In this document: piece after piece, positions 1 to 64,000 of the stretch
Layout: each line of letters starts with the position of its first letter
Position numbering within the stretch: the stretch's first letter is position 1
From: Ceratodon purpureus
Taxonomy: Eukaryota; Streptophyta; Bryopsida; Pseudoditrichales; Ditrichaceae
Length of the DNA: 64,000 nt
Direction of reading: 5' to 3'
Assembly: GCA_014871385.1 (NCBI GenBank)
Contig: CM026427.1
Location: 9,722,430 to 9,786,429, forward strand
Notes under the pieces: generated by a model
Database searches by the model: none
The model's input: only the letters and a program-made list of their open reading frames with translations
What the model was told of the DNA's origin: nothing
Made by a program: the position numbers and the translations under genes

Positions 1-2480
1 TCCATGCATAAGCGCTGCAAAGAATTCATTCTGTGGCGGTGCCTCGAAGAGTGCTTTTGACTCCCGGACAGGTAGTCTCTCCAAGGCACGGAATACCCTG
101 CACAACGAGGAGATTGTGAAATTTGGGTCTCCTGGCCACAGGGCAGTTGCATAGTGTGCGTAGGCGCCATCTCCGTGACCGTGAGTCAGCATTCCAGTAC
201 AGGAAATCGGAATTTGACCAAGCCCTGCCGTAGCCTTTGTGATACGTTGCATGCGGGGGATCGCTGTTTTCGATGTGTCCATCTTATCATGTATGATGCA
301 TAGGAACTCAGTAGGACTCTGTATAGATTGGGTTGTCCATCCGTAATAAATGTTGCGACAAGCTCGCTGATAGTTCAAATGCCTGGTCCTATCCTCTGTC
401 AAGCTCTGCCACTCGTCCGACCCTCTAGGATACTTGGCAATGAGTTCAACGAGGAAGTCACACTCAGTGTACTTGGAGAAATTACTTCCTACTCCCTTGA
501 CCTCAACGTTGCGGAAGTACTCCTTCCTCATGCGACTAACGGAGGACTGCGAAATCAGCTTCGCGTTGCACTGCTCATTGACCTGAATAGCACAGAGTGA
601 GGTCGATCAGTTGGGAAGTTCGTCATCCAGTCGGCGGGCAGCCGACGATAGTAATCACTACAATTCAGTAAACTATCCAAAGTGAAAGAAGATGAGGAGG
701 AACTTACAGCGTTGGCCATTTCGCGCATGTGATTCCAGTTCATCGCAGACGGGAGTACTTTGAGCGCGGCCACTCTCTTCTTGCCAATCATTCGAAACTC
801 ATTGGGCATTTGGTCGGCATTCTCATTAACGATAGTGGTCAACGTCGCGCGGGCCTGGATTGTGTGAATCTAGGGACGATGTACACCGGAATTTCCGTGA
901 CTCCCATTGACACGGCCACTTCGGGCCGAAGCCTTGTAGCTGTAGTACGCGGATTTCGATACTCCGTGAATGATATACCACGCCACTTCACATACGTCAA
1001 CGTTCGCAAGAGTAACATAGAGCTTCCGCTTGCCGGGTACAGTATGTAAGTGCCCTTGCACAGCGAAGGACATCTCTCGCCTCGCCTCGAATGTTGTTGC
1101 GTAAAATTTACGACGAATACTCACAGTATCTTCCCATCTAAAAGTCTGGCAACATCGGTCCTTGCAACAGCGTTTTGAGCTCACTAAGTGGCATTCAGCA
1201 GGGACAACCATTTGACGAAGCTTAGTGGAAGAGACGTCATCTTTTTCGCGAACTTTCCTCCTCACCGATCGATAGGCATTCTTCGGGACACCATCCAGAC
1301 CATCGTCCGCGTCGGCGTCTGCTAAATTCTCGGAGCAGTAAGTAATTATATCAGAGAGAAGGTGACCCCCTTCTAAGCGAGTGTGAGTCAGACGCCATCT
1401 GAGAGTTGTCATCTGCAGATGATCGTCTTCAGAGACGAAGAGTACCCCAACCTCTGTATCCCCTAGGACTTCATCATCACATGCCTCGTCCGGTAAACAT
1501 ACTTGAATCATTGCCCTACCACGGACTGATAGGTCATCATTAAGAAGTTCGACATACCTATTTCTCCAGAGGTGGCGGTCAGGATAAGAAGCATCTGGAG
1601 TGGAAGGAGTACCCGAGGTCCCGGAATCCGGACCCCAACAATGATCATCTGTTTCTACGTCGGATTCCCTTTGTTTAGACACATCGTCGTCACTGCTGAT
1701 ATTCATTGGAGACCTAGTCCCCAGATCCTACTCAGACGGAGCGGAGTTGCTTTCATCAATTTCTTCATTGTCGTTCCCCAAGTGAGGTTCCGTCGGCGGG
1801 CAGCCGACGGGACATGTGCCAGCCAACGCGCCATTCACAAGTGGACATACCTTGTATCCACTCCAAAGTACCAATCGCCCCACAGCACACCCGATCTTTA
1901 ACACATCCGGTAACTCACAGAAAGCAGGTGTTTCAAAGAATTCTGGATTGACGGACGACACTCTCACTATTAGAAAGAAGCTGTGAGGAATCAAGAACCC
2001 CTCCCACGTTCCTTTAGGAGAGCACTCCATAATGACTCCAGCGGCTACACAACGCTTTGAGCCTCCGGATTCCTCGAGGAGCGCAACTTCCATCTGCTCT
2101 GCGAGGTCCAGGAATTCTTGAACGGGCTTGACATCTTCTTCAACATCCGTCGGCTGGCAGCCGACGGCGTTGATGTCATTGTCTTCCACCTCTCCGAAAG
2201 GCCTGAGGTCAGCCGCCTCCCACAATATCATTTGTCCTAAGCAGTTGCTCAAGGACTTCACACCCTCATCCGGAAATGGTATATTCATTTCCATGCTATC
2301 TGAAACCTCAATCACTTTTACCACCACCACTATAGGATCAAATTCTACAACACGTTGGATCACTGCCGTGCCTGCATAATAGAGCCCAGAATGAGTAAGG
2401 GCCACGACAACGCCCTTTTTAACCTTCCAACGCCCTGATCGGCCATTCCTTAGAAACGTCTGGATCGGCTCTACTTCCAT
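1..2480 (-). pseudogene. Gene C: interrupted DNA-transposon-type gene, runs off left edge
   Basis: On the minus strand one reading frame runs from an ATG at 2480 to 708, then splices over a 125-bp intron (583-707, GTAAGT donor, CAG acceptor) into an open exon from 582 to the window edge. The last exon holds the phrases FLCIIHDKMD and GMLTHGHGDGAYAHY. Before it lies a helix-rich stretch with VCEVAWYIIHGVSK and a glycine-rich end HGNSG. From memory, this combination resembles proteins of repetitive DNA-transposon families in mosses and some animals, with the aspartates of IIHDKMD as possible catalytic residues. The frame is cut by two in-frame TAG codons, at 1728-1730 and 870-872, with coding-like sequence continuing in the same frame after each. 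The first segment could instead be a separate protein (MEVEPIQ start). Copies of the block-1 palindrome lie in the intron and in the coding frame. Confidence 0.55.
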
Positions 2481-2666
2481 TGGATAAAAGATGAAGACCT
2501 CGTCGGCGGATAGCCGACAGGGTCGACGGGAAGTGTCCCCGCCGACGGAGTAAAATGTATCCACCGACAACGAAGACGACTCGGCGGGCAGCCGACGCGG
2601 ATCGTACGACTCGGAGTGTGCACAGAAATAGCATCCGCCGACGATGACGGACACGTCCGCCGACAA

Positions 2667-3509
2667 AAATTGCAGGGGACCTTAGTTGAGAAGCAGTATG
2701 ATGTCCCTAACCTGTCCAATCAGAGACTCCTCTCAACCGTCCAATCAGAAACGATAAACGAAGACAACAGAAACGGCAACAGAAGGTGCGGGACAGTTAA
2801 GCACATGCGGGAATAATAACGGTCCTCTCAGGAAACGTGTGCGTCAGGAGCACTCTCAGAGGGAATTGAAAGTGCAATGACAGAAATAGAATGAAGTATG
2901 CGCATCTAACGGGGGGTTAGTTATGAATTCCCAGGAGTACAAATTGGCGCCAGAATCGAATTCAATTTTGCGCGCCTTGGACAGATCAAGATCCCATCAT
3001 GGCGGCGAGATACCCCCGCCGTCACAGAACAATGTTAGTTCATTATTACGAATTTGAACGTGGCGATTGGAGCAGCTGTCACATCACATGCCCACGCCAT
3101 CATGACTTGGTGACGGATTGAAAAAAAGTCAAAAGACGTCCCATCATCATCCTACGTGGCGTGATGGGACGGATGTTAGGGATGACCATCCATGCATGGA
3201 TGGTATGTACATAGCCATACGTCATGACCCATCGGGCGTGACGATTCAGTCTCGGGAGGTGGGGGTCTGCAGGGTATACACCCGCCACTCCCGACATTTC
3301 CTCCTCATTTCCAGCCTTCTCTTTTTCAGCTCTCTTTTGTCCTCTTCTCAGCGCTCCGCAGAGGTCGCGTCGGCTGCTAGGTTTTTCTGCGTCGGCTGCT
3401 AGGGTTGAGGGCGTCGGCTCCTTCACCTGCGCGCGTCGGCTGCTGTTCGAAGGTCATCCGCCGACGGTGAAAGGCCATCCGCCGACGCCATGGCAGCCTC
3501 CGAGAGTGG
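2667..3509 (+). promoter_or_regulatory. Upstream region and probable 5' noncoding exon of gene A
   Basis: No convincing coding sequence is seen here. The stretch ends at a good splice donor (gtaagt at 3510) whose intron leads to the acceptor just before the gene A start codon. It therefore probably contains the gene A promoter and a noncoding first exon. A pyrimidine-rich tract at about 3290-3360 and repeated gtcggctgct half-palindromes at 3366-3450 precede the donor. A perfect 20-bp palindrome, accatccatgcatggatggt, lies near 3185-3204. No clear TATA box was found. Confidence 0.4.
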
Positions 3510-3521
3510 GTAAGTTGTCCA

Positions 3522-3876
3522 GTCGGCTGTCCGCCGACGCTCCCCTTCTTGAGACCTTCATGTTTCCGTTTTCTCGCATGGGTTTGTCCCTCCCGTCGGC
3601 TGTCCGCCGACGCCACCCCTTCTTTTGTCCTTCATGTTTCCGTTTTCTCGCATGGGATTGTCCCCCCCGTCGGCTGTCCGCCGACGCCACCCCTTCTTTT
3701 GCCCTTCATGTTTTGTGTTCTCTCACATGGGGTTGTTCCTCCCGTCGGCTGACCGCCGACGCCACCCCTTTCTGAGTCCTTCATTTTTTCTATTTTCTCA
3801 CATGGGTTATTCCCCCCGTCGGCTGTCCGCCGATGGGGAGGGCGTGTCCATCCGCCCCGTCGGCTGTCCGCCGATG
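3522..3876 (+). repeat. Tandem array, about 74-bp period, in the 5' intron of gene A
   Basis: Six units each begin with the signature palindrome, at 3522, 3594, 3668, 3743, 3817 and 3858. The spacings are 72, 74, 75, 74 and 41. The rest of the unit is pyrimidine-rich with conserved words ccacccctt and ctcgcatggg. The array lies wholly in the intron (3510-3920) between the 5' noncoding exon and the ATG exon. The last unit is shortened. The period matches that of the arrays inside gene B at 57.3-59.3 kb. Confidence 0.93.
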
Positions 3877-3924
3877 GAGTGAGAATCTGATGGTCTAATC
3901 TTGTGATTCTAATTTTGCAGGGCG

Positions 3925-6900
3925 ATGGTCGACTCCACCGCAAAACCAAATGGGTTACGGTGGCTCTGTGACAAGGTTGTTGATCCTGAAGTACAAATAC
4001 TCGCACGGGGCTTGAAACCGAGGGTGACATTCCTCGCTGATTCGAAGATAACGGAGTGGGGCATCACCTGGCGTGACACTCCCACGTCGCTGGGCTTCGT
4101 GACCAAAATAGGTCAGAAGCAAATGGCGGGTGGACCAAGATTTGAGATTATTGGAGCCACGGAATGCGAGGATAACGACAACGTGTGCTTGGTGTTTGCA
4201 TCGGTTCCTGTCGCGGAGGGCACACCAGTGGACTGCTTCGCGGTTGTAATTCCGGTTGAGAAGTGCATGGACGGCTTGTGCTCTAAAGAAGTACAGGAAG
4301 CGGCTACTTGGGGCAGGGGCGAGAACATAGTTGTTGAACAGATACTCGACGTGATTGATACGCTCGGAGACAAAGTGATGGAAGAGAAGACGAAGAACTC
4401 GGTTAAGCCTTCACCAAAGAAAAGAGGCGGCCGCAAGTCTGCTGTAGAAGCGGGCACTGGTACAGTCACCCCCGAGACCGGAGAGACACAGGCGACAGGG
4501 GAGTCATCGAGAAGGAAGAAGGGAAAGGCAGCGGCTAATGAGGGCAAGGGTGGGAGACAGAAGAAAGGTGGGAAGAAGGAAGAGAAAAAGCAGACCGTGG
4601 CGGAAGCTCTCATGCTCGCAAACAATCTCACTTCCAAAACAAAGGACACCGACGTCCTTGCTATGTACCAGACGTTGGAGGAGGGACTTGGGCACTGCTT
4701 CCCCAACGGGCAACGTGCCCTTCCTTGTCAGATTCCATATAACAGGATACACATAGCTCCCGACGAATTTAAGTACAGAGCGATATTCAGGAAGAGGCAG
4801 GATCAGATAAGTCTTTTCTACAAAGGACTTGGAGCAATCCGGAAGAAGCCCGAGCTGTACTGCCTTCCTATGAGTGGTGACCCCAGAGTAAAGGATCTAG
4901 TGACGGGCGAGATTAAGCTTAAAGGCTTGGAAGGACTTCTTAGACCTATGCCAACCCTAAATATCAGGTATTCACGTACATTGGATGACGGCACAACGAC
5001 GCTGGTACCTTGGTATGAAGATGAGCTCATCCATTGGTACATAATTGGGGGCCAGCACACGTTTGAGGCTTGTCGAGAACTGGGAGAGAAGGAACCACTG
5101 GACTCTCCTATGCGGCAGTATTACCTTAACCACGATATCATTCCTGTATATGCTGATAACAAGGATACCCTCATTAAGGTCTCTAACGCATTAAACATCG
5201 AGGTGAAGGATAAAGTCGCCGAAGTAAGTTTCAGGTCCCAGCTGGCGAAGATGCGCGCCAAATGGATCGAGCGGGGGAGGATCGAGAAGAAAGATGACTT
5301 CAGCGCATGGAAGGTAATTTACATCTTTCTCTTTTCGTGTTGTTTCCATGTTGTTGAAAGTCGTCGGCGGCCCGCCGACGCTCAGGTGGTTTTCCGTATT
5401 GTAATTGTGGGATTTATTTATCGATTTCATTTTCTTCTTCCTTGCAGGAGTTCTGCAAGGAGTACCTCAGTCCGATTCTCGGAAAGACCCCTACGTCCCA
5501 AACCTTGAAGCTGCCCTTAGTCTTCGTTTCTGATGAAACATACAACGAGTGGCAACTGGTGTTCAACGCCTGGGAGGAGGGGAGGATCATCGGGGAGGAC
5601 GGTTTGAAACCAGGCTTTCCCCCAAAGCCAGCCCGCCGGGACATAACACTCAACGACATGCAGTACGTGATCGGTCTTCGGGACCACGAATGCAAGAGGC
5701 TGGCCAAGGAAGTTCTGGACCTTAAAGTGTACCTCAAGGTTACTGGGAAAGAGGTGGTTCAACGGGACGGAATATCCTTGGAGAATTGGTGTTTTCGTGT
5801 GAAGTACGAGTATGTTGTCCGAAACGAGCTCATGTGTATTTACAGGGGCTTTGCACTGAAGAAACCAGGGACTGGGAAGCATATTGAGTGGAGCATGGAT
5901 GATTGGAATTCCCTTGAAGTCAAGAAGGGGTTCAATGATACAATGATTAGTAATATTCGGGCTGACTTGGAAGATAGTCCTGAGGGGAAGGAGTGGCTTA
6001 AGGGACGGAATCATCCGCTCACGCCGTCGCACGGGCCAACACCAGAATTCTTCAAAGACATTGTGCAGAAGTACTGGAAGTCGGATGTGGACCAGTCTTC
6101 GCAATCGTCTGTACAATTCGATGCCCGGATTGCACAGGACCTAGGTGAAGTGTGCACAGCTCTTGACGTTCGCGGAGCATTCTCCTTGGACAAGGCTCAG
6201 TATGAGATGTTCGTAGTCTTTGGCTACGATCGAGCGGGAAAGGAGATGCCTAACATGCGACAACAACACGTTATAACTGTCGCTGAGAGGATTCACTGTG
6301 AGGTGGAGGAGGAGGTCATTCAGGTGGATGGGGAGGTAGATACAATTAAGGTGAATAAGCTTGTCACCCCATCCTTGTGGCTACTCGATGCTGAGTGTAA
6401 TTACACTCTTCAAGGCGTGTCAAGGCTGACGAGTAATTCGTGGACGGTTCATACTATGCAGTACTTCCCTGATAGTTCCGCCGGGTTTCAAAGGAGTTCT
6501 CTCATTGACTCTAGACCCAAGGTTCATGTGTCCGTTATGTATCCAAAAACAACGCCCGGGGATGCATGGAATACCTTCTCGGACTTCACTGGTTTGAAAC
6601 GTCCGCTTCCTCCCTATGTGGACGAAGGAGAAGATCATCTTGGGGAGGATTGGTCAAATGGACACTGCCACGCTAGTTACTCTTTCCTCCAATCTCTTCT
6701 GGAGAAAGCGATGCAGTTTGAGGACGTTTGGGTGATCAATTGCTGGGGAGGGGGGAACGTCACGGCCCTCGCTCTGGTAAGTTACTGCAGTCTCTTCTGG
6801 TGCCTTCGCTGTTTGCTCACCGATCGTCGGCGGGCAGCCGACGCTGATTGAATCCTTCGTGTTTCTTGGGTAAGAGATTTCCTTAACCGTTTCGTCTTGT

Positions 6901-8101
6901 TCTGCTGCAGAAAAACCATTTGACTGTAATTGAGATCGTGCGTACCGAGGAAGAGAGATACGAAGCGCACTGTCGGGTTCGGAATATGACGTTCATTCCG
7001 GGCGTTTATAACGTGCCCGTCGAAGCTCCAGTTCAGACCACGCAGTCTGGGGCCGGGCCGTCTGTCCCCGCCTCTACTAGAGGCAGGACTGGCTCTCTCA
7101 CGGCTGCCGACTTGGGTGTGAATGCGGAGGAGGCCCATTTGGTCGGGAAGGGTGGATGTATGGGTTCGGGGAAGACTGCGGGGGTTCCCTCACAGAGTTA
7201 TCTGGACTCCGACGACGATGTCGACGAGGAGCCACCAGATGTACCCGACCCAGACGTTGTAGATGAAGCTGGAGATGCCGAGGAACAGCCAAAAAACGAG
7301 GACGACCAAGCTGAGGCTCGCATTCCAACTGGAGATGCAGAGGTAGAGGAGCGAGACACGGAGGACTTAGACTATGAACCAGAACCCGACGTATTACCAC
7401 TGGAAGAATCAAATCCTCGTTACGTGAACCCACCGCTGTCGCAAGTTCTAGGGGAGACCGGAACTGACTCCCTCAGCTTCGGTATTATTTCTCCTACAAT
7501 TCAAGAGCAGGAGACTCCTCTCGCCGAGCCAGAACGTGATTTAGACCAGGCGGGGCGTCCAAAGAAGATGCAGGTTCCTCTAGCATCGAGGCCTGACGAT
7601 GAAGTGGTTCTCCGTGTCCAGAAGCCTACCCAGGAGCCTGCAGTGAGCATTGAAGGGCATGTTCCTCCTGCTGCGGTCGGCGGGCAGCCGACGGCAGACG
7701 AGCAAACCTCATCTAACCCCTCTGCCAAGACCAAGTTGACAGGGAAGTCAATCGCATTCGTCACTCAAGGTGTGAAGGGCGCAACTCGGATGATTGGCCC
7801 AGATGAGAACCCTCTGGTCAAGACACGATCATTGAAGAGAAGTAAGACCGATGGTACTGCGCAGGATTCCTCTCTTGTTGGTAACTTATCCCGTGATTCC
7901 TCAGGGGTTCAGGAAGGGGAGGAGTCCTCTGGGAAGGGCAAACGGAAGGCTGCTTCGAAGAAGACTTCCTCCAAGAAGGGCACATCTGGGGATCTGCTCA
8001 TGAGTCCCAGGAATGTGGACGCTCCAGAGGACGTTCTGTCACCTCCGCGGGCATCCAAACGGGAGCCTAGGCCGAAGAAGCACAAAGGTGGAGGTCAGTG
8101 A
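3925..8101 (+). CDS. Gene A: ParB-like / degenerate methyltransferase-like protein, three coding exons
   Basis: Coding exons are 3925-5313, 5448-6776 and 6911-8101, joined by introns 5314-5447 and 6777-6910 with GT-AG ends. All joins are in phase, giving about 1,302 residues. Residues about 145-220 are lysine/serine-rich and look nuclear. Around residue 375 is WYIIGGQHTFEACRELG, which matches the ParB/Srx-type catalytic loop (G-x-x-H-x-x-x-A). At the end of exon 2 is VWVINCWGGGNVTALA followed by VIEIVRTEEERYEA. This occupies the place of the SAM-binding motif I of beta-class DNA methyltransferases, but the usual acidic residue and DPPY-like motif are lost, so it is probably not an active methylase. 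The C-terminal 300 residues are acidic and disordered, ending in a basic tail. A palindrome copy inside exon 3 encodes VGGQPT. It is a divergent relative of gene B. The domain call rests on motifs and on the alignment with gene B. Confidence 0.8.
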
Positions 8102-8333
8102 ATCAGGCGGTGGCCCAGTCCATCTTTTAAATGCCTGCATTGATAATTTAGTCTAGTGATCGGGCGCTAGGATTGTGTTAGATGTTTGTACTGCCAAATA
8201 TGAATAAATTTTCGGTAAATGCCAAGTTGTACGCTTTCCCTTTTTCCAAATAATGTTGCTTGCAAGTCAGCTGTCCGCCGACCGTCATCCTAACCGTCAC
8301 GTTTGTCCTCTGCTTCGTTTTCTGTCACTCCAG

Positions 8334-9103
8334 AGTCCGCGGACAAGGAAGTCCATGGAAAACTTCACGAAGATAGACCCAGTGCAGTTCTGGAGCAGGG
8401 ACCTCCACCTCTGAATTCACTTCACATAGCCCCGGAACACGCTGGTACTCAGGTACACGATCCAGTGCTGAAGTACTTTCTGGTTCTGGATATTAACGGC
8501 CTGCTATTAGTCCAGACGAAGCAGGGTACTAGGTGGAATACTAAACTTAGACCGGGTTTAGAGAAGTTCCTAGAGTTCTGCCTGGACAATTTCGAGGTGG
8601 TCTTCTGGAGCTGCGTTCAGGAAAAGAGGTTCGAGATTCTGTGGACAGTGTTGCAGCAGCGCTGTCCTCGTCTAGATGCCGAAGTGCGCTACAAGTTCGA
8701 CCAGAGTTTCTGCGAGACTTGCGTACATAAGGCTAGTAGGGAGTTTTATTTGAAGAGACTCCAGACCCTCTTTGACCTCGATGACGGGCTGAAGGGGACG
8801 GGGGCGTCTTCAATTAACACTCTCTTGGTTGATGATTCCCCTTATAAGAATGTCGCAAACACTCCTTGGAACGCTGTGCACCCTACACCATATACCTTCG
8901 AGTCGAAGGAGTCGGAAAATAAGAGGAATTATCTGCTTGGAGAATTGATTCCTTGGCTTACCAGTTTGAAAGAATCTAAACTCCCCGTGCCCGAGTACTG
9001 CCAGAAACACTCCGAATTCGGTCAGCGTCGTCTGTTTCCGGGGGATGAAGCTTATAGTCTCTTCTCTCCACACATTGATTGCCCTAAACGAAAGAGAACA
9101 TAG
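8334..9103 (+). CDS. FCP1-like HAD family gene 1 (5' exon not found)
   Basis: The exon follows a strong acceptor (cactccag at 8333) and reads to a stop at 9103. It contains FLVLDINGLL, then RPGLEKFLEFC, NFEVVFWS, NTLLVDDSPYKN and a C-terminal basic CPKRKRT. This order is that of the plant HAD/NLI-interacting-factor-like (FCP1-like) phosphatase family. The first aspartate of the nucleophile motif is kept; the second is Asn, as in several plant members. There is no in-frame ATG before the HAD motif, so an upstream exon must supply the start, and I could not place it. It is the best preserved of three tandem relatives. Whether it dephosphorylates proteins is unknown. Confidence 0.75.
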
Positions 9104-9754
9104 TAGATGTAGAAACTGTTTTAGAGAGCATGCACATGATTCAGTCGGCTGCCCGCCGATGGGATCTTCATGTATTTAGACTTTTACAGTAAATAAAGTT
9201 TTCCTCCTTTTAAATATATGAGAACGGAACTCAGTGTCGAGACTGTGTATTCTGTCGTGGGTGTCTTATTGTGTCTCCATTTGTACACTAGAGCAAGTAT
9301 GAATTGTGAGCACGCGATTGATCACCCATGTTTTCTTGGAATTTGTCCTTCATTGTTCAGGAGTCACTAGAGGATGACGCTGAAATTGAAGTGCACCAGG
9401 GACCTTCCCTTCTTAGTATGCTCTTGGAAAGGTACCCTACATCTCCTGATGGTGATGCTCACAGAGAAGAGTCTCCGGGAGCGGAAGCCGAGAATGAAAG
9501 TGATGGGGAGGACGAGTACGACTATCCAGTCGGCGGGCCGCCGACGCTGTCTGCTGCACATAGCTCTGGCCGGTGTGCGATGGCTTCCACCTCGTTCGTC
9601 GAGACCAACGTCGCGATCCCGCGCACCGGTTCCCGGCTCGATGATTCCGTCAGTGTCAGCACTGATATTATTGCGCGTAATATTGAGGTACCTCTCCAAC
9701 GATACTACCTTGTCCTTGACATTAAGGGATTGCTCATCGCGGAGCACCACGGGT

Positions 9755-11622
9755 CACTATAAGAAACCTGTGTTTTTGGAGATGTTTTCCAAAAACATGG
9801 TCGTGTTTTTGTCATGTCTTTGTGTCGGTCAATCATGTCTTGAGGATCGTGAGGACGTTAACGCGTTTTTTGAGATAAACTGGGCTTATTGTGCTCAGAC
9901 ATGGACATGCTACCCTAAAAACGCAAAGACGTCTGGAAAAACGTCCGCATCTATGGGGACGTGGCAGAGGACATCCCTTTTAACACAAAATTGCCCGATT
10001 GACAACGGCCTCGTTTTGACGGACGGTAAAATGGGCCCGAACTTACTGGGCTGCGAGGTAACTTCCTGCCCGAAGTGAAAAAAACCAGAAGAAGGGCAGG
10101 GTCAGCCAAGGGAGCAAAAGAGGCCGAGAGGGATTGAAGGACCTTTTTTTATTTTTTCTTTGTAAATGAAATTTACAATATCAAATTTCTTCTCTATTTT
10201 TTTTTCAAAGACGTTCGCATGTCTCGGAAGATGTCGACACAGACATCTGTCGAGACATGGTGACGTTCATTCATCCATTTTTTGTTCATTGGCGGCAACA
10301 TTCATCCTTAGATTAGGGCTTTGAGCCTTGGTAGGGTTAGGGTGAGCCGCCACTTTGGCGGCTTCTAATCTTGTATTTGAGAGCTTTGTTTCAAGCTTTT
10401 TGTGTCTCCATGGAGTCTCTCCCGTTTGTTTCCCTATCAGTCCGTCATTTCTTGTCCAAGTAGAGTGAGAATTAGCATGGTTGTAGTTCTCTTGTAGGGC
10501 TTTCCAATGGTAGTAAGCACGTCCAATTCCGAGTTATAGGGAGTGAGATATGGCCTCCCGAAGTTGGGGTTGTCAAAGGAGTGCGGCTGGAGGAAGGGTG
10601 TCGGATTTTTAGCAATCAGTCCTAGGGTTTTGTTTCTATGCTTCTGAAATTTTTAGGGTAGATTAAAAATTAACTCAGCTTTCCAATAAGCTAAGGCACG
10701 CCCCAATCCAAGCTAGGATGGAGGAATGGCAACCTAAAAACTGAAAGGTACTTCAAAAAACTCTGAGGGGGGTGTATTTTCCCAACTTTATTCTTGCTCT
10801 CCATCTTCTTCTTTTCTCCTTTCCTCCCTTGTTCCTTTCTTCATGTGATCTTCTTTCCTTCACTTCATTGTGATTAAATGCCACCTTCATAGCTGCAGAA
10901 ACACCTCTGTGGTTGCAAAGACACCTTCATGTCTGCAAAAACACTCGCATGTCTACAAAAAACACCCTCATGTCTGCAAAAAACACCCTCATGTCTGCAT
11001 AAACACATTCATCTCAGCAAAAACACCCTTCCACACATCCTGTACACGTTGACATGGCCATGTCAGCCATGTTAAAGTTTACAGCATGGAGATGTTCACT
11101 ATAACAAATGCCAGACATAGTTCATGTCCGCACAGACATCGGCGTGGCCATCACGTTGTTACCAACAGACGTCTTGAATACCACGGTGATGTCCCCGGTG
11201 ATGTCTTCAGTAACGCATTTCGAAGTCAATAATCTCCGAAAACTATGCTTACGTGGCAGGCCACGCTGGACTTTCGCGGCTGACACGTCAGATTTTCCCG
11301 CGGCCACCTCAGAAAATGGCGGGTCCACGTTGTCCGCCACGTCACCATGGCAGCGGTGACATCCTCCGCCCATGTGGCATTGCCCGGAAAATTTCACTGC
11401 TGATGTGTCATGACGTGGCGTCCACGTTGCAGACTTTGCCGGCCCTCGAAATCACCCGGAGACGCGCGTGCTATGGCGATGTCTACATGTTTTTTCGGAT
11501 GTCCGCATTTGTTTTCCCTGCGTCTTAGATGTTTCCATGTCTGCACGACATCCTTTCTAGCGTCCACTTGTTTTTTTCAACATGATTCGGGATGTCTTCA
11601 AAAACACGGGTTTCTTATAGTG
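9755..11622. mobile_element. Non-autonomous CACTA transposon (1,868 bp) with GGT target-site duplication
   Basis: The left end begins cactataagaaacctgtg and the right end is its inverted counterpart ending ttcttatagtg, which are typical CACTA termini. The three bases GGT flank it on both sides (9752-9754 and 11623-11625), the expected 3-bp duplication. No transposase frame is present. Short repeats of the type catgtctgcaaaaacac near the ends fit subterminal transposase-binding repeats. It sits inside an FCP1-like gene, so it is younger than that gene copy. Confidence 0.95.
10890..11040 (+). repeat. Subterminal tandem repeats in the CACTA element
   Basis: About seven imperfect units of 18-21 bp with the core catgtctgcaaaaacac lie in one orientation. 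Related words (catgtctt, gacgt) recur close to both element termini. Confidence 0.75.
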
Positions 11623-12638
11623 GGTAAATCGGTGATGACCAGAAGACAAAAATTCATATCCGGGCTAGACCAGGACTTCTTTCATTTCTAGAGTTCTGCA
11701 CGGCGAATTTCGAGGTAGTCTTTTGGTCCACGGTTTCTGAAAAGAATCTCGATCGTCACTTCCAGAAGCTGTTAGCCATTCATCCTTTGCTCAGGAGCAA
11801 TTACAGACGCCTTCCAGGATTCTGGTGTGATATCTCAACAAGGACTAATCCGAATGGGAAACGGGAGTACTTGTTGAAGCGTCTGGATAGACTTTTCTGC
11901 GACACTAGGCTACTGGCTCGATCAGGTGCCACTGTCCAGAATACCCTACTGGTAGACGACCGCCCTTATAGGAATGTACTTAATCATCCATTTAGCGCTG
12001 TCCATCCTAATTCTTTTTTCTGGGACTCTGCAGAGTGCAAAGAACCTCAACCCACCCCCAATCCCTATTTAACTAGGGTAGTTACACCATTCCTTGCAGG
12101 ACTTAAGCAGTCTGGATTGGATGTCCAGGAGTATTGTAGGAAGAATTCTAGCGTGGGGAAGCCACGTCTTTTTCCAGGATCTCGCGAATACCAGAAGTAT
12201 AGGGAGGTTATTCCTTCTCATGCATGCGGGTTTGACGTCCCGGGTGATCCTGAATCTTGGTTTGTGAATTTACCTTGTCCTCCGGAAGCCCCTGGTAGTT
12301 CCATCATCGGCGGGCAGCCGACTGATTAGAGCCTATATCAGCGGCGCCACTTGTTTTAAAAATCACATATGATACTCTACACTCTTTAGTTTAATACGCT
12401 AAGACTGTTCCCTTTCTGAACTTCCCTGCACCACACATTTGTTTCCAGTGCTGCAATTCGGTACTTCTTTTTGTAGATGCATGCATGACATTTCACTTGC
12501 TGCACATTTACCTTTGAGGTTTCTTCAATGCATCGTTTTGTCGGCGGGTCGCCGACGACTTTGAATGTAGTCCATTTCTTTCATATACTTCGTCCTGTTC
12601 TTTGATTTCCTTCACTGATTGCATTTCATATTCTTCAG

Positions 12639-13316
12639 GGTTCCTCGTTTTATTTCAAATGCCTTCACGGTCCACCTCATCATGTCAAGAAATGTATTGT
12701 CCTATGCGTCAATGGCCTTCTCTGCTATGTGGATCCCAGGATAGAGGCTTTGCCATGGGATACGCATCGGAATGTAGTGAAGCGCCCAGGTTTGAAGAAG
12801 CTTTTTGACATGCTTTTCTTGCATTTCCATGTTAGTCTGTGGTCGAAGATGCCCTTGGGAGAACTGAAGCCTTTACTCACACATATTCTGCCGGCCAGTG
12901 TAATGGAGAGGCTGTCCTTCGTGTATAGCAGAAGTGACCTTATCGACCGGGAGAATTTCCCCTGGAGTTATAAGACGTTAGGTCAAGTTTGCTCCAAGGT
13001 ACAGTCTAGAAACGTCTGCAAACTAGATCAGGTGCTATTTGTGGATGTTGACCCGAGGTCATTGAGGAGGACACCAAATTGTATGTGCTACATTCCTTGG
13101 CCTTTTCAGGGTCATCTAAACTTTCCGAACGATGACGGTGTTATACCTAACATTGCTACAGATATCCTTCCTCTGGTTTATCCCTTGCACAAGTTCGGAT
13201 CTGTACCGGAGTATATGGCGCAGGCGTGTAGGCCGGGGCAAGTGCACTGGGCAATTGAAGCTGCGAGAAAGTTTGGACGTGCACGAGTGGACTGGACTGA
13301 AGTTTGCTGGGACTGA
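12639..13316 (+). CDS. FCP1-like HAD family gene 3, divergent
   Basis: The exon starts after acceptor attcttcag and is open to the stop at 13316. CIVLCVNGLLCYVDPR aligns with the nucleophile motif of the two upstream relatives, but the catalytic aspartate is replaced by cysteine. RPGLKKLFDMLF, HFHVSLWSK and QVLFVDVDPRS follow in the family order. The loss of the nucleophile makes classical HAD phosphatase activity unlikely; a binding or regulatory role, or decay, is possible. No start exon was identified. It may share upstream exons with the neighbouring copies, which lie in the same orientation. Confidence 0.6.
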   Translation, partial: GSSFYFKCLHGPPHHVKKCIVLCVNGLLCYVDPRIEALPWDTHRNVVKRPGLKKLFDMLFLHFHVSLWSKMPLGELKPLLTHILPASVMERLSFVYSRSDLIDRENFPWSYKTLGQVCSKVQSRNVCKLDQVLFVDVDPRSLRRTPNCMCYIPWPFQGHLNFPNDDGVIPNIATDILPLVYPLHKFGSVPEYMAQACRPGQVHWAIEAARKFGRARVDWTEVCWD

Positions 13317-13844
13317 GTTAGGCGGACTTTTTCGCCTCCAACTTGCAGTTCTTCCCTCCTCCTGACCAACAGAACACCTTCCATCGGCTGCCCGCCGACT
13401 TGGTCGACCCGTTTGTGCGGCCTTCAAATATATGATTTACTCATTGACCTTACGGCTATGCTTTCAGGGAAATAGTTTTCCGAGTAGGTTATAATGTGAT
13501 AGGATTTACGTCAACTTGGTACATAGTGCTGGGTGTAGACTTAATGTTGTAGGACTTCATGACTCAAAGTGCTACGGGACTAGTTAGTTTAGCGTGTTCT
13601 ATTATCGGCGGGTCGCCGACTCTGTATTGTACATTTCATTACTTGAATCAACATGATATTCTTTAAAGTATTCATTGTAACTCTTATTCTGCATCATATG
13701 TCGCAATCTTCGGGTTCATATATCCATCACTGGCAAATTCCGCCCATGCACATCTCGATGTCCAGTTTTGCATTCCATATTCTGTGGTATTCATGTACAA
13801 TGACACTGTTCATCTGTGGTCTCCATCCATCGGCGGTCCGCTGA

Positions 13845-16800
13845 GTTCGCATTGGTCATTTTTGAATTCTGGACTTTTTTTTGTCCAGAATTACCTAAAT
13901 ATCCCTTAAATTGCATTCATAGGTACATGCCCAAATTCCAAAAAAGCCCAAATGTGGATGATTGTCCTTTAGGGGTTAATTATGATTGGTGCAGAAGCGC
14001 TTTATTATTAATATCCAACCTCTCATGACTGTCAGAACTCTATGCTCGGTTAATGGCCATTCTATGACTTCACATTTAGAAATTCACAGGAAATTCTAGA
14101 CTTACTCAAAAATTGTGTTTATTTTTGGGATGGATTTACACTTACTTTGCAGACAATGCAAAAATTCTAATTTTTTTCCAGCATTGTTCTAAGTAATTAC
14201 ACCTGAAATTCGAACTATTTTCAACACCATCACCTTAGCATACACTTTTGGAGTTTTGGAGTATGTTTGTTTTTTGCTTAGAGGGGAAGTCTGATGTGAA
14301 GACAGTAAGTTACTTCATTCATAGGTCAAAAGTAGTTTTTCTTGATAATCAAATTAGAAGAGAGCTATGAGAGTGGTGATAAGAACGGTACAAAATTAGG
14401 GTTACAAATGGGCAGAGCCTATCCCTGCTTTATAGACGGGGACTCCCGTTTGAATGTCTTTTGTACTTTTGGACAAATATGAGCTGAGGTCATTAAATGT
14501 TTTTTTGAAGTTATTTTAATTTGTTTAGGATGTTGGTTTTGGACATACTACCTATTTCTTTCAGCGCATTTAGAGGACAAGTTGTTCAAAGCAATGTTCA
14601 CATTAAAAATTAGAAACATAGGAGGGGTGCAAAAATGAGGTTGTTGTATACAACCAAAGTTACGAACCTTTCACCGTATGCTGCGGATCTTAGAAGTACG
14701 GAGTCTACATAGGAGATATTAAAAAAACAATTTATAGTTATGAGTTTCAAATAGAAATCAAGAAACACCAGTCCTTCTAAAAAACTCTATAGTGACTCAT
14801 GGTCACTCATTTCCATGGTCTGATCTTACAATAAAGATGTCCATACCCTAGTCACTACAGTAAGTGCAAATACTTTATACTAAGCTATATAGTAGTACAT
14901 CCACCGTCATGGTTATTGCAAATCAAGTTTGTTGCATAAACATCTACCTCCATTAATGTACTTATTGTCTAAGGTTGATGATGACAAGGTCTCCACTAAA
15001 AGAGGGATTTTCCTCCATATTTTCTTCAATGCCTATAAAAGAGACGTCCATGACAAGCTTGTCTCTAAGACCTTGTATGCTAGTCAGATAATAAAATATC
15101 AATAAAACTTTATAGACAAAAAAATTATAAATGTTTTAGTCATTATGTTTTTATTCATCATGTATATTATTGTTTAAGGATGATTGACCACTGTCTTTGG
15201 TACTTGGAATTTTAGCGACATTGACCGTTGGTCTAACAATGTAGAAAATCAACATTCTTGGATCCAATTTGGATGAGCTCCATTCACTCTTGAAGGCTAG
15301 CTATTGGTCCATAAAAGACCTGCATTATCCAATACATCAAAATTTAGTTCTACAAGTAGGGGAAAACGACATTGTTTAACAAAGAAGGATCAAACTACGT
15401 TTTTCATCTTTGATATCTAGACTTGAATAAATATCTCATCGGAAGATGTTTTTCACAAGTTTCAAGGATTGTTTTTGTTTACACCAATTGACTACAAATA
15501 TCAACGTCAACTATGTACACCAAATTTCTCTTCAAGGTATGCTCTATTGCAAAATTATAAAAAGTTCTTGATTCCTCCCTCCACTAGTCTGTAGGTTTCA
15601 AATAAACATTGTTAGGTCTTCCCAAACCTCAACTTCTTTCCCAAATCCTCCCTTTTTTGCCACATTTCTTCTACCGTGAACAAAGAGTGTTGACACGAAG
15701 GTGTGCTTTTTGGACGCAAATTTTGCCCTCACTTTGAACTGTGAAGTAGAAAAAGATCTACATCATCTCTTTCATCATGCATCACTTTTAGAAGATGCAT
15801 TTCTTCTTTCTCCTCTTAAAATAAAAATTATAAAATGTTAGGGTTCAATTTCTATATCGAGTTATAATATCACACACCATTTCAAACTTACAGTATATGA
15901 TGTTTCCAAAAATTTGGTATTTATGAGCTTTTAAAAATTACATATTCATTTATGATAAAAATACAACAATAAAAAAACATTTAGATACTTCTAATGAATT
16001 TGAAGGCATTTAGGATCTTATTGGCCAATGCAAGTAATGCAGTTAAAGAAAAAAGATCATCATTCTAGTTAGATTATATTACTCTTGATGCATAAAACAC
16101 ATAAAATGATTAAAAATAATTCGTCATAATATTTGGAATTTTATATTTTACATTTAAATTGAAAATTCATAATTTCAAATTGATGATAATATAATCTAAA
16201 GTAACATCTTTAATTTCAATGCAAAATTTAAATAGAACTATGTGCGATTTTGCACATATGTTATAGTCAACTATAGCTATATCAAAATTCCAACTTTCTT
16301 CATTTCTACAACGTTTGACATAGTGTTGTTTAAAACAATTTCAAAGCATGACTTACCATTTCACCTAACATGACATTTCAGCACCATCATCCTTAAAACT
16401 GTAAAAAAAATCTCAATTATACAACCAAAACAAAAACTCACAGGAGGAAAAAGTCTACTCTAACAACTCACATTGGAGCAACGAGAAAAACAAACAAAGT
16501 AGCTCATGTACATAAAATTTAACCCCTTTTCTAATCTATTATACAACACAACTCAGTTTGTCTCACTCAACCGTTCCACACTCAAATTTGTCGAGGAGAC
16601 AAACCAAGCTTGTGGTCAATGTGCTCAACGGCATATGTCCTTCCATTACCTACAAAAAAACTCCAAAATTACCTCTCAAAGAATGAAATCATGAAAGTGA
16701 AAATAGGGTAACAAGCATGAGACAAATCCTCTGATGATGAAGCCAATCTGCCAAGCCCACAGACTCCAACCAAACCAAAGCTGGTGTATAAGGTAGCATA

Positions 16801-17020
16801 ACACATGGGCACCGGGTCATTGTCATTACAAATGAACACTTTATTCACGCCGGCTTCCGTCTTCCCAAGAGCACGGAAGCGCTTCCGGGAGAATGGACAT
16901 TGAGGTTGGAGGAGAGAATGACACCTCATCATACATTCCATGAAGTGGGAGAATGGTAACTCAAGGTAACTTCTATTTGGATGAAGTAACATTCCAGGAG
17001 AATGGACATTCCCTGAGGTT
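13845..17020. other. AT-rich intergenic DNA, no gene seen
   Basis: I see no sustained coding frame. The stretch at about 14,510-14,720 is a diverged copy of sequence at 42,330-42,605 (shared words ggttttggacatacta and ggtgcaaaaatgagg). This marks it as dispersed repeat material. Confidence 0.7.
14510..14720 (+). repeat. Dispersed repeat, copy 1 (partner at 42,330-42,605)
   Basis: The two copies share the order tgttggttttggacatac, cacattaaaaatt, ggggtgcaaaaatgagg-like text and a common 3' part, with indels between. Family unknown. Confidence 0.65.
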
Positions 17021-17028
17021 TCTCTACT

Positions 17029-17199
17029 GTGACTCCCACTAATGGCCTGCGGAATGAAATATTCCTGCCTAGGGAAGTGACAGTCCGAGAGAATCATCTT
17101 GTGACAAGCTCATTCGTTGCTAAAAAAGATCCACGTTTTGATAATCTGCCAACAAACGAGTCCCTGTTCTCGTCAGAATTGGACAGCTTGATTTCAGAG
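17029..17199 (+). other. Possible orphan coding exon upstream of CRNKL1
   Basis: An open stretch reads ...VRENHLVTSSFVAKK...DPRFDNLPTNES...SELDSLISE and ends at a GTAAC donor. The composition looks protein-coding, but I do not recognise the family. It may be a gene fragment like those downstream, or part of a 5' transcript of the next gene. Confidence 0.25.
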
Positions 17200-17698
17200 G
17201 TAACAAAGAACTGGTATTTTCTTCCTCTACATCTGTTTTCAGTTCATGTTTCTGTGGACTCTGACACAGCAGAATGATGAAAACATGTCTCGAGTTCTGG
17301 CTACTGTTTCGTGTATTAGTAGTATCTTATAAATTGTCAATGATTATATACCGTTTTTAAATGCCACTGACATGGTTATGATCCCATCTTCATAGGTTGT
17401 ACATGAATGGGTCGAAGTCTGCTCAACCTCTTCCCCTAATGCATCCGCTACTTCAGGAACTCCGATACACGGATTTTATTTTTACATTCTACTTTTACTT
17501 TTTACTTTTACATTTTCCCAATAGTATATATGTGACCTCTGACCCTATTTTAGTTCCTATTGTCACACTTCTCATGCTATGAACCAGCTCTCTTCCATTC
17601 CTCACTTCTTATGTTCCGCACTCTAACTTCAACAAACTTCTCAACTTCCTAACTTCTTAAATTTCTTAATACACGAATTGCAGTCCCCCCTTGGGTCC

Positions 17699-19852
17699 AT
17701 GGAGTTCACGCAGTACCATGAGCCTTCCAACAACAAAGAGGGTGACCCCGCCTTAGGGTTCCTCACGCGCAAGAAGACCCAAGTGAAGCTCCTTCGCCCC
17801 ACGCGTGTCAAGAACAAAACCCCTGCGCCCGTGCAGATTAGTGCGGAGCAAATCGTGCGCGAGGCTCAAGAGCGTCAGGAGGCTGAATTCCGCCCAGCAA
17901 AGCAGAAGCTCACTGACTCTGAAGAGCTCGCGGAGTATAGATTGCGCAAGCGCAAGGAGTACGAAGATCTAGTTCGCCGAGTGCCACGGAACACCAGCGT
18001 CTGGGTCAAGTATGCGCAATGGGAGGAGAGTCAGCGCGATTTTGCAAGATCGAGATCCATTTGGGAACGCGCTATCGAGGTGGATTCTACCAACTCTACC
18101 CTCTGGCTGAAGTACAGCGAGATGGAAATGAAGAACAAGTTTATCAACCATGCCCGCAACGTTTGGGACCGAGCTGTGTCATTGCTTCCTCGAATGGACC
18201 AGCTTTGGTACAAGTATATTCACATGGAGGAACTATTAGGGAACTTACCCGGAGCTCGGCAACTCTTCGAGCGGTGGATGACTTGGGAGCCTGATCATCG
18301 TGGTTGGGCTGCCTATATTCAGTTTGAACTCCGATACAATGAAATTGATAGAGCGAGGTCCATTTACGACAGGTATGTAGAATGTCACCCTGGTGATAAA
18401 GCCTGGATTCGCTATGCGAAGTTTGAAGTCAAGAATGGTGAAATTGCCCGAGCTAGGCAGTGCTATGAGTGTGCCATGGAGCAGTTGGGCGAAGATGGTC
18501 AGACGGAGGGGCTCTTTGTTGCTTTCGCTCAGTTTGAAGAGAGATGTAAGGAGGTAGAGCGTGCTAGAGTAATCTACAAGTATGCTTTAGATCATATCCC
18601 AAAGGAAAAAGCTAAGACCATATATCAGAAATTTGTTCTATTTGAGAAGCAGTATGGTGACAGAGAAGGTATCGAGAATGTGATCATGGGGAAAAGGCGT
18701 TTTCAGTATGAAGACGAGGTGAAGAAAAATCCATTGAACTATGATTCGTGGTTCGACTATGCTCAGTTGGAAGAAAGTATGGGTGATAAAGGAAAAGTTC
18801 GAGAGGTTTATGAAAGGGCAATTGCAAACGTGCCTCCTTTTGAGCAGAAGCAATACTGGCAACGTTACCTTTATCTATGGATCAACTATGCCCTCTATGA
18901 GGAACTGGAGGCTGAAGACTATGACAGAACTAGGGATGTTTATAAGGCGTGTTTGGGCATTATACCGCACGCAAAATTTACGTTTGCGAAGATATGGATC
19001 ATGGCATCGCACTTCGAGATTCGGCAGAAAAATCTCAAAGCTGCTCGAACCATTCTGGGAAATGCTATTGGAAGGGCCCCAAAAGACAAGATTTTCAAGA
19101 CATACATTGAGATAGAGCTGCAGCTTGGAAACATAAATCGATGTCGAACTCTTTATGAGAAGTACTTGGAGTGGTCACCAGCCAATTGCTATGCATGGAG
19201 CAAATATGCACAACTGGAGAGGTCCTTAGGAGAGACTGAAAGGGTTCGCTCAATCTTCAAAGTTGCTATTGCTCAACCACTCCTTGATATGCCTGAGTTG
19301 CTGTGGAAGGGCTATATTGAATTCGAAATATCCGAGGGAGAGCATGACCGGACGCGACAACTTTATGAGAGACTCCTGGACCGGACCAAGCATCTGAAGG
19401 TTTGGGTAAGTTACGCTAAGTTTGAGGCAACAGTGGCCCTTGAGGAGGAGGTCGTTGCCAAAAAAGAAGGCCGAGAGCCGGATACGGCCAAGGTAGCTGG
19501 ACAGGCTCGAGAGCGTGCTCGGAGAACAAAAGGAGTGTTTGAAAGGGCTTATGAGAGCCTGCAAATATCAGCACCTGAGAAGAAAGAGGAGAGAGCCATG
19601 TTGCTTGAGGAATGGAATGAAACCGAGCGCACTTTTGGAGAACATGGAGACCTCGCAGCTGTCCAAAGAAAATTGCCGAGGAAAGTGAAACGAAAGCGGC
19701 CAATTACCGCTGAGGACGGAACACCTGCTGGTTTTGAGGAGTACACTGACTACATATTTCCTGACGAGACTGGCATGGCCCCTAATCTCAAGATATTGGA
19801 AGCTGCTTACAAGTGGAAAAGGCACAAGACAGGTTCTGACAATGAATCCTGA
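17699..19852 (+). CDS. CRNKL1: Crooked-neck-like pre-mRNA splicing factor, intact, intronless coding region
   Basis: This 717-residue protein is a full-length Crooked-neck/Clf1/Syf3 homolog, a core scaffold of the Prp19-associated (NineTeen) complex in the catalytic spliceosome. About 15 HAT repeats run from residue 60 to 600, with recurrent W-x-x-Y-A/I-x-x-E motifs such as VWVKYAQWEESQRDF, LWLKYSEMEMKNKF and AWIRYAKFEVKNGE. The N-terminal VKNKTPAPVQISAEQ is the family signature. The ATG at 17699 gives MEFTQYHEP, and an acceptor-like cgaattgcag just before it (ends 17683) suggests a 5'-UTR intron. No frameshift or internal stop was found, in contrast to its neighbours. It is the clearest resident host gene in the window. 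Confidence 0.97.
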   Translation: MEFTQYHEPSNNKEGDPALGFLTRKKTQVKLLRPTRVKNKTPAPVQISAEQIVREAQERQEAEFRPAKQKLTDSEELAEYRLRKRKEYEDLVRRVPRNTSVWVKYAQWEESQRDFARSRSIWERAIEVDSTNSTLWLKYSEMEMKNKFINHARNVWDRAVSLLPRMDQLWYKYIHMEELLGNLPGARQLFERWMTWEPDHRGWAAYIQFELRYNEIDRARSIYDRYVECHPGDKAWIRYAKFEVKNGEIARARQCYECAMEQLGEDGQTEGLFVAFAQFEERCKEVERARVIYKYALDHIPKEKAKTIYQKFVLFEKQYGDREGIENVIMGKRRFQYEDEVKKNPLNYDSWFDYAQLEESMGDKGKVREVYERAIANVPPFEQKQYWQRYLYLWINYALYEELEAEDYDRTRDVYKACLGIIPHAKFTFAKIWIMASHFEIRQKNLKAARTILGNAIGRAPKDKIFKTYIEIELQLGNINRCRTLYEKYLEWSPANCYAWSKYAQLERSLGETERVRSIFKVAIAQPLLDMPELLWKGYIEFEISEGEHDRTRQLYERLLDRTKHLKVWVSYAKFEATVALEEEVVAKKEGREPDTAKVAGQARERARRTKGVFERAYESLQISAPEKKEERAMLLEEWNETERTFGEHGDLAAVQRKLPRKVKRKRPITAEDGTPAGFEEYTDYIFPDETGMAPNLKILEAAYKWKRHKTGSDNES

Positions 19853-20148
19853 TAAGTTACTCAAGGTTTACCTGCAGTCCAAATGGAATTGTTGGTAATT
19901 AAGCATCTCATGCATGTGTGCAGCATCATCGGAATTGGCATGGGTTCTATCAGAATCTTGTGTATACCGAAAGATGCCCTTGGAACTTACAGCATATTTG
20001 CAGACATAGAGGCTGTAAGGATGTTAAGAATCTAACGAATACGATTATACGATACCATTCCTTGTAACATTTTTGCTCTATGAGGCCCGGTTACTGATTG
20101 TAGATTACAGTTGCCAGCGCTTCGGGATGCTTTCCTGGACTTTAGTTT

Positions 20149-20815
20149 TTAGGTTGACGATAGCTCAATAGCCACAACAATCTTCTTGAGTAGTTCATGG
20201 GCTGTGACTTCAGGGATTATCTGCACGTAACATGAAATACGGTCTTTTAGGTTGTCGATTGTTCTCGGTTGCTTGGCATTTTCCAGAAGGACCTGGAAAT
20301 TTACTACAGTGTGCTCTAATTGGCTCAATGCATTGGGTGCGCTCAAGGCACTTAAGAATCTACTTCCACAAAATAAAACTACTGTTCGCATTACCAGTCA
20401 CGATTGGTATTCTCAGTCTCATGGTTAGCTAATTGGAACGCTTCCTCGCAGTCTTTCAATTGCACCCTAAGCTTGGAGTTTTCATTCTTCCAGAACCTAA
20501 TTTCCTGAAGCAGCAGAAACTCACATCAGTAAAGCAGACACATTAAGTTTCAAGTTATTCATGACTTCCCCTAACCGTAGTAATTTCTAGCGGATTGCGA
20601 TGTCTGAGAGTTCAGTATTGGATTCACAATACTGAGAACTGAGACTAATATTATTGACACAGAACAAAGTCAATTACCTCTTCTGCTTTCTCGCCAACTT
20701 TCGAAGGAACAACAACCTGTGCGGCAACAACTGTGCTCTTGTCATGCCCACCACCGACGTAATCCTGTGTTCCCTTCGCTTGGCTTTCCAAGCTATCCCG
20801 GACGGCAGCAGCCTC
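20149..20815 (-). other. Possible minus-strand gene, coiled-coil C-terminal exons
   Basis: Three minus-strand exons are suggested. One ends at 20678 (VVPSKVGEKAEE, then GTAATT). A second spans 20504-20395 with acceptor cttcag and donor GTAATG (EIRFWKNENSKLRVQLKDCEE). A terminal one ends at the stop at 20149 (QPRTIDNLKDRISC...ELLKKIVVAIELSST). The first two join in phase; the acceptor of the third is uncertain. The middle exon is a heptad-like coiled coil. The family is not recognised and 5' exons were not placed. Confidence 0.35.
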
Positions 20816-22660
20816 TTAGCTCGCCATTCTCACCAATACCCAAAGTTTCTAACAAAGATCGCTGTCAATATAAGTCAATGCCCCTCACCTGCATCCATTT
20901 CCCGAAATTTAATTTCAGTCACTTCCTTTCTCAAACCAACAAAGAGTATTTCCTTCTACCAATCAGTACAACATATGCAACAATCCTATGTAGCGCAATC
21001 ACACCCACTGAAACCTTGTAAAATATCGACACACCTTCGCAACAACATAACCTAAAATTCTTCCATTTCCACACTCAACAAACAAATCCGAAAAAACATC
21101 TCAATGCTACAAGAAAAGCACCTCACAACTCACCAACTCATCATCACAAACCAAGACAATCAATTACAAAACCAGAATCGACACAACCCTACAGAAACCA
21201 CTACAACAATCAACCCATTCCCACAACTCACCTTCAATCCAATCCCAAACCGATTCACCAAAAAAGCCGATCACTTTAATGCTGTAATGAGTCCCAAAAA
21301 CCCGTTTCCTCCTCTCCAGTGAATCAGTTCCAAATGCAACCAACGCTGAGGGCATGAGATACCAACAAAAAACGCATCAACCATTAATGCCCATCCCAGA
21401 CACAAAACTCCAAAAGCTCAGAAGCCACAACTTCGGCAGAAAACGCCAGGGCGGAGACCCAGAGAGTGCAGTGCGCAGATGGTGAGGGATGGAGCGCAGA
21501 TCGCACACAGCCTGGTTGCGAGAAGGATGCGAGAGCACAGGTGCCAGCCCAGAGCTCTTCGCCAGCTCTCCTGCCACAACCTTCCCACCAGATGATGCAT
21601 CAAGGACCATCAAAGACCATGAACCAAGCACACAGACGATGATGCATCAAGGTTGGAGATCATGCATCGCCGACCAGCCCCAACCAGACATTTCCCATAA
21701 GTTCCACAAGGGTTGCATACCAAACGTGGCTCTGGATTTAGCGCTGGCTCGTTGGCAACCCTGCGATGGAAACCCCCTTCCCTTCGCTTGCGCTGCGGAG
21801 GCAATGTTCGTTCAGTCCCGTCGCTGTCGTTTCCCCTTCCTCTGCCAAAACTGGTATGTGCTATCACTGGGCTTCACCATGTTGGGATTGTTTCTTATTG
21901 TAATTGCGTGGATTCTTTATGAGTTTAATGTCTTTATGGTCGGTGCGAGTTCTACTGCAATGTGATTGTGGAATTCTGAATCGCTCACCGTGATTGGTCT
22001 TTGTCAGTTGCAGAAGATGTTTAATTTTTGAAAGTAATTTATTGTTCTGGCTGGAAGTTCTGGTGTAAGAGAATGATTTGCTGATGATCTCGACCGCATC
22101 AGAATGCAAATTGGTTTTCGAATCGTTGCTTGAAATCGTTGTCCTTCTGAAAGGAACGACGTTGTTGAGGTTTTAGTATGATTACTTCAGCTTGTCAGTG
22201 TTGGAGCTTGAACACGGAAAGGTACTTGATGAGTTCTGGGTGCATGTGGAAGATTACAAGAGTCGTGCCTGGCTAATTCACGCATGGTTTCGGGTTTTAG
22301 GTGCTGATCTGGAGCTGGCGAAGGACCTAGGTTTTGAGCGAGTGGAAGAGCAGTTTGTTGATGCGTATAAGTCGACTGCGACTTTGAATCGGCACAAGAA
22401 GACTGGGGCTGAAATTATGTCTGTTGTTAACGAAGATGAGAACAAAGTTTTTGGCATCGTTTTTTCGCACGCCCCCGTAAGTGATTGCAGAATTTATTCT
22501 AGTACCGAGACTTGATTTTCCAGTGTCCTTTTATAATGCTATTACTCCTGTTGACTTCGCAGTCGTGCGCGCATGCTTGTAATCTACGAGCAATCAATTT
22601 ATCGTTGCTAAATTGATGGATGTTATCGGAAGCTTTCTGCTGCACTGTTTATACTTCTAA

Positions 22661-23077
22661 AGGCCCATTCGCACTTGGCCTTAGCAAAGAGCATGCTTAA
22701 AAATTTAACAACTCCACAATTTGGGGAGCAATGCCTTCTTTCTGGAAAAGGTGTAATCAATGAGGTTCGTAAAGGCCTTATCAATAAGAAGGGGATTATG
22801 TAATGGTCCCCCAAATGGGACAATACATAAGACCACTCTTATGAGAGGAAAACTAGAGAATCTTTCCAATATTGGTGGCCCTATAAGTATTGCCTACTAT
22901 CTCTCAAAGCTCTTTTGTCTTCTTAAATATTAACTAATACCCACTCTTGAAAGTGTGCCATGTGGACATCCATGTAGGATTGGTAATTACTAAAGCATGT
23001 AGGTGGGAACACACACTTTTTAATGGAGATAATACCCCCTCCTAAGACCCCCTCTAAGGCCAAGTGGGAACATACCT
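22661..23077 (+). mobile_element. PIF/Harbinger-type MITE, copy 1 (417 bp)
   Basis: The terminal inverted repeats (left aggcccattcgcacttggcc, right ggccaagtgggaacatacct) are flanked by TAA at 22658-22660 and 23078-23080. A 3-bp TWA duplication with such ends fits Tourist/Harbinger MITEs. The element lies in an intron of the PreP remnant. A second copy of the same length lies inverted at 41838-42254. Confidence 0.92.
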
Positions 23078-23231
23078 TAAGAGTCTTAGTGATCCGATGA
23101 AAGCAACTCTTAGAGAAAGGAGCGCCGGCTTTTAACGTCTCGTAGTCCGACGTTTGTTGAAATGACTTGGGTACTGTTTCTTATTTTTGCAGGGAAGACT
23201 CTACAGGGATCCCACACATTCTGGAACATAG

Positions 23232-24331
23232 CCTACTCCATGAAATTCGGACCTGTCGTGGCATATTCTAGTTTGCCCAGGGGGGGAAGCACAATAAAGT
23301 GGACCACAAAAGTGCTTAGCTCATTGCCAATTTCAGCCTGTTGTGTAAACACAGTAGAAAGTGGCATCTAAAACTTCTTGATGGGAAATTAAGTTTGGGA
23401 TACGGAAAGTAGACTTGATGTACTACAACTTCCGAAATTTGCGTTTGTAGTTGTTGAGTTGAGACACCTCTATGAACACCACAAAGTTGAACAAAGTGAA
23501 TGCAGTCATTTGGAAAAGTGACCGTATTACATTGTAGTTTTGACAGAATTCACTTTTGACTTTGTGGGGCCCTTCATTTGTACATTGCGCTTGTAGAAAT
23601 GATCCAGGTGGCCGTGTTTGCAATCCTAGATTGGCAAAAAGTATCCCCGGGACGTTTTTAAAACACTGTTTTCGGTGAAACTTTTTGTGAGGTTTTTTTC
23701 ACCGAACATTGTTTTTTAAATTGGAAAAAACATCCTCTAAAGACAATAGAGGGCTCCAAATGAAGAAATCAAGACTTTGGAAAAGTTCATTTTCATGATT
23801 TAGAACTAGGGGTCAAATTAAGTTTCAATTGAAGATGTTTTTTTCATGGAGATGTGTGTAAGATACCTTATGACACCTTAGAAAGTGACTAAAATGCTCA
23901 AAAACTACACCAAAATGCTCAAAATCAGCTTTGAGCTATAAAAAACAGCACACTTCATATTCACTACCTAGTGATCACATATTGCACTTGGTGGTCCACT
24001 TTATTGTGCTTCCCCCCCAGAGAAGTGAGATTACCGGCCGTAGTGTACTACCTACCAGAATTTAGCAAGCAGTGAATGACCAAAGCTAGAGCCCACCCAT
24101 GATTGCAACTTTCCATTACGACAATTCATTATCAAAGAGTTTCCATGCATGAAAAGCACATGTGTACAAATCTTGAGTCGTAGGCTATGCTAGGTAGAGT
24201 ATTGGGCATGGTCCACTGCGGGTTGTAGCAAGATTGTCCATGCAACCTACCTCGTTGCTTCGCGACTTGGTAGGTAGCATGAACAATCCCGCTACAGCCC
24301 GTAGCGGACCATGCCCAATACTCTACCTAGT
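23232..24331. mobile_element. Composite insertion inside the PreP zinc-motif exon
   Basis: The hexamer acatag occurs on both sides (23226-23231 and 24332-24337). Removing one copy and the 1,100 bp between restores a continuous PreP reading. This is the mark of an insertion with a target-site duplication. Inside, a long inverted repeat (gggggaagcacaataaagtg at about 23283 against its complement ending near 24012) frames about 700 bp. A separate hairpin element fills the right end. No transposase is encoded. The class is uncertain, since the outermost ends do not match each other. Confidence 0.7.
24190..24330. repeat. Hairpin element (141 bp, near-perfect inverted repeat)
   Basis: The arm ctaggtagagtattgggcat is matched by its complement atgcccaatactctacctag at the other end. 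Pairing continues inward for about 50 bases with a few mismatches. It has the form of a fold-back MITE nested in the insertion. Confidence 0.85.
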
Positions 24332-25438
24332 ACATAGTGTACTGTGTGGCTCTCGCAAATATCCTCTGAAGGAACCATTTGTAGAGCTCCTGAAGGGCAG
24401 TTTGCAGACATTCTTGATTGCGTTCACCTACCCCGACCACACTTGCTACCCAGTAGCGTCTACAAATTTACAGGTGTCCTCTCGTTTTTCTGTTTGATAC
24501 ATCGCTTTACGATAGTTTGGAGCTGTTTGGGTGACTACTGTTTATTTACGTTTTCAATTTTAAGACTAGAGAATGCATGAATCTTTTGATTCATCAGCAT
24601 TGTTTTCATATGCGAATTCTTCTGACAAGTAGTTAGCCTCTATTTCTCTAAACATGGCTTTACCTCTAAAGTTGATAACTCTCAAGCATTAGTCATGTGT
24701 AGCTTGTGCTGCGCACATTTCGTTCCTTATGAGATGCGGTTTGGGAGTGAACAGGACTTCTACAACTTGGTAGATGTCTATCTGGATGCCGTGTTTTATC
24801 CCCGTTGTGTAAACGACGTAACTACCTTTCAACAAGAGGGTTGGCACTACGAGTTAAACGATCCTTCGGAAGATATTACCTATAAAGGTAATCTGCCGCA
24901 ACAGTCCTTGCATCACAACCACGTACTGGGCGACTCATTTCAATTTATGACAGCTTGTTGATTTGTTTTTATTTACTGGAGGGGAGTGTGATAAAACATA
25001 CTGCGTCATGTGATAAATGCATAAATTGACATTACTACTTAGAACTAGTTGGTACTTTCCCAGCTTCGTTGCTTCGGATTTCCTGAGTACTCTTGTTTGG
25101 TTTTCAGTGTCTGAGTGCATTACGAAGTTTCGTCTTTTTTTGACCTTTTTTGAGAAGTTGTAGTGATTTTTTTTTTAATAGGAATATGGTTGAGTTAGTG
25201 GAAGTTAGTACTTGACTTGTTGGTGCTATTGACTTCTAGCTTCATTGGTTTGGAATTTGGTGAGTCCATCTTCAAAGTCCTGGCTTTCTATGTATGGGTG
25301 GCATCACAGTGGGTGCGCAAAGTTTCACCTTTTTTCAGCTGGTATTGATGATTGGTGTATGTTATGGGTCAGATCGTTGTTGAAGAGAAGTGCCCAAGTG
25401 GAGATCAGATTGTGATAAGCTTTTAAGTTACAAGCAGG

Positions 25439-28400
25439 ATGACAAGTACGGTGGATGATCGTAGCCCTCATCAGAATGGAAAACCTAATGAGGTATGTTG
25501 TTATTAACATCAATTACGAGCCTATGTTTGTAAGTTGGGTGATGTTTTCGAGGGTTACGAGAGCTGGGCCTGCTTGCTTGAAGGTGAACAACAGGGGGCT
25601 AAGTGTAATATTAGTGTGGTTGATTTCAGGGCCTGCAAGATTTGCAATTACTGAACTTTTCAATCTGAATATGAGAGTTTTGGGTTGTTTTCCCCTTCTT
25701 GGTGTGCGTATACTGGGATAATCATCTGGTGATATGTTGTTTTGTTAAATGTGACTCTTGTGCTTTATTGTTTGGCTGGCTTTGTTCTTGCCACTTGCAT
25801 GAGGAGTGGGCTTAATCACAAAGTAGAAAGTGGCAGTCACTTACATACTGTAATTACTTCATTTACTACTTTGCATGAACGTGACAAGATACTTGGTTGT
25901 GCAGGAGGTGAAGACGGTGAAGGGTACAGGATGAGAGTGGCTGGAGAAATATAATACACTGGAAATTACACTGAAGTTGTATCGATCGAGCTGAATCATT
26001 TGCTTATTCAATTGGTTTTATTCGGGAAGTTGGGCAAAGTAAAAGCCTCAGACCTTGGATCCGGCTGGTTATTCAGATATTGATAGTCCTAATTGGGATT
26101 ACGACGGGCAGATCAGCAGAAATATATATCATCAGTCGTATCTTCGGCAGACACAATGGCTTCTTATTCACAACGATCTTTGACTCCGTCGAGGCAGCAG
26201 CCGGGTATGGACGGTGCTGCCATAGCCCGAGCTCAACAACAACATCGGCAGAATACCTTAGCTCAACAGCAGCAACTACGAGCACCCCCACCTCAAGTTC
26301 AATCCATTTCATGTCCAGTAGCCATTGTTTGGGACATCGAGAATTGTCCTGTGCCAGGTGAAGTGAATGCTGAGGATGTCGCTGGTAACATGAGGATTGC
26401 TCTTCGGGAGTATCCTCATGTCGGAGCTGTTACTATGTTCTCTGCATACGGTGATTTTAATCACTTCCCACGGAAGGTTCGCGAAGGATGCCAAAGGACG
26501 GGTGTCAATTTGATTGATGTGCCGAATGGCAAAAAAGATGCTGCGGATAAGGCCATCTTGGTGGACAAGGTTCCTGTTCGCACTTGATAATCCTCCTCCA
26601 TCCACCATTTTCCTCATTACAGGGGATGTGGACTTCGCTCCAGCCCTGCACAAGCTCGGCCAACGCGGATACGTGGTGGTTCTCGTAATTCCGGATGGAG
26701 TTGGTGTATCCTCAGCTTTGAGGGGTGCTGGTCGCTTTGTGTATGATTGGCCCTGTCTGTGTCGTGGGGAAGGGTTGCGGGATCCTCAGAGACAAGGCAG
26801 GAACTTCAACACTCTCTATCCTGTTGACGATCGTAACCAGGGCCGGGTGCCAAGTAGTATGACATAGGATCGAATATCTGTAAGCCAATTCCAGGATGCG
26901 TATCCTGATTATAGTATGCCATGGACAGCCGAGGAATCAGACCTTTACAACGATGAGGATGTGTACGGAGAAGAAATTCTTACTTGGCCTCGTAATAACG
27001 TGTACAACGTAGCGCCTGTAGACTATGGCCACCAACATTATGTGATGCCAGGACAGGTGCAGCCTCAGGGACTAAGGACGAGTTCAGTTCATAATAACTA
27101 TCGCTCTTCACATACTACACAGCCTGGGCAGATGAGGCAAGGGTCTGGAGGATTTGTGGACACTGGAGGCAGATCTGGCATATCCGCCCCTGAAAGCGCT
27201 CATGTCATGTCTTCTCCCGCCCCTCTAGGAATGCAACCAGGTGAAGCTGAAGAGCCTACGAGCCCCGGCGGGAGTTCACCTCTGTGGGTCCAGCCAGGTG
27301 ATCTTATCGGATTGAAGAGGCAGCTTGTGCAACTTCTGAATCAAAACGGAGGAAAAATGATGCTCTCCAACGTCCCTGCTGAGTACAATAAGCTGTTTGG
27401 GCGACCCCTATATTTGGCTGAGTATAATGCACAGAGGTTGGTACATCTGTTTGACAGGATGAAGGATACATTGGTCATTAAAGGGGATGATACGTCGAAG
27501 ACCCTGCATTTGGCAAAGAAGGAGCCTGACCGTGTGACCAACAAATACAAGCCTTCGAGCAATCGGGCTTCTGCTCCTAAGGGCGACAAAGACAAGTAAG
27601 CATAGTTTTTTTATCTGTTGTCATCAGTGTGTCATATCATGGAGTGTTTGAGTGAGAATATTATTTCGAAAGCGTTCCTGCTATTGTCAGCGAGTGAAAA
27701 GTCTAGGTTTCATTTTTGAAAGAGTCCTTTTTGTAAGAAAGAATACTTACCTTGACTCCACGTTTCTACCAGGGATACAAGTGAAGATTCTGATCCAGAG
27801 GGCACTGTGCTACCAAGTAAGGAAGTTGAGAAGGAGACGAACAAAATAGATTTTGCAGCAGACCTTCTGAGCAAGAGCAGTTTGCTCGAGGTGGAAAAGG
27901 ATTCAGAGAAAGAGACATTTGCTGGAATCGATAGTTTAAGCAAGAAGCATCTGCTCGATATGGATATCGATCTGCATATGGATGAGGAAATTGTAGTTCA
28001 AGGAAACTCTGTTTCTTCTGATTGGAATCCTGCATCAGTTGATATCAAGAGTGACGTTGATGCTTCGAAAGTTGAGACTGTTGTTGATGTTGAAGAGGTA
28101 AGCAGAAAAATGTTGCTTGGTTTAAGAGTAGATGATAACGTATGGAAAGAGCGTCAGTTTGGGAATCGGGATGATGGATAGCTTTCACAGCATGTGTGCT
28201 ATGTGAACAGGGTGTAAATTGTTATGAGTTCGGAATACGTAATGTTTGCAAATATTTTAGGGTGGGATATCACGTGTTGTCAACTCTAATTTGAAGCTTG
28301 TGGTATGACTTTCAATAGGAGGACATAAAGGTTGAAGAGTTCGTAGGCGATGTGCATAGGACAAACTTGGCAAACTTTAAGCGACAGCTTCAGGAGCTTC

Positions 28401-28529
28401 TAGTTGTTTACTCATACCAGATTCCTTGTAATGACGTTATAAAGGCATTACCAACAGCGGTTTGCCCGGATTCTTGACCTACCTTCTTTCGGAGTGGTTA
28501 GTATGGAGGCACTTTTTGAAAAGGTAACC
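25439..28529 (+). pseudogene. NYN-domain / LOTUS (OST-HTH) protein gene copy, frameshifted
   Basis: The order of parts matches plant MARF1/limkain-b1-like RNA-binding proteins. These combine an NYN RNase-like domain (VAIVWDIENCPVP about 26316; FLITGDVDFAPAL about 26606; acidic D/N residues kept) with OST-HTH/LOTUS modules (LKRQLVQLLNQNGGKMMLS about 27315; ANFKRQLQELLVVYS about 28370). A short first exon at 25439-25492 starts MTSTVDDRSPHQN and ends at a GTATG donor. Breaks: one extra base near 26568 ends the NYN frame early, a TAG stops the next segment at 26867, and the second LOTUS exon loses frame near 28450. The last exon ends at 28529 (MEALFEK, GTAACC). Several independent lesions make this a pseudogene copy. 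Errors in the sequence are possible but less likely. Confidence 0.82.
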
Positions 28530-28782
28530 ATTGTCTTTAGACTTTCTTTTTTAATGCGTTTCCTTGCTGGTGTTCGTTAAACATGCTGATCATCTGCAAA
28601 TGGCGTGGTAATGTTCCTTGAACTGTGGTAGCATCTGCGACTGGTCCTATTTATTGCCGAAAAGAATCTTCATCTAGTATGTTTGCTCAGAGTGAGTGTG
28701 TATCTCAGTATGGTCTCTTTCGAATGCTTATTTGAACATTAAGGTGGCTTACGATTTAATGAACACCGTTGGCTTATTATAG

Positions 28783-29172
28783 GTGATACATCGGCTTGTC
28801 GGAAGCGGGGCCTGACACCATCAGACCAGCACATGCCGTGCACCCCATCACTGCACTCCAAATTGAGTGGTCTCTTTGGACTCGTGATGTAGAAGAGACC
28901 GTCATTCCTGTTTGCAGGTACACTCATCTGGTCTTGATCTCTTTCATATTTCCCCATAACTCAAAATTTGCACATAGGCTGAAGTTAGAGCAGCCTATGC
29001 TTGGATGCTACATCTCTCCGTCAGTCTTGTGAAGCCTTATAATCAATATATATGAGAGTTGGATTGTTGCAGAGAGCTGGGAATAGGGATTGTCCCATAC
29101 AGCCCACTTGGACGAGGCTTCTTCTCTGGTAAAGCAGTTGTGGAGAAACTACCGGAGACACACGCCAGGACC
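28783..29172 (+). pseudogene. Aldo-keto reductase gene fragment (two internal exons)
   Basis: Exon 28783-28917 reads [18 protein letters not shown], then [17 protein letters not shown] and PVC. Exon 29073-29172 reads ELGIGIVPYSPLGRGFFSGK and ends at a GTAAG donor. These are adjacent internal exons of the plant auxin-induced/PCNT115-type aldo-keto reductases (NADPH-dependent carbonyl reduction). The catalytic N-terminal exons and the C-terminal exons are missing on both sides. It lies 250 bp after the NYN-LOTUS remnant in the same orientation. Confidence 0.88.
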
Positions 29173-29737
29173 GTAAGTTTTCGAATTCAAGTTACTTGGT
29201 TAGAGTCTGAGAAGAAGGATACAGCACCAGTCCTCCACTTAGTGAATAATGTAACTTGCTTAACGTACATAATCCTCATGATCAAAAGCAAGGGTGTTTC
29301 CAGAAATCCGCTAAGTAGTGCGTGACGAAATCCACACAGTTGCGAGACCTAGTGCTCAGAATGGACTGTAGAATTCACAGTTCCTGAACGATTGCCATAA
29401 TTCACAAGTACATGATATTTATTACAATGCCCAACTGCAAGAATATAAAACATACAGGGGCGACAGAACGTCGATTGAGACATTGCAACCTAAATGGTAT
29501 CTTTGCAGTAGTACTAAATTTACATGCACAATTTCTACATAATAAAAAGGTGCAGTTTGAACTTCGAAGCTACGATGACAAATCTGGAGCACGCTGACAT
29601 GACGAAGCTGGATACATGACCCATTGTCTACATGGATCAAGAAGTGCATGACCACGCTGTGATACACAGTTCTAAGGTAAAATAAATGTGTCCATTCTGA
29701 GGCACTGCACGATGACGCTTACGTCTTTCACGATGAT

Positions 29738-30355
29738 TTAAGAAAAGCGTCGTCCCATGCGCCTGTCGGCCCTGCGTCGTCCCCTGCTCCTGGGCACGAT
29801 ACGGATAATCGCATTGAAAGCCCTCGTGAATTGCTCGTCATGCATTGCACAGAAGAACGGTGGGTCACAATCCCTGCGATAGGGCGTCAAGCTGACTTCG
29901 TTCATAGTCCAATACCCACAGGTCGAATGGGTGTCTATCACCCTCACTCCGACTGATGCCGGGTGGCGATGAACCACCTCCTCCCGTTCGCGGTTGCACA
30001 TCAAGCACTGGTGACGGAATCCATAAACAAGATCCGGGGACGCTTGCAGGGTCATCAACGCCTCAACACACCTGTCGACGATATCCAAGTCCTCGCATTT
30101 AGCGGGGTCGGGGTCCCTGTCAAACTCGTCACCCGTGATATCTTGAATGTCAGCAACCAAGTTCCGTAGTTTCCATTGCAGATAGTCCTGAACTCGCTGG
30201 AATTCAAAAGGTGTAAGCTCCTTACTAACAACTTCCTTGGTGTTCATTTTAATGAGCCGATGAAACACCTGCTGCCCCAACTCAGACAGCCTGTGTCTGC
30301 TCCAGAACCAGCCATTGTGTGCGGCGCGCCCCTCACGAGGCGTACTCTCCTCCAT
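29738..30355 (-). CDS. Uncharacterised 205-residue protein with Cys-rich C-terminal half
   Basis: The ATG at 30355 (MEESTPREGRAA) lies just after an acceptor (ctaattgcag), implying a 5'-UTR intron. The protein has an amphipathic helical middle (FEFQRVQDYLQWKLRNLVAD), then HQCLMCNRE and PPFFCAMHDEQF, which might form a small metal site. It ends in an Arg-rich tail (PRSRGRRRADRRMGRR). No known family is recognised. The first ~30 bp of the coding region and the upstream region are duplicated at 40.2 kb. The open, unbroken frame and the splice signal argue for a real gene. Confidence 0.55.
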   Translation of the reverse strand: MEESTPREGRAAHNGWFWSRHRLSELGQQVFHRLIKMNTKEVVSKELTPFEFQRVQDYLQWKLRNLVADIQDITGDEFDRDPDPAKCEDLDIVDRCVEALMTLQASPDLVYGFRHQCLMCNREREEVVHRHPASVGVRVIDTHSTCGYWTMNEVSLTPYRRDCDPPFFCAMHDEQFTRAFNAIIRIVPRSRGRRRADRRMGRRFS

Positions 30356-30740
30356 CGTCCCAATCGAGAATCTGCGACCACCACTGCAATTAGTACAAAG
30401 GAAAACGTCTTCAACTCTAACAGCTTGATGAGGAGCTGAAGCCCTTCCAATCACTTCAAAACCAACAAATCAAAAATTCTCACAATCCCAACTCAACTGA
30501 CGAAACAAGTGAATGACTCGAGATCCCTTACATACAGACTCAAGCACTGATCAATGGATTCAAATGAAACGGTCTCTCAAGTTGCGTAAGCGAGCTCCCG
30601 AGGAGAGCAGGAGATCATGAAGCGATGGGGAGAGCGAAGTGAGCTGGAGAATTGAAGCTGCGAGTGAAGAGAGTTGGGGATGAATTCAAGTGAAAGGAGT
30701 CGGCGGTGAAGAGAGCTAGTACGAGTTGACTCGAGTGGCA
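30328..30740 (-). repeat. Duplicated promoter/5' region, copy 1
   Basis: About 400 bp covering the first codons, 5'-UTR intron and upstream region of the 29.7-30.4 kb gene is repeated at 40,168-40,560 with roughly 90 percent identity by eye and small indels. The copy at 40 kb lacks the rest of the gene. Confidence 0.88.
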
Positions 30741-30919
30741 TCTAATTCGTCGGAGTTTTGGGAATTTGAGCCAATTTCGATCGCCCTTCGAACCAGATGA
30801 ATTTGAGCCAATTTCACACCTGGCATGCGTTTGAATGGGGATTTTGTGGGAACGTGTGCACATAGGCATTTTCCCAGTTCCCGTCCGGCTACGTCCCGTG
30901 TGTTGCTCTGAGCTCATTC

Positions 30920-33777
30920 GTGTTTTACGTGAGCAGAGGATCAGCTTGCGGTAACAAATTTAACTGAATCTGGATAGTCCAGAGTGTAGGATTAACAACA
31001 GTAGATGAAAATGATCTCTATAATCTAGGATTTCTGAAGTTATTCTTCAAATATGTATATTTCATGTGTGTGGATGGGGATCCCATGTTTGAAAGTCTGG
31101 AATTAAGTTGAAAGTCCAGATTTAGTTAAACATGGCATTTCTGTAATCATGCTAGGTTGCAGAAAATCGAAAAGAGGGCTTATTTTGCACTTATATCTTG
31201 TGATATTCGGGTTTAATTTGGATGATATTGGAACTAGTTATACAATTTATTTAGACATTATATGTCATTTCAAGTTTAGTAAGTAGCTATTTTGTGTATT
31301 GAAAAGCAAACAAGAACTTAACAAAAACTCCAAGTATTTTTTTCGAGTGCTGTAGATAGAGTTTTTCTTTTTGTAGGTCATAACACCAAATGTGAAAGAT
31401 TACTAATACTCTCATAGTGAAAACTAAGTTAATTACTACTAGTTTTACCATAGTTACTACTGCCTACAAGACATTAAACATGTCATTTCCCAAATATATT
31501 AAGAGTACTTATACAACAAGGTCTATTGACCCCATTACAATTGAAACACTATATTTATGTAACTAGTATCTACCTAGTCACTAGTGCTAACAAGACAATA
31601 GACATGTTAACCAAATCTAGCTTCATATGAATTCTACAAAAGTCCATTAGAGGCAACACATCAACCTAATGATTTTTTGCTGAAAGGATACAAGGCAAAT
31701 GAGCCGTCGTGTTACAGAATAAAAGCAAGTTGTTGACCGCCATTGCAGACCACTTTGACATTTGGTAGCTTGCCAAGACTTTTACTATCTATACCTGAGC
31801 AGAGGATCACCAATTCAGCACTATAAACGAGATCTAAATCCTAAACTTGAAAATACCTATAAGACCACACTAGTAGAATCTATATAACCTTGTGACTCAA
31901 CATTTAATTTACATGACCTACAATAATTCTATTACAAGTTTGTAAGGTTGAGATTTTAATACCTCACTTTCATTTTCATCTATGACACTTAAAAAAAATG
32001 TATTTATTGGTTAAAAATAGATTGGGTTGTTTAGGTGTTTAGGGCTTATTTGATGAATTAGGGCTAAGATAGGCATCTTTGATTGACCACTCACAATCTC
32101 GTATGTGTCACAATCCAATAGAGTAATATTGTAGAGGAGTGTCATGTGCCACATATGATAATAAGAGGATTAGAGTGTACTTTGAACATCTTCCATAATT
32201 GATTCCATTGGTCATCCCACAATGAGCTTGCCAATCTGAAATTTATGCAATTTTTGTCATTTTGAGATCATAAGGGAGAGTGTTCTAAAATGGAACAATA
32301 CCAATTATAGAACTGTGGGCTTTTTCACACAAGAGTACATAATAGCTTCTTCACCCAACAAGTACCATGTACTCACTCCAAACATTGTAGGGTTTCAACT
32401 TAGGGCACCATTTTAGAAATACCTATAAGACCACACTAGTAGAATATTGGCCAAAAAAGTTGTCTGGAATAACGTGTCTGAAATGACATGAGAGATTTAT
32501 GTCTGTAATGACATAAAATTCTGTTATTATAATTAAGATTATGTCTATGAATCTATTATAATAAAATTATATAATCATTTAAAAAAACCGAAACCTTATA
32601 TCGTCAATACATACAATATTTATTCGAAATCATTTTTAACGAATGATAAGCATTTGCAACCCTTTTGACCCAGTATTGATGGCATGAAAACGCAAATTTG
32701 AAGGTGAAATAGTTTTAGTGGAAATGATTGTAGAGCCTGGTGAACAAATACCAATGATCAACAAGATTGGTAGAAGCTCAGAAACATAGATTTATAAAGG
32801 AGTGAATGACTCTAGTATGGCATAGAATAGCTTACATAGAATCATTGCAAATTGTTGGGCATTAAAACCTAATTTCAAAGTGTTGAATGGCCCATTCTAA
32901 AAAACCAAATATCTATCATGAAATCAAGAGAAGAAACTGGCGACCAAAAATAAAAATTGAGGTTTACAATTATAGTAGTATTGAGTCTTGAGGTTGAAGG
33001 CTTTGATGAATGAATAGATCAATAGAATGGAAGGCCTAGTGGAGAAGTGGAGAAACAAGATGAGAAAATTGAAATGGAAGTTGCATCATGAATGAATGAT
33101 TGATTTGTATAATCCAGTCATAAATAATTAGTTTTACTTTGTACTTGTGGCACCGACTGCATCAGGAGCTATTATTTTCTGTTCATTTGAAATTCGATTC
33201 TTAATTCTATCTCATTATGCAAATTACATCATGTAATTTGCATGAAATCTGCGTTCTAGTGGCAAAAACTTTACTTGAATAAATAACCACCAAGATTAAC
33301 TATCCAATAGTTTAAATTACGTCAAATTGGTGCATATTATGTAAGCCATGAACATGGAAGGCAAGCCCAAAATTACTCCATACTGTATGCACCAAGTTAG
33401 TTTTCACAGGTGACAATTGATTTGGTCTACAAACTTATTCTCAAATATTTAAAAATAATGCTTTTGAAACATGAATTGCAGAAAGCTCTACTAAATTCAT
33501 ACCTTAGTGTACCTCATTATATTAATTTAAAAGTTTGTCACAATTCTATATTTTTTGAGGTAACTTCTAAGATCTGGTTTCACAATCACACCACAATTGC
33601 TGTCAAATGCCAGTCAACACTCCGCATTGGTCCAGCCTCTATGACACAGGCTCAGTGCATGATAGAATTACAATTGTGTAGCAATTCAAGAGACCATTCA
33701 TGAGTCCTTGTGTACATGCAACATACCGGTGGAGTGTTCAACCTGACTCGCGAGATTGAATACGCAATCCATTCAAG
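30920..33777. other. AT-rich DNA without recognisable gene
   Basis: No coding signal was seen. A 29-bp direct repeat, containing cacactagtagaat, occurs at 31851-31879 and 32417-32445. The cactagtagaat word resembles CACTA-type ends, but no matching inverted end was found. Confidence 0.6.
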
Positions 33778-33835
33778 AAGATTGAATTCCTAGGGATTGT
33801 TAAAAACAAGCCTCCAAGTCTACACTATATAACTA
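33778..33835 (+). repeat. 58-bp direct repeat, left copy
   Basis: Starts aagattgaattcctagg and ends cactatataacta. It matches 35944-36001 with one mismatch. Confidence 0.95.
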
Positions 33836-34986
33836 GAGGTGTTTAAGTTCTCCTTAAGTAACTGTGCTTCTTCAATGCAATCTTTGTTTGTAAGCATAGT
33901 TTTAATAGGAATTTGTAATTTGTGGCATTCACATAACTCATGCAAGGGTTTCTTTCAAGGTTAGATGGAAAGTTTTTCGTTTTCCGGTTCATTTTTTCAC
34001 CACCCTATCTTCATTTGGCACATGCTTTGCACGTCTGTCATTAACCCCTAAGTGCCCAAGCATGTTTTGGGTCTCAAAACCTCCAAAACAGTGATTTTTG
34101 ACCACCTTGTAGAAACGACAATTTGAACCAAACAAATTTGCTTTTTTTAGACATACAGCCGTAAGATCTTGTGCTAAACCTTCTTCAAAAGTACTGATAA
34201 AATTTTCAGCCGTTGGATGTTTACCATCTTAGAGATTATAATATTCAAAGTTGCAGCAAAACTTTTTTTGGGCATTGGCTCAATGACATAGTCAAAATGG
34301 TGCAAAGGGGGAGTTGAAGATTGTTATCCCAAACATTTTGCCCATATTTTTTCCCATGTAGGTAATCAAGTTGAGTACCTCCATGGAAAATTTGAGAGAC
34401 TCATTCCTTTTTTTGGCTCTCATAAAAATTGTTTTTTAGAAGCAGGTCTGAAAACGTTGATATAATAAAACATGCATGACGTCACGTATATTTGGTTTTA
34501 GAAAAATTTGAACGGCGATTAGGTAGGTGCCTTTATAAGTTTTTGATTTTTGAGCGAAATTATTTTTGAAAAATTTCAAAATCTCAAATTTTGAAGAATT
34601 TTGAAAGAAGTAATTCAAAAATTACTGAAAATACTGAAGCTTGTCTTTGTAATTTTTAGAGGCTGCCCTTGTAAAATTGGTATATTTTTTGACTTTGGTC
34701 TCTTTGGAATTTGAGTGGTGGTTTGGTTATGAACATATTTCAAGAATTTTTTTTAAAAAAAAGCCTAATTTTAAGCTGCCCGTTTTGGGCTTGAAACCTA
34801 AAATTTCTAGATGAAGGTCTTAAAATTGGAATTTGGCTTTGCAAATTTTACCACATACACTTTACAGTACAAGGAGCATCCAGTAAAAATATTAGGCAAA
34901 AATATCACTTTTAACCCTTTTATCTAGACTGACCGAAACAGCAAAAAGCCGTTTTGGCTTTCCTAGGCACTTAGGGGTTAATGCAG

Positions 34987-35430
34987 TTTTACAATAAATT
35001 CAATATTCGTCAAAACATTGCGGAGGTGCTCGAGTATTTTTGGAGTTTACCAAGTCATCAAAACTATTGGAGAAAGGTGCTTTTATCACTATTTTTATTT
35101 CTTCTAGATTGTTTTCTGTAGTTGCTTGATATTTTGGGGCTATGTTGTTTATTCAATTTATTTATTTTCAAAGGTGTTTGATGTATCTAAATTCTAAGGC
35201 TGTTTTCTTCAAACTGGTTGCTATGAAACAGGAGAAGCGGTTGTATTTGAAGTTTCTGAATCTACTTATAAATGACAGTATCTATCTTCTGGATGAAAGC
35301 CTAATGAAAATATCCGAACTTGAAGAAATGGAAGTGCAAGTGGGTGAAGAACAGCCCAAGAAAGACATGAGAGAGAACGACATTACCATCAACAAGGACA
35401 TGTACAACATCGTGTCTCTAGCTTTTGAGC
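34987..35430 (+). pseudogene. Ubiquitin conjugation factor E4 (UFD2/UBE4-like) gene fragment
   Basis: Exon 34987-35076 reads YNKFNIRQNIAEVLEYFW, then SLPSHQNYWRK and a GTGC donor. The next exon starts at 35232 after acceptor gaaacag with EKRLYLKFLNLLINDSIYLL and DESLMKISELEEMEVQ. These are adjacent core-domain exons of the E4 polyubiquitin ligase. The U-box and N-terminal region are absent. The fragment kept an intron, so it was copied as DNA. It lies between two 58-bp direct repeats, beside a Tnp2-like transposase gene, suggesting transposon-mediated capture. Confidence 0.82.
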
Positions 35431-35943
35431 CAACATACTATTCCTCAGTGTGGTCTGCATTTCTTCTTAGTTCTCTTACATACCTGTTCGTTCTTTTTGG
35501 TGTGGCTAAGTCACAAACTGGTTGGGTGAATTGTGGAATGCTTTTACATGATGTTCGTAAATGAGGATGTTAAAATGGTCCTGTACACATCTACAGAGAA
35601 AACTACACTTGTCTTATTCCCTGAAGTGGTGTGTTCACCTTTCTCTCACACTGTTTTTTTATAATCACTTCTAGTATGGGTTGTCTGAATAGATACATAT
35701 ATGCCTCCTATGCATAGTGAGCTTTCGGGACAGTAGTGAAAATGTTACATTAATAAAAATGTTACATTAATAAAAATGTAACATTATTGACTAGTACAGT
35801 CTTTCCGTGCATGACTAAATGTATATTATTAGAAAAATAATACATTGATGTTGAACTAGGCAATGAAACATTTTACATCATTTCAAAAAATTAGGCAATT
35901 GCATTTGTAAATAATTTATACATGAATGAAATATCTTTCTCCA

Positions 35944-36001
35944 AAGATTGAATTCCTAGGGATTGTTAAAAATAAGCCTCCAAGTCTACACTATATAACT
36001 A
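35944..36001 (+). repeat. 58-bp direct repeat, right copy
   Basis: This matches 33778-33835. Its end supplies the final residues and stop of the minus-strand transposase frame. Confidence 0.95.
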
Positions 36002-39000
36002 AGTGATTTCGCAGTGTATTGTCCTCTGTCTCATAAGCTAGTGATCTTCGGTTTCCTTGTGTTGGGTTCTTGATACACAAAAATTTGTGTTTAATGCATC
36101 TGATCGGCCAAATACAGGAATCATCAAATGGAACGAAGATATTTTTTTTAATCACATTCATATATGTGATTGGATCCACCACATCTGTCTCATGAAAGCA
36201 GACATGTTGGTAATAATCTGCCGAGAAGTAGGTTTCAATGTGCATGTTATGGTCATGGCTGAAGATTTCTCTTATCTTGGCTTTGTACGGAGTACCACCA
36301 GCTTCGTCGTTTTCTACCACCACATCATCACCTACTGCGTAGTGATATTTTTTCACTAGACAAGCCTTGTGTATAAGTATGCAAGGGAAGTGTGTAGTAT
36401 CTATTCCTTCTAAACGATGCCTTAAGTAAAACCAAATTGTATCCGAAGCTTGTTCATATTTGTTGTTCATGGGACTAATGACTATTCCCTTTGATGTTGC
36501 AATAGCAGAACAAAATGAATCAGATGCTTGATCCAATAGCTTCCACAAATGTCTTGCTTTTTTTGTAGATGATGTTTTCAGACAGCAGTTCATATGCCAC
36601 CGTGGACACTGCAGGATGTAAGTATGTCTGATCCCTTGTGGATACATAAGAGCATCATGAACTTCGTTGAGAGCTCGTTCCCTCGTATCCAGCCCGTCAG
36701 CTTCCTTTGCAATACAAAGTTGAACTTTATGAAATACCTTCCTTGCGGTATACTTAGCAAATGTCGCTTCCACATTTTTCTGATTAGTCTTGATGTTGTT
36801 GTATCTCTTAACCTCCCTCTCGTACGGAAAACACCAATACACGTCGGAATGGCCGAATCGTACTATGTCTTCTAAAACGTGGGCAGCGCCAGCCACGTGC
36901 TCTAATGGTCTTCCATTTGGCCCATCGAGTTCTTCTGAAAGAATACGCCACTTCAGTAACAGTTGACGAACAACATCCAAGTCTTCTACACTCCAACCTT
37001 TATTCCGAGTCCAATTGAAGAAGAAATGAGCTATATCAACAAGCAAACGCCCAATCATGCTACGCCTCTTCGAAAATTGATATTTGTTCAAAGCAATTTG
37101 TGTAGAATAAAAGGTAACATCCACATCAGAAAAAGCTATCATTCTTCCGCAGTGTAGGTTTTGTGATCATTAATGGGATCATCGGGTCACTGACCTTGCT
37201 TTAATTTGGAAGTACAGGCTTTCGTAATAGAGGCGCAAGTGGCATCTACAAGTTCTAGTAAGATTTTGATTTCGGATGTTCACGGATATCTTTGAAGAAC
37301 TTTATGATGTAATTCTTAAACATGTTAAGATTGAAAACGTGCATAACATCGTACACTAAGTCCCAAGAAATGTCAAATCTGTATAAGTGATATAGTCGCC
37401 ATAGATGTGAATCCCCAGAGACACCAGATTCCATGCTGTATTCCTCTCTGGCCGCCTTGTCATTCTGGAGCCTTGTCAAATAATTTACACTGTGACTTAA
37501 TTCCTTAGCAGTGCGCCTCATGGGGGGGTGGGTAAATTGATTTTCATTATCGCCATAAACGTACCGACCATCAACCAACTCCGAATGCATCTTACATCTT
37601 CGACAAGACGATTTTCCAGAGGATTTCAGATTTGAAATCTTGCACTGAGCTGGATGATCCTCGGTCAGCAACATCAATACTGCCCTTACATTCAAGGTCT
37701 CGCAACGAGGCAAGAGGTTGTTGATCCTGCACGTAGGATAGTTGTATCTACACTCCATTCCGTCCACGAACAAGGTCTCCAACTCTTCAATGAAAGGCCT
37801 TGTGAAAGCGATAATGTTTTTCCTCATACGTTCAGCAACGTAGGGTTGATTCCCACTTAGGGGGATAAACAACACTGGCAGTAGCGATAAACTTGATGAC
37901 CTGCTTGCGTTGAGTACATTGGCCTCCATAACCCAACAACCGCGTTGTTTTTTCCCCGACACTTCAAACCCGTCCCAATGCCCTGCAACTTGCAAGAGCT
38001 AAATTTCGGGGGTCGCCCATAACCACCTTTTTGGGTGCCACTATCTGCCTCCGACATTGTTTACACATGAATTTGTAACTCTGTGATTGTGCGTCCCAAT
38101 GTCGTGGAGTGCGTAGGAATTTGCCTTTCATCGAAAATGCACAGTATGCCCTACGACACTTTGTGTTTGGACAGATAACGGGGAGTTCCCACTCAACCTC
38201 CGGGTTCCAAAAGTCTTGGATTTCTCTAATTTTTTCACCATGCCACACTTCTATGATAGTTGGAGGAGCCTCATGCACATTCAACCACTCCCGATGCGCC
38301 CTCCACATGGTCAACAGTTCATGACACAAAGTCCTCGAAGCCATTGAACTTGATAGTTGGTCCCCAATGCTGAGATAGTCGAATGATATCATTTCAAATC
38401 TTGAGTGGTTGCAATGTGGACATGTTTTTATACACACGGGACACGTCCGCATATCATTTGGTGGATTGCAGGTACATGCTACATATTGGCTGCCATCATA
38501 ACCATCTTCCTCGGCTGGTGGTAGAATGAAGGGTTCGTGAGAGTATTTTCTCGTACCGAGGCACATCCTCCACCTCTTGGGTTGCACTAGCCCCTACGTT
38601 TTATATAATCGAAGCAATGTTTGGAAAGATGAAGGGATGGAAACAGGCCCCTCCAAGCTACCGTCCCAATCCTCAGGCATCGCCTTAATCAACGGGGCCA
38701 ACCTATCTTCAAAGGAAACTCCTGGATGATCATTTGCTGTGCCCGATAAGCCTTAGAAAATATGACGTAGAGTCCAATCTTGGCACTCCACTGGAACGCC
38801 TCTTTTGTCCCACTCCGCTTGGATTTTTATGATCAAATCTTTCATTTTTTTAAGTAAATACTCCCTCCGATCTTCCATCTCGTCAACGGGCACATACTCG
38901 GGCTCGAGCTCGGGTTCAGGGGCCTCATCATGTGGAGGTGTCTCAGCTTGTTCAAATATTTGAGGTTGGTCATCCAATTGTGGCCCTGCTTGAGCATCCC

Positions 39001-39151
39001 TCTCTCTTTGTAATTCAATGTCTCTTCTCTGATGCGTTTGCCGAGTCTGTTGATCCACCATTCTGAATCCACGCCATCCACTATTAGCAACACATCTGGA
39101 ACACCTACACTTCAACTCCCTATTGCGACGTGGACGGATAGGTCGCGCCAT
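35991..39151 (-). pseudogene. Tnp2-type (CACTA/EnSpm-like) transposase gene, broken
   Basis: Minus-strand segments follow in order. 39151-38753 has MARPIRPRRNRELKCRC and an acidic coil. 38587-37964 is Cys-rich, with CTCNPPNDMRTCPVC and CPHCNHSRFEMISFDYLS. 37995-37255 has VYDVMHVFNLNMFKNYI, the typical Tnp2 phrase before the catalytic core end. 37142-35991 has HVLEDIVRFGHSDVYWCFPY, matching the Tnp2 C-terminal region, and a later BAH-like stretch. A frameshift separates the second and third segments (38.0 kb) and there are non-coding gaps between others, at least one of which may be an intron. Terminal inverted repeats were not confidently found. Probably a decayed autonomous element. Confidence 0.72.
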
Positions 39152-39610
39152 TAAGAAGAGAAATGATTTGCTAAAATGAAATATGTATGTAGGATGGGAA
39201 TCTCTCGCTCAATGAAGCTATAACTAAATAGGACTCTCCACCTTAATAAAAAACTTCCACCAATATTTAATTAAAAAAAGAAAATCCACTCATATATATT
39301 TGGAAATATATGGAAATATATTTTCCACTTATAAAATATATGGAAATATGAACTTCCACTCCTTCATTTATAACAAATTTAAAAGTGAAAGTAGAAAGTT
39401 GAAGTTAAAATAACAAATTTAGAAGTAAAAGCAGAGAAAGTAAAATTGAAAGTAGAGAAGGTGAAACTAAAAGTACCGGAGAACACACATTAAAGAACAA
39501 TACTTACAAGATTGCAAAAAATGTGTCTTCATGATGAAACGGACATGCACAGAGCAACGCTGCAATATAAACTCTGAATCTAGAGGAAGTGAAAATGTAA
39601 AAGGCAACCA

Positions 39611-40006
39611 TTACGTGCAAAAAGGGGTCTAGAAAAGGCCGTGTAAGCCTGCCCTTTCTAGTTAAACCCCCTGCTGCCCCCCGCACTGTCGCTGGCAGCG
39701 GGTGCCAGACTTGCTGCCCGCACAAAACTGCGTGGCACACTGTGAACAATCCTCCGAGGAGTAATTCTTCAGACATGAATGACTTGTCTCGGGGTTTGGT
39801 CCCAAGTGGGCAGATGGTGTCAGCCCGGCACTGTAGATTGTGCCCTCCACACGCCTTGCGGGGAGGTCATTGGTTTGAGCCCCCGTGGCGGTTGCTGGCA
39901 CCACGGTGGCACAGGACGTGCCACGTCAAAAAGTACGCGGGCAGCGCCTGTTTTTTTCTCTCACGTGCCGCTTACACGGCCTTTTCTTGACCTGTTTTTG
40001 CACCTA
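39611..40006. mobile_element. Inverted-repeat transposable element, about 395 bp
   Basis: The left arm gtgcaaaaaggggtct plus agaaaaggccgtgtaagc is matched at the right by gcttacacggccttttct and acctgtttttgcac. The arms are about 34 bp with few mismatches. No transposase. A target duplication could not be defined. The interior contains a GC-rich stretch with pol III-like boxes (39,815-39,885). Confidence 0.75.
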
Positions 40007-40009
40007 AAG

Positions 40010-40152
40010 TTTAGCCGAGGTTAACAAGCATGAGATTAGCCCCCTTTGTACATTCAACTTTAGCCGGGGCTAATGCGAACTGAACATTAGCCGGAGCTAA
40101 AGTATTGTGGATTAGCCCCCCTAGGCATTTTAGCCCCGGGGGCTAACGCGAC
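40010..40152. repeat. Cluster of ttagcc-ggggctaa palindromes
   Basis: Five to six related sites lie within 140 bp: tttagccgaggttaac, gattagccccc, tttagccggggctaatgcg, attagccggagctaaag, and ttagccccgggggctaac. The repeated inverted symmetry is clear. Function unknown; it may be the end of a fold-back element. Confidence 0.75.
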
Positions 40153-40167
40153 GAAAACTTCCAGTGG

Positions 40168-40560
40168 GCCCTCACGAGGCGTACTCCCCTCCATCGTCCC
40201 AATCGAGAACCTGCGACCACCACTGCAATACAAAGGAAATCATCTTCAGCTCTAACAGCTTGATGAAGAGCTCAAGCCCTTCCAATTACTTCAAAACCAA
40301 CAAATCAAAAATTCACACAATCCCAACTCAACTCACGCAACAAGTGAATGACTCGAGATCCCTTACATACAGACTTGATCAAGCACCAATCAATGGATTC
40401 AAATGAAACGGTGACCTCTCAAGTTGCGTAAGCGAGCTCCCGAGGAGGGTAGGAGATGAAGCGATGGGGAGAGCGGAGTGAGCTGGAGAATTCGGCGATA
40501 AATTCAAGTGAAGAGAGTCGGCGGTGAAGTGAGCTCCGAGTTGAGTCAAGTGGCATCTAA
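40168..40560 (-). repeat. Duplicated promoter/5' region, copy 2
   Basis: Partner of 30328-30740. It keeps an acceptor-like tgtattgcag and the ATG-bearing start but is cut off by unrelated sequence immediately after, so it is an orphan promoter/first-exon copy. Related short text also occurs at 41,640-41,770. Confidence 0.85.
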
Positions 40561-41837
40561 TTTGTCCAAGTTTCAAGAAACTTTGAAACCCGTTCCACAC
40601 CTGTCGCGCGTTCACACCTGGCGTGGGTTCAATGGGGTTCAACGGGAACGCGTCACATGAGCGCAGTTCCCTTTCTGCTAAGGTATAACTTACATACCCA
40701 TAACCCATAACGTACGCATCGTAGATAAGTAGACTTCCAGGTTGCTGTGAATTGGAAAACCAGGAACCGATAATTGATGAACACGAGATTCAGGATGCGT
40801 CCTCCAATAGAATGCCTCTGTTTGTTCACTACTCTTGTTCACTTTATGTTTGTTCACTACTCTTGAGTCTTGTTGTTGTCGGTTACGGGTGAGGCTATAT
40901 GTTGGTTATGGACTGTGAACAACTTTTGCACAAAACAATTTGTAGTAATTTGAATATTACTCAATTAATTCTAAAAAATCCTCATTCTTCATGAACCTTA
41001 TGTTTCTACAAACAAAAAATAACTCTTGAAACTTCATAACATAACAAAAGCTATGCAGAAATGCTTAAGTTATCGGTTATAGGTATGTATACCTTACTTC
41101 CACTGTGTTGCTCTTAGCTTATTCGTACTCCACGACTCCAAGGTATTTGTTTCCCGGACTATAAACCTCGACCTCGTCTTAATGGCAAGGCGGTCCCTCC
41201 CAATCCTCCTCCCCTTTCTTCCTCCCTTCATGTTTCTATATTTAGGGGGATTGCAACTCTTTTTTAGTGAAATCTTGGACCCCAAATTTGTCTCAAGGGA
41301 TGCACTAAATTATTTTTAGATGGATTATATATTTTTTTTCATTTTTTTTCTTCCTATTAAGATGCAAGTTCTATGGGGCTTTTTGCCTCTCTAATGGGAG
41401 CCTTGCTTGAGGGACCTTTGTCATTAAGATAAGGGCAAGGTTTATCTCTAGGGTGTTTGTTTTGGCTTTTAGAGTTTTGGGAGCGTTGTAATATATTTGT
41501 TTTGTGTTTAATGTCTTTTCTAGTTTTGGGCAAAACTTAGGTCGAGGTACAAAGCCTTACAATCTAGAATGGTTCCTAAAATTCTGAAAACTCTTAAAAC
41601 TTTTAATATAGTAACTTTCTATATGCATCCTAACTACTCCATGATGTAGCCCGTTCCATATATGTTGTGCATCCACACATGTCGTGCGTTCACACCTGTC
41701 TTGGTGTGATTGGGAATTTTAGGAGCATGTTCCCAGTTCCCAACGTGCTTCGTCCCGTGTGTTGTTTGAAGGTCCTTGTTACAGCTATGGAGGGGGGGGG
41801 GGGTCCTAATATTATTTTTTTTCTTTTTAATGTCTTA

Positions 41838-42254
41838 AGGTATGTTCCCACTTGGCCTTAGAGGGGGTCTTAGGAAGGGGTGTTATTTCCATTAAAAAGT
41901 GTGTATTCCCACCTACATGCTTTAGTAATTACCAATCCTACATGGATGTCCACATGGCACACTTTCAAGAGTGGGTATTAGTTAATATTTAAGAAGACAA
42001 AAGAGCTTTGAGAGATAGTAGGCAATACTTATGGGGCCACCAATATTGGAAAGATTCTCTAGTTTTCCTCTCATAAGAGTGGTCTTATGTATTGTCCCAT
42101 TTGGGGGACCATTACACAATCCCCTTCCTTTTTATAACGCCTTTACGAACCTCATTGATTACACCTTTTCCAGAAAGAAGGCATTGCTCCCCAAATTGTG
42201 GAGTTGTTAAATTTTTAAGCATGCTCTTTGCTAAGGCCAAGTGCGAATGGGCCT
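41838..42254 (-). mobile_element. PIF/Harbinger-type MITE, copy 2 (417 bp, inverted to copy 1)
   Basis: Reads aggtatgttcccacttggcc at the left and gcgaatgggcct at the right, with TTA at 41835-41837 and 42255-42257. It is the reverse complement of 22661-23077, of equal length and with few differences, which points to recent mobility. Confidence 0.92.
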
Positions 42255-42329
42255 TTATCTGGTTTCAAGAAAATCCCAACTTATCTAGTTCTAGTAAATC
42301 CCAACTTATCTAGTTCCTTTAAAAGTTAT

Positions 42330-42605
42330 TTTAACGTGTTTAGATTGTTGGTTTTGGACATACTACTTACTTCTTTAAGCACATTTGAGAATAAGCTGCT
42401 TTGAGTTCAGATTTTTCCGCAAATGTGTTTGTGAATTGAAGAATAGATATACAAGAAAATAGAAATTTTCAAATCAAAGTTCACGTTAAAAATTGGAAAC
42501 ATACGAGTGGTGCAAAAATGAGGCCGCTATATACAACTCAAAAATACATACCTTCTACCGTATGTTGCAAATCGTAAAAGCATGGATTCCACGTATGAGA
42601 TATAT
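42330..42605 (+). repeat. Dispersed repeat, copy 2 (partner at 14,510-14,720)
   Basis: This copy is longer by an internal segment near 42,420-42,480 relative to copy 1. Confidence 0.6.
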
Positions 42606-42609
42606 ATGT

Positions 42610-43735
42610 GTTGACACCTTATATAGGGATGATGATGATGATGATGTTGACGTAAGGAAAAGAATCATGGTCATGTGTTAACCGCGCAGATTAGTTGATG
42701 GCATCATATTTCTTACGCAAGTGTGCCGGAAGCCAATGACGTACTTTTTATTAGAAATGGTTGTTCACCTATAGAAAGTTGGAGGACTAGAGCATTTTGA
42801 ACGATGTCTACCTTCTAGATCAACATCTTCAATTGCCAAGACTTCCATCTTATAATATATTAGACGGAAGCAATGTTGAATTTGTTCCTACTTTACCAGC
42901 GTTATCATTTCTGGAAAATCATGTTGCAATAAATGAACTTCTTGTTCCTCATTTACTTACAGTAATTTACACTATGTAGCTTTCTGCAATCCTTAGGGAT
43001 GCAAATACCAATCCAAGCACATGTATTGATTCTGTACAATCGACGTTGTTGAATTCAAAGCAGTTTATTTTGGAAAATCACGGGAAGTCTGCATGTTGCT
43101 AAAGGTGCCTTGAAGGCAAGATCACTTGTTTGATGTTCCTTCTTGATACTAATATCTTTGAAAAATAGAAATTGTGCCACTTATAATTTCTACATGTTGT
43201 TTAATTGTTGCTAATTTATTTCCATAAATTTTCATTTTAGATGACATCTTAACAAATGTTGACTTTTTTTAAATGCAAAGGCTCATCCTTTTAAGTAGAT
43301 ACCAAATGTTTCTTGTCATTAGTTGTCTCTTATATTGAAGATATCTTGTTTTTCATTCTAATATATACTAGCTTAATTTTGTATTTGAGATTCAAAACGC
43401 ACTTCAAGCTTCTTCTCTTGCATTGATTTATTGAACCTTGATGCTTTGGTTTTAGCAATTGCGTGAAGACACTAGAATTTACTACATAGAAATCATTGGA
43501 GATAACAATCCAAATATTCTACCTTAATACATGTTGGATCAATTATCAATAGCAAAAGTCATATATTTAATGAGGGTTTGGAAATTTGAAAGAAATGTTG
43601 TTCTAATTAGTAATATAAATAAAATATACAAAAATCTCTAATAACAATTAAAGAGTTAAGCAAGCATGTCGAGTCTAAAAAGGCCACATATACGGCAATA
43701 GTAGAATATTTGTATCAAAATCCAACGGGCATTCT
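42610..43735. other. AT-rich DNA without recognisable gene
   Basis: A 60-codon open frame (42,797-42,979; LPSYNILDGSNVEFVPTLPA) might be a gene fragment, but nothing supports a product. Confidence 0.4.
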
Positions 43736-44028
43736 GGTGTGGCAGCGGCGAGCAGTGAGCAGTGAGCGGTGAGCAGCCAAAAAACGCACCGGGGGTCAAA
43801 AGTGAGCAGACAAAAAACGCACCGGGGACCCTATGACCGTGGAAAAAATTACCGCCGGGGTTCCTATAAACCCATGAGCGAATGAAGTTGAAAAATGAAA
43901 TTTAGACACCAAGATTCGAGAATCCGCAAAATATATATATTGAAAAAAAATTGTACATACTAAAAATGATTCTTAGAATCACCGGGGGGGGAGGGGCTGT
44001 CACTGTTCTCGGAATTGGAAGGCTTAGG

Positions 44029-44631
44029 CTACTCATTATCCTGTACCCAATCAAAATCTTCCTCTAAGAAAGCCGATGGTCCGGGAGCTCCATTGCCAAA
44101 ATCAACAACGTTGTCCGTAGAAGTCCATGTTGATCTGAGTCTTGGAATGTAGTAATGAAACAGCTCGGGTTCTAGACATGATATCCCGGAAGCACTCTCA
44201 ACACGCCTGAGTGTGCGAACGTCGTCCTCGGTCCAGTCTATCTGGCCTCGATTTGATCGGATCACTTGACGAAGCTGCTGGACGTCAGAGAACATGTCCA
44301 CCTCCTTACCAGGCCGTCGATCTTTGAACTTGTCGGTCACTCTCGAAACGAACTCCCTCAGCTCCCAATTATGCCATGGTAACCCGTCCTGCATCCAGTG
44401 GAAGAAGAAGGGTAAGTGAGGTACACAATCTTGCAGAAAATGCAAACACCTAACTTAAACCGAAGGGAGTAAAGTAAATTCAAAGATATTGAAATCAACA
44501 GAAGAGGCAATGAATCGAACCCGGAGCATTTCTGAAGTTGGAGGCATCGAAGACTTGATCTCCTCTCGGAACGAGGTATGGCTAGTGGACGAGGATTGAA
44601 CATGCTGGGCAGAGGGGGGAGACTGATCCAT
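44029..44631 (-). CDS. Uncharacterised acidic protein gene, two exons suggested
   Basis: An exon from 44388 to the stop at 44029 follows an acceptor (actggatgcag) and reads DGLPWHNWELREFVSRVTDK...EDVRTLRRVESASGIS...LEEDFDWVQDNE. An upstream frame from an ATG at 44631 (MDQSPPSAQHVQSSSTSHTS) may be the first exon; its donor is not clear. No family is recognised. It opens the second gene block. Confidence 0.4.
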
Positions 44632-45104
44632 GACCACGGTGTTTGCAAGAGAATGAGAGGAACGATGAATTGAAGCTTAGGTCTGCAATGTAATTCTGAA
44701 AACAAGCTAAGGGGATGGGAGAGAGAAGGAGCAATGCGTTTGTATGAGGTACCTCCTAGCAACTAATAAGAGGCTCAGCCAACGGTGGAGGACACCAATC
44801 ATAAATATTAGCTCTTAAGTGGAGGATAATCAAAACAATTTTGGCGGCCATGGCACATTGAAATAAACACACACGTACGGATATACTGAATGCCTTACCC
44901 TTCAACATCTGAGTCTCCCAAAACATGATGTCGGATCCGACAGTCAAAAACTGGACTACAATGTTATTGAGGTACTGCGCATTAATGTGTGAGTTTAGGG
45001 TTAACCTTTTTGGATTTGGAGGATGTGATCTCAAGTTTGTCTCTCTTGTGTTATCACATTTTTTTGTGATTCGTTTTTAGCCTCCTTAGTTTGAGAATTG
45101 TAGA

Positions 45105-45728
45105 ATGGACTTCGCAGTGATCACCGACTTGTTCAGCCAGAGTTGGGTCACGCCCGAGTCAGCGATGGCTGAGCTCTTTCCAGACCTCATGCCCGAGTTG
45201 CATCGAGAATACATTGAGAACTCGGACTGGTGCTATGACTACATGACGCTGCTTGAGAACCTGCGACAAAGAGGTGATCGATGGGTGCTGCTGATTGATT
45301 CCATGCCAGCATGGTCGGCGTATGTGGTGGCTTTCAAGGAGTCGCGAGATGCAAGGAAGCGGAAAGACGAGTGGGGTACAGGTATGGTTCATGCATACTG
45401 GACTGAGGCCCTCACCTTGTTTATGACAGACCGGGTTATCCCATTTGAGATTGACGAGAAACTTGTAGAAATGGAGCTCCGGGATCTTTCATTGCAGCAG
45501 AAGGTACTTTTGCGTGACCACCTGCGAAATAGTTATACCATGGAGGTGATGGGCCCTCCTCCGGGCTACAGCATTGGCCAATCCTCCATCTCTGGACCAG
45601 GGTCTTCATCCAACGAGAGGAAAATGTTTCCAAAGTATTGGGCACCACGAGCACTGCGTTGCGGTCTTCTCTCGTGGCCTTTGCGAAGGAAGGTGCATCT
45701 CAACGCCGTGCTTGGAAAGCGATCATGA
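45105..45728 (+). CDS. Uncharacterised 207-residue protein
   Basis: The ATG at 45105 follows an acceptor-like tcgtttttag. The frame reads MDFAVITDLFSQSWVTPESA, a helical body with WVLLIDSMPAWSAYVVAF, then a Gly/Ser-rich stretch and a basic end. The last 40 codons may be noncoding if an intron begins near the SISGPGSS segment. No family is recognised. Confidence 0.4.
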   Translation: MDFAVITDLFSQSWVTPESAMAELFPDLMPELHREYIENSDWCYDYMTLLENLRQRGDRWVLLIDSMPAWSAYVVAFKESRDARKRKDEWGTGMVHAYWTEALTLFMTDRVIPFEIDEKLVEMELRDLSLQQKVLLRDHLRNSYTMEVMGPPPGYSIGQSSISGPGSSSNERKMFPKYWAPRALRCGLLSWPLRRKVHLNAVLGKRS

Positions 45729-45834
45729 AAACAAGGTTTGTGTATTCCCATCTTTCAATTCTTTTGCGGTAGCAACACTGATGCTGTACCATAGATATTG
45801 TCATGGTCGACGTTGTTGGTAATTTAAAATGTCT

Positions 45835-46860
45835 AATTTATGTATCAGTTGAGGCAGTAGTTTCAATTATCACTTAGTTTGATATATGCCAAGAATTTTA
45901 TATGAATTGCGTATTCAAAGGTGGGCAAATGGATTGTTGCATTTTAGGGATTTACGCCAAAGTCGAGTTGATTACATCAAGGTGACATCCATCATCAACT
46001 TAAAGTTTAAAATAGGCATTTTGCAATGTAACATTTTCTGAAATATAGGCTGGTAGAACTAGAATGGGGAAATCGGATTAATGCTCAAATTCTACTAATG
46101 CCGCTCGGCGCTCTTAAGTGGAGTACACTAATACGTATAAAGCTCTTTTGTTGATTGAGGATATGATTTACGACTAGTTAAAGGATGGAACCATACTTCA
46201 ACAGTGGATAGGCTTCAGAAGGCATGTATGTCCTGAACTGCATTGGTAGTGAAGAATTGCACTTGTGAACTATGATTCATGAAAATGGCCATAGTGAAGA
46301 ATTCTCATCATTCAGAAGGGATGCATCCAAACATCTACTTTCATATACTGTAGACTAGATGAATGTGAATCACACAACTTTCAGAGTTCTGGTAGCAATC
46401 TGAAGATGACTTCCTACTTTAAAGTGGGGGTTACAAAGGGTGAGCTAAATTTGGGGTCAGCAAATTAGACAATGAGCTCTAACCGTGTGTCGGATCCGAT
46501 AGAGAAAAATTGCCTCACCATGATTTCTCCGCTGTAGAGTTATAGTTGCCTCACAGCAGATACCAATGTCCTTAGGATATTCATGAAGGTATTAATTCCT
46601 TCGCAACATTGTAATCGTAATTACCGTTTGCTGAGTTCTAGCATTTTCCAAGAGACCTTTTCTATTTTTCTATCATTGAATTCTCTATCACTCTTTTGAT
46701 AATCTACTGTCAGTTCACTGTAATAGCACATGACTGGCGCGAAATTGAGACACATTATGCATGACCATTATCTTCTTTACAAAGTTATAAAGCATAAGAG
46801 TAGCTAAGATCCGTCTCTATTAACATAGCCTAAGTAATGTTACTTCTCTAGTAGGTCAGA
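45835..46860. other. Intergenic stretch, no gene seen
   Basis: Contains one full block-5 palindrome at 46488 and no coding signal. Confidence 0.6.
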
Positions 46861-46901
46861 GTATATATGTGTAACTACAAAACCACAACTGAAGAGATTG
46901 A

Positions 46902-47342
46902 CTACTCATCGTTATCGCTGTCAGAGTCACTCAAGAGGATGAGAGAGAGCCCAGGGCCGGGAATTGCGCTAGTGCCATTCATCACACTCTCAACGCTTAT
47001 TGCGGAGCTACTATCCTCGGATTCGCCTCCATCTTCACTCGGGCAGCAAATAGTCCCTCCGCAATCCGCAGCGTGTTTCTCCATCCACCTCTGAACCCAA
47101 GGGGGAAATTCATCATCGAAGCTGTCCACTTCAAAGTAAAGTGACCTCCCATGTCCCTGTACGCACATTACCTTCAGCGTATCTCCGTTGTCATTAATTC
47201 GGGCTGGGCTTACTCCATTTGAATCATGTGCCCTCTTGGATTCGGGGTGGACATTATCGATCGGAGTGGCAAGGCAGGAGCAAGCACCCCCTACCAAGCA
47301 GGACTTGCAAGGCATTGAAGAGGCCGTAGGAGAACTTGCCAT
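46902..47342 (-). CDS. Small Cys-motif / acidic-tail protein, paralog 1
   Basis: 146 residues. The N-terminus has CKSCLVGGACSCL, then the core MCVQGHGRSLYFEVDSFDDE and PPWVQRWMEKHAADCGG, and an acidic tail LILLSDSDSDNDE. The same order occurs in the protein at 50683-51147, so this is a two-member family. The N-terminal cysteines could bind zinc, and the tail resembles SUMO-interaction or acidic activation segments; both are guesses. A TATA-bearing promoter lies near 48.1 kb with a 5'-UTR intron between. Conservation of the core between two divergent copies supports function. Confidence 0.68.
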   Translation of the reverse strand: MASSPTASSMPCKSCLVGGACSCLATPIDNVHPESKRAHDSNGVSPARINDNGDTLKVMCVQGHGRSLYFEVDSFDDEFPPWVQRWMEKHAADCGGTICCPSEDGGESEDSSSAISVESVMNGTSAIPGPGLSLILLSDSDSDNDE

Positions 47343-47522
47343 CTACGCAAAAAAAATAACTTGTAGTTAGTCTTGATTTAGAGTACATTATAATCTTGAT
47401 TCCTATATTACAGTTATTGCATGTCAAACAGTCTAAATAATTGGAAAACGAAAAGGACCTGTCTTGTCATTTATAAAGAAGCTCTGTTCTAATGAGGTAA
47501 AAACGGTACAATTTGTACCTTA

Positions 47523-47630
47523 TAGAATGAAGCAGCTCACGGTAAACAAATGTGTTACAGGATGAAGCAGCTCTCGGTAAACAAATGTGTTATGGATGAA
47601 GCAGCTCTCGGTAAACAAATTTGTGCTTCC
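47523..47630. repeat. Tandem repeat, three units of about 35 bp
   Basis: The unit is gatgaagcagctctcggtaa plus acaaatgtgttaca, with small changes between units. Confidence 0.9.
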
Positions 47631-48055
47631 TACAATGAACACCAGAATAGAAGAGTTGTTAATTAAACTTTCAGCCGAGAATATAATAGTAAGCCGACAA
47701 TTCATTTGGACATAAAGTGAGCTCAGTCACAAGCCATAGCTTAACAACAGTTGGTTTGCATGAGGCAAAAACTAACTCCTTCAGCCCAGAGAAAAGGTCA
47801 ACCATCCCGACAATATGAATAAGAGGCAACAAAATTGAAAACAACAATCCATCATACCACAAGCAGAGCATACAATAAGCTCAACGTGCAATGTATTAAT
47901 AACCATTAAACCCTACAAACAACTAAGAGTGCTGGTGAACTTGTCTAATGTACGTACCACACAATGAGCATAGCACACCGGAAGCATGACAAATAGAACA
48001 GTAGCATAAGAGCAGCAAACAAGTAAGCAAAAGTCAAAAGGATCTTACAAAGAAA

Positions 48056-48113
48056 CTGAAGAGGTGCAGAGGCCCACGAAGAGAAGATGTGGAAAGTATG
48101 TGACTTATATAGA
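48056..48113 (-). promoter_or_regulatory. TATA promoter and leader of paralog 1
   Basis: On the minus strand tctatataagtc (48103-48113) is followed about 40 bp later by acctcttcag and then a donor (gtaagatcc). The same order of TATA, about 40 bp, acctcttcag and donor stands upstream of paralog 2 at 52.0-52.1 kb. Both are preceded by a ggcggcg-rich stretch. Confidence 0.6.
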
Positions 48114-48442
48114 AGTCGGAGGCGGCGCAATATCAAAGGAGGGGGCACGAAATCCAAGGTGGCGGCGCGGAATTAGGCTTTCTACCCTAATCGAGCCGCG
48201 GATAACGAAGCAACGTGGCGGCCAAGGTCAAGACTAGATATCATGGCGGCCAGGGTTTTGGAAAATGGGCCGGGTTCCCCTCATTACGGACCCTTCCCAT
48301 ACCCGGCTGTCGGATTTTGGCGCACCAATCGTTGCCCTCCCCCGGCGCGGTACCCTGGCAGATGCACATCCGCGAAATCATCCGTCGGATCCGACACTAC
48401 GTTTTGGGTTCCAAGAAAAACCATGGGTGGCCCCCTTGATGA

Positions 48443-48524
48443 ACCCCGGTGGGTTTGCTAACGAGCCCAAACCACCACAGAAATCCGACAGATGGTTTCT
48501 GCGATAAGCGAATGTCGCCGGGGT
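48443..48524. repeat. Hairpin element H1 with tccgaca core
   Basis: The outer arms accccggtgg / cgccggggt enclose inner imperfect arms (cgctt-type, aaacca/tggttt) and a loop side with aaatccgacagat. It lies about 340 bp upstream of the paralog 1 promoter. Confidence 0.75.
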
Positions 48525-49057
48525 CGGGCCAGATGGTGCTCGGAAAATGTTAAGTCCATGACGCGTCGCAAACGGCGATAGGCGAGTTGTAAACGGGGTT
48601 TTGAGAATATGCATAAGACATGATGTTTAGCTATTTATAGAATTTAATTGCTGAATTAAAAAGCAATGATATGCAATTAATTATATTAGTACTCTTATTG
48701 TATTCAGTGCCAGGTAAGAGAGCCATAAGAAATAACTTGAAATTGTATACTCACTATGGATAGAACGTAAATATTATATGAAGTAAATATTATATGATAT
48801 ACAAAACAAGCAGTAAAATATTATTACTGAAAAATGAAAGCAATGACGATTGTAATATATGCTATTTCTACCTTTCATAATTAATATTGCTATTTCTACC
48901 TTCCATAATTAATGTCAGTTTTCATAATTTTACAATCTATTACTAATAGTGTTTTGAGTACATTTTTAAAATATGAGGATTCAAAATGATATGAAGTGGA
49001 TTACGGATTTTTTTACGTTCAATAAATATATTAGAAATGCCTCTTCTTCCTGAAATT

Positions 49058-50089
49058 TCAAAGGTCCAAGTGCTCTAGTCTTGGACGCTTTGGTGGTTGA
49101 TCTTCATTGTCAGGTTCTCTTGTCCGCTTCCGTATTGGAACCCAGTCAAATCGTTTTTCCCATATTGATCCAGTTTGTCCACATCCAACTCGGTCCAGCC
49201 ATATCCCTTCATTATCTGCTTTCCATGCGCAATCTATACAGTCGATAGGCATTGAAATGCTGTTCACTAGAGGAGGTTTCCATATTTTAACATCTCTACG
49301 ATATGCCATACTCCCCAGGTCTTTAAATTTGCATATCCAAGGCGAACTGAGTAAACGCTCGTCGGTGAGTGGATTTAAGGATATGTAAAAAAATCGTTCG
49401 GAAATGTGTGCTCGAAGTCGTCCTGGAATTATCACGTTATTCATTGGGGCATCCATAACTCCATGTGTAAGCAGTAATTCTTCATCGAGATCATTGAAAA
49501 TAGACACTCTATACTCCTTCAGAAATTCATGGTGGTCCTCGTCCTCCTTCCATTGCTTAAAAAGCTTGTACTGATGCCTACCGCTAAAAGGATGGAACTG
49601 AGAAACATACAGACCATCTCGTTCAATATTCCATCGACACAAATATGTATCAGGGCTGGGACCTTGTTCACAGATTGGACAGTTGTCATCGTTGAAATTT
49701 GCATCTTCGTGCCGCATAAGACGAGCATGTGGATGCTCCCAGATGCACATGTAATTAATCTCATATTTTTTGGCACAGTTCCATTCGCGGATTTCGTATT
49801 CAAAATCGCAAAACAAATTATCTTCAAAATCGAGAAGACCGCGGCCAACTTCGACAGATGCATGAGCTTTGATTTGATCAAAGACGACATTTTGCTTTAT
49901 TGGCACACCACGATCATATTGCTTTTCGAAGCAATCTAGCCATACCTTCTTGGGAATATTATTTGTAATTTCAACTGGTGACAATACATTCTGTATAATT
50001 TCCTCATCAAATGATTGTACTTGTCGGAAATTTGTCAGAATTAAGACATAGAATAGAGGAAAAACGCATTTAAGTCTATGATCTGCCAT
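49058..50089 (-). CDS. Uncharacterised 343-residue protein
   Basis: A single uninterrupted frame from an ATG at 50089. The first 28 residues (CVFPLFYVLILTNF core) could be a signal peptide or anchor, but the C-terminus (RKRTREPDNEDQPPKRPRLE) looks like a bipartite nuclear signal, so location is uncertain. In the middle, CPICEQGPSPDTYLCRW is a possible metal site. Tryptophan- and aspartate-rich; no family is recognised. A start at a later methionine would remove the hydrophobic segment. Confidence 0.55.
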   Translation of the reverse strand: MADHRLKCVFPLFYVLILTNFRQVQSFDEEIIQNVLSPVEITNNIPKKVWLDCFEKQYDRGVPIKQNVVFDQIKAHASVEVGRGLLDFEDNLFCDFEYEIREWNCAKKYEINYMCIWEHPHARLMRHEDANFNDDNCPICEQGPSPDTYLCRWNIERDGLYVSQFHPFSGRHQYKLFKQWKEDEDHHEFLKEYRVSIFNDLDEELLLTHGVMDAPMNNVIIPGRLRAHISERFFYISLNPLTDERLLSSPWICKFKDLGSMAYRRDVKIWKPPLVNSISMPIDCIDCAWKADNEGIWLDRVGCGQTGSIWEKRFDWVPIRKRTREPDNEDQPPKRPRLEHLDL

Positions 50090-50682
50090 GCTATTAAGTA
50101 TATGTGAATTCTAATTGAAGATTAGGAAATTCAAAATTACGAGGACGGAACTTTTTTGTTTCAAATGTTCACAAAAAGAGTTCCATCCTTCCATATCACT
50201 CATGATGCCTTATCAGTAAGAGATATACCCTTTGAATATAGAGAACGGTTTAGCATAATAATTATTTAATTCAACTTCCTTCTTCAAATTTTTTTGGAAG
50301 CCATTTCAGTAACAGTTATACCCTTTGAATATAGAGAACGGTTAAAATAGCAGTTATTTAATTCAGAGATTACCAGTACTTATCCCGCACACTTCCCGAA
50401 CACTTGCTGTTAATGCTCATATTTAAAAACTTATAATTTAAATGTATGCGAATATACTAATGAAATCTGAGGAATAAAATGAAACGGAAAATGGACAGAA
50501 TCATTCTGAAATGAATAGGACAAGCAAATAATATTTTTTTTTAGCCGATATATGTACTTTAATAAAATTACAAAAATTTACAAAATGGAATGCTAATAAA
50601 AGCGTCAGTCGCGGTACAAGAAATGTACACAAGGAAGAGAATATACTATGCCGAAATTTCACGTAGATCTAAGGAAATACAT

Positions 50683-51147
50683 CTAGTCATCCGAGTCACT
50701 GTCATCGTCGCTAAGAACGATGACATAGGACTCCGGACCATCCACCGTCGCTTCGGTTTCCTCCTCTGCAGCATACTCCAGGAAATCAGAGTCTTCGCCT
50801 TCTGGAACATACCCGTCATCCTCCGGGCAGTACTCATTTCCGTCGCCGCCTGCTGCAACCGCATCCATCCACTTCTGCACCCACTCGGGGATGCCATCAT
50901 CGGAACTCTTTACTTCGAAGCAAATGGAGCGCCCATGACCTTCCACACACATTAACCGCATCGTCTCCTTGGGCTGGGTTGGTGATGGCCCTTGAAAGGC
51001 TTGGTGCTCGATGTCAGGCAGTGGAGTGACTCCTTCTGGAATTCGGGAATCAGGGACTGGACTGCTCCGGGATGTCGGACAGGTGCATGGTCCGAGCCCA
51101 ACGCATGTTGTGCAAACCATTGGAACTCTTGAAGAAATATTCGCCAT
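50683..51147 (-). CDS. Small Cys-motif / acidic-tail protein, paralog 2
   Basis: 154 residues. MVCTTCVGLGPCTCP at the N-terminus, then MCVEGHGRSICFEVKSSDD and IPEWVQKWMDAVAAGGDG, and an acidic tail VIVLSDDDSDSDD. It is a clear paralog of 46902-47342 in the same orientation. The core GHGRS-x2-FEV and P-x-WVQ-x-WM are the most conserved. Its promoter-like TATA lies near 52.08 kb with an intervening 5'-UTR intron. Confidence 0.7.
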   Translation of the reverse strand: MANISSRVPMVCTTCVGLGPCTCPTSRSSPVPDSRIPEGVTPLPDIEHQAFQGPSPTQPKETMRLMCVEGHGRSICFEVKSSDDGIPEWVQKWMDAVAAGGDGNEYCPEDDGYVPEGEDSDFLEYAAEEETEATVDGPESYVIVLSDDDSDSDD

Positions 51148-52036
51148 CTGCTTACCAAGATTAAAAAGAAATTAATACGGTTCGCCTCAAAGTTTGGCAA
51201 GACAGAATCTGCCTTGTCCGAGTAGCACGGCTTATCCTGACACATGCATGGTTCGATATTTGAGAAGAGCATAGGAGTACTGGCAGGATCAACTAGGTGG
51301 CTATTCCTTCTTATCACAAGTTACGCACAACGGAACCAGGTGCAAAGGTATCAGCAAATCCCCCATCGGCACCAAGGTAACCCCCACTAAACCTTACACT
51401 GAGCTTGCTCCCGGTTGGCCACTTATAGCGGACGGACGATAGAGTCCAAAGCGGTCGGCCACCGAGAACTCACTAGCCCAGATTAACCAACACTTACAAG
51501 AGCATGAAACCAACATTTCGAAATCCAAATGGGAGGCAATGACAAGGCAATGCTATTTATATTTGTGTGTAACCCTTAATCACAGTATCATCAGTATCTC
51601 AAGGCTTGAGCACTGGGGCAAACATCCCGCCCAACTCTTTAGAACCGAGCGAATTGTCCACTCTTTGGAAAAGTCCGTAGTAGCCAGCAAACGAGAACAA
51701 AACAGCGCAGACAATCCAACACTCACGTAGAAACATGATACAAACATTACGAAACACCGAATCAATTGGTGTACCTAGGTCAGAGCAACTGTGCTAACAA
51801 TCTGCCCAACTCGTCAATCCCAACCCCACTGACGATTCTTCGGAAGAGTCCGTAACCGCCAGCCAACGAGGACGAAAGAATGCAGATAGACCAACATTTA
51901 CGTGGAAAGATGATACAAACATTACGTAAACAATGCAAGGGAACAAACGACCCGCCATACTACAAAGAACCAAAGCCAAGAACCGAAACCCACAAACCGA
52001 AACAAAGAGTAAAATGGAATAGAATTTGGAACGCAC

Positions 52037-52090
52037 CTGAAGAGGTCGGAGAAAAGATGGAGAACAATGCATTTAGGATTGGTTTATATA
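52037..52090 (-). promoter_or_regulatory. TATA promoter and leader of paralog 2
   Basis: Minus strand: tatataaacc (52081-52090 region), then a short leader ending acctcttcag immediately followed by a gtgcgt donor. It parallels the arrangement at 48.06-48.11 kb. Confidence 0.6.
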
Positions 52091-52139
52091 GCCCGCAATG
52101 TCGGCAGAAAAGGCGGCGCCGGCGAATAGGTCAGAATAA

Positions 52140-52280
52140 ACCACGCGGAAACGGATAAGGCGGCGGCGGCGACACTTAGGTCAGAGCATGCGGCTGCGGC
52201 GGCGGCGGCAGTTAGGTCAGAGCATGCGGCTGCGGAGGCGATTGCTTTGGCAGCTAGGTCGGCGGCGGCGGTGTTGACTA
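52140..52280. repeat. GC-rich ggcggc / ttaggtcagagcatgc repeats
   Basis: Two copies of ttaggtcagagcatgcggct are separated by trinucleotide ggc runs. It is a simple repeat upstream of the paralog 2 promoter. Confidence 0.8.
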
Positions 52281-52289
52281 GGTGCACAA

Positions 52290-52372
52290 GACCCCGGCGG
52301 AGTTGGCAATTGGGATAACCAACCTCTAAAATCCGACAGATGGTTATCTCAATTTGCCAAGGCCACCGGGGT
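52290..52372. repeat. Hairpin element H2 with tccgaca core
   Basis: Outer arms accccggcgg / ccaccggggt; inner arms ttggcaattgggataacc / ggttatctcaatttgccaa pair almost fully; the apical loop holds aaaatccgacagat. It lies about 200 bp upstream of the paralog 2 promoter. Confidence 0.85.
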
Positions 52373-52374
52373 TG

Positions 52375-52520
52375 ATGGTTGTGGTGTGGGTTGAGAGTGA
52401 GGGTGAGGGGAGTGTGAGGGTGAGGGGAGTGTGAGGGTGCGGGTGAGGGAGAGTGTGAGGGGTTGGGCGAGGGAGAGTGTGAGGGGTTGGGCGAGGGAGA
52501 GTGTGAGGGGGCGGGAGAGG
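52375..52520 (+). repeat. G-rich minisatellite (gtgaggg units)
   Basis: Repeated agtgtgaggggttgggcgag-type and gtgagggtgaggg units give many G3-G4 runs on the plus strand, so a quadruplex is possible. It adjoins hairpin H2. Confidence 0.85.
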
Positions 52521-52679
52521 ATCAGGGTCGGGGCTAACAGTCAGGGTGAGGTTGGAGGGAATAGATAGGTTGAACATCGTGTTTGGCGGTGTTTCAAAAC
52601 TTCCATGCTTTCGGGTAGTATGCTAAGATAAGGGGACAGTTATTGAAAAGTTCGTAATTGCCGAGCAGTCTATATTAGG

Positions 52680-53159
52680 ATGTCGATGGCCTTGTCACAA
52701 CGCTCAGAGCTTCGTCGAGTTGAACTTATTCGTAGATTTAAGCGCCAGATCGCAAAAGCCACTTTATACCTAGCTTCAGTAGATTTTACAGTAGATGGAT
52801 CGGTTCTAAATCCTGCCCGAGAATATGCCTACAGTCCTGAGGATGAAAAGGTTGACCAAGAGGTGCGAAGACTTGAATCAATTCTTGTGCAGCACGAGCG
52901 GGCAGAACTAAGAATGGCGATGGCAGTTCTTCCGAAGACAGTGGACATTTCCAATGGCGCAGAAGAGTATATGAGTATGATGGAGGAAGTCTTTGAGGTT
53001 CTAATCATGCCAGGATGTGTGCTCCCACGAGATATCTTTGAGCATGTCACGGGTCTTAGGCTCATCCGAGATGAAGGATATTGTAGCTGCCACGATTCAA
53101 AGGCCAATGAGAATGAGTATTTTGACGTTGACCTAGAAGCGTGGGTGGTCCAGCTGTAA
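52680..53159 (+). CDS. Uncharacterised 159-residue protein
   Basis: A single frame from the ATG at 52680 (MSMALSQRSELRRVELIRRF). Mostly helical, with a basic N-terminus, EVRRLESILVQHERAELRMA in the middle and an acidic C-terminus. It is divergent from paralog 2, with hairpin H2 and the G-rich repeat between. No family is recognised. Confidence 0.5.
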   Translation: MSMALSQRSELRRVELIRRFKRQIAKATLYLASVDFTVDGSVLNPAREYAYSPEDEKVDQEVRRLESILVQHERAELRMAMAVLPKTVDISNGAEEYMSMMEEVFEVLIMPGCVLPRDIFEHVTGLRLIRDEGYCSCHDSKANENEYFDVDLEAWVVQL

Positions 53160-53380
53160 TGGCAGAGTAGAAATATTTTATGAGAGTGTATGTCTTGACC
53201 CTGTAGACTATGTGCATAAAGACTATTATCAACTTAGTTCACTACCGGCACAGATGCCAGGCCATTGTGTGTTATTCACATTTTGAAGTAATTGATTAAA
53301 GTCCTTTTTCAATTGCACTAGATGCTTGCAATCGAGTATATCAAATGCAACAATTCACACCTCAATTTATTATATAATGG

Positions 53381-53444
53381 ATTCAATGTACAAAATCATG
53401 ATAATGGTAAATGGATTCAATGTACAAAATCATGATAATGGTAA
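53381..53444 (+). repeat. 32-bp tandem duplication
   Basis: The phrase ggattcaatgtacaaaatca plus tgataatggtaa occurs twice head to tail. Confidence 0.9.
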
Positions 53445-53773
53445 AACAAAGAGTGAACGCATCAAAAAATGCATGATAGAAATAGCAAAAGAATGTACAA
53501 AGTCATATATGGTCAAGGGATGGACTTAGATGCCACCCGGGATAAGTAATTCAACGTGAGGTTAAGGGCAAATTTCGAAGAGCTGCATTCGGAAAAAGCG
53601 AATTAGAATGTTGACAACAAAAAGAACCAGAGAATAAATACACGACAGAATGATAATAATAGATCAAAACAAAAAAATACCAAAAACATGAACAAATGCA
53701 TGTGTTAAACTGCGCATGAGAAACCAGGTGTAAAACCACGCACGAGACAGAGAAAGTAACGGAGCGGGAGACG

Positions 53774-53857
53774 GACCCCGGTGGCTCTGAACGCAAGCCA
53801 AAACCATCTGTCGGATTCGTTACAAGGTTTGTGAGCTCCATGAAAACCACCGGGGTC
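53774..53857. repeat. Hairpin element H3 with tgtcgga core
   Basis: Perfect 11-bp outer arms gaccccggtgg / ccaccggggtc, 84 bp overall, with accatctgtcggatt inside. The core is in the opposite orientation to H1 and H2. Confidence 0.88.
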
Positions 53858-53899
53858 GGTGGTAGGTGACGCGCGGATATAGGTTTTGGTCTTCCAGTT

Positions 53900-54470
53900 C
53901 AAATGAATTGCATCTTAATATACATGATGGACATTTGGAAACCTACTTTGGGATTCATATTGAATGTATAAGAACTGTGCACAAAATATTAGTAGACTAT
54001 AAATAGACGAATAAATTAGAAAAAGATAATAAACATTAAATGAACGTAATTTCAAAAATAAAATTGTGATATTCAGGCATGAACATGAGTTAAGTTAATT
54101 GAATTCTTGAATAATCATACAATGGATTAAAAATGCAAGTGAGAGATAACTTAATACGGAAGATAGTAGAAACAGATTATCAGACAAATAGAAGATACTG
54201 AACAAGAAAAAAATAACAAAACAACTTATTAGCATATTAACGAATAAGATTGAGTCAGCTATTTCATTTATACCATGAGTTTTGAATGAATGAAAACGAT
54301 TTAATGAAGAAGAATGTAATCATCGCATTATGAGGACAGAGTTCATTCAAATCAGTAAATATTATGCAAACCAAGTAAATAGGTCGTATTGTTGAAATAA
54401 AAAGCTGTATATATGAAAATCCGTAATACATAGAGAATAACTGTAAATTTAAAATTCATTAACATGTAAA
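53900..54470. other. AT-rich spacer downstream of gene B
   Basis: No coding signal or structured repeat was seen. Confidence 0.6.
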
Positions 54471-54477
54471 ATTGCGA

Positions 54478-57400
54478 TCACTCCGGATCAACAAGTATGC
54501 TATGAGTAACAACTTCGGCTTCAATGTCCACAAAGTTTAGGACACGACCATCGTATTTCCTACGAGTAAATTTCTTCATTGTGGGAGACTCCACATTTGA
54601 TTGAATTTGAGCCCCCAACTCGGCATACTCTGGAAGCCCTAGCATATCAGGTGATAGTGCAATCTTTTTGATGCACTCGTGAATTATCCCCCCAGAACGC
54701 GGACTTAGCGGTCTGCAACCACACCCTTATCAAAATTTTGATCCACATTGTACATATCACCATGTGTAATCAAAATGTCTTATCTCAAAAATATTCATTG
54801 AAATACTCACTTACTCGTCGTCGCTATCCTGGGTCATCATGGCGATGAATTTATTCACCGGCTTAGGGGTGGCCACCAGGTCTTTTTCAGTCATCGGCTT
54901 GATCGGTACATGAGAGGTATCCGTCTTTGGTAGAGGCAGTGGCGGCAGGGCCATCTTCTTTAGGACTTCTGTATACAGCTCGTGATCATCCTCAAGCGCG
55001 ACTATGTTCCGTCCTGACTGCCGGCAAGCTTTGATTGACGCACCTGATACAATGGAGTGTCTCTACGTTAGATTGTGATAGTTTCAATTTTCGTAATAAT
55101 GGCCCTGTTGAAAGTTACCATGAATGTGCAAAAACAATGAAACTTACCCGTTCCGGCGCCGATGTCGACGACGACGTCACCGGGATCGGTGGTGGCTCTG
55201 ATTAAACTCTCGATGAACAGCACGTCTTTCTCCCTCGCTCCTCGCCATGGCACCTCCTTGCGCATCGTCTGTTGCTCAAGCGTTACCCAGTTGAGGATGA
55301 CATCACGGTCAACGATGTCGATGCTCTTTTTCTTGTAATCCTCGGGTGTCGGTCTGAATTCAAAGCTGTTATTCGAGGATAATGTGAGAAGTTGCACCTT
55401 AAAGAAGCATGTTGTCATGCCGCTTATTTTTGCGGAGCGAAGAAGCAATCTATTGATGCCTGTCCACGACCTCTCAGACTTCAATTCAACCACTTGATGA
55501 AAATCACGAATCTCGTCCTCAATTTCGCCATTGTCATCCGGATGGATAATGATCACACACCCCTGGTCTTGGAGAACGAGTTTAACAAAGCCAAAGACGG
55601 CTGCAAGGTAATTGTCGCCTCTGCTGTTCCAATCTGGAATCTCGTCCTCATCGGATATACCAGGGACCGGTAGACCCTCCGGAATATCAATGATAATGAG
55701 ATCTGCCAATCCACCCCCCCGAACACTCTTCCCGTCCTTCATCCGGACCCGTTGAGGGGTGACGCTCCGAATCCACTGGACCATGTCGTTGAAAGCCTTT
55801 GGCATGCTTTTCAACCTCATTCTAGGATTTGCCTTCTGCCACTCAGTTATTGATTCATTCAGAATCAACTCATGAACAGGGCATCCTGCTTGAGGTGCGC
55901 TGACGTCTGGCTTCTCAGCATGTCCAATCCTTGGAGAGAATGTCCCATTCTCCGCACCATTCGGCTCAACAGTCGCTGGGTCCGACTTCTTCCCCCTGCT
56001 CCTCTTCTTCACTGGTTCCTGGTGGGACTCCTTCGATGCCGACTTCGCTCCCCTCTTCCGTTTCTTTGTGTTCGCATCCCCGGCACCAGTGGATGTCGAA
56101 ACACCTTGTGTATCCTGTTCTGGCTCTGCATCATGAGCAGGAAGTGCTTCATCTGAAATATCATGGGTGTCGTCTTCCCCATCTTTCCTCCTGGTAAACA
56201 TCTCCCTTATAGCCTTCTCCTCAGCAGTTACAAATGACTTTGGGCACTCGATATACCAGCAGCACTCAATCAGATGGTTCAAATTGAACATCTTCCGCTG
56301 GTTGGTTGTAAAGATGAACTCGGAATTCGATGTCTCCGTCCAGCTGAACCACGGAGGTGGTATACTCTTAACTACACCAGCTGGGATGAGCTCCCGCTTA
56401 AAGTACCGATACAGACATCGTTTCCAAGCCATGTCGGTCCCTGGTTGGGAATTGAATGGTTGCGACTTCGAATACACATTAGCTCCAGTGAAGAACGACA
56501 AGTATGCCTTCTCCCATAGAAGCACACGCCACTTCTCGATGTACTCGGCCATAGGAGTGCGCTTGGAGTTAATGTCTTCCTCTGCATCGGAACTGGTTGC
56601 CAACCAGTTGAGGCACTCTTTCTCGACTTCGTCTTCCAACTGATACAAAACAATCAACTTAAGAGTTAGACACAAATAACTAAAGAGGAAGCCATCGGCT
56701 ATAACCTCGAATCAGTGTAACAACCCAGAGTTCCAGAAATGATGAACTACACTTACGTTTGCCCAAAATGCAGCTTTTGTAATCCAGGGGTTAAGCACTT
56801 CAATTGAGCAAGGTGATGGTGGAAACTTCAATGTTTTTCTTGAACTCGCCGACCCGTTCCACCACCTCAGCCATTTCGCTTTTGTTTTGGCCGACACCTC
56901 AGATGTTGCAATTGCTTGGAGCTTGTCGATGGTCATCTCAACCTTGGTTTGGTGCCGATCATAATGTCTTTTGATCTGAAAATCAACAGCATCCCAAGTA
57001 ATCAGACTAGTGAAGATTAGAATCCGAGAGACATCATTGCATTGAATACCAAATTTCCTCATAACAGAGCATTAACTATCTATGTAAAATCATCATTTTC
57101 TTTCATAGAAAGTGTGTTAGATCACCGCTAAAGGGTCCAACAGCTGATCTGTCATACGAATGCAACACAGTACCATGTAAAGAATACGATATAGATTTCA
57201 TCTATCGGATAAGACAGATGATTTATCAATGCTAAGTTTCCGAGGTACCTTGGGGTATTCGAAACATAAAAATCATGTAATGGATTTCAGAGAATATTTC
57301 TTGAGTCATATAGTCCACAATACCTAGCTAGGTGAACACAAAATAATTCTCTGTCGGATTTCAGAGATGATTTTTGATCGCCAACTTGACAAGGTACCTT

Positions 57401-60400
57401 GCGGAAGTCGACACATCAATATCGTCTGTCGGATTATTGAGATTATTTCATGTCTCCAAGTTTCCAAGGTATCTAGGTAGATTGACACAAATAAACCATC
57501 TGTCATAGGTTTTAGATTGTTTACGATATCTAATTTCCTGACGTACCTTGAGGAATTGGCCACATTGAATTCAACAGTCTAATTTCAGAGATTATTTCTA
57601 CTGTCTTACTTCCAACAGTACCAAGGTAATTGGACACAATCAAAACCATATGTCGGATTTCAGAGCTAATCTAAATTCTCCAACTTGACAGAGTACCCTG
57701 CGGTCATCGACACATTAAAATCATCTGACACACTTTAGAGAGTACTTCTTCGGACAAACATTCCAGAGTACCCAGGTAAATGGAAACAATAAAATCATCT
57801 GTCGGATTTCTAAACTTGTTTGCTATCACCAACTTGACAAGGTACCTTGAGATGATTGACACTCGAAAACCATCTGTCGGATTCTAGAGATAATTTCTTG
57901 CGACAAGTTTCCCAGAGTACCTAGGTAAATGTACACAGAAAAACCATCTGTCGGATTCTAAAGATGATTTCTCGACTCAAACATTCCAGGGTACTTCGGT
58001 ATTTTTCGCATTTTGAGGCACATTTTCCTTAATATTACTATAAAAACACATCTTAGTGCAATTAATTGATCCAAATCATCTAAACGTATGTAAAATCTCT
58101 GTGGTACCTTGCTACCATGAGTGTTATAAATTGATCTGTCGGATTTTTTAGAAAATTTCCGCGAGCTCATTGGGCACATCCCCTCGGTATTTGAACGTCC
58201 GAAATTTCTCATAAGAATCCGACAGATCATTTCTACGAAATTAATGGGCACATCCCCTCGGAAATTGAACGTCCAAAACTTCTTCCAAGAATCCGACAGA
58301 TCATTTTAAAGGAGCTCAATGGGCACATCCCCTCGGAAATTGAACATCCAAGATTTCTCATAAAAATCCGACAGATCATTTCTACAAACTTTATGGGCAC
58401 ATCCCCTCGGAAATTGAACATCCAAAATTTCTCATAAGAATCCGACAGATCATTTCTACGAACTTAATGGGCACATCCCCTCGGAATATGAACGTCCGAA
58501 AATTCTTCCAAGAATCCGACAGATCATTTAAAGGAGCTCGATGGGCACATCCCCTTGGAAATTATACATCCTAAATTTCTCATAAGAATCCGACAGATCA
58601 TTTCTACGAACTAAATGGGCACATCCCCTCGGAAATTGAACGTCCGAAAATTCTTCCAAGAATCCGACAGATCATTTTAAAGGAGCTCGATGGGCACATC
58701 CCCTTGGAAATTATACATCCTAAATTTCTCATAAGAATCCGACAGATCATTTATACGAACTAAATGGGCACATCCCCTCGGAAACTGAACGTCCAAAATT
58801 TCTTCCAAGAATCCGACAGATCATTTTAAAAGAGCTCGATGGGCACATCCCCTTGGAAATTATACATCCTAAATTTCTCATAAGAATCCGACAGATCATT
58901 TCTACGAACTAAATGGGCACATCCCCTCGGAAATTGAACGTCCGAAAATTCTTCCAAGAATCCGACAGATCATTTTAAAGGAGCTCGATGGGCACATCCC
59001 CTTGGAAAATATACATCCTAAGTTTCTCATAAGAATCCGACAGATCATTTCTACGAACTAAATGGGCACATCCCCTCGGAAATTGAACGTCCAAAATTTC
59101 TTCCAAGAATCCGACAGATCATTTTAAAGGAGCTCGATGGGCACATCCCCTTGGAAATTATACATCCTAAATTTCTCATAAGAATCCGACAGATCATTTC
59201 TACGAACTAAATGGGCACATCCCCTCGGAATCCGAACGTCCAAAGATTTACAGAACAATCCGACAGACCATTTTTGAGATCAATTTCCACTCATCACCAC
59301 GAATTTGAACGTCCTGTTTTCAAAGAATAACCCAATTGATCAACTCCAAAGTATTTACCTCGTTTTGAAATCCCTTGCCATGGACTGGATTTGCAACGGC
59401 TTGCTCTCTGTTGAACTTTGTTTGCAGCCTATCCTTGGCTTCCTTCACGGCCTTGTCCACAGCTGCCTTCATCTCGTGCCCTGAATCATCACCAGGGTGC
59501 TCGTTGATCCAAATTTGAGAAGCCTCCTCTGCGACTTGGGCCAATGTTGCCTGTTTCAGTCCACGTGCCATTAACATCTCGGGACTTGAATCATCCAATT
59601 ACGAATTGACAGCACTGATTTCTTATAACACTTACGCTGTGTAAAAACGTCACAAATACTTCTTGAGGCATCGAATGCCACGACTTCTTAGTTGAACTCT
59701 TCGTGCGCGCCAGAAGATCCGGCGTTAGAATTCCACTCCTTTCCAGCTCCTCCACAGACATTTGCCCGTACGTCTGTATCTTGTGTAGAGTGTGCGGCAG
59801 CCTTTCTTTGACGTAAGCATCCTCATTGGCCCTGTGTCGAATACAACACACACTTCTTAATATCAAAGATTCTAAATTTCCATGTTATTATATCCAACAT
59901 CAACATCCGGAGAAATACAATACTCTTGCACAGTTTAGGACTCACTTGTTGATGGCATGCATTGCTGTCACTAGAGCTTCACGGCTTCCCTTCACATCGA
60001 GCAGAATACAGTCCGGCCTTCCGTTTGCTTTAGCCCATTCAAGTCATCTGGTATTCCACTTCGATGAACTCCCGCCATGCCCTTGTGCGGTGGTTACCAT
60101 CGAAGACATAAAACATCTTTCCTGTAAGATCTTTTGTCTCCCTGTGCTGCCTGATCTCATCCTCAAACGCAGCGTTTAACACCTTCCAAGCGTTACACCA
60201 TCCTGACTTCATCTCCTCGGTGACACTTGCGACGTCCCCCGTGTGCGATGTGTCTGCAACATAAAATGCCCCAGACCCGGGTCTTATGCCGTTGAAGAAC
60301 TCAGCTGCAACTTCTGTACATCACTCTGCATTGCTGGACGCACGAAATCACATGGGATTAACCGGCATAAGGGAATCTTGATCATTGAATATTGGTGAGG

Positions 60401-60931
60401 TCTGCGGCGCATTTTGAGTAATGCAGCGTATGGGGTCCGGCTTCAACTCCTCCCTGAATTGACGGAATGCTTGCCGAACATTCACAGGCTTTCGAGGAGG
60501 TTCAATCTCTTCCACCTGCCCACCAAGGCTCAATAGAGTATCAGCGCCGGCTTCGCCATCACCAACTTGGGTCTGATCCTCGGTCTGATCGTCATCCTCC
60601 TTGCTGTCCTTGTCCTTGCTGGGTTCTTGCTGAAACCAGTCCTCCTCCGGCTGCTCACGCGAGCCATCCTCCTGCTGCTCACGCGAGCCGTCCTCCTGCT
60701 GCTCACGCGAGCCCTCCTCCTGCTGCCGCTCGAGAACCCCGCCTTGCCCACTTCATCATCTCCTTCGAGCAAGGAGCCCATAAAGTTTACTTTGGTGGGG
60801 CCCTGCCATTACGGATGGGAGGTTTGCGAACTACCCATATCCTCGTCCATGAAGGAACCTCTCGGAATATCGTCTATCACGCTCTTCACTGCCTCTGTGG
60901 CCGCGTCCACCATATCGTGGGAAGTGCTCAT
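54478..60931 (-). CDS. Gene B: ParB-like / DNA methyltransferase-like protein, multi-exon, 5' part damaged
   Basis: Well-supported exons: 59831-59636, about 59605-59359, 56975-56757, 56639-55148, 55043-54816 and 54712-54478, with GT-AG borders. The start ATG at 60931 follows an acceptor, cttgcag. The 5' exons contain YVFDGNHRTRAWREF, a ParB/Srx-type DGNHR loop, but show several frame breaks (near 60,809, 60,330 and 60,046), so the gene may be decaying at this end. The large exon carries a basic nuclear-type region (KKRKRGAKSASKES, KKRSRGKK) and ADLIIIDIPEG, at the place of the DPPY-like motif. It then reads DVLFIESLIRATTDPGDVVV into DIGAGTG, completed across an intron by ASIKACRQSGRNIVALEDD. 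Motif IV before motif I is the beta-class order. Motif I is intact; the DPPY motif is altered, so activity is uncertain. It shares overall architecture with gene A and holds two 74-bp arrays in its large intron (57.0-59.4 kb). Confidence 0.75.
57275..57990 (+). repeat. Array 1 in the large intron of gene B, about 74-bp period
   Basis: About nine to ten diverged units carry the core catctgtcggattt, with core starts near 57352, 57427, 57501, 57575, 57651, 57726, 57800, 57875 and 57949. The spacing is 74-75. The rest of the unit has gatgatttctt, caacttgacaaggtacct and gacacaa words. Units differ much more than in array 2, so this is the older array. Confidence 0.92.
58172..59285 (-). repeat. Array 2 in the large intron of gene B, 15 units of 74/75 bp
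   Basis: The phrase gggcacatccc starts at 58172, 58246, 58321, 58395, 58469, 58543, 58617, 58692, 58766, 58841, 58915, 58990, 59064, 59139 and 59213. Each unit carries aatccgacagatcattt. Two unit types alternate (ctacgaactaa versus taaaggagctcg after the core), so most of the array is a 149-bp dimer repeat. The core is inverted relative to array 1. Confidence 0.97.
60652..60735 (-). repeat. 24-bp coding repeat in the first part of gene B
   Basis: Three copies of ggctcgcgtgagcagcagga plus ggac on the minus strand encode GSREQQED units in the acidic leader. Confidence 0.85.
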
Positions 60932-60936
60932 CGCGC

Positions 60937-61066
60937 CCTGCAAGGTAGAGGCACGTTACATGCAAGTCAATAGAAGGCCCGCATTTCAGAGCACAACAAA
61001 TACACCCAAATGCGAAGCATAACATCATAAACCCTAAGAAGTCACAAAAAACCCTAAGCAACACTT
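60937..61066 (-). promoter_or_regulatory. 5'-UTR intron of gene B
   Basis: A donor (gtaagtgttgc, just below 61067) and an acceptor (taccttgcag ending at 60938) frame about 130 bp before the ATG. Gene A also has a 5'-UTR intron ending a few bases before its ATG (gcagggcg context in both). Confidence 0.55.
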
Positions 61067-61069
61067 ACA

Positions 61070-62000
61070 GATGTAATGCGTATTATACGGCAATCCGTCA
61101 CTAGCTGTTGTGCACTCCCAATGATTAAAGCCTTGAAAAAAACGCCGCTCTTGACACCCACAAACCCTTCTCGGCCACAATAATTCAGACCTCGCACTAT
61201 CCACCTAAACCTTGCAACGGCAACCCAGATGGAGATGTGCTCTGAAGCCGCCCCCTCTCAGACCCTCTCAAACCTATACTTACACCATTTCAGCATACCC
61301 TTAACCTACCAAAGAACCTCACTCCAAACCCCTCCATGCATCTCCGACCTCCAACACGACAACCCTCAGCAGACTGAAGAGCAAGGCTCCCCGTCTGTCA
61401 ATTTATGCGTGCTTACTCCCTTGCCTCGAGTGGCTTCTAAGTCACACTTCTTGCTCACTCCCGTGCCACGATTAGCTTCTAAGCCACACTTCCTGCTCGC
61501 GGCGGCGCCTTCCACTCTACCCTAACCGCGACAACCATCAATTCCTACAGCTAACTACAATGAATGACCGCACCAACTTCCTACTCAAAGATAAGTATGA
61601 CAATGACTGTGATGGCATGCCAAGAACCTACAAACTTTTAAACCCTCATAAGCCACTAGTACACACCGCGGCCGGCTTCAACCCGGTTGGATGATGACTA
61701 CAACCACTCCCTCCTCTACGCCCAGCGTACCATGAAAATTGCGACGGCAAACTATTAAACCATAAAACATTTATTCATGACGATCAAACTACTCACTATT
61801 CTGAGGCCGCAAACCAGTCCTACGAGTACTTGATCCCGACCTGGCACTGGCTAGCGAAAATCTCGCTGATCAATCATGATGCTACAACAGCTGCGTCTAG
61901 AACGTACCAAGACATCGTGCTGACAAGCTTACATCAGAATGTCGCGGCTGAAGAATGGAAACTGGCGTGTAGATCGCTGAACACCCTCCTTGAGACGGCC
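61070..62000. other. Intergenic region upstream of gene B
   Basis: No convincing gene. At 61,409-61,500 a segment with ggcttctaagtcacacttct is duplicated in tandem (about 50 bp per unit). The promoter of gene B should lie here, but no TATA box is clear. Confidence 0.5.
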
Positions 62001-62004
62001 ACCG

Positions 62005-62271
62005 TCATTTGCCCGTCAACGAAGTGATTGCTGCTAACTTTCGTGCCGATCCTCCAGTGTTGACGCTCGGACACCCTTCAATCTTGGATCTCGAGTCCCT
62101 GAGAATCGAGCTTACTGAACGAACAACCTTGCTTTGACTCTTGCTCTGACTCTGATACTTCCTGTCCGTCAAGCGCAACCCCGTCTTACTCTTTCTGCGC
62201 TTCTTCCCTGATCTCTCCTGGGTTTCTTCACTGGGGGAGCCTAACCCCCCACTCCGATGTGACTTGGGCAT
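62005..62271 (-). CDS. Possible small basic protein or first exon
   Basis: The ATG at 62271 opens MPKSHRSGGLGSPSEETQER, followed by KKRRKSKTGLRLTDRK, a nuclear-type basic cluster, and a serine-rich end. It is divergent from gene D. There is no family match and no splice support, so this may be a chance frame. Confidence 0.25.
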   Translation of the reverse strand: MPKSHRSGGLGSPSEETQERSGKKRRKSKTGLRLTDRKYQSQSKSQSKVVRSVSSILRDSRSKIEGCPSVNTGGSARKLAAITSLTGK

Positions 62272-62712
62272 CTGTGACGGTGAACGTAAAACTTACTTCG
62301 AAGACAAAACCGGCTCATACTCTTATCAGATCCTTGATGCATTGAGAGAGAAATGAACCTCAACCGTGCTATGTTGAAAATGACTAAGGCCAATGTGTGA
62401 TGCACTTAGGCTAAATGTCCCCCACCGAGCTCTGAGTTCGCCTATTAATTGAGGTTCCATAGGGCGTCATAGGCTTTGCCATGACGGTTTCTTCTCATAG
62501 ACGATTTATTTTTGAATCTGTCAGTCATTAATGCTGATTGTGTGCCCAAAATAAAGCTGTTCAACTATATTCTGGGACATGATACTGGACTTGAACCACG
62601 CTGCAATGGTGAACTATCACCTACTTGGTTACAAAACTCTTAAACCACCCAATGCAACAGCCTTCCTGCTTCACTTCGGCTCTTCCACTCTGTGCACATC
62701 TTACCCGTAGAG

Positions 62713-64000
62713 ATGGCTCGTATACGTGCTGAAGGTCACGATGTTCCATTCTGTGTCCCATGTAATTCGGAGGGTGTAGGGTCGATTACCGCTACCTTGT
62801 TGAGCGTGAGATACAACCTTGTTCTTGAGTCCGTCCATCTTGAGGAAGAAATTGTCAACGACGACGGCGAACTGATTCAAACTGTATATCAGATGCCGAT
62901 TAGAGCTAAGGATGGTAGGGAGTGGCTTCTTGAGGCTAGAAGATATGTCGTGAGGGGACTCACTGCGGATCGTTGGGCTGCATCCACTGAGATATTAACA
63001 CCGGGCCGATCCATGACATCGACTGTCGATGTTGGAACCGAGCCCCATCCTCCTGTGAAACAACCCGTAGCTCAACGCATTCATGTCCTAAGTGAGTCAG
63101 ATAAGGATGATTTCGTTACGCCGTCCCAAGCTCAGCCTAGTTCTTCGCAGAAACCAGTATCGGGTAGCTTCAGTGTCATCCCCGGCCTTATGCGTCTTTT
63201 TTCCAAACCCGGAGCGAGGAATGCATTGTCGAGGTTGGACTTTAGAGCACTTCAGAGGGATCGGGTGCCATTTCTACCGACCGAGTTTAACGGGGACGTG
63301 CTCTTCGAGCTTCCACCAATCCCTGATCGCGGCACTGCAGCGAGCGCAAAGTCGATGGCAGGATGGATAAGAAGTACGACGCACATCCATGGTGCAAGAC
63401 CATGACGACCAACATCACAAACGACCAAGGACTGACTTTCAGATATTCTGTATGTGCAGGTCATCTGAAATGCCAGAACGAGAAGTGCGACTTCTTGCTT
63501 CGAGGAGACAAACGCAAGATGGAGGTGAACGAGTCTGAGTGGGACGGTGTCACGCTTACCCCGTTTGTCGTTGGTTGTGATCCTCCTCCGAAGTCCACAC
63601 TTGTATGCAAAATCTGCAGATATCCCCCGGAATGCATCGCCACGTGCCCTGCAAGGATGTACTACGTGCTCGGGAATCCTGCGATGTCACGTGCGTGTAT
63701 CCATATCGGTACACATAACCACCCTGTTGGATACGTTGAGTGCAGGGAGACCAAGCAGAAGGTTCTCGACCTACTCGAGTTGCATATGCAGAACACTCCG
63801 TACGCCAAGACATCGGCCCTAGCTCTAGAGGCGAGTAAGGATTTTCTGAGTGAGTACCTCCTAACTGCACCGGGGGAGAAGCGGACCATTCTTTCGGACG
63901 AAGAGTTGGATGAGGTGTTCAAGAAGTATTATACACTCAGCAAGCCCGGGCTTAAGAACGCCGTGACGACCTTCAGGGGGATCGGTAACCTGGGCATTAT
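62713..64000 (+). CDS. Gene D: transposon-type protein with Cys/His-rich domain, runs off right edge
   Basis: The ATG at 62713 opens MARIRAEGHDVPFCVPC, with a Ser/Pro-rich linker to about 63320. One frame change lies between about 63325 and 63360; after it the frame MDKKYDAHPWCKTM is open to the window end. The second part has GHLKCQNEKCDF, VCKICRYPPECIATCPARMY and ACIHIGTHNHPV. The C-x4-C, C-x2-C and terminal H-N-H spacing recall WRKY/GCM1/FLYWCH-type zinc fingers found at the N-terminus of several transposase families. Assignment to one family is not possible. The frame change may be a mutation or a sequence error. Confidence 0.5.

Follow-up and report, generated by a model that had tools for sequence, protein, structure and literature searches.

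The window, the whole 64,000-nucleotide stretch of DNA analysed here, carries two different multi-copy elements, A and B, and in each of them a family-private short motif is present in tandem arrays in predicted introns of an element gene. Both motifs are GTCGG/CCGAC inverted pairs, with a spacing of 7 bp in A and 2 bp in B. We give an even chance to the reading that they are family-specific binding sites of an element-encoded factor, comparable to VANC on VANDAL transposons, with a ParB/methyltransferase-like protein as candidate reader.

Two multi-copy elements and their genes

Element A is a large DNA transposon of about 15.75 kb with AAGGG..CCCTT ends. Its terminal inverted repeats (TIRs) match at 26/30 positions when copy ends are compared, and its copies are flanked by three different 4-bp target site duplications (TSDs). 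The nested CACTA-like element of the window copy is not present in the other two copies. A DUF7869 domain (PF25273) was detected by Pfam with an E-value of 4.7e-44 in the copy L041 (3470-5428), the domain being seen in that copy and not in the window. Exon 2 of gene A was found at 92–100% identity at 95 or more scored places including the window's own (95 of 448 candidates scored), and it is under purifying selection, with a pooled pN/pS of 0.42 (433 of 435 pairs). A first protein search with gene A retrieved no protein at E-values up to 0.01 (7,998 candidates scored); a later one retrieved a single close copy, P0003.

Element B is also multi-copy and measures at least 25.5 kb, its right end lying beyond the window. 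Its status as a transposon rests on its copies and their shared left end, that of A on ends and target duplications. The window copy of gene B contains several stops and frame changes (about 60020-60820), and the copies X1 and X2 are open there. The gene divergent from gene B, a candidate transposase of element B, has a 777-aa open frame in copy X1 and gave no Pfam match. The array-bearing genes, which the first-pass annotation had treated as ordinary host genes, are accessory genes of two different multi-copy transposons. Coordinates are summarized in Table 1.

Table 1. Features of elements A and B in the window
Feature	Position	Strand	Basis or description
Element A, window copy	1..13907		BLASTN alignment with two other copies, comparison of ends; begins outside the window, 3.64 kb to its left (in L040); TIR AAGGGGTATTTA.../...TAAATATCCCTT; TSD AAAT
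Transposase gene of A, 5' part	870..2666	-	ORFs; gene continues leftward
Motif A cluster	2502..2664		two dyads, each with one mismatch, plus three half-sites
Six single GTCGGC/GCCGAC half-sites	3369..3486	+	directly upstream of predicted gene A start codon
Gene A	3490..8101	+	splice-site reading and translation; predicted exons about 3490-3509, 3921-5313, 5448-6776, 6911-8101; ParB-like motif GGQH; methyltransferase-like end by reading of sequence only
Array A	3522..3875	-	six 17-mers within predicted intron 1 of gene A
Motif A, intron 2 of gene A	5363..5379		
Motif A, intron 3 of gene A	6826..6842	+	
Motif A, exon 3 of gene A	7676..7692	+	
NIF-phosphatase-like genes of A	8303..13316	+	PF03031; split by nested insertion
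Nested CACTA-like non-autonomous element in A	9755..11622		14-bp TIR CACTATAAGAAACC; TSD GGT
Element B, window copy	43725..64000		left end about 43725; BLASTN against two other copies
Motif B dyad	44928..44943		ATGTCGGATCCGACAG; upstream of ORF at 45105
Motif B dyad	46487..46502		two mismatches
Motif B dyad	48382..48397		CCGTCGGATCCGACAC
82-bp cassette U1	48443..48524	+	ACCCCGG / CCGGGGT starts 75 bp apart; TCCGACAG at +41
82-bp cassette U2	52291..52372	+	
82-bp cassette U3	53775..53856	-	orientation opposite to U1 and U2
Gene B	54481..60945	-	approximate limits; ParB-like motif DGNHR near 60100; methyltransferase-like exons about 55146-56640; predicted array intron 56979-59358
Array B1	57336..58007	+	nine units: five with the exact core CTGTCGGATT, another with a single mismatch, the remaining three eroded
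Array B2	58129..59274	-	fifteen units of 74/75 bp, about 58163-59274; core in all
Gene divergent from gene B	62692..64000	+	transposase-like by sequence reading

Distribution and conservation of the motifs

Motif A is the 17-bp dyad GTCGGCNGNCNGCCGAC, with 24 sites in each of three copies of element A. Motif B is (CATC)TGTCGGATCCGACA(GATG) or its half-site; it forms arrays, is part of three 82-bp dyad cassettes and also stands alone. Both motifs are densest in the intron arrays. The cores are nevertheless not confined to introns, motif A being scattered from 630 to 13829 and motif B from 44928 to 59259, each with no occurrence in the part of the window that belongs to the other element. The A 17-mer was likewise found 0 times in both B copies compared, and the B octamer 0 times in both A copies compared. 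All 16 nine-mers present at six or more places (at least 300 bp apart) within 15 kb of window sequence are pieces of the two motifs, against one such word in total from 60 shuffles.

Genome-wide, motif A occurs at 2,079 exact places versus 0 for the reversed control, and motif B at 1,412 places versus 18 for its control. The first 100 listed places of motif A fall into 9 groups, each of 16.4 kb or less. For motif B, 98 of the first 100 fall into 7 groups and two are isolated, without array. In all six complete B groups among them the double array recurs in its inverted arrangement, with differing numbers of units and the same 82-bp junction, and five of the six share a 188-bp junction; the presence of gene B was examined in two of these six groups and in the window.

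Array A fills the predicted first intron of gene A (3510-3920, GT..AG borders) with six copies of GTCGGCTGNCCGCCGA(C/T). The six units in a predicted 5' intron described at first were recovered, but their spacings (73, 74, 75, 74, then 41 bp) do not all lie in the claimed range of 72-75 bp. The motif A cluster of Table 1 lies at the 5' end of the transposase gene, which runs divergently, and open frames hold 8 of the 24 window matches, one of the eight being weak. Across 30 copies, the arms of motif A are more conserved than their surroundings (pi 0.021 vs 0.058, a value this low occurring in 10 of 20,000 random triples). CpGs of the motif had decayed in 2 of 296 cells, compared with 234 of 4,661 outside it. 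The intron 2 and intron 3 motifs are singly unexceptional, 15/96 and 20/96 windows respectively being as low.

In gene B, the earlier description of two arrays (about 9-10 and 15 units) with a 74–75 bp period in one internal predicted intron was confirmed, with counts of 9 and 15. They are oppositely oriented, and a plus-strand core lies at 58136, 82 bp ahead of the first minus core of B2. Since their units, core included, show weak inverted similarity (I9, 35 nt, 74%; I12, 31 nt, 81%), B1 and B2 may be diverged copies of one array. The core in the arrays is mostly a half-site; dyads occur at the three single positions of Table 1 and in the cassettes, one of which contains the near-perfect dyad CATCTGTCGGCTCCGACAGATG. 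In six of eight comparisons the cassettes are 51–78% alike by position with non-matching 150-bp flanks (27–40%); they were chosen by 14 fixed end bases, alone enough to raise identity to about 40%. In the other two (X1 vs X2), at least one flank matches. As single DNA strands the cassettes fold better than shuffles (z -2.8 to -5.8), as any dyad would; the tested array pieces do not (z -1.1 and +0.6).

The period had also been proposed to place every core on one face of the helix. Short array A is indeed in phase at both 10.5 and 10.6 bp per turn (0.86 and 0.92), but in three copies of the long array the resultant is 0.05–0.23 at 10.5 bp per turn and 0.79–0.88 at 10.6. The proposal is not supported, and a strict helical-phase design was rejected for the long array at 10.5 bp per turn. 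Duplication of one unit would by itself produce a constant period.

The CpG ratio is 0.72–1.02 in element A and in the part of B beyond 48 kb, versus 0.34–0.77 at 14-44 kb. It is not raised in the left 4 kb of element B (0.60–0.74) and not lower in the insertion nested in A (0.82). The raised ratio is compatible with absent methylation and also with recent insertion.

Together, the motifs are element-private, dispersed and kept in the examined copies, and motif A surpasses its surroundings in conservation. The cis-acting role first suggested for them is thereby well supported. Two scans of viral contigs gave no relatives of genes A or B; the A 17-mer was present there at one place (L001), about chance level by rough estimate. 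A literature search found no account of either motif, which is no proof of their being unpublished.

Similarity and domain labels of proteins A and B

Genes A and B had been called related. Proteins A and B align by BLASTP with an E-value of 0.47, and 130 of 2,000 shuffles aligned as well (7 of 500 for the ParB-like piece alone); detectable homology between the two genes is not supported. Gene B matches N6_N4_Mtase with an E-value of 0.0039, its PF01555 score of 17.6 bits falling below the Pfam cut-off of 26.7. Weaker similarities were also detected to two phage families, one of DNA methyltransferases (E 0.0089) and one ParB-like (E 0.1). In the comparison with DPPY-type and SAM motifs, gene B showed the stretches DIPEGLPVPG, common to the relative P0002, and VVVDIGAGTG. 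Gene A gave no informative family match, including none to PF01555, and neither gene had an informative match in Pfam. ParBc (PF02195) was not matched by the window piece of gene B (E up to 10), its open copy (E up to 1) or exon 1 of gene A (E up to 5). A structure prediction for the gene B exon had a pLDDT of 32 and was not used. The ParB and methyltransferase labels of both proteins are thus weak.

Candidate readers and known systems

Each element family carries its own private short dyad, which is dispersed through the element, occurs close to putative promoters, and has expanded into an array of 74-bp period within a predicted intron of the ParB/methyltransferase-like gene. Under the preferred reading, selection would keep the motif because a sequence-specific factor, encoded by the element and acting as a dimer, binds it. 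This factor would mark every copy of the family it belongs to, in all likelihood holding off host silencing or regulating element genes, as VANC does on VANDAL transposons. The ParB/methyltransferase-like protein is the leading candidate for this factor, and it is plausible that this protein reads the motifs of its own element.

It is rather unlikely that the motifs are instead sites of the element transposase or of a TNPA-like transposition helper, as are CACTA subterminal repeats. According to the part of PMC2613891 available, CACTA elements do carry motifs that are private and diverge, with non-homologous helpers as their presumed readers, and in element A one motif lies about 0.5 kb inside each end. 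However, the dense clusters are internal and not subterminal in both elements (around 6.1–7.6 kb within the roughly 15.75 kb of A; at 13.9–15.4 kb within the 25.5 kb or more of B), and the ends of A are not those of CACTA.

A host transcription factor driving the element genes, for instance of the AP2/DREB type, is an improbable reader. AP2/DREB factors read RCCGAC, which agrees with the A half-site GCCGAC, and half-sites and dyads gather at both divergent 5' ends of A. The B half-site TCCGAC, however, does not fit R, and since the spacings differ and each site is in one element only, two dedicated readers are suggested. Least probable are selfish palindromes or functionless by-products of unit duplication in ordinary minisatellites, which change unit number freely as the arrays do here, but would not account for motifs that are dispersed in unrelated contexts, conserved in arms and cassettes, and element-exclusive.

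A further reading, possible and somewhat doubtful, is a second, independently evolved sequence-specific system of anti-silencing or copy recognition in plant transposons, in which bacterial-type ParB/methyltransferase-like proteins would read private intronic dyad arrays, reader and address co-diverging between families. Such anti-silencing is best documented, in the available parts of the published accounts, in Arabidopsis VANDALs (PMC5735166, PMC10398659). If A and B, whose transposase and accessory proteins differ from those of VANDALs, evolved the same address-array design, transposons would have arrived at it repeatedly as a means of acting on their own copies alone. Maize TnpA is a further case of sequence-specific anti-silencing.

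The parS-like partition role suggested earlier is not needed, because the elements are chromosomal transposons. A dyad site and the GxHR-type motif of gene B recall ParB-parS, which differs in the missing Pfam ParBc match, the chromosomal transposon context and the lack of partition genes among the matches made. Lanisha (Maumus, McDaniel and Carey 2020, Repbase Reports), like A and B, comprises DNA transposons; the part of PMC12730594 available groups this superfamily with the CMCT elements, most of which end in CA..TG, and a CMCT-type transposase bearing C(2)C and H(3-4)H motifs is characteristic of it. Element A differs by its AAGGG..CCCTT ends, Lanisha being compared by description only. 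Its authors reportedly work on the moss Ceratodon purpureus.

CACTA/EnSpm elements resemble A and B in that their motifs are repeated, diverge and sometimes form palindromic pairs, and are regarded as binding sites of element-encoded TNPA (PMC2613891, in part). Their motifs lie within the end regions, whereas the A and B clusters are internal; element A has AAGGG ends and 4-bp TSDs in place of CACTA termini and a 2–3-bp TSD, and the transposase differs.

VANDALs are MuDR-type according to the same portion of PMC12730594, unlike element A with its DUF7869 transposase and 4-bp TSD. The A and B motifs are dyads of 17–22 bp, in contrast to the 9-base YAGTATTAY of VANDALs; some A sites lie in open frames, unlike VANC21 sites, and the candidate reader is ParB/methyltransferase-like. 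As far as the available parts of PMC5735166 and PMC10398659 describe them, VANDAL families have a private short motif in dense same-orientation arrays in introns and upstream regions of element genes; these arrays gain and lose units, and a related family has other motifs. Elements A and B share with VANDAL21 (PMC5735166, in part) the private motif, the same-orientation arrays in introns, here predicted, and the gain and loss of repeats.

Motif A and its element

Two dispersed words, motifs A and B, stood out in the window (G000:C7:9722430-9786429, part of a 362.5-Mb genome). All 16 nine-mers found in at least 6 places, at least 300 bp apart and within 15 kb, derived from one motif or the other, against a single such word across 60 trinucleotide-Markov shuffles. 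Motif A, a 17-mer, reads GTCGGCGGNCAGCCGAC or its complement and has 24 matches in the window at up to 4 mismatches. Motif B is CTGTCGGAT, and its dyad forms are centred on GTCGGATCCGAC.

Motif A was found at 1,062 + 1,017 exact places genome-wide (reversed control: 0), and among the 100 places listed it formed nine groups of 11, 16, 17, 10, 3, 15, 15, 11 and at least 2. Exon 2 of gene A scored at 95 places, including the window's own, with 92-100% identity. The ends of element A, taken from comparison of the window with two copies on C1, read AAGGGG...CCCTT, with terminal inverted repeats matching at 26/30 positions and target site duplications AAAT, ATGT and TTAT. The C1 copies measure 15,761 and 15,748 bp and the window copy 17,548 bp. 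Besides gene A, the element has a gene for a DUF7869 transposase (E 4.7e-44) and NIF-phosphatase-like genes, one of which is interrupted in the window by a nested insertion. Each of three copies contains 24 motif A sites (up to 2 mismatches), the gene A intron array comprising 6 or 7 units. Both divergent genes have clusters of half-sites and dyads at their 5' ends, and open frames contain 8 of the 24 window matches.

Positions of features in the window
Feature	Position	Description
Motif A nine-mers	630-13391	plus one word at 39713
Nested CACTA-like non-autonomous insertion in element A	9755-11622	1,868 bp; GGT target duplication
425-bp inverted repeat	22658-23082 and 41833-42257	98% complementary, 18.75 kb apart
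Transposase_21 (tnp2, CACTA) weak match	37258-37995	just below Pfam cut-off; probably a transposase remnant
Element B left end	near 43725	
Motif B nine-mers	44935-59186	plus one word at 10599
Small element B ORFs	46902-47342 and 50683-51147	minus strand
82-bp cassettes	48443-53856	upstream of or between small element B genes
Array B2	58163-59274	includes a second block, GGGGATGTGCCCAT

Arrays and cassettes of element B

Motif B (ATCTGTCGGATT) occurred at 628 + 784 places genome-wide (reversed control: 12 + 6); 98 of the 100 listed lay in seven groups and two were solitary. In all six complete groups among those listed, on which array layout was judged, two oppositely oriented arrays meet at an 82-bp junction. 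Five have a 188-bp gap; the sixth has one of 262 bp, equal to 188 + 74, as would be seen if the exact core were missing from one unit. Plus-strand spacings (75, 373, 75, 74, 188) and the 82 that follows them are the same in the window and two fetched copies, X1 and X2, and minus-strand units number 15, 10 and 14. In array B2 (minus strand) the second block is about as invariant as the core; near the matching position of array B1 (plus strand) stands GGTACC-type sequence, CAAGGTACCTTG in places. The right end of element B lies beyond the window, whose 10-kb right flank L045 (C7:9786430-9796429) is entirely N.

All three copies carry three 82-bp cassettes, U1 to U3, in which ACCCCGG and CCGGGGT start exactly 75 bp apart. 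Position +41 holds TCCGACAG in six of the nine and TCCGTCAG in three, and the X1 cassette at 5390 contains the full dyad CATCTGTCGGCTCCGACAGATG. Eight position-by-position comparisons were made. In the six between copies with non-matching flanks, cassette identity was 0.51-0.78 versus 0.27-0.40 for flanks, the 14 end bases used to find cassettes alone yielding about 0.40 by our own arithmetic; for U2 and U3 of X1 versus X2 it reached 0.99, but at least one flank matches too. On visual comparison the two small minus-strand genes resemble paralogues, and each has an acidic tail at its end.

Probable selection on motif A, and the encoded proteins

Of the 95 scored gene A copies, 30 were fetched and used to assess selection. 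For three motifs, those of introns 2 and 3 and of exon 3, pi in the arms (without the centre base) was 0.021 versus 0.058 around them, and 10 of 20,000 random triples were as low. CpG to TG/CA changes affected 2/296 cells inside motifs versus 234/4,661 outside. Since the copies share ancestry, both statistics compare columns, not independent events. Taken one by one, the intron 2 and intron 3 motifs were unremarkably conserved in these copies. By a crude count, exon 2 is under purifying selection (pooled pN/pS 0.42 over 433 of 435 pairs, two without synonymous change left out); exon 3 showed no codon-position pattern in the 30 copies.

The gene B protein has methyltransferase-like motifs, with weak family matches, and a DGNHR motif downstream of an IPLCRLIP stretch, in a frame open in X1 and X2. 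P0001 is a near-identical copy and P0002 a distant relative (E 6.8e-12) sharing DIPEGLPVPG. Gene A contains IIGGQHTFEACREL and had no informative family match. Proteins A and B showed no significant similarity across the ParB-like region or elsewhere beyond a 21-residue piece (7/500 shuffles as good). The "same kind of host gene" of the first-pass annotation therefore comes down to a short motif and a resemblance in layout.

A putative element-encoded reader

A TNPA-like role of the motifs in transposition is less likely because their clusters are internal, and reading by a host DREB-type factor fits element A but not element B. We infer a dimeric reader encoded by each element, which would recognise its own family through the private motif; the likeliest benefit would be anti-silencing. 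VANDAL/VANC (PMC5735166, PMC10398659) has the same design as elements A and B, with a private motif (here a dyad) and dense arrays in the element's own intron. It also matches in having further sites near likely promoters and throughout the element, and in a unit number that varies around a conserved core.
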